DNA of 64,000 nucleotides from positions 468,532 to 532,531 of the forward strand of contig JAALGZ010000028.1 of the NCBI GenBank assembly GCA_015227615.1, read 5' to 3'. Positions 1 through 64,000 of the stretch are shown here, in pieces; positions within the stretch are counted from its first letter, which is position 1; each line of letters starts with the position of its first letter. Both the position numbers and the translations under genes were made by a program. Below the pieces are notes generated by a model. The model did no database searches. It had not been told where the DNA came from and saw only the letters and a program-made list of their open reading frames with translations. Source of the DNA: Labyrinthula sp. Ha. Its lineage: Eukaryota > Sar > Bigyra > Labyrinthulida > Labyrinthulaceae.

Positions 1-633
1 TAACTATTTCTTGTAATTCAATAATATCTTCTTCTTCTAGCTTTTTGGATGGTTCAGTATGTCTATATATTAAACACTTTATTGTTTTATTAGATTTCAA
101 GAAATTTTTTATAGCTGAAACAATAGCTTTATTGCGAACATCTTGATAAATACTAAAGACTCAATATATTAGTAAGAAATACTATATTTTTAGAATTGTT
201 TCATTAAAAGATAAACTTTCAACTATATTTGATATATATATTTCAATGAAATTGTTTTCATATAGTCTAAGTAATAATAAAAAATATTCTTACTGTATAT
301 GTTTTACACTGATTGATTTCAAAAAACTGCAAAATGAACTGATTTCAGGAATATTACAAAACTCAAACCTAAACTAAAAATATTAAAAAAAATATACTCC
401 AACTTATTCAGTTTCAAATTTTTAAATTTTAGAAAGTTTTCGTCACTGAAACTACATTCGAAAAATCTATGGTCAAGAAAACAAAATACAATACCGGAGT
501 GCTTTCACTGCTGGAAAACAAGGAATAAATCTTACAAACATAGATTTAACAGCATGAAAGGGACAATAGTGAAACCTAATTAAAGATAAAAGAAGATAGT
601 ATACTCTAAAGTAGACACTTCTTTATCTGGTTG
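1..633. repeat. Segmental duplication, copy 1
   Basis: This is nearly identical to 18475-19108, at a constant offset of 18474 with only scattered substitutions and one 1-bp indel (intron 2 is 29 nt here, 30 nt in the other copy). Similarity stops abruptly inside exon 2 of the Roco gene, right after the shared run ending TCTGGTTG. The left end is not visible because the match reaches the window edge. Copy 1 continues into intact exon 2 and exon 1; copy 2 does not. Confidence 0.9.
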
Positions 634-802
634 GAACACCTTTACAAACTCTTCTATTTCCCTTTTGAACATGTCTTTGGTATTTGGAGCTTTGTCATCA
701 TAAAAGTCCCTTTAAATAATTTATTTACTTAATATACCATTCAATATTAAAGGATGTTTTATTATCTCTTTCTTCATATTGTTTTTTAATTGATTTCATC
801 AT
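1..802 (-). CDS. LRR-Roc-COR (Roco-type) protein, 5' exons only (copy C)
   Basis: I reconstructed this by splicing on the minus strand; it continues beyond the left edge. The start is ATG at 802-800, or the next codon at 799-797. Exons: 802-738, 709-605, 575-495, 466-398, 368-294, 266-183, and 152 to the edge. Introns are 27-30 nt with GT...AG ends, and every one is phase 2. Exon lengths (105, 81, 69, 75, 84) are multiples of three and match the homologous exons of the complete gene at 58933-61587 closely. The spliced protein starts with a basic segment aligning to that paralogue's N-terminus (shared SIK, FNI-W). It continues into leucine-rich repeats of about 23-28 residues, roughly one per exon. 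The Roc GTPase and COR domains would lie outside the window. Bases 1-633 are almost identical to 18475-19108. A MULE transposon end lies about 20 bp upstream of the ATG. Function unknown; Roco proteins are GTP-regulated signalling proteins. Confidence 0.8.
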
Positions 803-1137
803 TTTATTTTTGTTGGGTTCGGGTTTTTTTGACTCCGGAGTCAGATACTCCTCGCGATCTCATTGGTCAGATCGATTTCCCAAAAATTTTTTTTCATCAT
901 ACTTCGTCTGAACAAAAGAGGCGCAGAATTTGTGAATCCCATACTTGGAGAAAATTTAAAGAGGGCAGACATAAATATTTTGGGCAAATTTGAAAACAAA
1001 ATTATGAACAAAAACTATGCAAAAAAGACGAAACCAAAGGGACGAGCTTCCAACTAGAGGTTCTAGACCCTGAACAACAAAGTCAATCAGAATTACTGGG
1101 AAAATGGACTGCAGCAACGTATTCTACGTCAGAAGAA

Positions 1138-2640
1138 ATGCTGGAAGTGTTCAGTAGACTTTTCAGTGGTCGATTTAAGTGGAAAATTCGTGCTTTTCAC
1201 TTCTTTCACGAGGTAATATGCTTTGCTAAGTGGGGTTGGAACTGCAAAAGACTCAAGAGATGTAAACTTAAGTGTAGTTCAGACAAAAATTGCTCGTTTG
1301 AAGTTAACATTAAGCTTAATCTTGAAACTTCTAAGTACATTTTCGTCGTAATTAACGAAAATCACTGCAATCATGAAGTAAAGGCACTAGGAAAGACAAA
1401 AAAATGTGCACAACAGCTTACAAGTGAAGAATTAAAAATGATTAAACGCTTAGCAGTTGCGGACAGTGGAATTGCAGCGGCAGATGTCGCTCTACATCGC
1501 AATTTTCCAGGCTCATTGTTTGACAAAGCACTAGTAAAACGAATTATGAAAAAAGCTAAAGAGGGTGTTGGCGCTAGCGAAGATTATAAAATTAAAAAGT
1601 TAATTGCGTGTGATAAAAGATGCCTAGAACGTGGAGGAAGATTTGATCTGACTTGGGATTATCCCAAGGAAGGCAAAGCTATTCTAAATAGACTCAGTTT
1701 TCAAGAAGACCTACAAAATGAATTAAGAAGAGTGTACGGGGATAGTATCTAAGTGGATACTACCCATGGAATGAGCAGATATCGATTGGTGGTAATGTTC
1801 CCTTGCGGGATCGATTTCTTCCGTAAAACAATAAGTTTCAGGTGCCCAATGATGGAAAGCGAGGCCAGTAAAGATGTTGTGAAAGGGCTAAAACTTTTGG
1901 GTCTTCAGGATGCGATGATCATCATGACCGATGGGAGTAAAGCTCTGGAAGCAGCTGTGGAGGAACTGGGGGCACCTCATGTTCTTTGCAGGAAACACTA
2001 TCTTTCCAGCTTGAACTCAGCAACATCTGGCCTAAAAGGGATGAAAAAAATAAAATTTACAAGTAGCTTGGAAGATGTTCCCACTGGAATCTTTTCAGAA
2101 GAAAAAAACTTGATCAGCTCATTGAAAACATGTTAATTGAATATCCTGAAGAACCGCAGCAAGTTGCCCTAAAAAAAATTCAGGAAAACATAACAAACTG
2201 TGTTGGGAAATGACGAGAAAACTTCCAACGTTCTCTCACAGCGCTACTCAGAGGGTTGAATCATTTTACTCAGCCATCAAAGTACAAGGAACTTTGATAT
2301 CCACTATCAAAACCTGGACTCTTGATGAGGTTGTTATATACCACGAGACTACTGTGGATAAGAACCTGAAGACAACTCTAGAAAAGTTCAAGGATTTGAT
2401 AAAGAAGGAAATTGTGTTTTCCAAAGAGGCTAATAAGATGTTTTCAGTAGAGTTGAGGTTGATGGGAGTGTGCTGGATCGTTGAAAAATGGAGTGAGCGT
2501 GATTTTGTTGTAGGTGATTCAAAATCCAAGGTGAAGAAGAAGTATATTTTTGAGGTTGTAGAATGAGATTGGGTAGAAGCTCCTTCTTTCAGTTACGAGA
2601 CGAGGACTAATCTTCATTTTCCTTGCAAGCACTAGGCTCG
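1138..2640 (+). pseudogene. MULE transposase, inactivated
   Basis: Residues 1-204 (1138-1749) hold a Cys/His-rich DNA-binding region of FAR1/WRKY-GCM1 type: spaced Cys residues, then HCNHEV. An in-frame TAA at 1750-1752 interrupts the ORF. The same frame continues with the MULE catalytic region: DTTHGMSRY carries a likely catalytic Asp, and MTDGSKALEAA followed by CRKHY carries the next Asp and a C-x2-H. The reading frame then breaks, and 2210-2566 encodes the typical C-terminal segment (SATQRVESFYSAIK). A SWIM-like FPCKH follows at about 2617-2633, after another stop. Family assignment is from these motifs and their order. At least one nonsense mutation and one frameshift make the copy non-autonomous. 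Confidence 0.75.
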
Positions 2641-3119
2641 AAACTGTGATCATAAAAGGATCCAATGTTTTTCCATAGATCACCTAGCTAAAAAGATGGG
2701 AGTTCCAGACTCATCTACTTTTTCAAAAGGCTTTGCGGGTGATGATTTAAAAGACTTTTGTGGCTGATGGGGTTATTAAACTTAAGTATAAGTTTCTTCA
2801 ACTTGGTCTTGCTCACATCTCAGGTAAACCGGAGGCTAAATATTCATGGCTTATCACTGCATGCAAAGCACTCAATGAACAGGCAAAAGGCAGCAACAGC
2901 GGCAGGCAGAAAACCTTCGCAACAAGTGTGAGGATGACAGCACCCTTAGAGGAAAATTAGAATGGAAATTGTGTAAACATAGATGGGTTTCGGAGGAAAG
3001 TGGGATGGGGTTTGAGTCGTCGAAGAAGAGGGTCAAAAGAAGGGGAATTGAGAAAACGTCGCTTCGCCTATGGACTTCTCACAGACTACTTTTCTCACAG
3101 ATGAGTGAGAAAAGTGGTC

Positions 3120-3900
3120 CACTGTTCAACCCTTTACTTTTCTTGAACTGTTTCTTTAAAAATAAATCTTTGAACAGTTTACTTTTCTTGAACATAAATC
3201 TTGATCTTTGAATAGAAATCTTTGAATCCGAACCCCCTCCCCTTTTTTAATATAAAATCCTGGAGATGTTTTCTTTGTAATATAAAATCTTGAACCTTTT
3301 TCTTTTGAAATATAAAATCCTTGAACCTTTTTTCTTTGAAATATAAGTTGAACCCTACCACCCAGCCATGTAGAAGAGAACTGAGTTCTCAACCACACTT
3401 TCAACCCTATCCCAAAATGAAATTCCTGAACCCATGAATTTATTTTTTAAATTTAATTTGAACTCAAACCCCCAACCATGCAAAAGAAATCCCCAGATCT
3501 CTAAAGTTTGAATATAAATCTTGAACCTTGAACCTTGAACCTTGAAATTTCCCTAAGAAATATGAGTTGAACCCAAGCACCCAACCATGCAGAAGAAAAC
3601 TGAGTTCTCAACCACATTTTCAACCCCATCCCAAACTAAGAAACTTTGAACCTTGTTCTTTTAAAATATAAATCCTGAACCTGTTTTCTTTTTAAATATA
3701 AAATCCTGAACATTTTCTCTTGAAATATAAAATCTTGAACCTGTTTTTTTTTACTTAAAATCCTGAACATTTTCTTTTGAGATATAAAATTTTGAAAATT
3801 ATTTTTGGAAATATAAATTCTTGAACTTGTTTTCTTGAAATATAAATGTTAAACCCCCTCCCTTTTGCTTTTAATAGTCCTGATCCCTGAGCATTGGCTG
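3120..3900 (+). repeat. Degenerate TTGAACC-rich tandem repeats inside the MULE
   Basis: Short units such as 'TGAACCTT' plus 'GAAATATAAAATC' recur many times. A longer unit of about 220 bp is also visible: the block 'TTGAACCC...CACCCA(G/A)CCATG' followed by 'AGAAGA(G/A)AACTGAGTTCTC' occurs near 3350 and again near 3569, with a partial copy near 3460. The copies are diverged. No ORF is supported here; short ORFs on both strands reflect the repeat. Confidence 0.6.
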
Positions 3901-4009
3901 TAGTTAAAATTGAGTTCTGACCCCTCTGAGCAGCTATGTATCAACAAAAAGATGTACCTTTGTCCTTTACTAACTGCTTTCCTGCACTCGTTTTTCTTGA
4001 ATATATATA

Positions 4010-4112
4010 CCTCTTGTAAAATCTTGTAATATCCATTTTAATTTTGTAAAATTCTGTTCAATCTTGTAAAATCTTGTTCAATCTTGTATAATCTTGATCA
4101 ATCTTGCTAATT
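4010..4112 (+). repeat. Short tandem repeat, period about 10 bp
   Basis: Imperfect copies of ATCTTGTAAA / ATCTTGTTCA repeat across about 100 bp, inside the MULE near its right inverted repeat. Confidence 0.55.
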
Positions 4113-4668
4113 ATGGTGCTTTCTGGGTCCTAGCTTTGTCTTGTCCTGTATTTATCAGGCAATTGTCATGATTTCAAATTTTATATCTTGATTTTGTTGG
4201 TTAGGTTTTTTGTAAAAAATTTTTGGGCAATTGAAAATTCGGCCAATGAAATTTTGGAGTATTTGACTCCGGAGTCAAAAAAAACAATTCGATTTTTTTT
4301 GTTTGTTTTTGTTATTTTAGTACATAAACTAATTGCCCAAAACATTTTTTGTGTGTAAAAGTAATCATTAAAAAAAACCAACTGGCTGTATCTAGGTCCT
4401 TTATGGTGCTTACCGTTAACTATTGGAAATTTAAATATCCCATTTTTGCTTAACGTTATTAACGGTAAGGTATCCTTAACGGATCGGAAATTAACGGTAA
4501 GTAAAAATTCTGATAGCTTTTAGTGTTCCCAAAAATTTTTAGCAATTTAATATTCTGTCCCAAATCATATCCTCATAATATATTATATCTGTATTATTTC
4601 TATGAAGAAAATAAACTGAAGCAAAAGCTGACTCAAAAGTAGATGCAACATAGAATCAACATCATTTG

Positions 4669-5105
4669 TGTTGAAATAAGTTAGTTTTGGTTTGTAAATA
4701 TACGAGAAAGAGCTGATGTTCTGACCTCTAGTGATTGAAATATAAAGATAGATGTAAGTTGAGTGGGTGAGGTATATCCGAACCTTTGTTGAGAGCCAAG
4801 CGGAGCTCTTATGGGAAAATATAAGCTTGTTTAGACTTAAGAAAAATGGTCGTTATTAGAAATATAAAATCGGTGGTAATGTCATATTGGAAGTTAACGG
4901 AAGAGAAAAATGTGATGACGTGGTTTGGTGAAATACAGTTTTAGTGATGATCGGGCACGAACTGTAGTTTGCTGAATATAGTTTTTAAGAAGTTTTTTAA
5001 GCCTTAAGTAATCGATAGAAGAAGTTTACAATATTTTTAAGAAACCAAGAAGAAAAGGAAGAAATAATATTTAGAAGTGTAAATTGAGAACTAGACGTAC
5101 TCAAT
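4669..5105 (+). repeat. T1 5' LTR
   Basis: It begins TGTTGAAATA and ends ACTCAAT, or one base further because the next A is shared with the target duplication. Its partner is 11971-12407; about 20 differences by eye, mostly transitions. Right at its inner edge an 18-bp perfect palindrome (5103-5120) is followed by a second hairpin (ATTCGTA at 5118-5124 with TACGAAT at 5132-5138). Confidence 0.9.
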
Positions 5106-5148
5106 ATTGGATCCAATATTCGTATAAATAGTACGAATTATAATAGTT

Positions 5149-7239
5149 ATGGAAAAAGTGAATAAAAACAGAAGTGAGCCTGCGGTTCTAAGATCGGAGG
5201 GTGGTAGGAAATCAGGAGGAAGGGTGGTTGCAGAAATCAGTTCCAGGAACATTATCACCCGAGATACAGAAACTCCTCAGGAGTTGAATCAGGTTGCGGT
5301 TGAGGAAAATAGCAGTCAAGGAGACTTGCGAGACACTAGTGAAGTGTACAGGAGCGTGTCTGATCCAGGAGAAAACATTACAACCCCGGATCACGTAGTA
5401 GTAACACGTGAAAGTTGGGAGCAGCTTCTGCAAAATTATGAGACTCTACAACTTCAAATGAGCACCTTACTCCAACAAGTAAAGGCAAACATATCAACGG
5501 GAAGCAATAAGAGAGTTAAAAAGGATCTGTTCAGGATCAAAGATAAGAGGAAAAATATGTCGGATGTCGAGGACTCGAATTCTGAGAGTAGTAATCTTTC
5601 GACATCTTCATCGAGTTCGGCTGAGTCAGATGACGATGCTGGAAATAGTAGAGGTTTGAGAGAAAGTGAGAGAAAGAGGGCGAGAGAGGAGAAATATAAG
5701 GGGAAGCTAATATTGCGAACCCTGGAGCCTAGTAAGGTGGCATCATTTCTAGAGGAATTTCAGGTGTATGAGACCAATGTGGTCAGAGGGAGGTTGAAGC
5801 TGCCTAATGCTGATATTTCTTTAAGTTTGAGCAATCAGGTGCAGGTGATGTTGCAAGATGAGGGAGTAAGTGTGATGAGAAGGAGGTCTGTAATGAAGTA
5901 CCTCAATAACATCAATCGGCTACAAAATAAAGGAAAAGAAAAAATACTAATGAGAAAGGTAGAGAACTTGATGTGGTCTAGTGAGGGCACACCTATGAAG
6001 TCCATGACTCATTTTTTAAAACAAGTTACATATATGGTAAGAGGAATTAAGTGGGAGACCAAGTCGATGAAGAGGGAGTTTTGCTTGAAGGTGATCAAGA
6101 AATTGCCTTTAGAGTTTGGATCAGGGAACGCAAAAGAAACCCAGTCGATAAAGAAGTGGAAGACAGTGGGAAAATTAAGGAGAGATTTGAATGAGGTGGC
6201 CATGATAATATCGGAATGGGATCTTCAGAGTCCAGCTTTAAAACTTTTGACTAATGATCCCCTAAAGAATAAAAATAAAGTAAGTGTGAAGTCGGATCCA
6301 GCTTCGAAGCAGCGTCCAAAAAACCCTCGAGGGGAGTCAAACCCCTCAGAAGGGGTAAGAAAGACGACTCTAGAGGATGGATCACTAAAACACTTCCTAC
6401 CAAAGAGCTGGTCTAAGGAAAAAAGGAAGCAGTATGGCATGGATCATAACCTGTGCCTCTTCTGTTACACCAGTAATCATCGATTTGATGATTGTAAGTT
6501 GGTTAAACAGAGGGATGCTAAGAAGGAGAAGACGGTAAACGAAATTGAAAAAGAGGAGAGGAGTAATGAAAAGTTGGAGGCGGAAGAAAGCAGTTCGGAG
6601 GATGAGGAGTCGGTATTTGTAGGAGCGGTCGAAGTATTGGATGTTGAAGAAAATTATGGAGATGAACCGGAGGACTTCATGGTGGGGTCTCTAGATCCAG
6701 TTGACTTAGGAGAAATATTAATTGAGGATGAATTTGAAGTCGGAGGAGATGTAGGGAAGCCACATGTAACCAATAAGAAAGTGCAGGCGTACCTAAGAAA
6801 TAAAGTTAAAGAAAAAGTTTTAGTAGGAGTGGAAGAAGGAACCATAACTTCTATTCAAGCACAAGAGCTGGAGTCCATTTTATTAGGTCATCTTGAAGCT
6901 TTTGGATCAAAAATTGCTAAATGCGACTTCAATAATCTTACTCCTATGAAAATTGAGCTACGTGAAGGAGTCGCAGAATATGTAAGTAAACCTTACCCAA
7001 TGTCCAAAGTCAGCATGGAGGCCCTAAAGAAAAAATTAAGAGAATTAGAAGACATGGGGATGATTAGGAGAGAGCCAAACCCTTTCTTCTCTTCACCTGT
7101 AATTATGGTCCCGAAGCCAGGAAAAAGGGATGAATATAGGATGGTAGTTGATCTTCGTAGGTGTAACAGATCTGTTAGACCTACCGGAGCAGGATTGCCG
7201 GACTTGGAAACTCAGTTGGCTTGGTTTAAGGGTACCTAG
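5149..7239 (+). CDS. gag: T1 Gag and N-terminal reverse transcriptase, no protease between them
   Basis: 696 codons from ATG 5149. Residues 1-200 are charged and low-complexity, with Ser/Glu-rich stretches; residues 200-420 form the presumed capsid region. A CCHC zinc knuckle (C-x2-C-x4-H-x4-C) lies at residues 436-449, followed by a very acidic linker. RT starts near residue 600: the FFSSPVIMVPKPG and YRMVVDLRR motifs are clear. No D-S/T-G-A retropepsin motif occurs between knuckle and RT, where Ty3 elements normally have it; it is found in the last ORF of T1 instead. The ORF stops at TAG 7237-7239, inside RT before the catalytic GFD..LSEFDYL motif, which continues in the same frame after the stop. 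The stop therefore looks like a nonsense mutation rather than a true end. Confidence 0.85.
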   Translation: MEKVNKNRSEPAVLRSEGGRKSGGRVVAEISSRNIITRDTETPQELNQVAVEENSSQGDLRDTSEVYRSVSDPGENITTPDHVVVTRESWEQLLQNYETLQLQMSTLLQQVKANISTGSNKRVKKDLFRIKDKRKNMSDVEDSNSESSNLSTSSSSSAESDDDAGNSRGLRESERKRAREEKYKGKLILRTLEPSKVASFLEEFQVYETNVVRGRLKLPNADISLSLSNQVQVMLQDEGVSVMRRRSVMKYLNNINRLQNKGKEKILMRKVENLMWSSEGTPMKSMTHFLKQVTYMVRGIKWETKSMKREFCLKVIKKLPLEFGSGNAKETQSIKKWKTVGKLRRDLNEVAMIISEWDLQSPALKLLTNDPLKNKNKVSVKSDPASKQRPKNPRGESNPSEGVRKTTLEDGSLKHFLPKSWSKEKRKQYGMDHNLCLFCYTSNHRFDDCKLVKQRDAKKEKTVNEIEKEERSNEKLEAEESSSEDEESVFVGAVEVLDVEENYGDEPEDFMVGSLDPVDLGEILIEDEFEVGGDVGKPHVTNKKVQAYLRNKVKEKVLVGVEEGTITSIQAQELESILLGHLEAFGSKIAKCDFNNLTPMKIELREGVAEYVSKPYPMSKVSMEALKKKLRELEDMGMIRREPNPFFSSPVIMVPKPGKRDEYRMVVDLRRCNRSVRPTGAGLPDLETQLAWFKGT

Positions 7240-8221
7240 AGATACTTCGGGGGTTTTGATAGATTAAGTGAATTCGATTATTTGAGGGTGGAAGATGGAG
7301 CTCAGAAATATTTGGGGACGGTGACGCCGTGGGGTTGCTCTACTATGTTGATGACCCCCAGGGATATATCAATACTCCCCAGATATACCACGAAAGACTG
7401 ATCAACGAAGTCCTAGGTGGTGTAAATGATAATAGTTTGTTCGGTAATGGAGTTCTGCAGTGGATTGATAATTCACTGATTTATGCTTCATCCTGGAAAG
7501 AATATAAGGATATTCTTTCCCAGTTTTTAACCCAGTACATAAAGGTGAATTTTCGTTTGAATCTGAATAAGTGTGATTTGATCAAAAGTAGGGTGGGATG
7601 GTGTGGGAGAATCTTGGAAAACGGGAGATGGAGATATGATGAGAAATATTTTTTGAAGTTGGAAGATATGGGGGAGGTGAGGAAGATGGGTCAGTTGGAG
7701 GATTTGGTCTATGTAAGCACATGGCTAGCTTCCAGCGTACCAGATTTAGCAAGGAAACGTCACTACCTTAGTAAGAGAATGAATGAGCTTGAACGGGATC
7801 TAAAAATAAAATATAAAAAGAAGCTAAATAAGCATCAACGAAGAGCTTCATCGGTGGAAGAGTGATATAGCGAAGAGGACCAGAACGAGGTTCGCAAATT
7901 CTTGAAGTCTATATCTTCCAGTGCAGCCAGCAGTTTAAAGTTGTACCAGCTTGATAGGAGGGTAGCCGTATTCACGGATGCAAGTTTTCAGTTCTGGTCA
8001 GGGGTGCTTGGACTGTGGAATGATGACGGGTGGTTGCCTATTTGTTTCTGAAGTGGAGAGTTTGTGGGAAGTAGTATTCATTGGAGCATGACCGTTAAGG
8101 ATATCTATCCCATTATTAAGTTAATGAAAAGATATAGATTCATCTTGTACGATCACCAAACACCCATAGAACTCTATACAGATCACAAAAACTTGATATA
8201 CTTAATGACACCAAAAAAAAC
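7240..8221 (+). pseudogene. pol: T1 RT catalytic region and RNase H, broken
   Basis: From 7240 the Gag-RT frame continues (FDRLSEFDYL...TPWGCSTML). A frameshift near 7355 then moves it to the frame of 7329-7865 (GYINTPQIYHERL). The catalytic box reads W-I-D-N at 7461-7472; related elements here have WIDD or WADD, so the second metal-binding Asp is lost (GAT to AAT). In-frame TGA codons at 7863-7865 and 8049-8051 fall where related copies favour Trp. RNase H follows (VFTDASFQFWSGVL, then YTDHKNLIYLM). An A8 tract near 8213-8220 marks a second frameshift into the integrase frame. Confidence 0.75.
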
Positions 8222-10690
8222 ATGAAAGCTGCTGCGTTTGGGCGGGTTCAGAGATGGATACTCACCATCCAAGAATTCGTCACGGTGTTTCATCATCTTC
8301 CAGGAGAGACTAATGTTCTGGCGGATCTGTTGACGAGGTGGGGGAATGAGGAGTCAGAGGACACGTTAAACTTGAAGGCTATGCTGGTAGATAACAATGG
8401 GGATATGGGTTGGAGAATTAGATGGAAAGGGATAACATTCTTTGCAAATAGTGGAGACGTTGATGTTGAAAAGATGGAGATTGCTAATATGATTGATGGA
8501 CCCGAAAGTGAAGAGGTATTGGAAGTAGAAGTAAATAAGGGCTATAGTTGGAGGTTTGATCCAGAAGTAGTAAAGTTTGTGGAAAATAGAGTTGCTGTTC
8601 ATTTCCCTAAAAGAAAGCAGGAAATGAAGATTTTTACAATTCCAGAGATAGTGAAAGTCCAAGAAGCATGTGAATTAAACTTGAAGGATTTGGATGCATC
8701 TCAAAATGAATCAGGGGCCTGGATCAATAAGCAAGGAAAAATAATTATACCTGGAGAGTTGATTGAACAATTCATCGTTACTGCTCATAATGCTTCAGGA
8801 CATGGCAGTGTGGATGAAGTTATGCGTATTTTAGATCCTTTTTTTTTCGTCAGTATACCTAGGAATAAATAAAAAATCTTAGTACAAAATCTAAAGAAAT
8901 GGTGCTTGCATTGTGATAAAGATATAAAAATGATCCGTAGACCTTTGGGGGAAATATATCATCCTATAAAAGGAGAGGTGGTGCTACATCTAGATTTTTT
9001 GAAGGTAAAGGAATCGTACATCTTGGTTATATTGGAAGATGTGTCAAGAAAAGTGTTGTTGATTGAAGATCCCAGTCCATGCGCAGCTGTAGTTGTAAGG
9101 GCGTTGGTAATGTGGAGGGGATTAATAGGATTGCCACCCACATTCACTTTGGTATCGGACAATGGTTCTCATTTTAACAACGAAGTGTTAAAAACCTTTG
9201 AGTCACGATTTCCAGCTGAACATAAACTTTCAATAGTATATAGCCCTTGGAGTAACGGATCAATCGAAGCAATGAATAGGTTTGTTCTCCGAGTTCTTCG
9301 CCAGCTGTATAGTTGCTACATGATTGAAAAGGAAAAGTGGAGTGAATTATTACCCCAAGTGATGAATGTCATAAATAACAGCCGTTCGCGTCATGGGTAT
9401 TCTCCAAATGAGCTAACCAAATATTTATCTACTGCAAGAGGGTTGAATAAAATAGTAGAAACTGATAAAACAAGCATCTTGCTAATAGTGACTCAGGGGA
9501 AACTTAGAGAATGTAAGGATTCTGGGAAGTTCAAGTCAGCTGTAGAAAAGTTGATGTAAATAATTTTGAATAGGAGAAATATAGTAGAGCCTATCATTAA
9601 AGAAAGCAGAGACAGGTCAAGAAGATATATCAATGCTAAATTCAGATCATCGAGTGTAAATTTTGCAGCTGGAGATTTTGTATTGATATCTAGAGTAGGT
9701 ACACCGTGGTTAAATGATAAAATAAGTTTAAGATGGATTGGACCATATATAGTAGTAGCGGTTGAAGGTGAACATTGTTATAGGATGAAATCCGTTGGAG
9801 GTAAGGAGCAAGTAGTTCATTCGCAACGAATGGCTCTGTATCAGTCAAAATCTGAAGACTTTAAGGTAACCTCAGAAATAAAACATAGTTTTTATTATAA
9901 TCAGGGACCTTATTATGTGAAAAAGCTGCTAGATTTGAGAAACACAATAGATGGATTTGAGGTGTTGATTTGGTGGCAAGGATTTTCAAAAAGTGATTCA
10001 AATTGGCAATGCATGCGTAGACTCTACGAGGATGTGCCCCAATTGGTGAAAGAGTTTGTAAGGAAAAATAAAGATGATACCGTAGATTTTGAGAATGCTC
10101 ATAAATTGATCAGAGAATGGGAAAGAAGTAAAGGTAGTAAAGAAGTAAATATGATTGCAGAAAGTGTAAATAATGTACCTAAAAATATCTGGCTGAAAGA
10201 AAGGATAAAAATAATTAAATATCCAAGTAGAATAACATCGATGTCGGAAGGGGTGTCAGAAGGTTTAAGTAGATCTAAAGGTTGGTCGTTAGCAGAAAAG
10301 ATAGTATTTGAAAAGTTGAGTTTGAAATTTGGAATAGGAAATTGGAAAGAAATATGCTCACTAAGTTGCCTTCCTGGGAAAAGTAAGTCTCAAATGGTAA
10401 CTCAATTGCAGGCATCGTTAGGTAGTCAATCGATCGGGGTATATAGAATATTGAAAGTAAAGTTTGAGAAGATCAAAGAATATAATGATAGTTTGAAGAA
10501 TGTTTATAGACGTAATGGAATTATTGTGCGAACTGGAAAAGAGATATCAACATCTGAATTAAATAAGGAAAAAGAATTTTATAAGGAAAATTTTGAGGTG
10601 CAAAGTAATAGAAATCATATTGAAATTCCAGTTTTGAATGTAGCAGATGTAAACAATCCACGTATTAATCTTCAGGATATAAAAAGATGA
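8222..10690 (+). pseudogene. pol: T1 RNase H end, integrase, chromodomain and SANT-like domain
   Basis: One frame throughout, interrupted by TAA at 8870-8872 and 9557-9559. It starts with the end of RNase H (NVLADLLTRWG). The HHCC zinc-binding region follows (HNASGHG...CLHCDKD), then the integrase core: Asp in HLDFLKV, Asp in VSDNGSHF, Glu in NGSIEAMNR. The last ORF, 9566-10690 (374 aa), has a GPY/F module (LRWIGPYIVV), a chromodomain at about 9911-10065 (YYVKKLLDLR...WWQGFSKSDSNW), and at about 10270-10440 a SANT/Myb-like segment (GWSLAEKIV...GNWKEI...LPGKSKSQ). The chromodomain would target integration to chromatin marks. The ORF ends at TGA 10688-10690, overlapping the ATG of the next ORF. 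Confidence 0.8.
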
Positions 10691-11961
10691 TAAACTTTAT
10701 AAAGAATTTCAAAATAGAAAAGGAGTTTAAAGAATCGGTGAATCATATTGAAGATAATGCAGTAGAAGTAACTTGGCCAAAGGATAGTTTTAGATCAAAA
10801 ATCGGGAATAAGTGGTATAAGGTGTTGCTTGACAGCGGAGCGGGGATCAGCTGTATAAGAATTAATGTGATATCTTCATCTGAATTGCAAGTTAAGGGGG
10901 AAGAGTTGGTAAAGTTAAGTAATGTATACAGTGTAAGTGGGAGAAAATTAGAAATAATGGGGTATGTTTGGATGGAGATTAAATTGATACATCCTAGGGT
11001 AAAACTGAACTTGGGAAAGGTGTGTTTATATGTGCTAAAGAGATCAATGAATAAAATAATAATAGGAGAGAAAGTTTTGAAAAAATATAAATTGAGACCG
11101 GTAGATATATTGATGGGGAGAAGTAGTAAAGTTGATTTTGAAGTAAATGCTCTTGAGAATGATTTGAGAGATAAATGTTTGAAAGAGTGGGAGGATTTGT
11201 ATAAGAATGAATTAAATAAAAAGGAAGAAAGAAAAAAGTATAGAAGATCGTTTTCGGAATATTTGAAGAATAATAATAATTGCTTTGATGGAGTTCGAGT
11301 AGGTGAAATTAGGGATAATTTGTATAAGTTGGATGATTTTGAAAAGGTGGGAGAACAGTGTTTTGTTGTTTGGAAGCAACCTGAAAGAAGTAGATATATG
11401 GTTTCGGATGTGTTGAAGTTGAATTTGAAGGTAGTAGGTGAATATGATATTGTTTTACTTGATCCTGCTTGGGATGATGGAGTGTCGTCTAATCCAACAA
11501 GGGGGTTGTCAATAACTTATCCAACAATTAAAGTAGACCAAGTGAAGCAGATCCCCGTTAATAAGCTCTGTCCTGTTGTAGTTGTAGCTTTGTGGGTGAC
11601 AAATTTGAAGTTGCAGGAGGGAATCGATATTTTGAAAATTTGGGGATGTCGTTTAGTTGAAGTAGTGGTATGGGTAAAAAAGACCAGTAGCGGAAAACTT
11701 TGGCACTCACACGGACAGTTCTTGCGGCATAATAAAGAGATATTGCTGTTGTCAGTCAAGGGAAAATCCTTTTTATCTAAATCAAGAAGTGGAGATGTAA
11801 TAATGAGTAAAGTTCGTCAACAAAGTAGGAAGCCAGATGAGGTTTATCAACTGCTTGAAAGACTAAATCCTGGCGCTAAATATTTGGAATTATTTGGGAG
11901 AAGATGGAATTGTCGTGAGGATTGGTGTACTATCGGTTTAGATGGAGCATCGAGCTTATAA
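10687..11961 (+). CDS. T1 retropepsin fused to MT-A70 adenine methyltransferase
   Basis: 424 aa, open from ATG 10687 to TAA. The ATG overlaps the upstream TGA as ATGA. Residues about 40-140 are a retroviral-type aspartic protease: VLLDSGAGISCI with the catalytic Asp at residue 49 (10831-10845), and IIIGEKVLKKYKL near its end. Residues about 250-420 are an MT-A70 methyltransferase of METTL3 type: LLDPAW at residue 259 (11461) in the DPPW position, then YPTI, VVALWVTN, VVWVKK, a GQFLRHNKEILLL stretch, SRKPDEVYQLLERLNPGAKYLELFGR and W-C-T-I-G-L. The Pro-to-Ala change in DPPW may weaken catalysis. MT-A70 enzymes transfer methyl from S-adenosylmethionine to adenine N6 in RNA or DNA. Retropepsin placed 3' of integrase and fused to a methyltransferase is not the usual Ty3 layout. 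Confidence 0.85.
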   Translation: MINFIKNFKIEKEFKESVNHIEDNAVEVTWPKDSFRSKIGNKWYKVLLDSGAGISCIRINVISSSELQVKGEELVKLSNVYSVSGRKLEIMGYVWMEIKLIHPRVKLNLGKVCLYVLKRSMNKIIIGEKVLKKYKLRPVDILMGRSSKVDFEVNALENDLRDKCLKEWEDLYKNELNKKEERKKYRRSFSEYLKNNNNCFDGVRVGEIRDNLYKLDDFEKVGEQCFVVWKQPERSRYMVSDVLKLNLKVVGEYDIVLLDPAWDDGVSSNPTRGLSITYPTIKVDQVKQIPVNKLCPVVVVALWVTNLKLQEGIDILKIWGCRLVEVVVWVKKTSSGKLWHSHGQFLRHNKEILLLSVKGKSFLSKSRSGDVIMSKVRQQSRKPDEVYQLLERLNPGAKYLELFGRRWNCREDWCTIGLDGASSL

Positions 11962-11970
11962 AGAAAGCAG

Positions 11971-12407
11971 TGTTGAAATAAGTTAGTTTTGTTTTGTAAA
12001 TATACGAGAAAGAGCTGATGTTCTGACATCTAGTGATTGAAATATAAAGATAGATGTAAGTTGAGTGGATGAGATATATTCGAACCTTTGTTGAGAGCCA
12101 AGTGGAGCTCTTATGGGAAAATATAAGCTTGTTTAGACTTAAGAGAAATGGTCGTTATTAGAAATATAAAATCGGTGGTAATATCATATTGGAAGTTAAC
12201 GGAAGAGAAAAATGTGATGACGTGGTTTGGTGGAATACAGTTTCAGTGATGATCGAACACGAACTGTAGTTTGCTGAATATAGTTTTTAATAAGTTTTTT
12301 AAGCCTTAAGTAATCGATAGAAGAAGTTTACAATAGTTTTAAGAAACCAAGAAGAAAAGGAGAAAATAAAAATTATAAGTTTAAATTGAGAACTAGACGT
12401 ACTCAAT
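11971..12407 (+). repeat. T1 3' LTR
   Basis: Partner of 4669-5105, starting TGTTGAAATA and ending ACTCAAT. It is preceded by the purine run AAAGAAAGCAG and followed by the target duplication ATTTG. Confidence 0.9.
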
Positions 12408-12412
12408 ATTTG

Positions 12413-15400
12413 CAAATTATTATATATGAAAATCTTCTTATAATTACTAACCTTACGTTTGAATGTATCTCTATCTGAGCTAAAAATAACTCCTAAAATT
12501 TTTTTAAATATTTCAAATACCTTTTCTAAGTATTTTTAAAGAATTAATTCTTCTCACTGAGAGAAAATGCAACTGAGAAAATAGAGGTAATACCTTGGCC
12601 ATGTCAAGAATTTTGCAGAGTCTTCATATAGAAATAGTTGTATCTTTGCTCAAAATCCTTTTCATAAAACCAAAGATACATAATTGGAAATATGTTTTAA
12701 TTTCCTGTGCACTCAAAAATTGGAGTTACTTTTAAGAAGTTAGTCACAAGTTATGTGCGTTTTAATATCCGAATATCAAAGTCAAATCTAGCATAGGAAG
12801 ATTTTCCTCAGTAAAAGCCGTTTTTCTCAGTCAATACTTCTTCTTTTTAAACCAAATAAGATTTTAAAATGCTTTAAATAATTGTTCCCAAAATATTATA
12901 GCTTTTGTATTTTCTTTTACTGTGAAATACTAGGGTTAAACTACTTATTTCTATGTTTCTAGAATATTGGTCAATTTCAAGTCATATTTTGGCTTCTCTT
13001 ATATCTACCTTAATTTTTATGTGGAACACTATTATAAGTTATAATACTTGTTTTAAAATTTTTTTTCTACCCACTGGCTTTTAAAAAATTTGTGTTTGAA
13101 GACTAAAAGATACTTTTCGATTCTGTTCTTTTCACGTCATTCGGTATTTTAGAACAATTTCTAAATAATTACAAACATCATTTCTCAATTGATTTTTGAA
13201 TATATTAAAAACAAAATACATTTTTAGAAAGGTCTTTTAAACATTTTTTAGCCATATAAGATAATATAGGATGTGAAAAGAATAAATACATGTAGAATGC
13301 AAAATATCACCAAAATATCGCACATCCATTTTATATCGATCAGAAAACCATAATAAAAAGTTTAACCGATCTCTGTACACTGTCAACGTTTGATCTTATA
13401 TTCAATTTAAGCCTAGTAGTAAATAATATTGTTTTATGGTCTTTGTTATTACAGGCTGTTGGAAGCTTTATCAAAGATTTTTTCAAAAATAAGTATAATG
13501 GCCATAAAATCAACAACACCTCTTCAAATTTTCTACAAAGCTCAAAACGTATTGCAAACTAGAACAATTACTTACCCACATAATAATATAGAGGATTAAA
13601 ACTATATAAAGCATAAGAAACCGATGATTATTGAAAACATAAAATATAGTATTTGTTAGATTTTGTCACGAAATCTTCCTCAAATACAATATTATCACCC
13701 ACAATGTGTTTCAAATTAAGAAAACTTTCCAAACATGTATTTTGTCAAGTTATTTCATAAGAACGAGTACTTTAAACCCTAAAAAAGCTAATTAGGGGGG
13801 ATTAACTAAGTTTACAGATCTCTAAAAAATATACATTCAAACGTAACATCATGAAGAATAACTCTATAAGTAATCTGATTCTTCTCAGACCCTAAGAATT
13901 CATTATATATGACTTCGCAAAATGTTTCTCAGGAATTTTTTCTCTAGTTAACTGCAACTGAGCTAAACTTCACGCAGAAAAGGCAAAACTTGAAATTCTG
14001 CACATCTGAAAATACGAAATCACTCAGTTTTTCTATAATCTTATCAAATTTTGTATTGAGCAACCAATAACTATAAGAAAAGAATCTTTAAATGTGATTT
14101 CTGTTTTGATGAAGTTTTTAATATTTTCTTAAGAAAAGTTTATATCGGGGTAATTTGCATTTTTTGTCAAGGTCAACCCGTGTAGTGTCTCTGGAAATTC
14201 TCGTCCATATCTTGAACAGATCTTAAACGTCAAAAAAAAGGATGGATTTTTATAAAACAACAAACATGATTACAAAATGAAGTATTGTACATAGAGTTCC
14301 AAGCAATATATCCTATTTACGAGAATACAGAAACCTTACAAAAGGCTACTGTTAAATTGCAATTTTTTCTGAATGTGCGATAAAAAACAGTAAAACACTC
14401 GAAAAAAATGTTAGTCACATTTTATTAGTTATAATTTAGGCTTTCGTCAACTTTAGTTCTATTAAATACAAATAATTTTGATATTAACCCCGCGATAATA
14501 ACTTGGATAAATGAAATTTCGTGTTAAGATAACTGTAAAATAGTCAAAATTGGACTACATATTAGTGAAATACAATAATACTGCATTATCAGATTATTTA
14601 ATATTAGTTCCCAGTAATTTGAAATATAGACAAATATATTTTGAGGATCTTAATACTTTTAATAATGTAAATATCATTCATTCTAATTTAAGTTCCTAGT
14701 TATAAATAATAGTTTTCTCTTACCTCTTAAACATAAAATAGTATGCAAAACCTAGAATAATTTAAAATATATATTACTATAAATATTTAGAGTAAATAAG
14801 TTTTTGTTTTATAGAAAACTCGTATTTGAGACGTTTATATGGTATACTTAAATTGGAAAACTGATATTCTTGTTTGTGCAAGTTAAATAAGCTAAACATG
14901 ATTAATCAAGTATTACTAGTATCATGCCAATGAGAATAAAATTTGCTTCTAAATGGTATTATTTAATATTTTTAACGCTTAGCAGATTTTCTTACTAGGT
15001 TGTATTAGAATATAACTAAGTCCATATGAATCTTTTACGTAAGAGTTAATTATGGTAGACTTGGATTCAGGGAAATTAATTCAAATCATTTTAAACAGAG
15101 AATTTTATTTCATCTATGGTATTTATTCTATTTAGTTCAATGTTAGAATTATTTAAAACTTTCCTATTTTTGGTGTCATTATATTATTATTATTATCTAC
15201 TGGTATTGTAATAGATAACTACTCACAAATAACCTGTAAATAGGATCAACGTTATTAATGTTTACCTCCGGAGGTGTCTTGATCTAGAGAATTTTCAGTG
15301 CAGCAAAATAGGATGAACTTTTATTGAACTTATGAAATGAAAAAAAATATTCCCTGAGGGAGAAAGACTAGTTAGAAGTGGGAGTGTTAGCTAAGCTGGG

Positions 15401-16690
15401 TAGTAGCACTATTCATTAAATGATGCCAGAACCAAGCAATGATCTTCTGACTTCACTTTGTAGGAAACCTCGCAACAAAAAATTGAGAATAAATCAGAAG
15501 TGACGCTGAATCTAGTTAAACAAACGTTAATCTACAATGAAAATTGCAAAATCTGTCCAAGTAGTGAAGGTAATAAACATATTTTCAAGGTTTAGCTTTC
15601 AGAATGTGTAAAGTGATACCGTTCCAAGTTATTAGCAAGTCTTCTAAAAGTTTATTCATTCAAGATGTTCAATATCATATGTGAAAAAAATAAAATTGCT
15701 GCTAAGAATCCTTGCGAAGAAGATGGATCTGGGACGTGTACACTATGTTTCGAAAGTTTAAAACATAAATAAGTTGGTTACGGTTTCACGAAATGAGTAA
15801 GTATTGTTAATGATGAAGTTTCACTATAGAAATAATTTTGTAATTAAGGGTTAAACAATATATTTTGACATAGATCTTTCTTATAAACAATGCTGTCATA
15901 TTGTTGCTTAATCTAAGCTCAACACTTTGATATGCTCTTCATTTCACATTCTTCTGTACATGTAAGGCTTCAATTAACTAAAATTTAAGTTAAAAAGGAT
16001 AAAACACTTTTTTTTCTCTAACTCTATGAGTTTGTCCTTGTTTTGTTTTTTTTAGGTCTCTAATTTAGAAGACTCTGTGTTTGGTTCTTGACATTGCATT
16101 ATTAAGGGATATTCTAAAATGAGAATTCTCCGCTTTAAGATCATTTTTCGAATTCCCTCCCCATTCTACACAAAATTTTTAAATTCCCTTGTTCTTTTAT
16201 TGTTTTTCAGGATTTCTCGAAAGGAAAATCATTTCTCGATTCTCAATTCCCATCACTGTTAATTAACATTTATCATTATGGTAATGCAACACTGTGCTTA
16301 ATCTCTAAAACTATGAAAAACAACTATAAAGAAAAACAAGAAATAATATAACAAGTATAAACAGACAAAAAATAGAACTAACAGAGCCAAACAAGAGAGG
16401 GTTATATTATTTGAATTGTCTAGTTAACAACTAGGAAAGTATAGAAATTACCTTGTTGAGAAGCTGTTTCCGAAGAGACAATCATTTGTGAAAAGTTAAA
16501 AAAAAAGACCACAACTTCAAGATTTACAAATAGTGATCAAGAAATTTTTTCACCTTGATAGTACTGGAAAATAGATATTATCAACTTAGAATAGCTTAAA
16601 TGCTGGAATTATTCTAAAACACTTAAAAAAACAATTAACCTTAAAATCAGTTTAAATATTTTTCATCGGATTAAATATCCGTCGTATTCT
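12413..16690. other. AT-rich intergenic stretch without recognisable genes
   Basis: 4.3 kb with no ORF above background on either strand and no transposon motif that I can recognise. Homopolymer A/T runs are common. One 12-bp palindrome (ACCTCCGGAGGT) lies near 15265-15277. Because genuine exons here can be as short as 69-105 bp with introns under 30 nt, a short-exon gene could be missed by eye. Confidence 0.5.
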
Positions 16691-18291
16691 TTAAAGGCGA
16701 GGGTTCTTTTGCTTTTCAGCATGAAAGATTTCTTCTACCTCTTGTTCATTCACATTGCTTTCTTTAATCAACTGCTGTATAAAACTTACAAGAAAATCAT
16801 CTCTTTCTGTTCCAATAAATCTAAAACTAAGTTCGTTTTCTCTAATCACAATTATATCAAGTATTTCATCAGGACCAAAAATTATTCTAGAAAAGAACTT
16901 GTACAAAAATGAATCTTGAAGCCTTTTGTGGCTAAAGAAAATAAATACAATTTGCATAAACTTTTCTTTTGTAATTGGTTTATCTGTTTTCCACACTAAA
17001 TCAGGAGTCAAAGATGTTTTTAATTTTGAATCTTTTACTTCAGGAAGTAATTCTGGAACAATAAAAGCATTTTTTTCTCTTGGATCTGCAAATAAAACCA
17101 AACTGTGTAAAGCTATATTCAAAACATATTCTTTTTCTTTTTTTTGTATATTGTTTTAATAAAACTTCAAATAAATCTTTTCTTATTATTCCAGTATCAA
17201 TATATTTTCTATAGTTTGAAAATACTTTTTTATTTGTTCTAAAAGCAAGTTGATGAAAACTTTCATCACGAATAAAACTTCCCAGAGCTTGAGCTAAAAA
17301 AGAAGGGGCAAAAAATATAAAATTTTCCCTTTCAGATAAATTTATATCTTTGAAATAAGAAATAATTCCTTCTTTAGAATAAATTTCTAACATTTCTTCC
17401 ATTTCATCTTCAGAAAAGTTACTCTTTTTAGCTTTTAGTTTAAACTTTTCAACTGTCATATAACTTGATTCTTCACGACAATTATCCAAAAATAATACAT
17501 AAACGGATTTGATCGATATACTTGGATTTAATAAGTCATATAACTTTGAGATATGAAAGTTTGATTTATAGCTCCCTATGCCCTTGAACTCCATTTTAAT
17601 TGCCTTTTCACGACTCTCAGTAGAATCAATAGCGTTTTCAACAGGAAAAAAATAGTTTTTTCATCTTCAACAAGAGATAACTTCCCAGAAAGCTTAGACA
17701 GAAAGGATTTAATTGTGTTGTTTATATTCTCAAGGTTTTTATTTTTCTTTAAAAAAGTATTTAAATAAGTTCCAATTAATAAAACAGGTGCTTTTGGAGT
17801 ATTTCTTAAAATACTTTCACACCAAAATTTAAGTCTAAATAAATCACATTCTCTTAACTTTGTCATATTAAAAACAACTAAATAAATAGCTTTTTTATTC
17901 ATGAAAATATGATGAACTGAAGAAAAAACTTCGTGTCCACCAAAATCATAAACACGTAAAAAAGTATCACTAGTACTGAAATCTGAAAAATAATCTGTTG
18001 TATATTGTTCAACAAAACTTTTCTCTCTTACAGTTCTTGTAATCAACTCATCTTCAAAAGCTAAGTTATATTTTGACTTTTTCTGAACCTCATCTTCGAT
18101 TTGATACTTAGAATACATCATATTCTTTACTCTTTGAATACTCAAATCATATTTTGTAAGGGGTTTAAAATTATGGCGGTGAACTTGAAATATTTGATAA
18201 TCTTCCAAAACTAAAGTAGATTGAGTTTCTTTTTGAAAACATTTTCCAGATAAGTTTCTTAATAAAGAAGTTTTTCCAGTTCTTCCATCAC

Positions 18292-18321
18292 CTAAAAATA
18301 AAACAAAACTAAATAAAATAC
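18292..18321 (-). other. 30-nt phase-1 intron next to the P-loop of Roco paralogue B
   Basis: On the minus strand this starts GTATTTTATT and ends TTATTTTTAG. Removing it joins ...VPVILMG to DGRTGKTS, matching the uninterrupted CQLLFMGDGRVGKTS of paralogue A. It is a multiple of three with no in-frame stop, so unspliced it would add ten residues just before the P-loop. Paralogue A lacks it. Confidence 0.7.
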
Positions 18322-18474
18322 CCATAAGAATAACTGGAACTTCATTTAACGAGTTTGCTTTTTCATATTGACTTTGTAAAGCAGAATGAACAAGTTCTTT
18401 TAACATTTTACTCTTTCCTTTAGGTTCAATAAAATTTTCATAAACTTGTAGACCAAGAATAAAAGGATGTGAAT

Positions 18475-19108
18475 TAACTATTTCTTGTAATTCAATAATA
18501 TCTTCTTCTTCTAGCTTTTTGGATGGTTCAGTATGTCTATATATTAAACACTTTATTGTTTTATTAGATTTCAAGAAATTTTTTATAGCTGAAACAATAG
18601 CTTTATTGCGAACATCTTGATAAATACTAAAGACTCAATATATTAGTAAGAAATACTATATTTTTAGAATTGTTTCATTAAAAGATAAACTTTCAACTAT
18701 ATTTGATATATATATTTCAATGAAATTGTTTTCATATAGTCTAAGTAATAATAAAAAATATTCTTACTGTATATGTTTTACACTGATTGATTTCAAAAAA
18801 CTGCAAAATGAACTGATTTCAGGAATATTACAAAACTCAAACCTAAACTAAAAATATTAAAAAAAATATACTCCAACTTATTCAGTTTCAAATTTTTAAA
18901 TTTTAGAAAGTTTTCGTCACTAAAACTACATTCGAAAAATCTATGGTCAAGAAAACAAAATACAATACCGGAGTGCTTTCACTGCTGGAAAACAAGGAAT
19001 AAATCTTACAAACATAGATTTAACAGAATGAAAGGGACAATAGTTAAACCTAATATAAAGATAAAAGAAGATAGTATACTCTAAAGTAGACACTTCTTTA
19101 TCTGGTTG
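18475..19108. repeat. Segmental duplication, copy 2
   Basis: Near-identical partner of bases 1-633. The homology break at 19108/19109 is 23 bp from the start of the T2 5' LTR. The short segment 19109-19131 does not match copy 1. Confidence 0.9.
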
Positions 19109-19131
19109 TCACTATTTTGCAAAATATGAAG

Positions 19132-19667
19132 TGTTACGATAAGGTTTCAGCTCCTAGAGTTGCTATGGGGAGTTATAAAGTGATATGAAACATTTTGGAA
19201 AGTTTCGAAGCGATTTCGGGTTGAAGTCTTAGTTTTCGGTGCGATATTGTATTTTTGATTTTCAGAATGATGTGATATGCGTGATATCTGATGTAAAAAT
19301 TTCCGGGGTTTTGATGTGGGAAATTTTACATTAACGTGATATTTGAGATTATGTGAGCCTTGATTTTCGATACCTATTTTCAATAATTTGTAAGATATAG
19401 AATATATCTGCGATATCAAGGGAAATTTTTACCTATAAATAACGGAGCTTATTAGAAACAGTGGATTTGGATAACAGTCATATTGAAAAATCGACGCTAT
19501 TCCAACAACTTTGATAAAGATATAATTGTTTTTTGTTAACCATTAAGATATAAAGAAGAAAAAAATTGAAACTTGCAACAAGTTTTCTCAAGGAAGAATA
19601 CAAAAAACCTGTCAGATTTCCGGGACGTCTTAAAGCAGATTTATTAAATTTAGATGATAAACGCAAT
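19132..19667 (+). repeat. T2 5' LTR
   Basis: Partner of 26065-26601. It contains a TATA-like TATAAATA at 19434-19441, also present in the 3' copy. At its inner edge is an inverted repeat CAATATT-TT-AATATTG (about 19664-19679). Confidence 0.8.
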
Positions 19668-19804
19668 ATTTTAATATTGTGAATTTAGTTTGACGGAAGC
19701 CTGAGTATATTTTGGGGAGATTTTTGTGAGGATTTTGAGAAGAATTTAAGATAATTCTTGATAAATTTATTTTAAAAGATATGAGTGAGGAGAGGTAGCT
19801 TAAT

Positions 19805-20563
19805 ATGAATATAATTTTGAAGCTCCCTGAAGAGGTATTATTGAAAACAACAGAGACACAAAGAAAAGTATTTGAAGCTATGGAGAAAAGGAATGAGGAA
19901 AAGGTAGATTTTTTAAGGAAAAAGAGTGAGAAAAAGTTAAATGCATTAGCGGGAAGAAGTATTAAGATGCACACATTAATGGATTTCAAACTGGAAAGTC
20001 TAGGAAATTTTATTTATGAATACGAAACTGCTGATGAACCTACAAGAGAATCTATAAATTTGAAAGGAAAATTAGGAATCAATATATACAGGAGATTGTA
20101 TTACACAGGAAATGCTAAAGATAACTCAACGACCATAGCAGCAATATAGGAAAAGATCAAAGAAAAGAGAGGAAGAGATTTAGTTACAGCTGAGAAATTG
20201 ATTGAGCAGAGTGTGAGGTTTAATAAGGATGTTTCTGAAGAATATACGATTGAATATCTTTTTCAAGATGTAGAAGAAGTATTGAGCTATTTACCAGCTG
20301 AAGCAGAGAGAAAGAGAAAATTAAATTCTAAAGCTATTTTCAAGAAGTTACCCAAATATATCTGGGTATATGAAGAAGATCTGGTTTTAAATCCTGCTTT
20401 GCAGAATGAGGATAGAAAAGAGTTGATGAAATATATTCTTAGTTGTATCGCTCCAAGTTATGTGAGAGGAGACTTTAAGAAAATGATAGAGTTAGAGAAA
20501 ATGAAAATAACTAGTGGAAAGAACGAGATGCCAAAGAAAAAACATTTTAAGTTAGGGTTGTAA
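19805..20563 (+). pseudogene. gag: T2 Gag
   Basis: A lysine- and glutamate-rich protein from ATG 19805, about 250 codons, interrupted by one in-frame TAG (20147-20149). No intact zinc knuckle was found downstream, unlike T1 and T3. Identification rests mainly on its position between LTR and protease/RT. Confidence 0.55.
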
Positions 20564-20924
20564 AGAATGTAGTAGAAAAAAAAGAAAAAGAGACAACTAG
20601 AACCCCTTTATTATGCACTCACGACTGGGAAAATGAACACACTGAGCCTTACTTTTATAATAAAAATATGGACGAACATGCACAGAAGCATCCGGGAGAA
20701 GAATAATTAAGAAGAAGATTAGATGAATATAATAAAAGGGAAAATAACAAGACAATAATGGCAAAAAAATATGAGGCGAAAAACAGAGTTTAAAAAAGAA
20801 GTTGAAAAGTGATTGGAGCAAAAACATATAGTCTCATAGAGATGTACAATGAGAACAAAAAATCAGGAGAATAATAATTCTAGGTGAGGAAAGGTAGAAA
20901 GTAAGAGACACGACAGATAACGTG

Positions 20925-21260
20925 CTGTAGTAACTGTTGAAAGAGGAAAAGAAAGGTCTAAGGCACTGCTTGAGTCAGGTGTGTTTAAGAGCACCATAAA
21001 TGTAAAGTTGAACAAATTTTGCGATGAGATCAAGAAGTTGAAAATACCAGCTCGCGTACAAGTGGCTGGTGGAACGATATATTCCGCGCGGGAGATAAGT
21101 AAGTTTTTTTGATGCTACAATAGTGAACAAGAAAGGGAAAGAAGGATTTACGTTTAGGAATATTGAGGTACTTATTTTAAATATAGGAGAATGGGGTGAT
21201 TTTATAGTTGGAAACCAAGTGTTATATAAATATCAATTAGGTCCATTTAGTACGTTAAAG
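20925..21260 (+). pseudogene. T2 retropepsin remnant
   Basis: KALLESGVFKSTINV at about 20960-21000 aligns with the DSGAG box of T1 and T3, with the catalytic Asp replaced by Glu. Here the protease sits in the usual place upstream of RT, in contrast to T1. Stops follow within 200 bp. Confidence 0.5.
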
Positions 21261-21716
21261 ATAAGAATGAAAAACAGAAAATAATTAAAGAAAACTAACT
21301 TTGCACAGTGGTTTGTAGAGACAAATGGCGAAGAGGAGAAAGAAGTGATACCAATCACTAGTTTTTATCTTGCAAATGAATAAAGCAATTTAGCATAAGG
21401 ATTAGAAACACTTTCATACATATTTAGTATATAATGGCCAACGCATCATGAGTTCATGGAAACAGAAGATGTTCCTGTTAGATTATGAGCTGAGAAAAAG
21501 AGGGATATCAAAGATGATGAAAGGATGCAGCAGAAGATTAGAGGTAAAATAGAAAGTATCGAGGTATCACTTTTTAATGGATCAACTGCTTGGAAAACGA
21601 AATTTGTGAACTTATTTACTAGCAACTTCTATGCATTTGGGGATGGAGAAATTTTGACTAAGTTCTCAAAAATAACCCACCATATGATGTGATTTGTTAT
21701 CAGAATCTAGAACGGG

Positions 21717-22910
21717 ATGCAAAAAAAGTTACCTTTAGGTCAAGAGCAGGAAGATTATTTGCACCAGAGAATAGATCATATGTTGAAGACAGGAATTATC
21801 CTTCTGAATAAAAGTTTAACAACTGCTATGTCATTGTCGGTAATTCCTAAAAAGAGACCGAAAAGGTTTAGGCTAGTTGTAGGTTCTAGACCATTGAACC
21901 GTCTAATCCAGAAGGCTGATAATATGCTTCCGAGAATTGAACTTTAGCTACACAGAGTTATAGAAAACGGGTGGTTTTCTGGTTTTGATTTACTTAGTGG
22001 GTTTAATTATCTGGCTTGTGAAAACAAGCAGCAGAATATTTTACTTTTACAACCCCTCCTAGAGGATGGTTTATTCTTTTTTAGGAGTGCCTCACGGTTG
22101 ATGCAATACAGCTATTTATTTTCAATGCATCAGATTGGTGAGGTGTCTAAGCCAATAGGGCTATGGCCACGTAAAGTTCTACAGTGGGCCGATGACTCCG
22201 TAATCATGGGGGATACTGTAGACGAGCTTTATAATAACTTAGAAAAAATTTTAAATCAGAGTAGAAGCAGAAAATTACATTTGCTTATTGATAAGTTCGA
22301 ATCAGTAGCGATTAGTTTAACATTTTGTGGTGGAAGTTTTGATGCAGACGGTTGGAAGTTTGATATTCAGTATTCATAGAGTTTATTGGGCAGATTTGAG
22401 CCTGTATATTTACACGATTTAGCTCGGTTGATTTACACAGCGAACTTTATTTCTGAGACATCACCCGGATTTTCAAGATTAAAAAAAACTGTTATAGGTT
22501 CTCATGAAATAGGAGGAAAGATGAAGAATTTAGAGGGAAGGAAAATAAAAATCATGTGGGATGAAGATATGTATAAAGCCTATAAAGAGATGATGAAAGC
22601 TATTGAGCAAAGTATAAAGTGTTCAATAGGATATTATGACCCAGAGCAGATTTTATATTTTTTACAGATGCCAGCAATTATTTTTATGTATTTTATATAA
22701 CCCAGAGCGGAGAAGATGTGGATATTTTTGGTATATTTAAGTCAGAGCTTAGAGTGATTACTTTGAATTCAGGAAGTTTTAGTGGATCGCAACTCAGGTG
22801 GCTTATTTCATGTAAAGAGTGGTTTCCGGCTCTCATGGCTATTAAGAAGTACCCATTTTATCTAATATTTAATGCGAAGAAAAAATTCTTTTTACTGATA
22901 ATAAGAACTT
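21717..22910 (+). pseudogene. pol: T2 reverse transcriptase and RNase H remnants
   Basis: Broken frames show RT motifs in order: HMLKTGIIL, FRLVVGSRPLNRL, FSGFDLLSGFNYLA, and the catalytic QWADDSVI at about 22180-22205 with both Asp present. Thumb and connection follow (FDADGWKFDIQYS, DLARLIYTANF). Downstream pieces near 22700-22910 fall where RNase H should be but are hard to recognise. Confidence 0.65.
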
Positions 22911-23045
22911 AATGAATATTATCAATCATAAAGAAGTGAAGTTGAAGTCTCACGATTGACGTTTAAGTAGATAGACACTTGAATTTATGAAAATTAACCG
23001 TTGTGACTCTCTTTTAGGGGGGGGGTACAGAATTATACTAGCGGA

Positions 23046-24424
23046 TTGTTTATCCAGTTGGTTGAACCTAAATACAGATACGAGGTAGAAGAGTTACTAA
23101 TTCAACAAGCAATATTAGAAACTGGAGACAGAAATAAAGGGTTGGAGTCTTGGAACTATATAGATGAGATGCATGTATCTCCTCGAAACCCAGGAAGTTT
23201 AGATTTATCTGAAAAGAATCTTGAAATAGTGGACAAAATATTAGTGTAGATATTGAACCAGAGAGAAGATTCAGCCTTGAATAAAATAAAGATGAAAGAA
23301 GATAATATCTTCGTGCTGAAAACTGTAATACCATTGATCAAAATGCACACCCATTTTATTTTCAGTTATGCGTCTATAAAAAAAGGAAATGAATTTAACA
23401 AAACCAGATAATTGTTTTGAGAAGGATAACATAGAGTTGTTGAAGAAAGCAATTGATTTATTCCATAGACAATGTTTGCATTGCCAGTGTCCAAGTTTAG
23501 TGATCCGTCGACCATTATATGTGACAGCATGAGGAAGTAAAGCGGGGGGTTGCTTTCTGACTTTATATATATAAATACCAAAGAATGGGTACTAACCTTG
23601 GTTGATTCATTAACCAGGACTACTATTTTGCGGTATTGTGGCGAAGCCAATAGAGATAAACTGGCTGGCATTATTTTGGATTTGAATGCTCACTTTAAAC
23701 TTTTGCCGGTATTTACTTTCGTTATAAACAGAGGATCACAATTTACTTCTATAGTAGTTGAGAGGTTCTTATAACAATCTGGATGTCAACAAAAATTCAC
23801 TGATACTTAGCTGAGTCACACAGCTGGTGCAGTTCAGGTTTAGAATAAGAATGTCTTGAGACATCTGAGATCAATCGTGAGTGAATTTGATTTAGAAAAT
23901 TGAGAATGACTGGATGTACGTTCAATGCTACAAGCTTTTATGAATCAAAATCTTTTGCCGTGTTGAGGCACGAATTTAAGTCATTTAAAATCGATGATTG
24001 GTGTAAAAGATGGGAAGTTTCCACTAGGTGCAGTCTATAAAGAGATGGAGAAAAAAAGACTATAATAACTTTTAGAAAGTAGCACTAGATTTGAGGAAGA
24101 ACATTGAAGAGTTACAGTGAAAAAGCTAGTACATGTGGTTTAGAATATAGGATGTGGTATAATTTGAGAAGAAATAAAAACAAGAGCCTTAAGCCAATAT
24201 TCTTTGGAGAAGGTGAGTTAGTGTGGCTTTCAGAAAAGGAATCTGGGGAAGTGAGACGTGACAAGTTAATACCTAGAAAGTGTGGGCCGTACCAAGTTAC
24301 AAAATGCATAAGTAAACATTTATATGAGATCCAAGATGTAAATGGAAAGAAGAAGATAAGACATTCAATATTGTTAGCGCCTTTTGCACCTGCGGTGGTT
24401 TGCCAACTCCTGAAACTTCACTGA
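23046..24424 (+). pseudogene. pol: T2 integrase and GPY module remnants
   Basis: A Cys-rich CLHCQCPSL segment near 23475-23500 marks the end of the zinc-binding region. 23550-23774 carries the integrase core with LSDFIYINTKEWVLTLVDS (first Asp) and VINRGSQFTS where VTDNGSHF is expected, so the second catalytic Asp is lost. 24104-24424 has the GPY module (RKCGPYQVTKCISKHLYEI). The frame is broken several times. Confidence 0.6.
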
Positions 24425-24436
24425 TATATATATAGG

Positions 24437-24660
24437 ATGGATAAAGAAAAGTTGGAAATTAAAAAACTATCGGAGTTAGTAAAGGATGATAAACGGCAGT
24501 CGAAGTTTTTGTGTAGTTGAAAAGATTTTCAAAAAGTGACAATATTATTGAGCCAGCGTTGACTTTTTGGAAGATTTACCTTTTTTGGTGATTCAATTTT
24601 GTAGAGATAATCCATTCATTGAGACAGTGCAGTTAGTGATTTTTTACTGTTTATCCTAAC
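24437..24660 (+). pseudogene. T2 chromodomain remnant
   Basis: Combining frames, the order IKKLSELV...LCS..KDFQKV (or QKSDN)...FLEDLPFLVIQF resembles the chromodomains of T1 and T3 and follows the GPY module directly. At least one frameshift and one stop. Confidence 0.4.
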
Positions 24661-25148
24661 TCAGAATATTTTAAGCATATTGAAAAGCAAAGGAAGATTT
24701 TTGCTATTAATGAAGATGAGATAACAAGTTTTTGCGGAGAAGTTGATATAGGAAAAAGTAATCATTGATGTAAAAGGAATATGAAATAGATTGAATTGGT
24801 CTACCTTTGAGTTTCAGTCTTTGAGAATATGTATTATGAGTAGAGGGTTTGGAGATTTCAGGGAGTTGAAGAAGTTTGATCCGAGAAAAGTAAGCAGCAT
24901 ATTTACACTCGCCTTCAGAGACCTGTGGGAAAATGGAGTTAAAATGTTTACCATAGATTACATTTAGATTTAATGCAGTTGAAAAGAGATAATACTAGAT
25001 TTAGATGTAATTTTTATTTTCTCCAAAAGAAACTCATGAAGGAAAATCTAAAAATATTTTGGAATTGTGAATTTAAATGAAGATATAAGAAGTCAATTGA
25101 AAAAAAAAACAAAAGAAGCTTGGAAAAAGATTTTTAGAGGTACATGAA

Positions 25149-26038
25149 ATGACTTTTAGTGAAGAAGTTGAAAAGTTATTTCGAAAATTAAATAGAGATA
25201 AAGCAAATTCATGGAAAGTAGTTCCAAGATGTAATGGTAAGAAAGATGAGTTCAGGCAACATCTTAAGTTGTTTTGGGCTGATTTAAAGAAAAGAGAAAA
25301 GGAAGTAGAAGATGAACTATGTAAAGCTAGTTTTATCATGACAAAAATAAACAAATTTGCTGTTGCGGACGAAAATTGTGTATTTACAGACAGTGGAACT
25401 AATAATTTAATTGAGGAGGAAAATAGGAAGTTGAATTTTATTGGTTATTTATGGAAGGTACCAGAGGATGCAGATTATCTTAATGGAAGAGTGCGAGATT
25501 TTTATTAAGTGTTGAGGATCCGTATGATGTTATTGTAGCGGACCCACCATGGGAAACATTTTCAGATTATCCAGTATGGGGTCCTGCTGTAGATTACAGA
25601 GTAATGACAGATTCTAAAATAGCGGTGTTGAATCTAAGACCGGTGATGAATAAAGGTATGGTTTCTGTTTGGATTATTAGAAGAAAATAACAAGCAGTGG
25701 ACCATATGTTTACCTTGAATAACATTAGAAACTTGGGCCGTGTTGTTTGCGTAAAGACTGATGGAAAGAATAAGGTTGTTTCGACGCTTGGCAATGTTAC
25801 TATGTGGTGTACAGAAGAATTCCTTATTGATATTTATGGCTTGTTTCTTAGCAAGTTAAAACGTCGTACATTTGGCAAAGAAATATTATATGGAAAATGA
25901 AATCAAAATACTCAAAAACCTGATGAATTTTACAAGTTAATTGAAGAAGATTTTGAACAAGGCACTAGGATGTTAGAAATATTTGGGAGGAAGAACAATT
26001 CGAAGTCAAATTGGATGGTTGTAGGCGATGAACTTTAA
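25149..26038 (+). pseudogene. T2 MT-A70 methyltransferase with intact DPPW
   Basis: 25149-25508 (119 aa) is a charged region equivalent to the part upstream of the methyltransferase in T1 and T3. After a frameshift, VIVADPPWETF (D at 25541) gives an intact DPPW catalytic motif. It is followed by MVSVWIIR, VVCVKTDG, and QKPDEFYKLIEEDFEQGTRMLEIFGRKNNSKSNW at about 25912-26020, a clear MT-A70 C-terminus. Stops at about 25688 and 25898 break it. The catalytic motif is retained although much of the element is degenerate. Confidence 0.7.
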
Positions 26039-26064
26039 CTACTTTAGCTGAAAGGGCGGTGTAG

Positions 26065-26601
26065 TGTTATGATAAACTTTCAGCTCGTAGAGGTGTTATA
26101 GAGTGTTATAAAACGATATAAAACATTCTTGAAAGTTTTTAAGAAATTTCAGGTTGTAGTCTTAGTTTTCGGTGCGATATTGTATTTTTGATTCTCAGAA
26201 TGATGTGATATACGTGATGTCCGATGTAAAATTTTCCGGGGTTTTAATGTGGGAATTTTTGCATTAACGTAATATTTGAGATTATGCAAACCTTGATTTC
26301 CAATACCTAGTTTCAATAATTTGCGAGATATGGAATATATTTGTCATATCAAGGGAAATTTTTACCTATAAATAACGGAGCTTATTGGAAACAGTGGATT
26401 TGGATAATAGTGTTATTGGAAAACCAACGCTATTCCAACAACTTTGATATAGGTACAATAGTTTTTTGTTAACCGTCTAGATATAAAGAAAAAAAAATTT
26501 GAAACTTACAACAAGTTTTTTTCAAGGAAGAATAAAAAGAACCTGTCAGATTTTTGGAACGTCTTAAAGCGGATTAATTAAATTTAGATGACAAACTCAA
26601 T
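26065..26601 (+). repeat. T2 3' LTR
   Basis: Partner of 19132-19667; TATAAATA at 26367-26374. Starts directly after the polypurine-like stretch. Confidence 0.8.
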
Positions 26602-26741
26602 ATAAGATATATGTGGAATTATTTCGTTTTGTGCAAAGTGATTAACAGTATCCTTAAAAATTTGTTCTTCTTCTACAAGATATTGAAGAGGAAGTGGTGA
26701 AAAACTAAATCTACGTAGATGATTTAATGATGTTTTGATTT

Positions 26742-27130
26742 TTGATGATGGGAAACATTCTTTTTTTTTATTACTTTATGTTTCAAAATTTATTAACGAA
26801 ATATATATCGAATCTTATTGGGTTTTCACGAGATATGAGACCAAAAAATAATTATCTCAAAAATATTTTGGAATACTTTTATAACATATCGATAGATATC
26901 GCTATATCAACAACAAACCAAAAAAAAATAATGGCGAGAAAAGAAAATCAAAGAGCAAGTTTAACAACAGATGAAAATTTGATTGTAGGTGCAGTTGGTG
27001 GAATATTAGAAACAGCACTTTTAATGCTAATCATAACATATAAATTTTGTAAACAAGAAGAACGTCCTTATCAAAAATTTCCTAGGATGTATAAAGGAGT
27101 TGGCATATAAGCAGGATATGTTGCATGTCA
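26742..27130 (+). pseudogene. Possible mitochondrial-carrier (SLC25-like) fragment
   Basis: An ORF to TAA at 27110, followed in the same frame by AGYVACQHIDLAA. The segment VGAVGGILETALLMLIITYKFCKQEERPYQKFPRMYKGVG resembles one repeat of the mitochondrial carrier family: helix with GG-x-x-E, then P/x-x-x-K, acidic residues and Y-K-G. The signature Pro is not obvious and only one of six helices is covered. Treat it as a fragment of uncertain identity; it could also be a chance ORF in the T2 flank. Confidence 0.3.
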
Positions 27131-27770
27131 ACATATTGACCTTGCAGCTTAATTTCTATCCTCCACTCGTGAAAGGTTCACACGAATATATTTGCTGTTA
27201 TATAAGTTATCATACACCTATTCGTCTACCTTATGCAATAGGCCTAGTACATACCTAAGTGTGTAATCCCATGTAATATAGTTCTAATACCGGTTTGCAA
27301 TATCATAGTCTTTAAAACTATGTCGAACTTAGTCGTTAATATCAAAACCAACAAGTCTCAGAAAATAATATACTAAAGACATTATTCGAATAACTTAAGT
27401 ATCTGGACGTGATGCGAATATTAAGCAAGAGAACTTGACATACAAGCATTGTGAACCAATAAGAAACTAATTCTCCCAAAAAATCAGACTGATGCATTAC
27501 CAATAGTTCAAGGAACAAAAAGAACGGAGCTGTCCCAAATCTAATATAAAGCGAACGTGGACAGACAGAATCTACACCCACTAATCCATGAATGATACGT
27601 ACTTATGCACAAGTATATGGTGGCGAGCTTTTTCCCCTGCGGCTTTGGACAGAGTAATCGTATTCTGAGAGAGAGAGAGAGAAACTTTATGAAGAATATA
27701 AGAACATATCGAGTCGAGGGAGCTTGTCCTTACAGAAAGGCAGTCTGCAGTTCTAGAGAAGGAGAAAAGA

Positions 27771-28440
27771 ATGAACAAACAATTAGAAGAAGTAGAAAGA
27801 TCTGCATTATCTGGTAATAATAATTCGCAATTGGAAGAATCTAACAGGTTTTATTATCCGCAGAATAAAGACACACATCAAGACGGGAATAGTCCAGTAA
27901 GTTTGGCAGGTGTTATTGAAGTCAAACCTGCAAATTTCGACGATCATTTATCTAATTCTTCTATTAGGAATAACGTTTTGGGCTCATTTTATACACCTTG
28001 GTAAGAAACTGGAAGCCGATACGTTGACAAGAAGGTGAAGAATAGCACATATAACTTTCCAATCTACAAATGGCCACAGAAGACTCACTCTAATATAGGT
28101 ATCCGCTTATTCAGATGCTATTTCCTCATAAGTTAAAGATTATTATTGGTGATAAAATCGAAGCATTCTTATATAATTCCTAAAATTTAGCAAGAAATGT
28201 TGCAGGAATCAGTTTAGAATCACTTTTAACTAGAGGAATTTATAAAGCTTTATATCAAAGAGGAGTGGATATATCTAATAGAAGAGTTATCTTCAGCTAC
28301 TTGCAAAAATACCTGGAGAAACATAGAAAATACTAACGCGGACAATACCTAGGAAATTTTAAAAAATGTCTCTTGGCCTGTCGGAAAACTTAAAGCTGTA
28401 GACTAAGCTTATTTATTCTTTGACGATGTTTAAAAAGGTT
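27771..28440 (+). pseudogene. gag: T4 Gag-like region
   Basis: 27771-28004 encodes a Glu/Asn/Ser-rich 77-aa N-terminus ending GSFYTPW, then broken frames to about 28440. Identified mainly by position 5' of a protease/RT series. Confidence 0.35.
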
Positions 28441-28839
28441 TTAAATACATGAACACTGCGGAAATGAAGAATAATAGAGAATATTCGCAATATTGTATTC
28501 AAGAAGATCTCTAGGGAGATTGATTCAACTTACAAAAGGTTTCAATTTAATACTGTATATATGGATTTAGAGGCACTCAACATTCTTTTAAGTGAAAAGA
28601 TATTTTATTTTAAATACAACAACTCCGAAAGTTAAGAAGGGAAACAAAGATTATGAAGAGCAGAATCAAGCTTGGGCATATCCAACACTCAGAAACTAGA
28701 GAGGAAAAACCAGAACAAGTTCAATCATTTTGTGAAATATAACCATCTAGCTAGAATTTTCCCACATTATTCATATTAAGAGCGTTGGTAACACTGCTAG
28801 AAGAATTAAGTTGATGATGATGATGCATAAAGTTGACAG

Positions 28840-29240
28840 AAACTATGTCATTGTTAAAGGGCTCGTAGCTACCGGAGCCGATTAAAACGTTTCTAGTGTT
28901 GAAACTATCCAACGTTACATTCTTAGTGAGGAAAAATCAAAATTTGTAAAGGAACTTAAATTCTTGGACAAAAAGCGTTACTCAATCGACAATGTTTTAA
29001 TTGCTAAAGTTATATTAATACAGAAAGATCTTGAATTGACCTTAAGCAAACAAATTTTTTCTGTGTTCGATCTCCTTTATGGGAAGATATCAACATTGGA
29101 GAGAGAACGCTAAGAAGATTTGGTTTTGAGATAGATATTAGCAAAACTCCAAAAGCAGAAAAAAATTGCATAGGAATTAGGCAAGGGGGTATTAACTCTG
29201 GGGCCAAAGACTGATAAATCTAATCTTTCGCGACAAAGAA
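28840..29240 (+). pseudogene. T4 retropepsin remnant
   Basis: VIVKGLVATGAD followed by a stop and NVSSVETIQRYIL at about 28850-28930 resembles the L-x-D-T-G-A-D active site of retropepsins, with the catalytic Asp changed to Ala. Located upstream of RT, the canonical place. Confidence 0.45.
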
Positions 29241-29939
29241 ACTTCCTACCAGACAACTTAAAATTTTAATCGTTCACGATGCTTCAGTTTTAGAGCCTAA
29301 GGATACCAATTTTATCAGAGAAATTCAATATTACATATTTATAACTTTGCTTGTCAAGCGTCATCATTGGATGGATATATTTATAGTTTTTGTATAAACT
29401 GCATTTTATTTAGGAGAGTCAATAAATTTTGTGAACCAAACGCAGCCATCTAGCTGATTTCAAGGATCTCATTATAAATTTTATTCTTTCAGGTACTTAA
29501 TATTTTACAACGAGCAGCACCGAGCCATAGATCTACACCAGCAGAGGAATAACAATGTTCCACGGTTGCAAACATATGCAGACAGGTATTTGATCAAGGT
29601 TTTCCAGGATTTATTACAGGGATCAGAATATAATATTGAGGTTTACGATGCTAACTTTTCAAGAACTACAGATAAACACTCTTTCACTAAAATCATAGTT
29701 TTTTTTATCAATGACATCCCATCGGAGCAGGTGACATCTACAAACTTTGGGCACCTAGACGATGTATCAGTTGGTAAAGTGATACCACATATTCTAGTCT
29801 CCAACATGGTTGATAATATACCTGAGTAATTCAACGAGGTAGGGATTGGAGAAGGAAACATTGAGAAAACCAGGAAATTCAGATTTTAGAACAGATAATC
29901 TTAACTAAGGTTGACGCTTCTAAATTTGATTTAGATCAA

Positions 29940-30780
29940 GAATCAAAAATAAAACTTCTCGTGAGAAAATATATAACTACCTGGGAAGTTAAGCAATTGA
30001 ATACTAGGATTTCATCATTAATTCCTATCCAAGTAGCTCTGAAGGATGGTTGCCATATTTTAAGAAGTGATGGATATCATCAAGCCCCTGAAGAGTAGGA
30101 GTTTTTAGAGTGTAAATTTACTGCTTCAGCAAGCGCTAGAATTGTAGAACAAGATAAAAATCCGGTTAGGCGTCACCCGATATTTGTTGTACCAAAAAAA
30201 TAGACCCGCCTCCCAACTGGAATAATTATAGTTCACAGGAAAAACAAAAATGGAAAGACAATAACCTGTTGAATAGATTCAGGATGGTCACAAACATGCT
30301 AAAGTTAAATAAAATAGCAGTTCCAACGGCGCTTAGCTTACCTAACCTTGAAATATAGTTTTTATCTATCAATAATTCTATATTATATTTGATGTTGGAT
30401 ACTTTAAGTGGCTTTGATTTTCTACCCACTGAAGAAACTTTTAGAGATATTTTTACTTTAGTTACACGTCATCAAGCTTGGAGAATGCGAGAATCGCCAA
30501 TGGGTTGGTGTAACACACCAGCCTTATTTTTCGATGGGATTATCAATAAAATACTAGATGATGAAGACGCTCGTTTTTTTCCAAGCGGAGAATAACGGTG
30601 TAGTCGCCTGGTTAGAAGATATATTAATAAATTATCAAACATTAAAAGGATGATCTATATTTTAGAAACTTTATTACAAAGAGCGATGGCTAAAAGAGTT
30701 CGCTTCAAGTTAAGAAAACGTAGATTTGGGGAGAAGAATACTATCTTGTGCGGTTGTGAGGTAAAAAAAGACTAAGAAAC
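29940..30780 (+). pseudogene. pol: T4 reverse transcriptase remnant
   Basis: RT motifs in several frames: NPVRRHPIFVVPKK (about 30160), MLDTLSGFDFLP (30389 on), MGWCNTPALFFDGIINKILDDED (about 30500-30570), and VAWLEDILI (about 30603), where the second catalytic Asp position has changed relative to WIDD. Multiple stops. Confidence 0.65.
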
Positions 30781-31076
30781 TTCAGTACTATATTTTTCAA
30801 GAAGATTTTAGACATGTCCCGACCAGAATACAGACGCCAGGCTGCACAGTTGGTGTATTTAGCCAACTTGATGATACCAAATATTTCATATTTAGAAGAT
30901 TTGCGCAAACTTTTTTTCAGATTTTGCAAACTTAGATGGTAAAAAATTGGCTCAGGTTGAAAAAGAAATTGTTACTCGGACAGAAAAACTTGATGATGTG
31001 TATTTTAAGCTGAAACGGGCTTCATTGAAATTTTCAAAAAGATTCCTATCAAACTTATGATTTTAAGAATCCTCTT

Positions 31077-31500
31077 TTGTTGTTCACGGACTCATCGGTC
31101 GACACATGGTCTTTATCTTTATTCCAAGACAAAGCTGAGAATGTTAATAATGATGTCCGAGCATTGAAGCCCAAGCCTTTAATGTTTATAAGTGGATGTT
31201 TTTCTACTATGAACCTAGATTGCATATCGCGTCAGAGGAGTTGTACCAATCGGATACGCATTTGAGTTCATTGGGTTCATGCTTCGTATTTATGCTGTCG
31301 GCATTTTTGTTTATACTGATCATAAAGCTTTGTTATCAATCGTCAAGATAAAGGAGAATGAAAAACACATTTATTAGGATCGCATCTACAGGTGAATCTT
31401 GCGTTTACAAGCTGTTGACATGGTTATTTTTCATATTTCCAGCCGTGACAACTTTTCCCTGGTCTGCTTACTCGTTGGGGGAATGATCAGAGTTTAAAAG
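31077..31500 (+). pseudogene. pol: T4 RNase H remnant
   Basis: LFTDSSVDTWSLSLF (31080 on) and FVYTDHKALLSIVK (about 31310-31350) are the two Asp-containing RNase H motifs. They are followed by LLTRWG-like residues near 31465, the typical Ty3 RNase H-integrase junction. Confidence 0.6.
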
Positions 31501-32094
31501 TTGCCAGATATTCTATGCATTCTAATGATGAAGATAATTTTAGAAACAACAAGACTGATTTATATCATTATATTGAAGAAGAAAATGAGATGTAACCCTT
31601 TGATTACAATGAAACCTTATTAAACTCTCAATAACATGAAGTTGGGCTCTATGATGGGACATATTACACCCATGAATATAAGTATGAGACGTTAGAGGTT
31701 AGAAATATAATTGAATTTGATTCAGAAAGAGGAAAGAAAAGACAGCAAATTTACATTTCAACAATGTTTTAGAAGCCTCAGTTAATTCAACTTCAGATGA
31801 ACTAAGAGATGATATTTTCAAGGAGCATATCTCTTTTCTATCATCTTTTTACCCGAATGGCAAGTGGGAGAGTATAAATCTCAAAAAGATCAAGAAGCAT
31901 CAAAATATACTTTTAGTTGAATTCAAAAATAAATGTGATTACAATAATTACATGTTATATTTTACAAAAAAAGGGTTTATAATCGTATTTTGTTGTTGAA
32001 ATATATAGTAACAAACCACATTGTTAGATGCCATCCAAGCAAAAGAGCTGAGTTATAATATCTTGTTACTGTTTTCTTAGAAGGAATTAACAAA

Positions 32095-32646
32095 ATGGAT
32101 TTAAAGGCTTTATTAGTTTCATTAAGATGTAAATATTTACATTTTCAACGTGTTTCAAGCATTTTAAAAAGACCATTACACTTGACCAAATTAGGTTCTC
32201 AATCACGAGAATTATTGGGAGCTGACTATCTATATATTAACTCTATTGGGTATATACTTAGAATTTTTGATTCTTTTACAAGAAAAGTTCAAATGGCTTA
32301 TGAAGAAGTTCCAATTACCCAGGGTATGACATTTGCTTTAGAAAAATTGAGAGTAGATTTTGGTTTTACAAAAGTTTTTACTATTGTTACCGACAACGGT
32401 TCTCATTTCTTCAACTCTTTACTAAACGAGCTCGCTAAGAAGATAGGATTTGAGCAGTATTTTACCGTAGCCTATAGTCTGTGGACTAATGGCTCAACGG
32501 AGGTCTTAAATTTTTTGATTTTGCGATACATTAGGTCTCTGGTCTCTCAATTTGGCTTACACGAGAGCGAATGTTCACATTTAATACCGCTGATCACTTA
32601 TATTTTAAATAACAAAGAGATACCTTCAAGAGGGGAAAACAGATAA
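32095..32646 (+). pseudogene. pol: T4 integrase core
   Basis: An open stretch of 183 codons with all three DDE positions intact: Asp in LGADYLYIN, Asp in VTDNGSHFFN and Glu in NGSTEVLN. The zinc-binding part lies upstream in other frames. The frame is lost at 32644. Confidence 0.7.
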
Positions 32647-32929
32647 TGAACTTTTTTCCTTAAATCAATGGTAACTTTATTTTAAAAAGACTTAGATTTT
32701 TATAGTATCCACATTAAGAATAAATTATTTTCTCCTACAAATCTTAAAGATCTTATTTCAGAGGTTAAAAATATAGAATCAGTTTTATCAGACCTTCAAC
32801 AAACGGTTTATACAGTTAAAAACTTTAAAACAGGGCTACGAAGTCAAGCAAAAAAAACAAATCTTATGGTTTATTTGTTATTTGCGCCCCATGAGATTAT
32901 GTTTCAGTTGCTGAAGAAGGAACACAAAA

Positions 32930-33268
32930 TGCGAATGAAAAAAAAACAAAACTAGCATGGCTAGGCCCTTACCGAGTGGTCGAAGTTATCTCTACCAGTA
33001 TATATTAAGTAGGGTCAATCACTGGTAAGTTGCGCATAGTTCATGGCTCTCACATGTGGTTCTATTCACATCAAAAACCTCTTGGAGGAGAAAACTCAAA
33101 TCGCTTTTTGTACAGAATTTAGCAGCATTAGAAGTAGAGAAGAATTTAGACATTAAAACGGTTGGAGGAAGAAACCCACACTACAAATTTAAGTTAAGAT
33201 GGTTGGGATTTACTTCTAGGTCTGATACATGGGAGCATCTTACTATTTTATATCAATATATTCTATAA
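32930..33268 (+). pseudogene. T4 GPY module and chromodomain
   Basis: KLAWLGPYRVVEVI at about 32950 is the GPY motif, followed by KLRIVHGSHMWF. 33056-33268 then encodes VEKNLDIKTVGGRNPHYKF with KLRWLGFTSRSDTWEHL, a chromodomain whose aromatic residues (W-L-G-F...S-D-T-W-E) are present. Confidence 0.65.
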
Positions 33269-33439
33269 TGGCAAGACATTTTATTGAGAATTCAATATAC
33301 GATGAAGATTTTAACGTTCATCTACTTATCTTATTAACATTGATAAAAAGAAATATCAAAAGAAACATAATTGTATTCTACTTTTGAACAGAATATCAGA
33401 GATTAGTTTTTACAAAATAGAAAACTATGAATTAATACC

Positions 33440-33660
33440 AACCGACAGCACTTTAGGTTGGTTTCCTCAAGAAAAAGGAATATTGAATGCTCTTTACATA
33501 AAGTTTGGTGCAGGTAATTATTCAGAATATAATACTTTGCATTCTTTAACTTTTTGTAGTTGACAACAGCTTTCAACTCAAATTCTAAAGTGTATGAATG
33601 TTTAGTCTATTGGTACTTTTAATTTATTAAGATGTGATTTATTAATAACAAAAAAGTTCT
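33440..33660 (+). pseudogene. T4 SANT/Myb-like domain
   Basis: LGWFPQEKGILNALYIKFG followed by AGNYSEYNTLHSLTFCS, a stop, QQLSTQILKC and SIGTFNLLRCD aligns along its length with the SANT-like segment after the chromodomain of T1 (GW..AEKIVFEKL..KFGIGNWKEI...SIGVYRILK). Two TGA/TAG stops interrupt it. Confidence 0.5.
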
Positions 33661-34149
33661 TTAAGGATCATTTTGGGATATTTTCATTCCATGTAAACCT
33701 TTTGGACATTTTAATTCTTACGCTGAAAAGCTCAAATGATTAAACTTTTTAAAAGCGAAAATTATTACGAAGTTCGATCTTTCTGAAGTGGAAATTATTT
33801 ATTTTAGACATCTCGAAGATCTAAGGTACATTCGCTTACTATAAGAGAAATTTTCTATACCAGCTTCAGGAAGTTTTTAGCGGTACATAAAATCACCTCA
33901 TTGAAGACATTAAAGAAGACGAGGTTGATATACAGAAAAGACGTAGCAGATGTTTCCCCTTCCTGCAAAGATATTTTATATTCATTTGTCTAGTTTATTC
34001 GAAGTGAGATTGCTGTCTGGCATATTTTATCTCAATTATATTCTACTGTTCAATCCATGGAAACTATTTCTAACCTTATTTTCAAAACAATGAAGTAGAA
34101 ACATTCAATTCTGAATCAGGATCTCTTTAATTTACCATCTTTTCTCGTG

Positions 34150-34880
34150 ACGTGGTTCGTCTTACATATCTAAAAGGTATCAAAAATTTGAAGCTAATTA
34201 TTGAATATCACGGTGGAAACAAGTTCAAGTTCTCTGGACGTGAAGCTTATTTTTATGTTGAACCTCCGGATGCAGTATTATATCTGTCTGATGCATTCTC
34301 TCTATCTTTATTCAACCCAAGATCCAAAGTCAACGTATTCAACTTGGTACTTTTAGATCCTCTTTGACACATTAGAAATAGGGATCCAACACTTGGAGTT
34401 TACTTACCTTATCCAACAATCTCGTTTGAGGACTTTTCTATGCGGAATTTATCAATTACGAACTTCCCTTTGATGGATTTTTCTTTACTTGGGTTACTAA
34501 TTCAAGTTATTGGCCAATACTTTAATGGTGCAAAAGTTAATATTATTATCTTATCGACACTCTCTCTTTGATTAAGATACACTCTTCAGAAAAGTTAAGG
34601 AAAAGTATTGGATACTTATTGCAACATTCGCATGAAACATGTTTGGTTTTTGATTGAATAAATGATACGGATTTGGTATATTCAGATATATTTAACAAAA
34701 TTGAATCACATTATCTTAGGAATTATTTTTTCACTTAATCTACTACTACTTCTACAAAGCCAGAAGAATTTTATTCTATCTTTGAGACTCTTTTTCCAAA
34801 ACTCAATAAGCTGGAACTATTTGCACCCCACAAAAATTTTCGGCCGTCATGGACAACATATGGTCTCGAACTCCTCCTAG
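34150..34880 (+). pseudogene. T4 MT-A70 methyltransferase remnant
   Basis: The part 34152-34367 ends VFNLVLLDPL followed by TGA where DPPW would need TGG. The same frame continues HIRNRDPTLGVYLPYPTISFEDF (about 34370-34440). A later frame near 34745-34880 encodes KPEEFYSIFETLFPKLNKLELFAPHKNFRPSWTTYGLEL, the C-terminal MT-A70 signature. Confidence 0.65.
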
Positions 34881-34999
34881 ACGTTCTCCGTCTCTATGCT
34901 TCTATATTACCGGGGTCGGAATCTTAACTTGGGGGATGCCTTTCCTATAAGGACAATACATGTGTTTTAACCGGGCCTCAGAAGGCATATTCGAGCATT

Positions 35000-36730
35000 G
35001 GAACGATTATACGGGCATTTTTACATTAAACCTCTTGCTATATTTAATGTAGTCTACGATATGTATTTAGTCCTTGAAATATATGGTTAATAGTTGAGTT
35101 AACCTTTAAGCAAAGGAACTCAGTTCGAAAATTTTCTAAATCTTATCCTAGGTAGAAAAAATTTAACCCTTCGACTGTAAATGGTTTTGTTTTTTTTTTG
35201 GACTTTCCCAAGGCTTAAATTGACCAACCATAATTAATTCTTTACGGTTACTTGGCATCTGGGCTTCAGGATCATCATTTTGGGGTACAACTAAACGTAG
35301 ATTTATACGAACTACAAAAGGGGAAAACATGCTATTGTCTACTGAGTAAAAAGTTACGGAATAATAAATATGTGGTAATGTAATATCGTATCTCAAGATA
35401 TAGTGGTTAATGGTGCATTGTGAGAAGTTGAAGAACCTCAAAAAACCTAAAAAATATTTCTTAACTTGATTTATCAAAAAGTTCTCAAATACTTAAAAAA
35501 TATTTCACCAATGAAATCCTCAATCAAAAAAATCTCAATTTGTTCCTCATACCTCATACCTCACACCGAAATTTCCTCAAGAGTCCAATGTTTAGACATA
35601 CACAGTTATCCAGCCAGTGCTTACTTATTCAGGATGAGCCTTCAAGTAGTCAGAAAATCTATACCAAGGCGGAGATACTAATCAGAGCGCGAATCATCTA
35701 AACTGATACTGTTCAAGCTATTTCCGGTGAGCAGCAAGTCAATCTGAAGATGGTAATTCACTTGAGGTGAAAGAAAGAAGACAAAAAGGTTCCTCGCTAC
35801 TTTATAAGTCTTATAACACTTAGAAAAACTTTACATTAAATCTTATCGCTTAAATTAATCGTATTCTTTTAAAACTAATATTTGCCTTTAGTTTGCTCTT
35901 TGGTTAAGTTCTGTATTTAGATTTTTTTTTGTTAGAATCGTTATACCTTTATTTGCTATTACTTTACAAACTATTTGATACTACTATTTTCATTGATAGC
36001 TTTTTCACAATAACCGATAAATTTAAAAGAATAATTAGTATGCATATCTTTCATGTCCAACTCTAAAAGAGGTGTAACTATTTCTATTGATGAACATCCC
36101 AAAAACAAAAGCCGCTTCACCAGATCAAGGATCTACCTCGAACCTAAATTGAACCCAGTCTACACGTAAGTTGCAGCACCTTACGAGTAGCTCTACCTTA
36201 ATAATATTTTTTTCAAGCACAGATTTGATATATTAATAGAATTGAATTAGGTTGGTTCCATCTTTAGTCCTGTCAGCTCAAGATATATTTGTAGTCACGA
36301 TACATCACATCACATCTGATCCAGATACTCGTTATTCATCGCTCTACACATAAGTGAAAACAACATTTCTATGGCATATTAGAATAATTAACTCAATAAT
36401 GTACGTAGGCTCTCAGACTTAGCACATTTGATTCGGTCAATTAAGTTGACTAAATCATGCTAGTTCCTATCAAAGTTCTCTAGAGTCCCGCGCAGATTCC
36501 TTTCAACTGCCCATATCGCTAGAGATATTTGCTAACATTTTTAAAGAGAGTTTCCAGAACTTCAAAATCCTTGTACTTAGATTAGCGAGGTCGAACACCT
36601 CTAATCTGATTGAACGTGTCGAAGCCCTATGGAAGATCGACTAGGAGAAGATCTGCCTTGTCACCAGGCCACAAAGCCACTGTAGCTCCCTTATATATAT
36701 ATTGGAATAGTATCACTTTTTTACCGGAAA
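35000..36730. other. Unassigned stretch between T4 and T5
   Basis: A 104-codon ORF on the minus strand (35477-35163) begins MINQVKKYFLGF and contains LRLVVPQNDDPEAQMPSNRKELIMV. I do not recognise it. Its position would suit the 3' part of T5, but no MT-A70 motif is visible. The rest holds no supported feature. Confidence 0.3.
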
Positions 36731-36733
36731 GAT

Positions 36734-37081
36734 TCACATTTTCGTTCCATATGGCCAATGTTCGCAAGTTAAGCGAAATATGTTGCCATATAATCTCGTT
36801 AGGGTATACTCACCAATATATTTAAGGTTCAATTTTATCTCCAGGTCTGAAGTATCTTCCAGGTTTAGCGGACGTATTACTTGGTCATCAGTCTTCTCAA
36901 CCAACATAGTACCCTTGCAACCAATCAATACATAAATCTCCTGTTGTCTTTGTAGAGGTGTTCTTTCGGAGACAAATCTTGATATACTCTTTTGTAAATC
37001 CATATTTGTGACGAGCTCTTTGAGGCGTTCTCTTAAAGGCTCCATGAAGCTTCTAGCCTCCTCTTGCACTGTCCGTACCAT
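36734..37081 (-). pseudogene. pol: T5 integrase C-terminal GPY module
   Basis: 115 codons. The N-terminal half is helical and charged, and the second half carries a GPY/F-type motif (KLNLKYIGEYTLTRLYGNIFRLT). It aligns in position with the corresponding part of the T3 integrase. Confidence 0.5.
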
Positions 37082-38631
37082 ATTTCTGAATAGAGAACTT
37101 GCCTTGTTCCAAACCTTCGTAACTCTTTAGAAACTTCGCTGTTTCGAGCGACTGAAACCTCCATGCACATCCCAAAGCCCCTAAAGGGCACAGATGCTCC
37201 TCGTCTTACATAGGTGATGCAATGTCTATATACATTCCTTTAGAATGCACCAGGCTCATCATGCCCATTAAAAATTGTACGTACGAATACATCCTCACCT
37301 TATACTTATGCAACATATATTTTGAAAAGGACTCGATGTCTCCAATTACAAAACATTTTATAAGACTCCTCTTTCCGATCTTTCAAAATGGGTTCAAATT
37401 TTCATATATTGAGGAATAACATTCCTATTCTCCCATATGCTACCTTCCTTTTGAATGTGTTTTCGAATGCTGGGTTTCACCTTGTCAACGCATCAAAATT
37501 TATACCACCCAGTATGCGGCAATCAATCCACGCCAGAACCCTTCTATAGTTACTCTTATTTCTGGCAAATTTTGTTTAGTTTGTAAATATCTCATCACCA
37601 AAGTATTCACGTATCGATACATTTTCATAAGAGGTTGAGATGATTCATACCTTGTCTGGAATCATATTCAATGTATCAGGAGTAAACACTCTCCCTTCAA
37701 GTAATATAAGCCAAAGAATTTATCCTCCTCAGACTCATACCAGTTATTAGAAAAGATTTTCCTGGGGACATCATCCGGAACATAACCTGAGGGTTCATAG
37801 AAATAGAATCTATAGGCATGACTCGATAGCAGCATTAATTTAAGTAACTGCACTTGATATAAATTATTCAAAAAGATTTCAAAAAGTTTGACGAGAGTGG
37901 AGCACCTCAATTTTACCTTCATCGTCTTTCTTGGAGTTATAACTGTATTACTCAAGCACCATTCACCAACTTGAAGTTGAGGTAATTTGTTATCAAAGCA
38001 CTTTCTCCTTTTATCCCCATAAATTTTCTTTCTTTTGTTTCAACAGATATAAATAGTTAGCTATCTGCTCGTAGTATGTCACCATTTAATTTCCAAACTC
38101 TCTCGAGGGCTGGAATAGTGTATCCATTTCTGTTTACATTGCCTTAACTTTCCAACCTGTGTTCCTAGAAACAATTCCCGGGAAGACATTGATATAAATA
38201 TACACCTTCGGAGACTTTGCAAACAGAAAGAGTTGATTATCACATGATGCCCTATCTTCTCCCAGAGATTTCCTAGTTGGAAGTGATAATTCATTGATTT
38301 TTTGCGCTATATCCAGATCCTGGAGTCATTGATCTCTCTGGTACATGCTCTCATATAACAGCGTCTTCGGAGCGTAAAGAACCATTTTTAACGGCTTGGA
38401 TTTCACCGTTTTTCTAACTTGTATAACTGGCTGCAAAGTTTGGGGGGGAAACTAGGTCAGGACTCGGCAACTTCACCACCTCTGTGGCAATATGTGAACC
38501 TAGATCCGCTATGAGTGTGATTTGAATTCGAACATCCAACTTTTATTGAAGTCCTTTAATACAATAACAATCGTTTCTAATTTGATATTATTGTTATACT
38601 TAAAATGCGTAAACCCCCGAGAATGTATCCG

Positions 38632-39087
38632 TCAAAACCAGTATGTATCCCTTCGGATTGATAGATATATGAAGTCGGAGAGCAGGGCCTCCCTGGAACT
38701 GCTCTCCTCCGTCACCATACTCAGTGCCATTTTAAGCAACCCCTGTCCTTTCCTACAGTAAGTGCAAATTACCTTGAGCTCCTTAACAATACTTTGAATC
38801 TTGACACCCTCATCGTATCTCTCCGGAATCCTCCGAGCGTAGTTAGATGCGTCTGTTATAGCAGTTCTCGTAGGACCATGGTCGCCTGTAAGATGTATGC
38901 AAAACATGTGCCCCCGAGATAAGGCTTCGCAAATGACTACCTTCCTATTAGCTTTCTCAAATTGAATATTATCGACAAGCCCTTCAAATTTTTGATTAGC
39001 TAGAAGTTCTGCTTCTGAAATATGTTTCCATTGCCATTGATAATAAGGGTTGAAAGTGGAAATCTGATCCTTATCGAAGGCTCTCAT
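38632..39087 (-). pseudogene. pol: T5 integrase zinc-binding domain and start of core
   Basis: 151 codons aligning with T3 from NPFYTHSWEKI to VDFLYINKF. His residues (HLTGDHG) and C-T-Y-C give the HHCC zinc finger, and LLSDFIYLS gives the first catalytic Asp. The frame ends at TYWF and the core continues in other frames. Confidence 0.55.
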
Positions 39088-40599
39088 CAGCTCGAATGTT
39101 ATATCATTCCTTTGTTTATTAGTTCTAGCCTCTAAGCATTAACTGTTGTACTTATAGTTTCATCATTATCCTGAACTGTTCATATGTCATCTGTTGTTGA
39201 ACCTGTTGACTCTTCGTATTCATGTTGAGCAATAATCCAATCCAGAATTTTCTCGAATGTCACGACCCAGATGAAAAAAATATTAATAAGTATTTTCTTT
39301 CCTTCCTGGCCTTTTCTTTTGAGTAATGATCTAACCTCCTGTCATGTTTAACCCTATTTCTAAGGTCGTCATCAAGTAACTAGGTGCTAAAACTAGGTTG
39401 CTCTGAATATTTGGCTCTAACCTCACTGGCACAACGGGTGCTATTTATATTAGTTGTCGTGCCTCAAGATCGACGGGAGCTATTAACATTATTCTATAGA
39501 AGCTTCTATCTCCCATGTTCAATAACTCGGTCGAGAGTTCTCTCGTTTATACCCTTGTAAACCTAATTTTTTCATCCTTATTCTTCGCATGGGTTCCCTA
39601 CCTCGACAACATATCAGCAAAATTATCACTCTTATTGTCGAGATTTTAGAGTTCCGCCTGAGCCTGTTGTAACGTCAGAAACAACCCTTGGACCTATTAA
39701 GATATCCATGGGCAATGCTATAACCTCCTTCTACAATAATTCTGAGAATCATGTGATCCCTATATACTTTAATTAGAGAAGGATGGCATGGCAGCAACTA
39801 TGAAGACCTTCTAAATATGTTCGGTCTGAAGTATTGTCTCCTTTTAAAGATCCCTCGTCTCTGCTGATCCACTGAAAATTGCCGGAAAGGAACTTCATGG
39901 GATACATCTTCTTTTACAAGGGGTTGTTCCTTTCTACGAACTCAGCTTGAAAAATTATGATACTATTGTACTAATTTCTCGCAATAGTTACCAAAATTGT
40001 ACCCTCTCTCGGTTATAAGTTTTTATCTTCTGCTTAGCTGCAACTGATATAATCATTTTTAACTCCTCAAATTCTTTATGAAGCTTATATGACCACCCGG
40101 TTTGTTTATTTTTTTTTTCAGGTCGGACTACTTCCCGTTCATATGCGGATATTTTGCCATGACCCTGTCTCTAAGCTAACCCATGTTATGAAATGCCAAT
40201 GAAAGCTTTGATGCTAAAATCAGCACTGACGCAAGTTGTTATACAAACTCCAGCCTTGGAATACCAAGTATCATCTCATAATACTTCTTGTTAAAATTCC
40301 ATCTTCCCCCTTCTATTTGCCTACTGCAATAACTTATCTTGGTTGAGAATATAATAGATTTTTTGAGGAGGGGGGGTTGATTCTTACCCTTACCTCTCTT
40401 CTGCTGCCGAAGAATCATCTGAGTACATTAAGAAAAATGTTGAAGGTGTCGGTATAGATAAAGCTATCATAAATCCACTGAATGAGTTCATGACGTTTTC
40501 TTACTTCTACTTCTCTGTCAGTCGCGTGCTTTACCTTTTTTGCAGAAGAAGACTGGGGTCAAACGGTATTCCATTGGCGCAAAATTTAAATGATAATTT

Positions 40600-43500
40600 C
40601 CATGTTTGGAAACTATTCTAAAATATCTCATAGACTTTTTTTTTGATGACTAGCTAATGAAATCTAGACACATCATCAAACGAAGTGTAAAACTTACTTT
40701 TTGCGAAATTCTCAAAGCCCTTTTCCAAAAAAGAGTAGCAGATGAACCTACCGGGGCAACAAGTTGTTGGGTTCTACTGAATCAAGTATTATCATATTTT
40801 TTAGCTTTTTTAGTAATGACAATGTCTAATGAGTCAAACTAAGTAGCTGGTACTTATTTCAAGATACTTCTTTTATCTACGCTGATAAAATTTTCCTTAA
40901 TAACTCTGCTCCTCTCAAAGAAGTAAACCTATCCTTTGGGTACTTGGATTTTTATTTATCTAACATCAATATTGGCACAGGTTCTAGCTCACTAATGCGG
41001 CTTTGAGGGCAGTCAGTCATAAACAAATCGCCATATTCTAAGCATATGACCTCCAGCATTTTTCATATCCCTCAATGCATCACCAGCTCTGGAGACCATG
41101 GTTGGTACTACCGTGTTAATCTACATTGGTTTCAAGGTAAATTGTAGTGACGGATCCAGATTATTAAAGAGCTGTAATATCAAGACTGCTGATCCGGATA
41201 TATTATCCAGAATATCATAAATTTTTGTTCCGTTTATGGAAACAAAAATACATTAAAAACTGTCCACGATGCTATTAAATTGAGAATATGTGGCCTTAGT
41301 TCTGAGTCTTGCATTCGTGCTGATGTTACAATCGATTGTATATTAATACACGTTGGGTTCTTACGTTGTGGTCTCATCAACTCTTCGATGACTGTTTCAT
41401 GATGCTTCGTAAATCGAGTTCATCCGATACCAAAAATATAACAAAACAAATAATGATTACAGATACAGGTCCATCTGTTATCTGTATTTTATGATTTATA
41501 AAGTTGAATTAAATTATAAACCCTAAGATATTTTTTTATGCAGATAGGACAGAAAACTAAAATATAACTGTTTTTTTTCATTTTACAAAAAAAACCTATT
41601 TGTTTTTATTCAATGAGTGTTGAAAGCAACACTTTTTATTTATTTGTCAGTTACAGTTTTTTCTTTTATATTTTTTTTTGATTTGGTTTGATCCCAAAAC
41701 TTTAATATGGAATTTATCTTGCCTAAATAAAAATATTGGCTTGCCGAGGCAGAAAAGGAGAGTTATTTTGGGAAATAGAAAAAAACAAAACGAAAGAAAA
41801 AGAAGTATTCTGTCTTGTTGAGATGACGTAAAAAGAGGTACCAGAGCATACTCTGGAATAGAATTTTATCCACGTACAACATATATTTAGGAATTAGAAA
41901 GACGTTTTCAAGTGTCTATAATACTAGTCTTTATGTTTTTGAAAATTAGGTTATCAACAGTTAAGTATAACAGTACCTAACAAATATATTTTGTTTCAGA
42001 TGAAAAAGACTGTACTACAACATAGTATACATATGGTGTGCACTAATATCTAAAACGGGAGAACAAAGGGTTGTCACAAGGCATAAATATTATACAATCT
42101 ATTGCATAATATCAGAGGAGGAAAACTTGAAAAGTTAAATGAAAGCGTAGAAACTCTTTCAGGTGTCAATCTAACATTATAATCGCGAGTAACTATTGTT
42201 CCTAAGAAATTAAACTGCGAGCCTATAGACTCTTAAAATATATATATATTGCTTTTAATATATCTTCTAAAAACTCTTGTGTCCTAGATTATACATGCTG
42301 GTATCCCAGAAAATAAGTGGGTATTTGTTAAAAGAATTTGAGCATCATCTACCAAGCTATAATAAGAAAGTATTAGAGATAATAGAAACTGCTCCTACAA
42401 ATATAGCTTCATTTCAAACCTTTTTTAACAACTTCTCTTTGGGATTTTTCTGACGGAGTTGAAAGATCATTATGCTTTACTTAATTTTATTCACTGAAAA
42501 CCCCTCTCTAAGAAGCTCAAGTGATTCTTTCATCATGAAAGAAGATTCTACCCAATAATAATTGTTCATGTCGGTTATTCATAATATGCCTCTCTATGAT
42601 TAGACTGTGGAATAAGTATATTAGTCTGTTAATACCTGGAGACGCTACATTAGAAAAAGAGCAATCTCAAAAATTCCCTAACTCATAATAGGAAGAACTT
42701 GTTTGATAATATCTTTTTGGACACTGTACTAGAGTATTATCCTTAGAACTTTTTATTCTAAATAAACGTAAAATGTTAAAAAATCAGTTCAAATCAGCGT
42801 ATTACAAAACATATTCTAGAAATAGAGATGTTGATTGTAGGCATAAAATGAGAACATTGTTTTTAACAAGTAGTTTTCTTAGTAGAAAAAGAATATCTAA
42901 ACTCACAGCTAGACACTTAGATCATACTTTAGTATTTTCGTTTAGTATTTTTGTTTTTTATAGAAGGTAAACGCTAACAACACTCTAAACAGTGACTACT
43001 ATTCATCTTATTTAACAAGAAAGATTCATTAGCTTGTATTTTTGTACCTTTGATTTCATCTGCAAAAAATCTGCAGAGAAAGATAATACATTGAAATCTC
43101 TATGGAAAAGACTTTATATTGCTGAAAATTTTACCGATAACTCAGGAATCACAAGCCTAATTGATAACCTAGCACTTTTTAACTCAATATTAAATTTGAA
43201 AAGGTTAATATGTCTTATTAAATACTATTTTTTCAATATTCTGGTTTCCTGAATTCGGCTATTATCTGTGATTCTTTAGGAGTAAAAGATTCCGCCCTCT
43301 TAATCCACTGATTGTAAAAAGGAGATTAGATATCATAATACAGGGAGTTGTTCTTATTCAAGTGCTTATCAATCATTTATATTAATTTGTGACTAAATCA
43401 GTGTAAAATCTCTAAAAAAACTCGCGAAACTTTGAGAGAACGACTGAGCTAAATATAATTGTTCACTTCGTTGTGTCCTTCTGTTTTATTTCTTAGATTA

Positions 43501-44780
43501 TGGGTTGCTATGATGAATTAACGCAGTACGTATTTAAGTCTAGTAAATAATATAGATTGTAATTATTGTCTTAAGAATGGAAACATCTAAATCTTATTTT
43601 AAACAATTTCCAGTAATATCTAATTATCTTTGGAGCAATTTTATATCCAAAAATGACCGAACTTTTACGAAATAAACTTGCATGAAAGAAGAATTCAAGA
43701 TATAAATGTTTTCAAAAGAGGAGTTATTATGATGGCCAGCCTGAGTAAAAGCTTAGACATGGTTTAATATTTATTGTATTGTCTATGAACTACCAAACAT
43801 ATACTAAAAAAACTATCATATCGTTACCAGTGTCTGTTTAAGAGATTGTTATTTGGTAATGTGAAAAGTTCATGTGAAAAGCTTTAATATATACTATAGA
43901 ATTAAATATTTTCACAAAAACAAGAGAAAACTTGAATTATAAATTTTATGCTCATTACCAAATTTGGGCTCCCATAGGTAATTCTTATATCTTCTTTTTC
44001 CTCTTGGTTTTGCTGAGAAACAGACAATTTAATGAGAATCAAAGTTAAATGTAGTCTCTAAAAGAGTAATAACTATAGGATTCGACACTGTATTAAAATT
44101 TATCTTAAACTACTATTAATGTTTTGGTATCTTTCGTGAAAATTAATCAAAGTAGTACGGATTCAATTTGTGATGCGTTTTATATACAGTTCCTTAATCT
44201 AGTTACAAAGTAATCCATAGCTTCAGGGGGATATTTTCATACTATCATATAAGAGACCTTGTTAAAATATAATTCAAGATCTTTTATTGGCAGTTTTTTG
44301 TTGTTTTCTTCGTCCAACTAAACTATCGAACAAACAGCCGTACATAACTTTAATATTGCATTACCATGAAGGAACTATACTGTTAATATAAGAAATCTGT
44401 AAAATTCAATATCTTTCTTCCTAATTGAAAAACACAAACAGTCCTTATCGTTTTTGAGAAAAATCTTTTTTTTTCGCAATTAATAATTAAAACACGAAGT
44501 TCAAATTGGATTATTCGCGGATAAAGTGACGCTTCTGCTAGATAAATCTATAGTCGTGAACCTATCAAACAGAGCAACCAGTTTTAAAAACCTCAACTCT
44601 AATCACAGGTAACTGCAGAAGTTTTTCAGCTACCTGTAACAACTCGAAGTTCTTATAGCAACAAAAAATTGCACACTAAGGCAAGAAAGAAGTTCTACCA
44701 AAACTATATGCTGAGCTAACTACCGGGCAGGACAAAACATAAATAAAGCAAAAACAACCTCCAGATGAAGATGTTCACAA
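40600..44780. other. Low-information stretch, probably degraded transposon sequence
   Basis: No recognisable domain. The left part (to about 41400) may hold the 5' end of antisense T5. The rest is AT-rich with only chance ORFs of 60-70 codons. Confidence 0.35.
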
Positions 44781-44787
44781 CAATTGA

Positions 44788-45601
44788 CTAGAATGCCAAG
44801 CTGAGCCAGCTGAGATTATACCCAAAATATACAAGAAATGATATATGGAAAATCAGAAAACCATTGCATGTGATAGTTTCCAATACTCCTGGTGGATGAA
44901 GAAGGTGATTTTTTATGTGAACGCAGATCCCACTTACCTTGGTCAAAGTATCTGATAAGTTTAGCTTCGAAGCCATATAAAAAAGCTCCAATAATCCTTC
45001 ATTAACCCATCATTAAAACCTGTAGTACCCCCTTCCTATGTTCTTATTCATATCACATGGAACAACAGGTTGAACAGTATTAAGAATAGCTTGGTTGTGA
45101 ACGGAAACCTTAATCGGCCAAGCGCTTATTCGAAAAAAGTCATCAAGTATCCTTGCAATAAACAAGACTTCTTTTGCACCAGTGTTCAACTACAGATACT
45201 CACTTTGTGCTGTTGAAGTACAAACCATCTTGCGTTTTTTTTAGATTTCCAGTGAATCCATCTTCCATTCAGAAAGATTAAGACCTCTAGTATTTCTAAA
45301 TGTCCCAAGTTTATCATCAGCAAGACTAGCATCATAATAAAGCCCCGACTTCGAATTACCTCAAAAAGCTTCAACATAAAACTCAAGTCACTTATATCGC
45401 AAAAGTAAAAAGAGTTGACTTTGTTCTTATGCAAATCTCTTTAATACCATCATGAAGCTTTCTCCCAATTCTGTTAACCGAGGAACTAATTTTAGGTATT
45501 GATATTATAATCAAGTAATTTAGCTCATCAGGCAACTTTTGAAGAGACTTGATTCTATCTAAACCTACAGAATTTATATCCCACTTATGATTCTCTTTCA
45601 T
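44788..45601 (-). pseudogene. pol: Ty1/copia-type polymerase fragment (end of RT and RNase H)
   Basis: On the minus strand, in broken frames: LNYLIIISIPKISSSVNRIGRKLHDGI (about 45540-45440) matches the post-RT region of copia elements (LLYL...TRPDISFAVN...L). YYDASLADDKLGTFRNTRGLNLSEWK...KKRKMVCTSTAQSEYL...GAKEVLFIARILDDFF...KVSVHNQAIL is the copia RNase H order (D-A-x-x-A-D; S-T-x-x-E-Y; A-K-E; DNQ). ELFYMASKLNLSDTLTKV at 44991-44935 is the typical terminal 'ADILTK' motif. Upstream RT and LTRs were not found. Confidence 0.6.
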
Positions 45602-47280
45602 TGGTTTACTTGAAAGTTTGCTGATTCTATACCTAATCGCTTTGTGTCAAATCAAATAAGTCCGCAGCGTATCATGCTCCGTGTCACTTATTTCTTTCTC
45701 ATTTCAATCTTCTTTGTCGTTCCAATGTTTTACAGCTTCTTTTACCTCAAAAAACAGAGTTTGACTCAAAGAGTTCAGCATCTTCTTACTCGTCTCTTCT
45801 TCTTCTTTCTTCTTCTTTTGCTTCTATGTGCTTATTATTCTTCTCGTGATCTTAACGCCTTCCATCTCTTTCGGGTGCTGTTGTCATACTTGGTTTGAAT
45901 TTCATAACCTTCTTAACATGTAATTACACTGGATCAGTAAGATAGTTAGCACTTCAAACTGATTAGGTTCAACAAGTGTATTTAAAGTGTCCTAGCTTAT
46001 TATGTTAAGGTTCTACTGGTTCTGTCTATCTATAGTCTTATTCTTCTTATTTTTTAAATATATTTATTTTTGTTCAGATTTCTGTTAGGTTTAGGTTTTA
46101 AGAGAGTTAATTGAGCCTACTGCTCTAACCCTACGGCGAGGATTTAACTAGCAATAAGAGCTACGAACTATATGTATTACTCTCTCTTAACTGTTCGTTA
46201 TTGGTTCTACTTTTAACTTCCAATATTCTTTGTAATTCTAATAGTTGAACATAAGGATCCTTGCATCTGGTTTCCTGGATTTAGTCATTGCTAAATTGCA
46301 CAAAATTCAAAAATAAAATTGAGAAAATTATACAAATCGAGGGGAAAAGGCTTGATCAAGCTATTCTACATTATCGTTTTTTTTACTATGTATTCATTGC
46401 TGTTTTGTGGTCTTGGACGCTTCTGCAGTAATATTGTTCTGTTTTCGATCAAAATCTGACGTTTTGAGGAGCTCCGCTGAAAGTGGGGATTTGTAGCTCA
46501 ATCTTAGTTATGTTGGGGAGACATTTAAAAGGAGTTGTGTTATATTCTGCTGTTATCTTCTTTGGTTCTGGGAGAAATTTGAGAATGTAATTTGATAGTG
46601 GTTCTAACATTTTGGTGAGGTTTTTCACTTCTTTTTCCGTGTTCCAGGTGTGGTATCTTTCTTTGATTATTTCTCTGGAGCTTGTATTGGACTGTGTGGT
46701 CTGCTGGTTTCATGATTTTGCTGTCTGGTGTTTTTCTGTCCTGTTTAGATTTTGGTTTCTCCCTCTGTTCGTTGCTAGTATTTTTGGATTTGTTGTTGAG
46801 TGACATGTATCCTCTGGCGACGCTTGGTTTTCTGTAAAAGCAATGTTTTATGTTTTTCTATGGTTACCTTGTTTATTGGCGTTTCTTTCCTAAACATTAA
46901 TAGTTTTCTGTATTTTCATTCAGAACAACTTGTATACAACGTCATTTTACAGACAATCAGTTTCAGGATCCTGTCGTTTATTCCTTCTGTGTTCATGACC
47001 CGACTAGCGAATCCATCGCACAGGGTAGTCGATACGCCCTCCGCATTCTTCAGGCAGTTCTTTAACCTACCTTCCTGAAGCCGGATTAACTCTCACCGTT
47101 CGCTATTATCTTAAGTTGCTGTATGTAGCCGTATTTAACTGCAGTTAGACCACAAAAGTTTACACACATGAACTTGGGTGAGTGTTTGGTTCTGCTTGCT
47201 GTCCCTGGGACCTCTTTCAAAGGAGTAGAAAGGTCGCCACCCTGAAAACATTGTAATTTTTCTTCGCCCTTGACATTGTT
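45602..47280. other. Unassigned stretch 5' of the LINE
   Basis: A few ORFs of 60-90 codons on both strands, with no recognised domain. It may include the 5' UTR or first ORF of the LINE beginning near 47290, but I see no zinc knuckle or coiled coil to support that. Confidence 0.3.
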
Positions 47281-47449
47281 TTCTCAAGTCCAATATGTTT
47301 CATTTCTGCTGGTTTCTGGTTACGATGACTATTCTTGCCATAGAATACCATCAAACCAGAATTTTTTTAGGTAGAGAAGAAATGACACATGTTGTTTCTG
47401 AGGCTGAGCTTACGTCGACTCAGCGCCTCCAGGAGCTTTCAGACCTCAC

Positions 47450-48330
47450 GAGCCGACAAAAAACGAGATTACACGTATTTTATCTCAATGTTGGTGGTAT
47501 TGATCAATAAAAACTCCCTACAATAGTAAAACTCACTTAAGAACTTTCGTTCCTACTGATCTTACTCCAAAAAAATTGATCAGAAAGGCGTTGAAAAACT
47601 TGAGAAAGCGAACAAGAACACTAGCCAGAACGGAAAAGGAATATGGTTTGTCTCACAAACCGATTCTAATTTTACTGACGTAGCGATTTTTATATACCGG
47701 GAAATCCTTCCGGACGTAGCTGACATCTACAGACGGGGCGGCAGAGTCCTAACTGTCAATATCAGGTCAAAAGATAAAAGTAATCTCATTTTAGCAAACG
47801 TTTACATACCCCAAAGTAAATTACCGGCCCAAACGTACTATAAATTTCTAGAAAAACTACAAAAAAAAACTCAAAAACAAAGTAAGGAAGATGAGTTTAA
47901 TAGTTATTGGAGGCGATTTGAATGCACAAAATAAAAAAAATATGGATGAATACCAAGAACAAAGATAGATTGTCTTTAAGAAGTAACAGAAACGGCAAGA
48001 TATTGAAAAAGGTTCCTACTCAAGAACACGATGGACATAGCTAACCACAGAAACAAGACGGGAAAGATATGACCCAGAAGAAATGTAACATTGAAGCCGT
48101 AGAATAAACAAATAAACTCACCAGAAATAAATTTCTTTGTCACCAGCAAACCCATTGCAATCACATCCTTCAATGGAAACAGGGAAATAAGCAAAGGTAT
48201 CTGGCAGCATGAACCAAAAGACCATATGGCAATATAAATCTTCATCAACCTAGTACCCCACAACACCAAGCCAAAAACAAATACAGAAAAGGATGCATGG
48301 ACCAATTTAAAAACGTGTAGCAAATATTTT
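47450..48330 (+). pseudogene. LINE endonuclease domain remnant
   Basis: Endonuclease/exonuclease/phosphatase motifs in several frames: VFYLNVGGID (about 47480), IWFVSQTDSNFTDVAIFI, GGRVLTVNIRSKDKSNLILANVYIPQS (about 47735-47820), and VIGGDLNAQ (about 47904-47930), the Asp-containing G-D-x-N motif. This enzyme nicks the target DNA to prime reverse transcription. Confidence 0.65.
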
Positions 48331-48899
48331 AACGGAGTCCTTAAAAGTAAACTACAAAATAATGAACTCGAAACCGAAGAGATGGATTACATTCAACTCA
48401 AAAAAATACAAATAATAGTAGTAGAAAAGCTAATCTCGTCCAAAAAATGCAAAGGCTTTCATCGAAAGAGCTCTACAGCCATTCTCAAATTCATCAAACT
48501 AGAACGATAACGATGGAGCACAACTTTGATGGAAGAAAGAATAGGATTTCCAGAGAAGTCAGGAGCGTTGTAGCTACAAACAGGAACGTGTACTTGAACG
48601 AAATCTGCACACCAATTAACACAAACTTCAATAGCAACAACCCCAACAAAGCCAATTAAATAATTATAATGTTCCTGGAGAGGAAAAACATCTTTGGAAG
48701 AATAACTAAAGACGGAGAAGGCAATACCGTATCAGTAGAAAAGAGACTGGAAATATTTGCGGAACATATTCGCGAGACAAAAAAAAATACTTACCTCAAC
48801 GGCCAGAGAATATAACCGCAGAAGAGATACAACATTACCATAGACAACTCAACTTAAACTTTGAAATCAGCTCCACAATTTCATGCAACGTTCCAAGTA

Positions 48900-50711
48900 A
48901 AGAAGAAATCATCAACATCCTAAAATTAATCAAGAAGAACAAAGCCAGTGGAGATGATGGTGTAGTAAACGAAGTTCTCAAATACTCTAGCCAATTTCAA
49001 ATGCACCTAATAAGAATCAATCAAAGATTTTTCATAGAATGAAAACTTAAGGAAAATGAAGCAGCAGCATTCTGCCAAGGCAAAGTCGTATTCTTGCAAA
49101 AATGCAAAGATGTGAAAAAGAATCCTTCATCATGCAGGCCAATAAAGTTGCTCCAAGCATCTTTCAAAGTGTTAACGAAAATCATCAATAGCCTGCTAGA
49201 GAACATTGTTGAAAAAATAACCTCATATCAAGCAGGTTTTCATAAACATCGTGCAACAACCCACAAGATCAAAATGCTAAAGCGAATAATTACGAAAAAC
49301 ATAAAGGAGAATCTTGGAGTCAAGATGCTTCTTATCGACTTCAATAAAACCTTTTACTCAGTCTCACACAGCTCTATTCGTCTTTCGCGGAGACAACATG
49401 GAGTATCTAAATCATTAATAAAAAAGATTAAGTACCTCTATAGTCTAGCAAAAGTCAAAGTAGTTGATGGAGAAAAAAATTCAAAATAAGAAGAATTCTG
49501 GAAGGAGCCATGCAAGGTGATAGCTTATCACCAACTCTCTTTATCGTAGCACTGGACAGCATTATACATTGCCTAAAAAATGATACATATGAAAAAGTGA
49601 ACCTTGGAACTAAATAAGTAAAACTCATGGCTTTTGCAGATGATATAGTTGAATTTGTAAAGCACGATTCTCAAGTAATAAATATTGTTTAACAACTAGC
49701 AAAACTGGAACACATCATTGGATTGAGAATGATTACCAACAAAACGAAGATCATGTGTATGGAAAAAGTACTTAGAATATAAGATCAAAATACCTAACGC
49801 TTTGGTTGATAGACTTCTTTGGAAGTTTCATTGTGAAAGCTATGACCGCTTTTTCCAAACTGAAAGATCCTTGAACTAGCACCGGGCTTCTGAATATTGC
49901 GATGGAACAAAGAGCTGTCCAAGAACAAAAATCCTTGGAGTTTTACACGCAGAAAATGTATTTACCAGCTTACTCAGAATATTGTGCCAAATATCGAAGT
50001 GAATGGCCAAAAAATACAGGGAACAACAAACAAGAAATATCTGGGAGCAACCTTTAATACTTCGGGGCCGGATTAAAAAGCAGCCTTGGATAAGATAACG
50101 AGAGCAAAAAGTTGTTTTAACCTATTCAGCTAGCTTCTAAACTAGACCATCTTGAACAAGAAAACCAAAAAGAGAATCATCTTGTTACTAGCACTCTCAC
50201 ATCTACTATACAATTATCAGAAGTGGAAAATCACCGCCACCATCAAGAAAAGACTCAGCAAACTTTCTGAGAGTATAAAAAAGAAAATAAATAACCTGGA
50301 GAACATGAACTTCAACATGTAAAATGGAGATGTAAACGTCTGTAAACTGGCTGAACAACGGATCCAAATCTTCAGTGAACAGGAAACTATATATGCTCTA
50401 CTGGAAGCAGCACATCAAAACCCGTTCTGGAACCTGGAAGGCCACAATACCTCTGTGAAAGAATATCTCTGGAACAACCTTTTCAGCACAGCACGGTCAG
50501 AGAACATCTCAAGCAATACGATGAACCGGTCCCTCCTGACCATGAAGCTACAACTTTAACTTCACAAAACCATGAACACAGCATGGTAAACAGTGCTTTG
50601 AACCTCTCATCAACCCACTCAGAGCGTTGTGAATTACTGAAACTTTCTTCCACCACACCGCCCAGCATAAGAGCTGGATGCTCCTTCGCAACCTCAAAAA
50701 CACCTAACTGG
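48900..50711 (+). pseudogene. LINE reverse transcriptase remnant
   Basis: KKNKASGDDGVVNEVLK (about 48935-48985), SCRPIKLLQASFKVLTKIINSLL, ITSYQAGFHKHRATTHKI, KMLLIDFNKTFYSVSH (about 49325-49370), GAMQGDSLSPTLF (about 49507-49545) and the catalytic MAFADDIVEF (49628-49657) are the LINE RT motifs in order, the Asp pair intact. A C-terminal region runs to the T3 insertion and resumes at 57923. Stops and frameshifts abound. Confidence 0.7.
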
Positions 50712-50842
50712 TGATTTAAGCCGTTGCTGTTTATGTAGCTCATTGTTATTGTACGTTAGAGAGTTTTTTATATAAGCAATAAATTGATATAAAAGAGACA
50801 CAAAATTAAAAGCTTATTGAAAGACCCTTTGGACTATAAATC
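50712..50842 (+). repeat. T3 5' LTR with TATA box
   Basis: Starts TGATTTAAGCC and ends CTATAAATC. TATAAAAG at 50788-50795, conserved in the 3' LTR, is a likely TATA box. An inverted repeat ATAAA-TC-TTTAT (50836-50847) straddles the LTR/interior junction. At 131 bp it is short for a Ty3-type LTR. Confidence 0.9.
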
Positions 50843-50876
50843 TTTATTTGAACAACGTTCCCTATAACCGGAGGAC

Positions 50877-50877
<1 letters not shown>

Positions 50878-50909
<32 letters not shown>
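50878..50909. repeat. (TA)n microsatellite in the T3 leader
   Basis: About 16 TA dinucleotides between the T3 5' LTR and Gag. Confidence 0.85.
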
Positions 50910-50911
<2 letters not shown>

Positions 50912-50976
50912 AGGCAAATACAAACACGAAGAGATATACATGGTCATCGTCAAAAGCAACTAAGGACTTCGTCCTT

Positions 50977-52706
50977 GTGTCCCTGTCACTAAGAAGGAAA
51001 AGAAAATCTATAAGAGTTCACAAGAAGAAAATAATGGAGCAAGAAGACACCCAGAATCCGGAAGATAGCTTGCATTCACTCCCGAGACAAACATCAGGAC
51101 CTTCGTCCCCGACCTCTCCTAGGGACGATGCACAGTTTCAAAGATACTTTTTACAGCCGCATCCAGCCCGATTATGCTACCCCCGTTTCTACGCTCTCTG
51201 AAACCAGAAGATGTGATATCCTTCCTTCACAATTTCCATAATGCTGATACTGCGGTCAGGATTAGTGATGGACAAGCTCTGAGTTTCCGGCCGTATATTG
51301 ATGGAAGAGTGATTAGAAAACTCAAAGAAGCGAAGGGATACAGCACCTCTGCTGAAATCCTGAAGGAGCTGAACAGCATAGTGGAAGATTATGATCGTAA
51401 CAAGAAAGAGGATGCTCTTCACATCCTGGACAGCAAACTGGCGTGGGATCTAACGGAGCCTACGGAAGAAAGAAGAGTAAACGCTTACATCGACACAGTA
51501 CTGGAAATCATGAATGTGGGCGACTTAAAGAACGACAAGAAAATGGAAACCGAAGCAGTCAAGCTAGCGCTCAAGAATCTACCCAGCAAATATGAATTGG
51601 TACCTTCGGATCACGATAGGCTTAAGAGTCTGCTAGCTAATGCAAGGGCCAAGATACTATCTCCAGATGAAATTGAACTACTAGAAGCCGGAGAAAAAAA
51701 TATGAAGGGAAAACGAGGTGTTCCAGTCACTCACAAAAAGATCAACAACTTGAAGAAGCTCCTTATTTACAAAGCATCTGTGTTAAAGGATACCAAGAGT
51801 GAAGCAGAGGATCTTCATGGATTGGACAGGACCAAGAATAAAACCGTTTTAAGGGTAGCTGATGGATTAGCTCATAACACAGCTGAGCAACTTATGGCTA
51901 CTCTTGCGAACCTATTATCACCTAAAGCAACCATATCATCTACACATAGTTACGTTAACGCAGTCAGAAATACACAAGGCACGACAATCTCTGCTTCAAA
52001 CGCGTTGGATCTTAATAGCCCGCTAAAAGGTCAAGGAAATTCATCAGTTAACATCGTGTGCTACTTCTGCGGCGGTGATGGACACCGTGTAAGTGAATGT
52101 ATGACTTTGAAAAATATAAAAATGGAAAGAGCTGCGAAGGGCCTCTCCCCGGCCTATGTTCCAAGATTTAACAGAAGACAAGGAGACAGAGGATACACAA
52201 ACAATAGAAAACCCAATTTTAAATCTCCAGTCAAAGAGCGTTGCAGCCTGCCGGATATTATGATCAAGAACTTCGATGGAATGAAGGGAGCAAGGCTAAA
52301 CTCACAGAAAGCCCAGTTCAAACTGTTTTCTCCAGACATCAAGTGGATACCACTCAAAGGAGCTTTGGACTCTGGCGCTGGAATGACAGTAGGTGGGGTC
52401 AAGGCCCATGAAAACTTCTGCACAAACTTAGAAACGCTGAGAAACGATAGGCACGTTGTACTTCCCAACGGATCGCGCATCCCAGTATCGATGCAAGAAT
52501 ATGTAGAAGCTCCTGCAAAACATGGAAGAGGCAAGGTTAATACATTCAACCGATTGAGGGTGTTTCTTTTAGATTTAGACGACTGGGATTGGTTTCTTAT
52601 AGGTTTCCCGGAACTAGCTGCACTACAGGCCACCACCGATCAAGTACTCGCTCAGGTAGCCGTGATGCCTAAACCATCGTTGAGAGATTATATGAACAAC
52701 AAGTAG
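50977..52706 (+). pseudogene. gag: T3 Gag and retropepsin, one frameshift
   Basis: The N-terminus (50977-51198; MEQEDTQNPED..., Ser/Pro-rich) is in another frame than the rest; the two overlap near 51174, indicating a single frameshift. From 51174, LRSLKPEDVISFLHNF begins the capsid region, matching LRTLEPSKVASFLEEF of T1. A CCHC knuckle lies at 52059-52100 (C-x2-C-x4-H-x4-C). The retropepsin box LDSGAG is at 52365-52382, with DWFLIGFPEL near its end. TAG at 52704-52706 ends the ORF, but the same frame stays open into RT, so the codon could be a nonsense mutation or a readthrough site. Confidence 0.8.
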
Positions 52707-54239
52707 GATGCAGGCCCGAGGAGGAAGATATACCACGCTTTTCCTTGGGAGCCACCAGACAGCGATGAAACAGCGGGGATAACGATATCGAACACAAAAA
52801 AAACGATCAACTTGCTGAACGATGGCAGCTGGAATATATTTAAAGAAGTTATTCATCCACCTCTGGAAGAATATGATATAACTGAAAGTATTTTTAGCGA
52901 AAAGGCAAAGTCTATCGGAGCTTTTATAATAGAGGAAGATAATTATGAGCCTCAGAACATTTTAGCCATCCGGCCATCAAATGCAATGAAGGAGTTGGAT
53001 CGTCAAGATAAATCCGATGACGAAAAACTAAATAAACTCCAGAAACTAAGCCACTCGGAGGCGGATCCTGTTTTCATTGATTCGATAGAAAGGGATGTCA
53101 ACATACACTTAAAGAAGGAGCAGGGATTTGGTGAGAATATCGGCCTAAGAAGTGAAGAGGAAGAAAAGAAGTTTTTGGAAAAGGATGATCAATACCTACT
53201 TAAAGCTATTGATAACAGAATTCAAGAAATAACTGACCTCGAAGAAGAAAAATGTGCTCTGTTAAAAGGAATCCTGCTAAAGAATAGTAAAGCCTTTGGA
53301 CTGAAATCTTCACCGGCCAGGATGTCAAAGACGGACCCTATTATTTGTTTCCTGATGGATGGGAAGGCCGAAATAATCTCACAGCCGCGTTGGATGGGAC
53401 TTCATAAGATGGAGATCTTAAGGAATAGGCTCAAGTTAATTGTGGATCGCGAACTCATCAGGCCAACGAAAAACCCTATTTATGGCTCTCCAGGATTTTT
53501 AGTTCCTAAACCAGGCAGGCCAGGAGAGCAGAGAATAGTAGTGGATATGAAACTTCTTTACTCGCACACTAGGAAAACACCACTTATAATGCCGAACCTC
53601 GAGAAGCACGTATCTTTTACAAATGGCGCTACTGTCCTTGAATCCTTTGATATCCTTAGCGGGTTTGACTATTTGCCCGTAGCTGAAGACTCCAGGAAAT
53701 ACTTTACGATAGTCACATGTTTCGGGTGTAATGAAATGAGCGGTTTCCCACAGAGTTGAGTGAATAATCCACAGCTTTTCCAAAACAGGATCATGACGGA
53801 TATTTTGAGACCCCTGGACTTGTTTGCTAAAACGTCAAATGGAATCATTCAGTGGATAGATGACACATTACTCTTCTCAGAGAGTTTCGAAAAGTATCTC
53901 TTACTTTTGGATGCTTTCTTAAACAGGTTAATACAGCTGAATCTTAGATTAAACCTCACAAAATACAGTTTCTATAACACTGAAGCTATTTGGTGTGAGA
54001 GAAAAATAAACAGATTCGGTTGGAGGTTCAACAAAAAATATTACAATAAAATATTAAAGACGCCGAGGCCTACCTTTGCACATGAATTGGCCCAGATTTT
54101 GTACCTGTGTAACTGGTTGGGGTCAAGCATACCACGTTTAGCTGAACTTAGAGACTACTTCTCATCAATGATCCCAGCAGAAAGATCGATGAAGGAGCTC
54201 AAGAAAATGAACCTATCTCTGGAATGGAATCCTCAGTAG
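52707..54239 (+). pseudogene. pol: T3 reverse transcriptase
   Basis: Same frame as Gag-Pro. After a charged linker come RELIRPTKNPIYGSPGFLVPKPG, RIVVDMKLL, FDILSGFDYLPV, and the catalytic QWIDDTLLF with both Asp (53853-53864). TGA at 53757-53759 lies in FPQS(stop)VNNPQLFQ and TAG at 54237-54239 follows EWNPQ; each sits where Trp would suit. Apart from these codons the RT is complete. Confidence 0.8.
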
Positions 54240-55226
54240 GAACTCAGATGGGAGAAGCTATTGAAGGAGTTAAATGATGCTTCAAAAAGAAATATGGCGC
54301 AGTATTCAAAAGACATAAACCTTTGTATTTTTATAGATGCTTCTACCAACTTCTGGGCATTCATACTTACGTCTTGTGAAAATGCGAGCCCCGCTGATAA
54401 AAACTGTGAGACGACAGTAGCGGAGCAAATACACTCACCTTTGTTTTTCTTGAGCTGAAGGTTTCAATGACCCCAGTTAGGTTGGTACATTAGCGCCAAG
54501 GAACTTTACCCGCTGGTGCATGTATTTAAACGTCTTCCATATTTGATTCTCGATCAGGATAAGAGGCTAACAGTTTTCACGGATCACCAAAATTTGGTTT
54601 ATATCCTTGGCCCAGAGTGGAATCCAAAGACAGCTTATTTAGACAGACTTTATCGATGGAGTTTATTGTTCCAACAAGTGGATATGACGATACGACATAT
54701 CCCAGGAAAGAAGAATATTTTGGCCGATCTTGTTTCAAGATGGGGTAGCCCTGGATACCCCCAAGACAGGGAGCCTTTGGATTCCGGAAATGAAAACTTT
54801 TTGGGTCTAGTGGCAACTCTTTCCGAAGGATCCTTTGATGAGAAAGAACTAGACAGAGGTAGGATTAATTTTCTCAACCCTTTTTATACTCATAGTTGGG
54901 AAAAGATTAGCTATTCAGATGTGTTAAAAAATCAACAGGATGCAGGTCTAATAATTTCAGATGTACCTAAAGAAGAATTAAAATATGAAAGAGACAGATT
55001 CATCATACCAACCTCTTTGGTAATAAGGTTGGTCCTACACAATCACTTGGCGAATAATCATGCTTCAATTAAAGAAGAGGAAAGGACTCTCTCATCGTTC
55101 AAGTTCATCCTCCCCAAGCATACGATAACGTTGGAAGTTATCAAAAGGGTCAGAAATAATTGCATGCATTGCGGAGAAAAGTCAAAGTTGATCAGAAGAA
55201 GTTTAAATATAAGTCCACTTAGCTAA
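54240..55226 (+). pseudogene. pol: T3 RNase H and integrase zinc-binding domain
   Basis: Same frame. RNase H: LCIFIDASTNFWAF (about 54321-54362), then two in-frame TGA codons (54456-54458 and 54468-54470, both at likely Trp sites), WYISAKELYPLVHVF, FTDHQNLVYIL and NILADLVSRWG. The integrase HHCC finger follows: HNHLANNHAS...NNCMHCGEKSK (to about 55190). TAA at 55224-55226 interrupts just before the catalytic core. Confidence 0.8.
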
Positions 55227-56648
55227 ATTCCTAGGGAGATCATTCATGTGGATTTTCTCTATATCAATAAATTTACACATTATTTAGTGCTGACTGACAA
55301 CGCGACAAGGAAAATGTATTTAAAGCACTGTACGTCAGACACGGCGGAGGTTGTCGTCACAGCTCTTCTGGAATTTATAAGGAATTTTCAAATACTTCAT
55401 GACTTTACCTTTTATACAGACAATGGCAGTTATTTTGCAGGAAAGCTTTTAGAAGAGATCAGCAAGTTACTCAAGTTTACCAGGAGCTTCTCCGTTCAAT
55501 TCGCTCCTTGGACAAATGAAACAGCTGAAGTAAGCAACTCTAAGATAATTCTTCTAGTCAGAGTTCTGAGAAGTGAATTCAGATTATATGAAGAGGACAT
55601 CGGTAAGTTGACGGGAGTCATTATGAATGTTATTAACAATTCACCTTCCACGATAAAGGCAGGTTATAGCCCAAATGAGTTATTCATGAACACTCGGGTT
55701 CTCAGCGGTGTGGAAATGTTGTTGGATAGAGATACTATTCTAGTGCCAACGAGAGACGAAGTTAGGCAGCCTAAAGATGTCGATAATGTGATAGAGAAGT
55801 GTTTAGAAATAAGGAATTTATGGGAGTCTAAGCTGAATGAAGCTTACGATGTTACCCGACTCAGAAGAATGAAACAGAATAATAGGATGAATGATAAGCC
55901 TAAATCGAATGCACTCCAATTTATGCCTTCAGAATGGGTTTTATGCAGTAAGGCTGGTACACTTGCAGCTAGAGACAAAACTAAGCCTACTTGGATTGGA
56001 CCCTATAAGGTTGTAAAACCTGTTCATCGAAATACGTATCTTATTACAGACTTGCTGGGTAAGGATAGTATAGTCCATGCGTCAAGACTATGGCCATACG
56101 CACCGCCTCAGTTTGTGCCATCGGAACAGGTAATCAAGTTATTTCGGGTAGACAAAGCGGATCTCGAGGTTGAGAAATTATTAGATGTACAATTTGAGCA
56201 GCGCAAATGGTGGATCCTGGTTAAATGGTATGGATTTGAGGAAGCAGACAACTCCTGGGAGCCTTTAAATACTTTAGCTGAGAATATACCTGAGGTAGTG
56301 AAAGATTTTCTTGTAGAAATGAGAACCAGAAATTCAAAAAGAGCTTTAAAGAAATTCTATACGCTGACGAAGAAGAAGAGCAGATCTAACATAAATGCGT
56401 TATTTGTTGGCAACCCAAACTACCCGACTCAGTCTCCGGGATGGTTAACAATAGAGAAGCAAATTCTTAGAATTTTAATAGCAATTCACGGATGTGAAAA
56501 TTGGAGTGAAATAATGTCAGAGGACGCTTTACCTGGTAAGAATAAGCAACAACTGATCAGCCAGGCCCAGAAGATTTTGTTTCGTCAGGCCATGATCTCT
56601 TATAAAGGTATACATTTGGATATATATAGGGTCGGCAAAGCAAAATGA
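55227..56648 (+). CDS. pol: T3 integrase core, GPY module, chromodomain and SANT-like domain
   Basis: 466 open codons from 55248, continuing the upstream frame. Integrase core: Asp in HVDFLYINKF, Asp in YTDNGSYFAG, and Glu in TNETAEVSN. GPY module PTWIGPYKVVKPV at about 55987-56025. Chromodomain at about 56160-56320: DLEVEKLLDVQFEQRKWWILVKWYGFEEADNSW, with the aromatic cage-type residues. Then a SANT/Myb-like segment at about 56430-56600: GWLTIEKQILRILIAIHG, CENWSEI, ALPGKNKQQLISQAQ. It ends at TGA 56646-56648, overlapping an ATG (ATGA) as at the same boundary in T1. The start at 55248 is not a real initiation site. Confidence 0.85.
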   Translation: MPREIIHVDFLYINKFTHYLVLTDNATRKMYLKHCTSDTAEVVVTALLEFIRNFQILHDFTFYTDNGSYFAGKLLEEISKLLKFTRSFSVQFAPWTNETAEVSNSKIILLVRVLRSEFRLYEEDIGKLTGVIMNVINNSPSTIKAGYSPNELFMNTRVLSGVEMLLDRDTILVPTRDEVRQPKDVDNVIEKCLEIRNLWESKLNEAYDVTRLRRMKQNNRMNDKPKSNALQFMPSEWVLCSKAGTLAARDKTKPTWIGPYKVVKPVHRNTYLITDLLGKDSIVHASRLWPYAPPQFVPSEQVIKLFRVDKADLEVEKLLDVQFEQRKWWILVKWYGFEEADNSWEPLNTLAENIPEVVKDFLVEMRTRNSKRALKKFYTLTKKKSRSNINALFVGNPNYPTQSPGWLTIEKQILRILIAIHGCENWSEIMSEDALPGKNKQQLISQAQKILFRQAMISYKGIHLDIYRVGKAK

Positions 56649-57741
56649 TCCTTATCGGGTAATTTTATTATTAACAAGACGCCTTACTTTGATCGATGGA
56701 AGTTATTAAGATGGTGTTTCAATGCAATAAAATTTATCCTAGATGATGAGATATTGGCAAACTTAAGAATACCCTTTTTTCAGAAGGTAGAAGGATTTAT
56801 TCACTCGCGAAGTTTTGCGCAATCTCGAGACGATTAAGGAGTTCGATGATTTTTACCCCCACTTGGGATCATTTGAGGAAACACTTTCTTGGATTTGGTT
56901 TGGATACGAAGTTAATGAAGCTTTAAAAGGAGATAATGAACAAGTTATCAATTGGTTTAATAAGAACAAGAAGGATATATTGAAGCGTTTCAAAGACAAC
57001 ATACCGGATGGAACGGATCAGGTGCAGGGTATGGAGATGGATTTTGAACAATTTTGTTTCACCTTTTCTCTTAGGGACACAAGTATTTATGAGGTTGTTG
57101 CTGTGAACGAGCAAGACGTTAGGAGATCTACCTTATATTTTGTTCCCGACAAAGCCAGAGTTTTAAATGCGGATGTCCTACATCCTGACTTCAAGATGCT
57201 ATATAGAGAGTTCATGCCTGTGCTACCTACAGTTGTTATAATAGATCCCCCTTGGAGAATTGGATCAAAAGAGCCTACTCGTGGTGGCTCAATAAACTAT
57301 CACTGTTTTTCTGACAAAGACTTGTTAAAGTTGGACTTTTCGTATTTTCAAGAAAGTGGGTTTTTAATGTTGTGGATCGTCAATTCAAAGAGATATGTCG
57401 CAGAGCAAATGATCGTGAAGAATGGTTACAAAGTGTTGGATACAGTGGTTTGGGTTAAGGTCAGCAAACACAACAAGCTACAAGTTGGGCCAGGTTATTA
57501 TTTGAGGCATGTTTCAGAAATGTTCCTGTTATGTGGAAAAGGTAACTACCGATCAATAATGTCGCATGGTCAGGTGGTAAACGTTATTTTTGAGCAACGT
57601 AAAACTCACTCTAGGAAACCAGATGCTATATATGGGCTGGCTTCGAAGTTGGTACCTGAAGGACCGTATTTGGATGTCTTCGCACGATTCTCCAACGTCC
57701 GCAGCCATTGGAGTTCAATCGGGCTAGAAGTCACTCCATGA
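56645..57741 (+). pseudogene. T3 MT-A70 adenine methyltransferase with intact DPPW
   Basis: The presumed start is the ATG at 56645, overlapping the pol stop. The first 170 bases need two small frame corrections (near 56660 and 56800) to join the long ORF that is open to TGA at 57741. The region 56815-57200 is an uncharacterised helical, charged part (GSFEETLSWIWFGYEV...). The methyltransferase follows: VVIIDPPWRIG with DPPW at 57244-57255, GGSINYHCFSDKDLLKL, GFLMLWIVNS, VDTVVWVKVS, YLRHVSEMFLLCGKG, SRKPDAIYGLASKLVPEGPYLDVFARFSN and HWSSIGLEV. These match the METTL3-type MT-A70 fold in order. All catalytic-motif residues are present. No protease here, unlike the T1 equivalent. Confidence 0.8.
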
Positions 57742-57791
57742 GTTACAGGAACTCACTTTAACTAAAATGGAATCTTCCTTGAGAGGGGGAA

Positions 57792-57922
57792 TGATTTAAG
57801 CCATTGCTGTTTATGTAGCTCATTGTTATTGTACGTTAGAGAGTTTTTGATATAAGCGATAAATTGATATAAAAGAGACACAAAAGTAAAAGCTTATTGA
57901 AAGACCCTTTGGACTATAAATC
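57792..57922 (+). repeat. T3 3' LTR
   Basis: Partner of 50712-50842, with TATAAAAG at 57868-57875. It is preceded by the purine tract GAGAGGGGGAA and followed by ACTGG. Confidence 0.95.
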
Positions 57923-58025
57923 ACTGGCTTCGATTCCTCAGCACACCAAAGAAAGCATCAGGCAGCTGGAGAGAGAAAACAAAGGCAAAAAAGGAGCAGA
58001 AGAAGCTACTTCAACACCAACTTAA

Positions 58026-58932
58026 AACCTGAAACCATGAAAACCTAATTACATTTCATCTTCTTGAACCTGGATGGAGCTAAAGAACTGGAAACACTAA
58101 AATCGTCGGATCACGCAACACAAACCAAACAGCACCAAAAACCCAATAATAATCATCTGGAAGTAAGAACTGAACAGCCAAAAGATCACCATGCAAGGTA
58201 GAACTACCCCCTGGGGTTCATAATCACCCTTCTGGAACTTGGATGTAGTTAAAAACGCGTCGAGAGAGGAATAAATAGCTGGAAACGTGAACCTTGGACA
58301 GAAAATGCTGCGAATCGTCTAATTAAATGTCAGGAACCATCTAGATCGATATTTTCTTGCATCTTGGTAACGTGAACTGGAACCTTCAGGTCTTTTACAG
58401 TTGTGATTGTTGTTTTCTTTGTTTTTGGATTGGATTTTGGGAAATCAAGCACAAGAATCAAGATGTTAATGGAACAAGAGAGATTCTGTGGCTCAAGAAC
58501 ACCTATTAGTGGAATTAACGTAATTACAGTAACAGTTTTATTGTAGAGAGAGTATGGGTAAGATCATAGGCTCGTGCTGGACTCGGTTCTTGGCCTCAAT
58601 CGGCTTGCCAAAGAACTCCCTTAAAATCTAATCTAATTTACTACTAAGAAGCTTTGTACATAACTCATTTCGTTCTTTTCAAACCGATTAGGATTCTGAA
58701 ACAACCTCGTTCATTAAACCAAATTTACAATAAACTTGATTGTAAATAATTATTATCTAAAAATGTGTTTATATTCATTAATTCTTATTTTGAAAAAATA
58801 TGTTATAAAAATCAGATCGACTCTTTTTTTCAAAATATTAACATTTTCTAACGGGATTCTCATTAATTCCCGAGAAAAAACATATTTCTCGAATTTCAAA
58901 TAAAAAACCAATTTAAACAAAAAACGTAAAAA
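58026..58932. other. LINE 3' flank and upstream region of the Roco gene
   Basis: The first 500 bp are GC-richer and probably LINE 3' untranslated sequence. From about 58680 the sequence becomes AT-rich, as expected for a promoter or 5' region before the ATG at 58933. I see no discrete promoter motif. Confidence 0.4.
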
Positions 58933-61587
58933 ATGTCATTTAAAGCCCCATCAATTAAACAACAATTTGAAAATAGAAATCGAGGCAGAAGGTTCAACAT
59001 TCAATGGTTTATTTATTTCCCCTTCTAATTCATAGGTCGCATGATGAGAATTACAACCCAACTGAAGGTCAAAGGTTTAGAAAAGAAGCAGAAGAGTTTG
59101 TCACAGAAGTGAATGTGAATAAAGAGATTGAATATTTGAAGTATTCATATATCTTGTTTTATTCTTTAGTTTTTGCTTCAGCCCTTTAAATTTTATGGGA
59201 AAAAAACTTGCGCTTTGGTTTGAAAAGTTTCCAAAGGTTAAAGCACTTCAGTTTTTTCTTGTTTTGTTTTTATTTTAGGTTTATATATTGTAACTTAAAC
59301 ACCTTAAATTTCATTGGAATGAAAAAAATAAAACAAAAACTGAATATTGGGTCGCTAAGGTATACTTTCTATTGTTTTTATGTTTTAGTTTTATCGGGTG
59401 TAATATTCCACAAGATATTTCTCTTTCTCAGTTTTTAAAAGGACAAAAAATAAAGTCAATAAAGTTAAGTTTTTATTTTTGTTAATAATAGTTTCCGTAA
59501 AAATTATATGAAATTAGAAACATTTGTTAAAATAATGAAAGAAGTTTCAAAAATGAAAAGTTTAGTGGATATTTTGTATTCTCTTTTGTTTTGTTTATTT
59601 CTAGTATTCAAGAAGATAACTTGAGGATTGATAATCCAGAAACTACTGATTCAGCAAAAGCATGTTTGGAAAATTTACCTTTTTTGTTGAAATTTATGTT
59701 TATTGTTGTTTTCTTTTAACTTTTAGTTTGCGAGTTGGTGAAATAAATATTGAAGAAAACAAAGATGAAGTTCAAGATTTACTTGATAATCATTCCTCTC
59801 TTTTATTATTTGAACTTGGAAAGAATAGTTTCAATACTAAAAATTTCGAAGAAAGACTTAAACATTATGTTTCTATAAAGCTAAAAGATCACTACAATAG
59901 ACTAACTCTTTTAAATGAGTGCCAACTTCTTTTTATGGGTGATGGAAGAGTTGGAAAAACTTCTACCATAAGAAGTTTATTTGACAAAAGTTTTTTACTG
60001 AACAATAACTCAACTTTAGTTTTGAATGATATTGATATATTTTCAATAAATCCAACTAATTATAACTGGAACTCAATATCTAAATATGAACTAAGTGTTC
60101 AAAGAGTAAAAAATAGTCTTCCTCGTGTTGTTTATGCTGATTTTGATCCTAATCAAAAAGTTGAAACAAAATATAAACTTGACTTTGAAAAAGAACTTCT
60201 TTCAAGAACTGTTTCTAGTGAAAAGTTTATCGAGCAAATGAAAAATAGTTCATCTGGTTTTGCTACAAATGATGTTTATTTTCGTGTTTATGATTTTGGT
60301 GGACAAGAAATATTTTCTTCTGTTCATCATATTTTTATGAATTCAAATTCTCTCTATTTTGTAGTTTTCAATATGACAAAAATATCCCAAAATGATTTAT
60401 ATAGATTAAAATTTTGGTGTGAAAGTATTTTAAAAAATACAGAAAAAGCACCAGTTATTTTTATTGGTACATATTTAAAGAGATATAAAAGAAAGAATAT
60501 TAAAGATACAAATCTAGAAGGAATACAAAATAAACTTCAAAACTTTGTTGAAAATCTTTCTTCTGAGTTAAATATATTGAAAAATGATATGAATATTTTT
60601 TTTCCTATTGAGAATTCAAAATTAGATTCTCAAGAGAAAAAAGATATAAAAGATAAAATAAAAAGTCTTGTTTCTGGAGCAGCTGGAATAAATAAAGAAA
60701 GTTTTCTTAACTTTAGAATAGGAACTGCTTGGCTTCTTTTCCTTGATAATTGTCGAGAACAAACAAATATTATGACTTTGAAGGAATTTGAAGATAAATC
60801 TTATTCTTGTGGTTTTGAAGATTGGGAAGTTGAAGATATGCTTAAAATATATTCGAAAGTTGGTTTAATTTGTTATTTTCCTTATTTAGATTTGGAAGTA
60901 GATGAAAACTTTATATTTTTTGCACCTTCTTATCTTGCTCAAGCTTTAGGTAAGTTTATCAGGGATCCAAATTTTCATGAACTTGCTTTTAGGATTCCAA
61001 GTAATAAATTTTCTTTATATAGAGTTTATGTTGATAAAGGAAAATTAAGTAAAGAACTTTTTAATATTTTATTAAAAGAATATTCTGATAAAGAAAAAAA
61101 ATATATTTTAAGTTTGGCTTTGAAAAGTTTGGTTTTGATACCTGTAGAAATAGAAAATGATGTTTTTATTCTTCCTGAGTTACTTCCTGAATTAAATAAA
61201 TCAAAAATAAAACCTTCTTTCAGAACTGATATACAACTTATTTTTGGAAGGTTTCTTCTTTTATCTACTTTTGTTATTCTAGTAGCCTTGTTTAAATCAC
61301 AAGAAGAAATTACTCAAAGTTTTGTGTATAAAGGTTTTGCACGTATGATTTTTGGAACAGAATATGTTATTGATATCTTTATATCAAGTGAAAAATCTAT
61401 AGCTTTCACTTTAGTTCAAAGTAATCATAATGCATATTTGAACAACTTACTTGAAATTATAATACCAAAGTTTAGAAATCGAACTGCTGAGGATTTCGAC
61501 GTTCTTGATGCAAACAGAGAAGATATTCTTAAACCTACTAAAAAGAGAAATAACTTCTTTAAAAGGTTATTTAATAAGTTTCATTAG
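58933..61587 (+). CDS. LRR-Roc-COR (Roco-type) protein, complete gene with seven 28-29 nt introns (copy A)
   Basis: Exons: 58933-59006, 59036-59140, 59170-59250, 59279-59359, 59389-59463, 59492-59575, 59605-59697, 59727-61587; total 2,454 nt, 817 aa plus TAG. All introns are GT...AG and phase 2, and internal exons are multiples of three. The start ATG gives MSFKAPSIKQQFE, aligning with copy C. The LRR region covers about residues 55-240 (LNFCFSPLNF, LQFIYCNLNTL, LSFIGCNI, INFRKNYMKL), roughly one repeat per exon. Roc GTPase: P-loop GDGRVGKTS, switch II DFGGQE, VVFNMTK, FWCESIL; the usual T/NKxD motif is replaced by IGTYLK. COR: AWLLFLDNCRE...FIFFAPSYLAQALGKFIRD, followed by a C-terminal domain and a basic tail (KKRNNFFKRLF). 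No kinase domain. Roco proteins act as dimeric G proteins in signalling. It is the most telomere-proximal recognisable gene, about 2.2 kb from the TTAGGG array. A start at 59662 would read through an intron. Confidence 0.88.
59007..59726 (+). other. Ultrashort introns of Roco gene A (seven, 28-29 nt)
   Basis: Introns at 59007-59035, 59141-59169, 59251-59278, 59360-59388, 59464-59491, 59576-59604 and 59698-59726. All start GTTT, GTAT or GTTA and most end in a pyrimidine-rich stretch before AG (often TTTTAG). Removing them gives one open frame and homology to copies B and C, independent support for each boundary. The intron at 59698-59726 has no counterpart in copy B. Confidence 0.85.
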
Positions 61588-63785
61588 TTCTTATTGCAAA
61601 AAAAATCTTTTGAGAGCCTATCTAGTTTTCTATTGGAAAAAATGTTGTTTATTTATTTTAACTTATGTTTTCCATCTTCTTGATTAAAGAAAGTGCTGAA
61701 ATTATGTAACCTTATTCTGGAAAGTTTGTTCTATTTTATTTAGAGGATAAAATAGACTTGTTCAACTATGTCTATTTTAAAACAGATATATTCCTGGTTT
61801 GACCCATAGTTTCAATGAAAGTACGAAAACTATTCAAGTTATTCAATGCAAAAAATCTTTCTCAAATAATCTACTGCTCTGTTGACTAAAAAAAAACATG
61901 TTTTCTTAAAATAATCTGATTTTGTAACTGAACAGAAATTCGATTCAATGAACAAAACTAAGTATTTACATTCAAATTTAGTTAATGCTTAAGTGTTTTG
62001 TTTATGAGAACGCAACGTATTGCTTTATGGAAAAGAAACAATTATAAAGAAATAATTACAAACAAAATATTATTATAAGTGTCGAACTCTATTTTTTCTT
62101 TATTATTAAAACCTTATATTGACTTCTATATTAAATATCATATTCTAAGAGCTATAAGATATTTAGCTAGTTCCGTTATTTCATATATGTTACATATATT
62201 TAGTCATAGGGAATAAAACAAATCTGACTTGTAGGAAGTGTGGTAGAATACTTCAACAGTAAGACTTACTATCTTTTTTAACTATATCTAAATTACACCA
62301 CATATTAAAAAAACTTTCTTGGAATATTCATTTTGTCGCCATATAAATCTGCAATAAATCCAATAGACCTTTATAAATACAAATAGTTGCTACAAAACTC
62401 AAAATACACACTTAGTTTTTTTTCTCTTTAGGAGACCCAGAAAAAATGCATTACCTGTTTCTGTTGACCATATTTTATTCATTACAGCTCCATATTCCGA
62501 ATATATCTCAACTTTCTCCTTCTCGTTGATATTGTTTTAACATCTTTAAATACATATTATGATTTTCTTAAGTGCACTTTAAACACAAAGAAAAATATTC
62601 ATTAATAGCCTTTTGATAAAACTGGTTTATAATTTATAATCACAGTGTACTAATTATTATCAACTGAATAAAAAACACTAGTAAGAATTGGATCTCTACT
62701 TCTTGATACCAAACTAATCAAAGTGCAAGACAGTTTTTGGTTATTTAGTAAAAGGAGGAATTCCATCTCTTGGATGAACAGATTATATATTTTCTTTTGT
62801 TAATATTAATCCATTTTTTTTTCTTCAGCAAGAATTTCAAGATAATTTATTTGAAAGCTGAATCTACTTGAGAAACAACTTGATGGATTTTTTGATCCAA
62901 CATCCTGTTCATTTGCAGGAAATTCTTTTTATAAATATTATTGTATCACTTTTCCTGTTTCTACCTAGCTTTCTCTTAATTCAACCAAGTCGATTTCTTC
63001 TAACCTTGATATAAGTTTTATTAGTATTGTTTTACAAAATTTGTTTTTTTAGTGATCAGGATTCAATCCTATTACAAAGTATATGAACCAACCCAAAGAA
63101 AAAAAACTAGTTATCTCCATTCGTTACCTGAATCTTAAAAATTAATTTTTGTTTTTCTTTATATTTCACACATTCTTTTTTTTTTGTTCAGGAGCCTTTC
63201 ACTGAAATAAACAAATTTCTTTTACTTTAACTCTATATCTATTATATTAAAAAATAAAAAACCGTCATTTTCTTTCATTCTGTACTGAAAAAATAAAAGA
63301 AACATTTTCCTCTCAATGGCGCAAAGGTTTTGTTTTGAGTACTTTTTAATTTTTTTTTCAACATATTTAAGTTGTTTAGCATCCACAAGTTCATCGGTAT
63401 AATTTTCTGCTTTATAATAAGTTTTTCTTTTCTGTGACCTTTTAGCTTTAATATGAAAAAGATTTGTGTGAAAAATAGCTAAAAACATAAGAAAAAACTT
63501 CAAGCTCAGTCCATTCTACTGCTTCTATAATTAGGATAAACTGTGATGTGCTTTCAAATCTTCTAGAATAAAACTCGCTTCAGCAGAAAAGGTATGGTTA
63601 AGGATGGATTTTTATGTTTTTCAACTTGAATTTATGGATATTCAAAATAGTTTGTAAAACCCTGTTCCTGTTTTTATGGCTTTATTTTCTTTGGTTCCTA
63701 ATTTGTATACCCCTGAAGTAACTTAGCTGCGAAGTACAACTAGTGGACTATTTGGAATAGGGTTTATCTAGGCCAGTCTTCTAGA
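61588..63785. other. Subtelomeric AT-rich region
   Basis: No recognised domain and no long tandem array. One ORF of 93 codons on the minus strand (63503-63222) has a hydrophobic start (MFLAIFHTNLF) and a lysine-rich body (YTDELVDAKQLKYVEKKIKKYSKQ). Its first codon is TTG; the first ATG is six codons in. Short intron-like GT...AG pyrimidine stretches lie around it, so it could be part of a short-exon gene, but I cannot assemble one. Confidence 0.4.
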
Positions 63786-64000
63786 GTTAGGGTTAGGGTT
63801 AGGGTTAGGGTTAGGGTTAGGGTTAGGGTTAGGGTTAGGGTTAGGGTTAGGGTTAGGGTTAGGGTTAGGGTTAGGGTTAGGGTTAGGGTTAGGGTTAGGG
63901 TTAGGGTTAGGGTTAGGGTTAGGGTTAGGGTTAGGGTTAGGGTTAGGGTTAGGGTTAGGGTTAGGGTTAGGGTTAGGGTTAGGGTTAGGGTTAGGGTTAG
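63786..64000 (+). repeat. Telomere, (TTAGGG)n
   Basis: About 35 uninterrupted perfect TTAGGG units run to the window edge. The G-rich strand reads 5' to 3' toward the edge, as expected for the right end of a chromosome. No variant repeats are visible. Confidence 0.98.

Follow-up and report, generated by a model that had tools for sequence, protein, structure and literature searches.

Retrotransposons that carry cytosine or Dam-type methyltransferases are already known, and several of them resemble the elements described here. KnitGypsy-Dnmt3 and SymbioLINE/SymbioDIRS-Dnmt likewise bear a eukaryotic DNA methyltransferase that is kept under purifying selection, in one case inside a Gypsy element's Pol polyprotein (PMC5890265). 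DIRS elements, which use a tyrosine recombinase, carry an adenine methyltransferase of the Dam-like type (PMC5890265, PMC6338049), and an orchid Ty3/Gypsy lineage also has an adenine-methylation enzyme, an AlkB m6A RNA demethylase that is an RNA eraser encoded in an additional ORF (PMC9289625). Among solved structures, the closest relatives of the two domains that concern us belong to the ciliate DNA 6mA writer, the AMT1/MTA1 complex with p1 (PDB 7f4l, 7yi8), in which the later helix-turn-helix part of p1 contacts MTA1 (PMC9852454). A 2025 survey found p1 and p2 only together with AMT1, described the MT-A70 families as "relatively static", and had the AMT1 pathway targeting endogenous genes (PMC12695648).

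The DNA analysed here, hereafter the window, is a stretch of 64,000 nucleotides from Labyrinthula sp. Ha (contig JAALGZ010000028.1) with a GC content of 33.8%. A preliminary description had read in it four Ty3-type elements with an MT-A70 domain at the same place, 3' of integrase and chromodomain. Pfam (T1, T3) and a local MT profile (T2, T4) bore out that placement, confirming a lineage of Ty3-type chromodomain LTR retrotransposons with an MT-A70 domain in the polyprotein; to the four elements T1-T4 must be added T5, a heavily decayed copy on the minus strand with pieces of reverse transcriptase (RT), integrase (IN) and p1-like domain and a weak MT-A70 piece (iE 0.08) (Table 1). The local profile was built from seven sequences including T1 and T3, which score against it by construction. 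The order integrase, chromodomain, MT-A70 given earlier also held; two features had gone unlisted, a p1-like domain, which makes the order in the window elements RT-IN-chromodomain-p1-MT, and in T1 a protease between p1 and MT-A70. The 3' LTR described beyond MT-A70 is present in T1, T2 and T3, and self-blast of the window found no LTR pair for T4. Target site duplications were sought in T1-T3; that of T3 is a perfect 5 bp, the T1 candidate requires the LTR ends to be moved by 1 and 3 bases and could arise by chance, and T2 showed no clear one. T1, T2 and T3 all carry frameshifts or stops.

Table 1. Features of elements T1 to T5, in positions of the window.
Feature	Position	Strand	Evidence and remarks
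T1 5' LTR	4669..5105	+	ends shifted; blast pair 4668-5108, 95.5% identical; candidate TSD ATTTG
T1 gag-side ORF running into RT	5128..7239	+	703 aa open frame; no Pfam match; gag by position only; RT HMM 7051-7365
T1 reverse transcriptase, frameshift-split	7051..7631	+	HMM iE 4e-47 and 1e-41
T1 integrase + chromodomain	8735..10090	+	HMM iE 1e-207; Pfam rve 5.6e-6 and Chromo 0.0042, both under cut-off
T1 p1-like Myb/homeobox-like domain	10235..10483	+	HMM iE 7.9e-33; top PDB match p1 of MTA1 complex, E=1.2e-5
T1 aspartic protease (DSGAG), unusual place between p1 and MT	10744..11148	+	motif; profile vs canonical-place proteases prob 97, E 5e-11
T1 MT-A70 domain, motif DPAW	11371..11955	+	Pfam PF05063, E=2.9e-34, in ORF 10669-11961
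T1 3' LTR	11971..12407	+	self-blast pair; TSD check
T2 5' LTR	19127..19669	+	pair 87.1% identical
T2 reverse transcriptase	21786..22355	+	HMM iE 5e-46
T2 integrase/chromodomain, two frames	23301..24532	+	HMM 8.5e-49, 3e-30
T2 p1-like domain, two pieces	24770..24993	+	HMM 1.8e-8, 1.1e-8
T2 MT-A70 domain	25502..26035	+	local MT profile, iE 2e-52
T2 3' LTR	26060..26603	+	self-blast pair
T3 5' LTR, 131 bp, ACTGG before	50712..50842	+	self-blast pair, 96.9% identical over just 131 bp; TSD
T3 gag (zinc knuckle) + aspartic protease, canonical place	51123..52706	+	zf-CCHC 6.5e-4, just under cut-off; LDSGAG at residue 415
T3 reverse transcriptase	53451..54023	+	HMM 2e-49
T3 integrase + chromodomain	54993..56324	+	HMM 3e-103; Pfam rve 3.9e-8 and Chromo 1e-6, both over cut-off
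T3 p1-like domain	56427..56624	+	HMM 2e-18; top PDB match p1, E=1e-8
T3 MT-A70 domain, motif DPPW	57142..57738	+	Pfam PF05063, E=6.6e-31, in ORF 56791-57741
T3 3' LTR, ACTGG after	57792..57922	+	self-blast pair; TSD
T4 reverse transcriptase remnant	30272..30772	+	HMM 2e-25
T4 integrase/chromodomain remnant	31990..33262	+	HMM 4e-51 + smaller pieces
T4 p1-like remnant	33450..33653	+	HMM 3e-5
T4 MT-A70 domain, frameshifted	34323..34873	+	local MT profile in two frames: 34323-34439 (iE 0.005) and 34472-34873 (1.8e-16)
T5 MT-A70 remnant, weak	36128..36274	-	HMM iE 0.079, place as expected
T5 p1-like remnant	37221..37406	-	HMM 8e-4
T5 integrase/chromodomain remnants	37572..38805	-	HMM 4e-10 + smaller pieces
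T5 reverse transcriptase remnant	40299..40784	-	HMM 3e-6

The pooled results of five genome searches gave at least 213 MT-A70 places, the host AMT1 gene included, in the 50.8 Mb genome. Among the best 150 p1-like places, at least 117 were followed 660-1551 b downstream by MT-A70 on the same strand, as against none on the opposite strand and one in the reverse order, and 33 were unpaired, two of these being likely host genes. Ten-kb loci around genome-wide MT-A70 matches held a Ty3 element with RT, integrase, p1-like domain and MT-A70 in order in 19 of 20 cases; with T1-T3 added to these loci (L031-L050) the order was found in 22 of 23, the exception, L037, being the host AMT1 gene. Loci L001-L050 were drawn from the highest-ranking MT-A70 matches, and counts among them are therefore not those of a random sample. 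RT to MT-A70 lay in one open frame of 2061-2660 aa in nine of the 19 element loci, nine had clearly paired LTRs with an identity of 99% or more, and all 19 had a direct-repeat pair, clear in 17 and ambiguous in L044 and L047. Of 27 LTR-type RT places chosen by eye, by short match, six had no MT-A70 2.5-6.5 kb downstream among the matches listed, the domain being absent there or below the scored set.

The Pfam test of the MT-A70 assignment suggested by the preliminary description came out in its favor, with PF05063 over the gathering score in T1, T3 and four polyproteins from the genome-wide set. Four element polyproteins scanned with Pfam all had the order RT, RNase H, integrase (rve), chromodomain, and none had a C5 cytosine methyltransferase domain. 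The chromodomain was over the Pfam cut-off in L043, L050 and T3 and under it in T1, L034 and L048 (0.35). Ty3 itself has, to our knowledge, neither a p1 nor an MT-A70 domain; what it shares with L050 is RT-RNaseH-integrase, for which the best PDB match was Ty3 Gag-Pol (7q5b; query residues 5-877, E=8.9e-31). The protease lies between gag and RT in T3 and L046 (by motif) and in L050 (Pfam 4.2e-5, motif DLGA), and the sole protease motif lies between p1 and MT-A70 in T1, L034, L043 (with L039 and L042), L048 and L049.

The MT-A70 domains had been labelled METTL3-like, a label that the profile comparison did not sustain. A profile of 16 element domains searched against the PDB scored 228 bits with MTA1, 164 with METTL3, 90 with METTL14 and 68 with METTL4, and we accordingly rejected METTL3/14 as nearest kin; by these scores the element domain appears nearer to AMT1/MTA1, which writes 6mA on DNA in eukaryotes. 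In the proposed phylogeny of element and host domains a single origin of the element domains was not rejected (AU p 0.36). A joint clade with AMT1 was borderline rejected (p 0.048), joining with METTL3 was not (p 0.17), and on a poorly supported backbone the AMT1 rows fell on their own side (67/94), the element domains not being placed inside AMT1. A recent origin from the host's own AMT1 was rejected because that gene forms a cluster with another five AMT1 rows (98/95) to which the element domains do not belong. Trees of RT+IN and of MT-A70 gave the same two groups for 12 of the 13 elements tried, a set outside which T2 falls, T1 having been dropped because its RT is split. Together with the 19 of 20 loci and the AU result for one origin, this concordance upholds the earlier view of MT-A70 as an inherited domain of the lineage.

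The aspartate of DP[P/A]W was retained in all 34 element domains read, which are among the highest-ranked (T2 and T4 lie outside the count), with DPPW in 19 and DPAW, always of T1 type, in 15. Some EukProt relatives, outside this count, have NPPW (P0002), GPPW (P0009), DPPY (P0012) or DLPF (P0017, P0049). Judged from dN/dS, the AMT1-p1-like module of the elements is under purifying selection: the median for MT-A70 was 0.22 in one set (16 pairs) and 0.18 in another (11 pairs), a weaker constraint than on RT or IN, which gave 0.07 in the first set and 0.03-0.04 in the second, the pairs being non-independent, those with dS <=0.03 excluded, and L048/L049 and L050/L046 giving no value. Beyond this genome, 80 loci of 99 relatives on viral contigs were scanned; 77 matched the MT profile, the RT, IN and p1 profiles had no match in any of the 80, and we take them for phage-type MT-A70. 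The metagenome proteins P0014, P0018 and P0019 may be encoded by elements in other species.

Between chromodomain and MT-A70 the elements have a Myb-like domain whose top PDB match in all three elements tested was p1, which binds DNA in the AMT1 complex (E=1.4e-9 in one; T1 and T3 in Table 1); the T1 alignment was limited to the 47 residues of the core. A profile built from the p1-like domains of five elements scored 69.5 bits with Tetrahymena p1, 18.1 with the best of three Myb controls and 8.6 with the best of 200 shuffles, and the domain has the p1-type architecture, homeobox/Myb-like with a p1-type extension. Given that the methyltransferase scores nearer to AMT1/MTA1 and that a p1-like domain adjoins it, DNA is its likelier substrate. 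The host has its own AMT1 gene outside the elements (58% identity, 285 bits) and two candidate p1 places. A METTL3 query of the genome best matched an element (128 bits, 43%), and a METTL14 query best matched host AMT1 (57 bits, 30%). These queries thus brought no RNA m6A writer of the host to light, though split or divergent genes could escape them.

The sequences show relatives of two components of the eukaryotic 6mA pathway for DNA, a p1-like DNA-binding domain and an AMT1/MTA1-like MT-A70, fused in the polyprotein of an old chromovirus lineage. We favor, with a probability of roughly 0.6, the reading that the lineage acquired this AMT1-p1-like 6mA module by fusion and would use it, probably, to mark its own DNA. 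As a member of the polyprotein the enzyme should enter the particle with reverse transcriptase and integrase, and there or at a new insertion the chromodomain and p1-like domain would hold it on DNA, where it would write N6-methyladenine on element cDNA or promoter. The mark may place the new copy in permissive chromatin, since 6mA accompanies H3K4me3 and active transcription in AMT1-bearing eukaryotes, and the host's AMT1 could later maintain it. Robust 6mA was found only in species with AMT1, beside H3K4me3 nucleosomes; counting against self-marking, transposons were not enriched in 6mA in the species mapped in the same survey (PMC12695648). The fuller proposal that the module is a self-encoded epigenetic activator, by which new copies would gain 6mA and H3K4me3-type chromatin and escape silencing, with the mark kept up by host AMT1, is tentative, and we put it somewhat below even odds.

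Were the domain instead to write m6A on element RNA, affecting stability, translation, packaging or sensing, it would act as METTL3, also an MT-A70 protein, does; the AU test allowed the join with METTL3, and the orchid Ty3 lineage has a working m6A RNA eraser (PMC9289625). We consider this unlikely given the profile nearer to the DNA enzyme AMT1, the accompanying p1-like domain and chromodomain, and the lack of an evident RNA writer among the matches of the METTL3 and METTL14 queries in the host genome. Slightly less probable again is a mainly non-catalytic module that binds host AMT1-complex partners or DNA, diverting the host 6mA machinery or steering integration to active H3K4me3-rich promoters. 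Chromodomains are known to direct integration of Ty3-type elements. The T1-type DPAW and the loss of the motif in some EukProt relatives fit such a role, as do the active/inactive pairs in which MT-A70 enzymes act, MTA1-MTA9 and METTL3-METTL14 (PMC9852454); retention of DPPW in 19 domains and, in all 34, of the aspartate whose replacement in MTA1 (D209A) nearly abolishes activity (PMC9852454) counts against it.

It is improbable that 6mA serves to shield cDNA against a nuclease or sensor of the host, or that the enzyme is turned against rival elements or viruses. Bacteria and phages commonly use adenine methylation for protection; a eukaryotic nuclease that attacks adenine sites lacking methylation is not known to us. 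Protection of cDNA has been proposed for the Dnmt elements (PMC5890265), and an antiviral use has also been proposed (PMC6338049). That the domains are flanking host sequence, a single-copy chance capture or an assembly artefact, the first of which the preliminary description had named as fatal to its view, can practically be discounted: nothing in favor was found beyond the existence of a host AMT1 gene, MT-A70 lies inside LTR pairs and, in the nine single-frame loci, in frame with RT and IN, it is common to diverged groups, and it pairs with p1-like places as counted above. The LTR and open-frame data and the concordant trees refute flanking DNA and chance capture.

These elements differ from the systems described above. 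Unlike the AMT1/MTA1-p1 complex, they hold both domains in one polyprotein that also includes a chromodomain and, in one group, has a protease lying between p1 and MT-A70. The enzymes of the Dnmt elements are cytosine-C5 methyltransferases, unlike MT-A70, and the available text mentions no co-captured DNA-binding partner (PMC5890265); rve integrase and MT-A70 stand here in place of the tyrosine recombinase and Dam-like enzyme of DIRS, and the text of the paper on the orchid elements makes no mention of MT-A70 (PMC9289625). Our literature search found no report of Ty3 elements with an AMT1-p1-like module. In this genome an AMT1-type enzyme, accompanied by a p1-like domain, has turned into a selfish gene that is mobile and present in high copy number. 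If the module is active, it would allow cause and consequence to be told apart in a natural setting, 6mA either bringing about permissive chromatin or only following it.

The preliminary description had placed an MT-A70 domain after integrase (IN) and chromodomain in several separate Ty3-type elements of the window, and this held for all four, T1-T4, with the addition that a domain resembling p1, the DNA-binding subunit of the AMT1 (MTA1) complex, intervenes. Pfam identified MT-A70 unmistakably in T1 (2.9e-34) and T3 (6.6e-31), and profile searches found it clearly in T2 and the frameshifted T4, the order common to all four being reverse transcriptase (RT), IN-chromodomain, p1-like domain and MT-A70 domain (MT); the first three profiles were built from five elements, and that for MT from seven sequences including T1 and T3. 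A fifth element with the same domain order, T5, was absent from the earlier list, and its MT piece is weak (iE 0.08). The window (G000:C75:468532-532531; G000 is the 50.8 Mb assembly, C-numbers its contigs) is the terminal part of its contig, which ends in about 200 bases of TTAGGG repeats, and thus its elements adjoin a telomere. Two sets of reading frames are related as a 78% inverted repeat, the plus-strand set having a Roc-type GTPase domain (Pfam 3.5e-16).

Features of the window (window positions)
Feature	Position	Strand	Remark
T1	4668-12410	+	bounded by LTR pair
T2	19127-26603	+	bounded by LTR pair
T3	50712-57922	+	bounded by LTR pair
T5	40784-36128	-	decayed Ty3 element
Reading-frame set	17040-18634	-	
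Reading-frame set	59650-61587	+	
Identical duplication	18475-18774		second copy at 1-300
TTAGGG repeats	63790-64000		

The search beyond the window that had been proposed, with the Pfam MT-A70 profile (PF05063), gave 354 candidates, with 150 matches scored, and five merged searches gave at least 213 MT-A70 places, host AMT1 included. The domain could have been only flanking host sequence, as the preliminary description had allowed; in 19 of 20 stretches of about 10 kb around MT-A70 matches, RT, IN, p1 and MT instead followed in order on one strand, as Ty3-type elements. The remaining stretch, L037, acted as an unplanned negative control for this architecture, having MT alone and no LTR pair; judged by its matches (58% identity to an AMT1-like protein, 285 bits vs 140 for the next place), it is the host's own AMT1 gene. 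Among the 19 element loci, nine hold RT to MT in a single open frame of 2061-2660 aa and nine show a clear LTR pair with at least 99% identity; together these indicate that the lineage has been active recently. In the region of element locus L044, two copies with equal MT match scores lie 7.2 kb apart, as if tandem (G000:C132:835172 and 842412). Six LTR-type RT places had no MT found downstream (G000 C110:2055390, C77:1287278, C13:178561, C77:417567, C103:166375, C10:10539), possibly belonging to a sister lineage lacking the module, or having an MT that went unscored.

That the domain is an inherited gene of the lineage, and not one chance capture, was borne out. Trees of 12 elements from RT+IN and from MT gave the identical two groups and identical close pairs; within groups, the positions of T3 and of the loci L047 and L048/49 differ or are open between the trees, the MT tree being without strong support there. 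Identity to the T1 MT domain drops to 25% among other element domains. For MT the median dN/dS was 0.22 across 16 pairs of the T1 family and 0.18 across 11 pairs of the L043 family, with lower values for RT (0.07; 0.03) and IN (0.07; 0.04); MT is constrained, though less than RT or IN. The motif DP[P/A]W was kept in all 34 distinct element domains taken from the top of the MT-A70 ranking (19 DPPW; 15 DPAW, all T1 type); NPPW, GPPW, DPPY and DLPF forms occur among EukProt relatives outside this count. DPAW has been fixed in place of DPPW in a recently active T1-type family, which could have an altered or partner-type enzyme; in MTA1, D209A all but abolishes activity (PMC9852454).

The domain had been called MT-A70/METTL3-like, of which the family assignment stands and METTL3 as the nearest relative does not. 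PDB matches ranked the DNA 6mA writer MTA1 (T1 9e-37, T3 4e-38) over the RNA m6A writer METTL3 (4e-28, 1e-19) and then METTL14, and a 16-domain profile scored MTA1 at 228 bits, METTL3 164, METTL14 90, METTL4 68 and MTA9 46. The phylogeny that had been suggested, a 34-row tree, recovered three element groups (support 96/92, 100/99, 89/86), all apart from bacterial rows, with the AMT1 rows and host AMT1 on one side (weak support, 67/94). Constraining all element domains together cost little (AU p 0.36), while a clade of element and AMT1 domains was borderline rejected (p 0.048) and one with METTL3 was not (p 0.17). Similarity and company speak for AMT1 and the constraints are mixed; we regard the element domain as AMT1-like on the first two grounds and not by its place in the tree.

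That company is the p1-like domain, where Pfam found a Myb-like domain in two of four polyproteins (L048 above cut-off, L050 below). In all three elements tested its top PDB match was p1 of the Tetrahymena MTA1 complex, against the best of SNAPc, Myb, telomere-factor and ADA2 (E 1.4e-9 vs 1.6e-4 for L048, 1.2e-5 vs 0.06 for T1, 1e-8 vs 0.7 for T3); the likeness extends beyond the Myb core in L048 and T3, whereas the T1 alignment stops at the core end. A five-element profile gave Tetrahymena p1 69.5 bits, TRF1 18.1, c-Myb repeats 10.7 and 5.9, and the best of 200 shuffles 8.6, the Myb control sequences being perhaps approximate. When the genome was searched with the element p1 piece (308 candidates, 150 scored), 117 of the 150 scored places had MT-A70 downstream on the same strand, 660-1551 bases from start to start (median 1155), against none on the opposite strand and one in reverse order. 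Writer and DNA binder seem to have been fused by the element. The two top p1 places, G000:C1:1284467 and C100:136111, have no MT partner and are likely cellular p1 genes of the host. A survey of genomes and transcriptomes, 231 in all and from eukaryotes, found p1 and p2 only alongside AMT1 (PMC12695648).

The protease lies before RT in T3, L046 and L050, while in T1, L034, L043, L048 and L049 the sole protease motif sits between the p1-like and MT domains, the two placements aligning as profiles (prob 97, E 5e-11). In the latter group it therefore stands beside the new enzyme, and might release the MT domain from the polyprotein.

Besides AMT1 and a candidate p1, an RNA m6A writer was not evident in the host: a METTL3 query gave nothing above 128 bits and 43% (an element; best 133 of 340 candidates scored), and with METTL14 the top match reached 57 bits and 30% (host AMT1; best 150 of 189 scored), though split or divergent genes could escape both queries. 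The host also has a large actin family (57 match places, some being fragments of one gene; 49 stop-free). In nanopore maps of 18 species, robust 6mA occurs only where AMT1 is present, beside H3K4me3 nucleosomes (PMC12695648). Given this association, we favor a reading in which the element module would write an activating DNA mark. Against a simple prediction, transposons in the species mapped there were without 6mA enrichment.

When one polyprotein's MT part was run against 5.8 billion proteins (295 candidates shared query words), it found one polyprotein cluster, from EukProt, whose 98% identity over that part points to the same or a near species; the T3 domain matched two EukProt proteins (76 and 84%). 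An MT profile search gave 1723 proteins, the 120 listed including EukProt fragments of these elements, environmental AMT1-like proteins and bacterial enzymes (some, by name). Three metagenomic MT-A70 proteins are diverged (P0014, P0018 and P0019, the last with DPAW on an 11-kb contig) and are possibly element-borne in other species.

The literature searched, without preprints and most subscription papers, showed us no LTR retrotransposon with an MT-A70 domain among the papers listed; both terms occur in three papers, in two of which they are unrelated, and the available part of PMC12695648 mentions no such element. Comparable cases are Gypsy and other elements that carry Dnmt3 (PMC5890265), DIRS elements with Dam (PMC5890265, PMC6338049) and orchid Ty3 elements with an AlkB eraser (PMC9289625). 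The MT-A70 module is real, common to the whole lineage, under selection and, as far as that literature goes, apparently unreported. Methyltransferase-bearing retrotransposons are known; what stands out here is an AMT1-like writer joined to a p1-like DNA binder.
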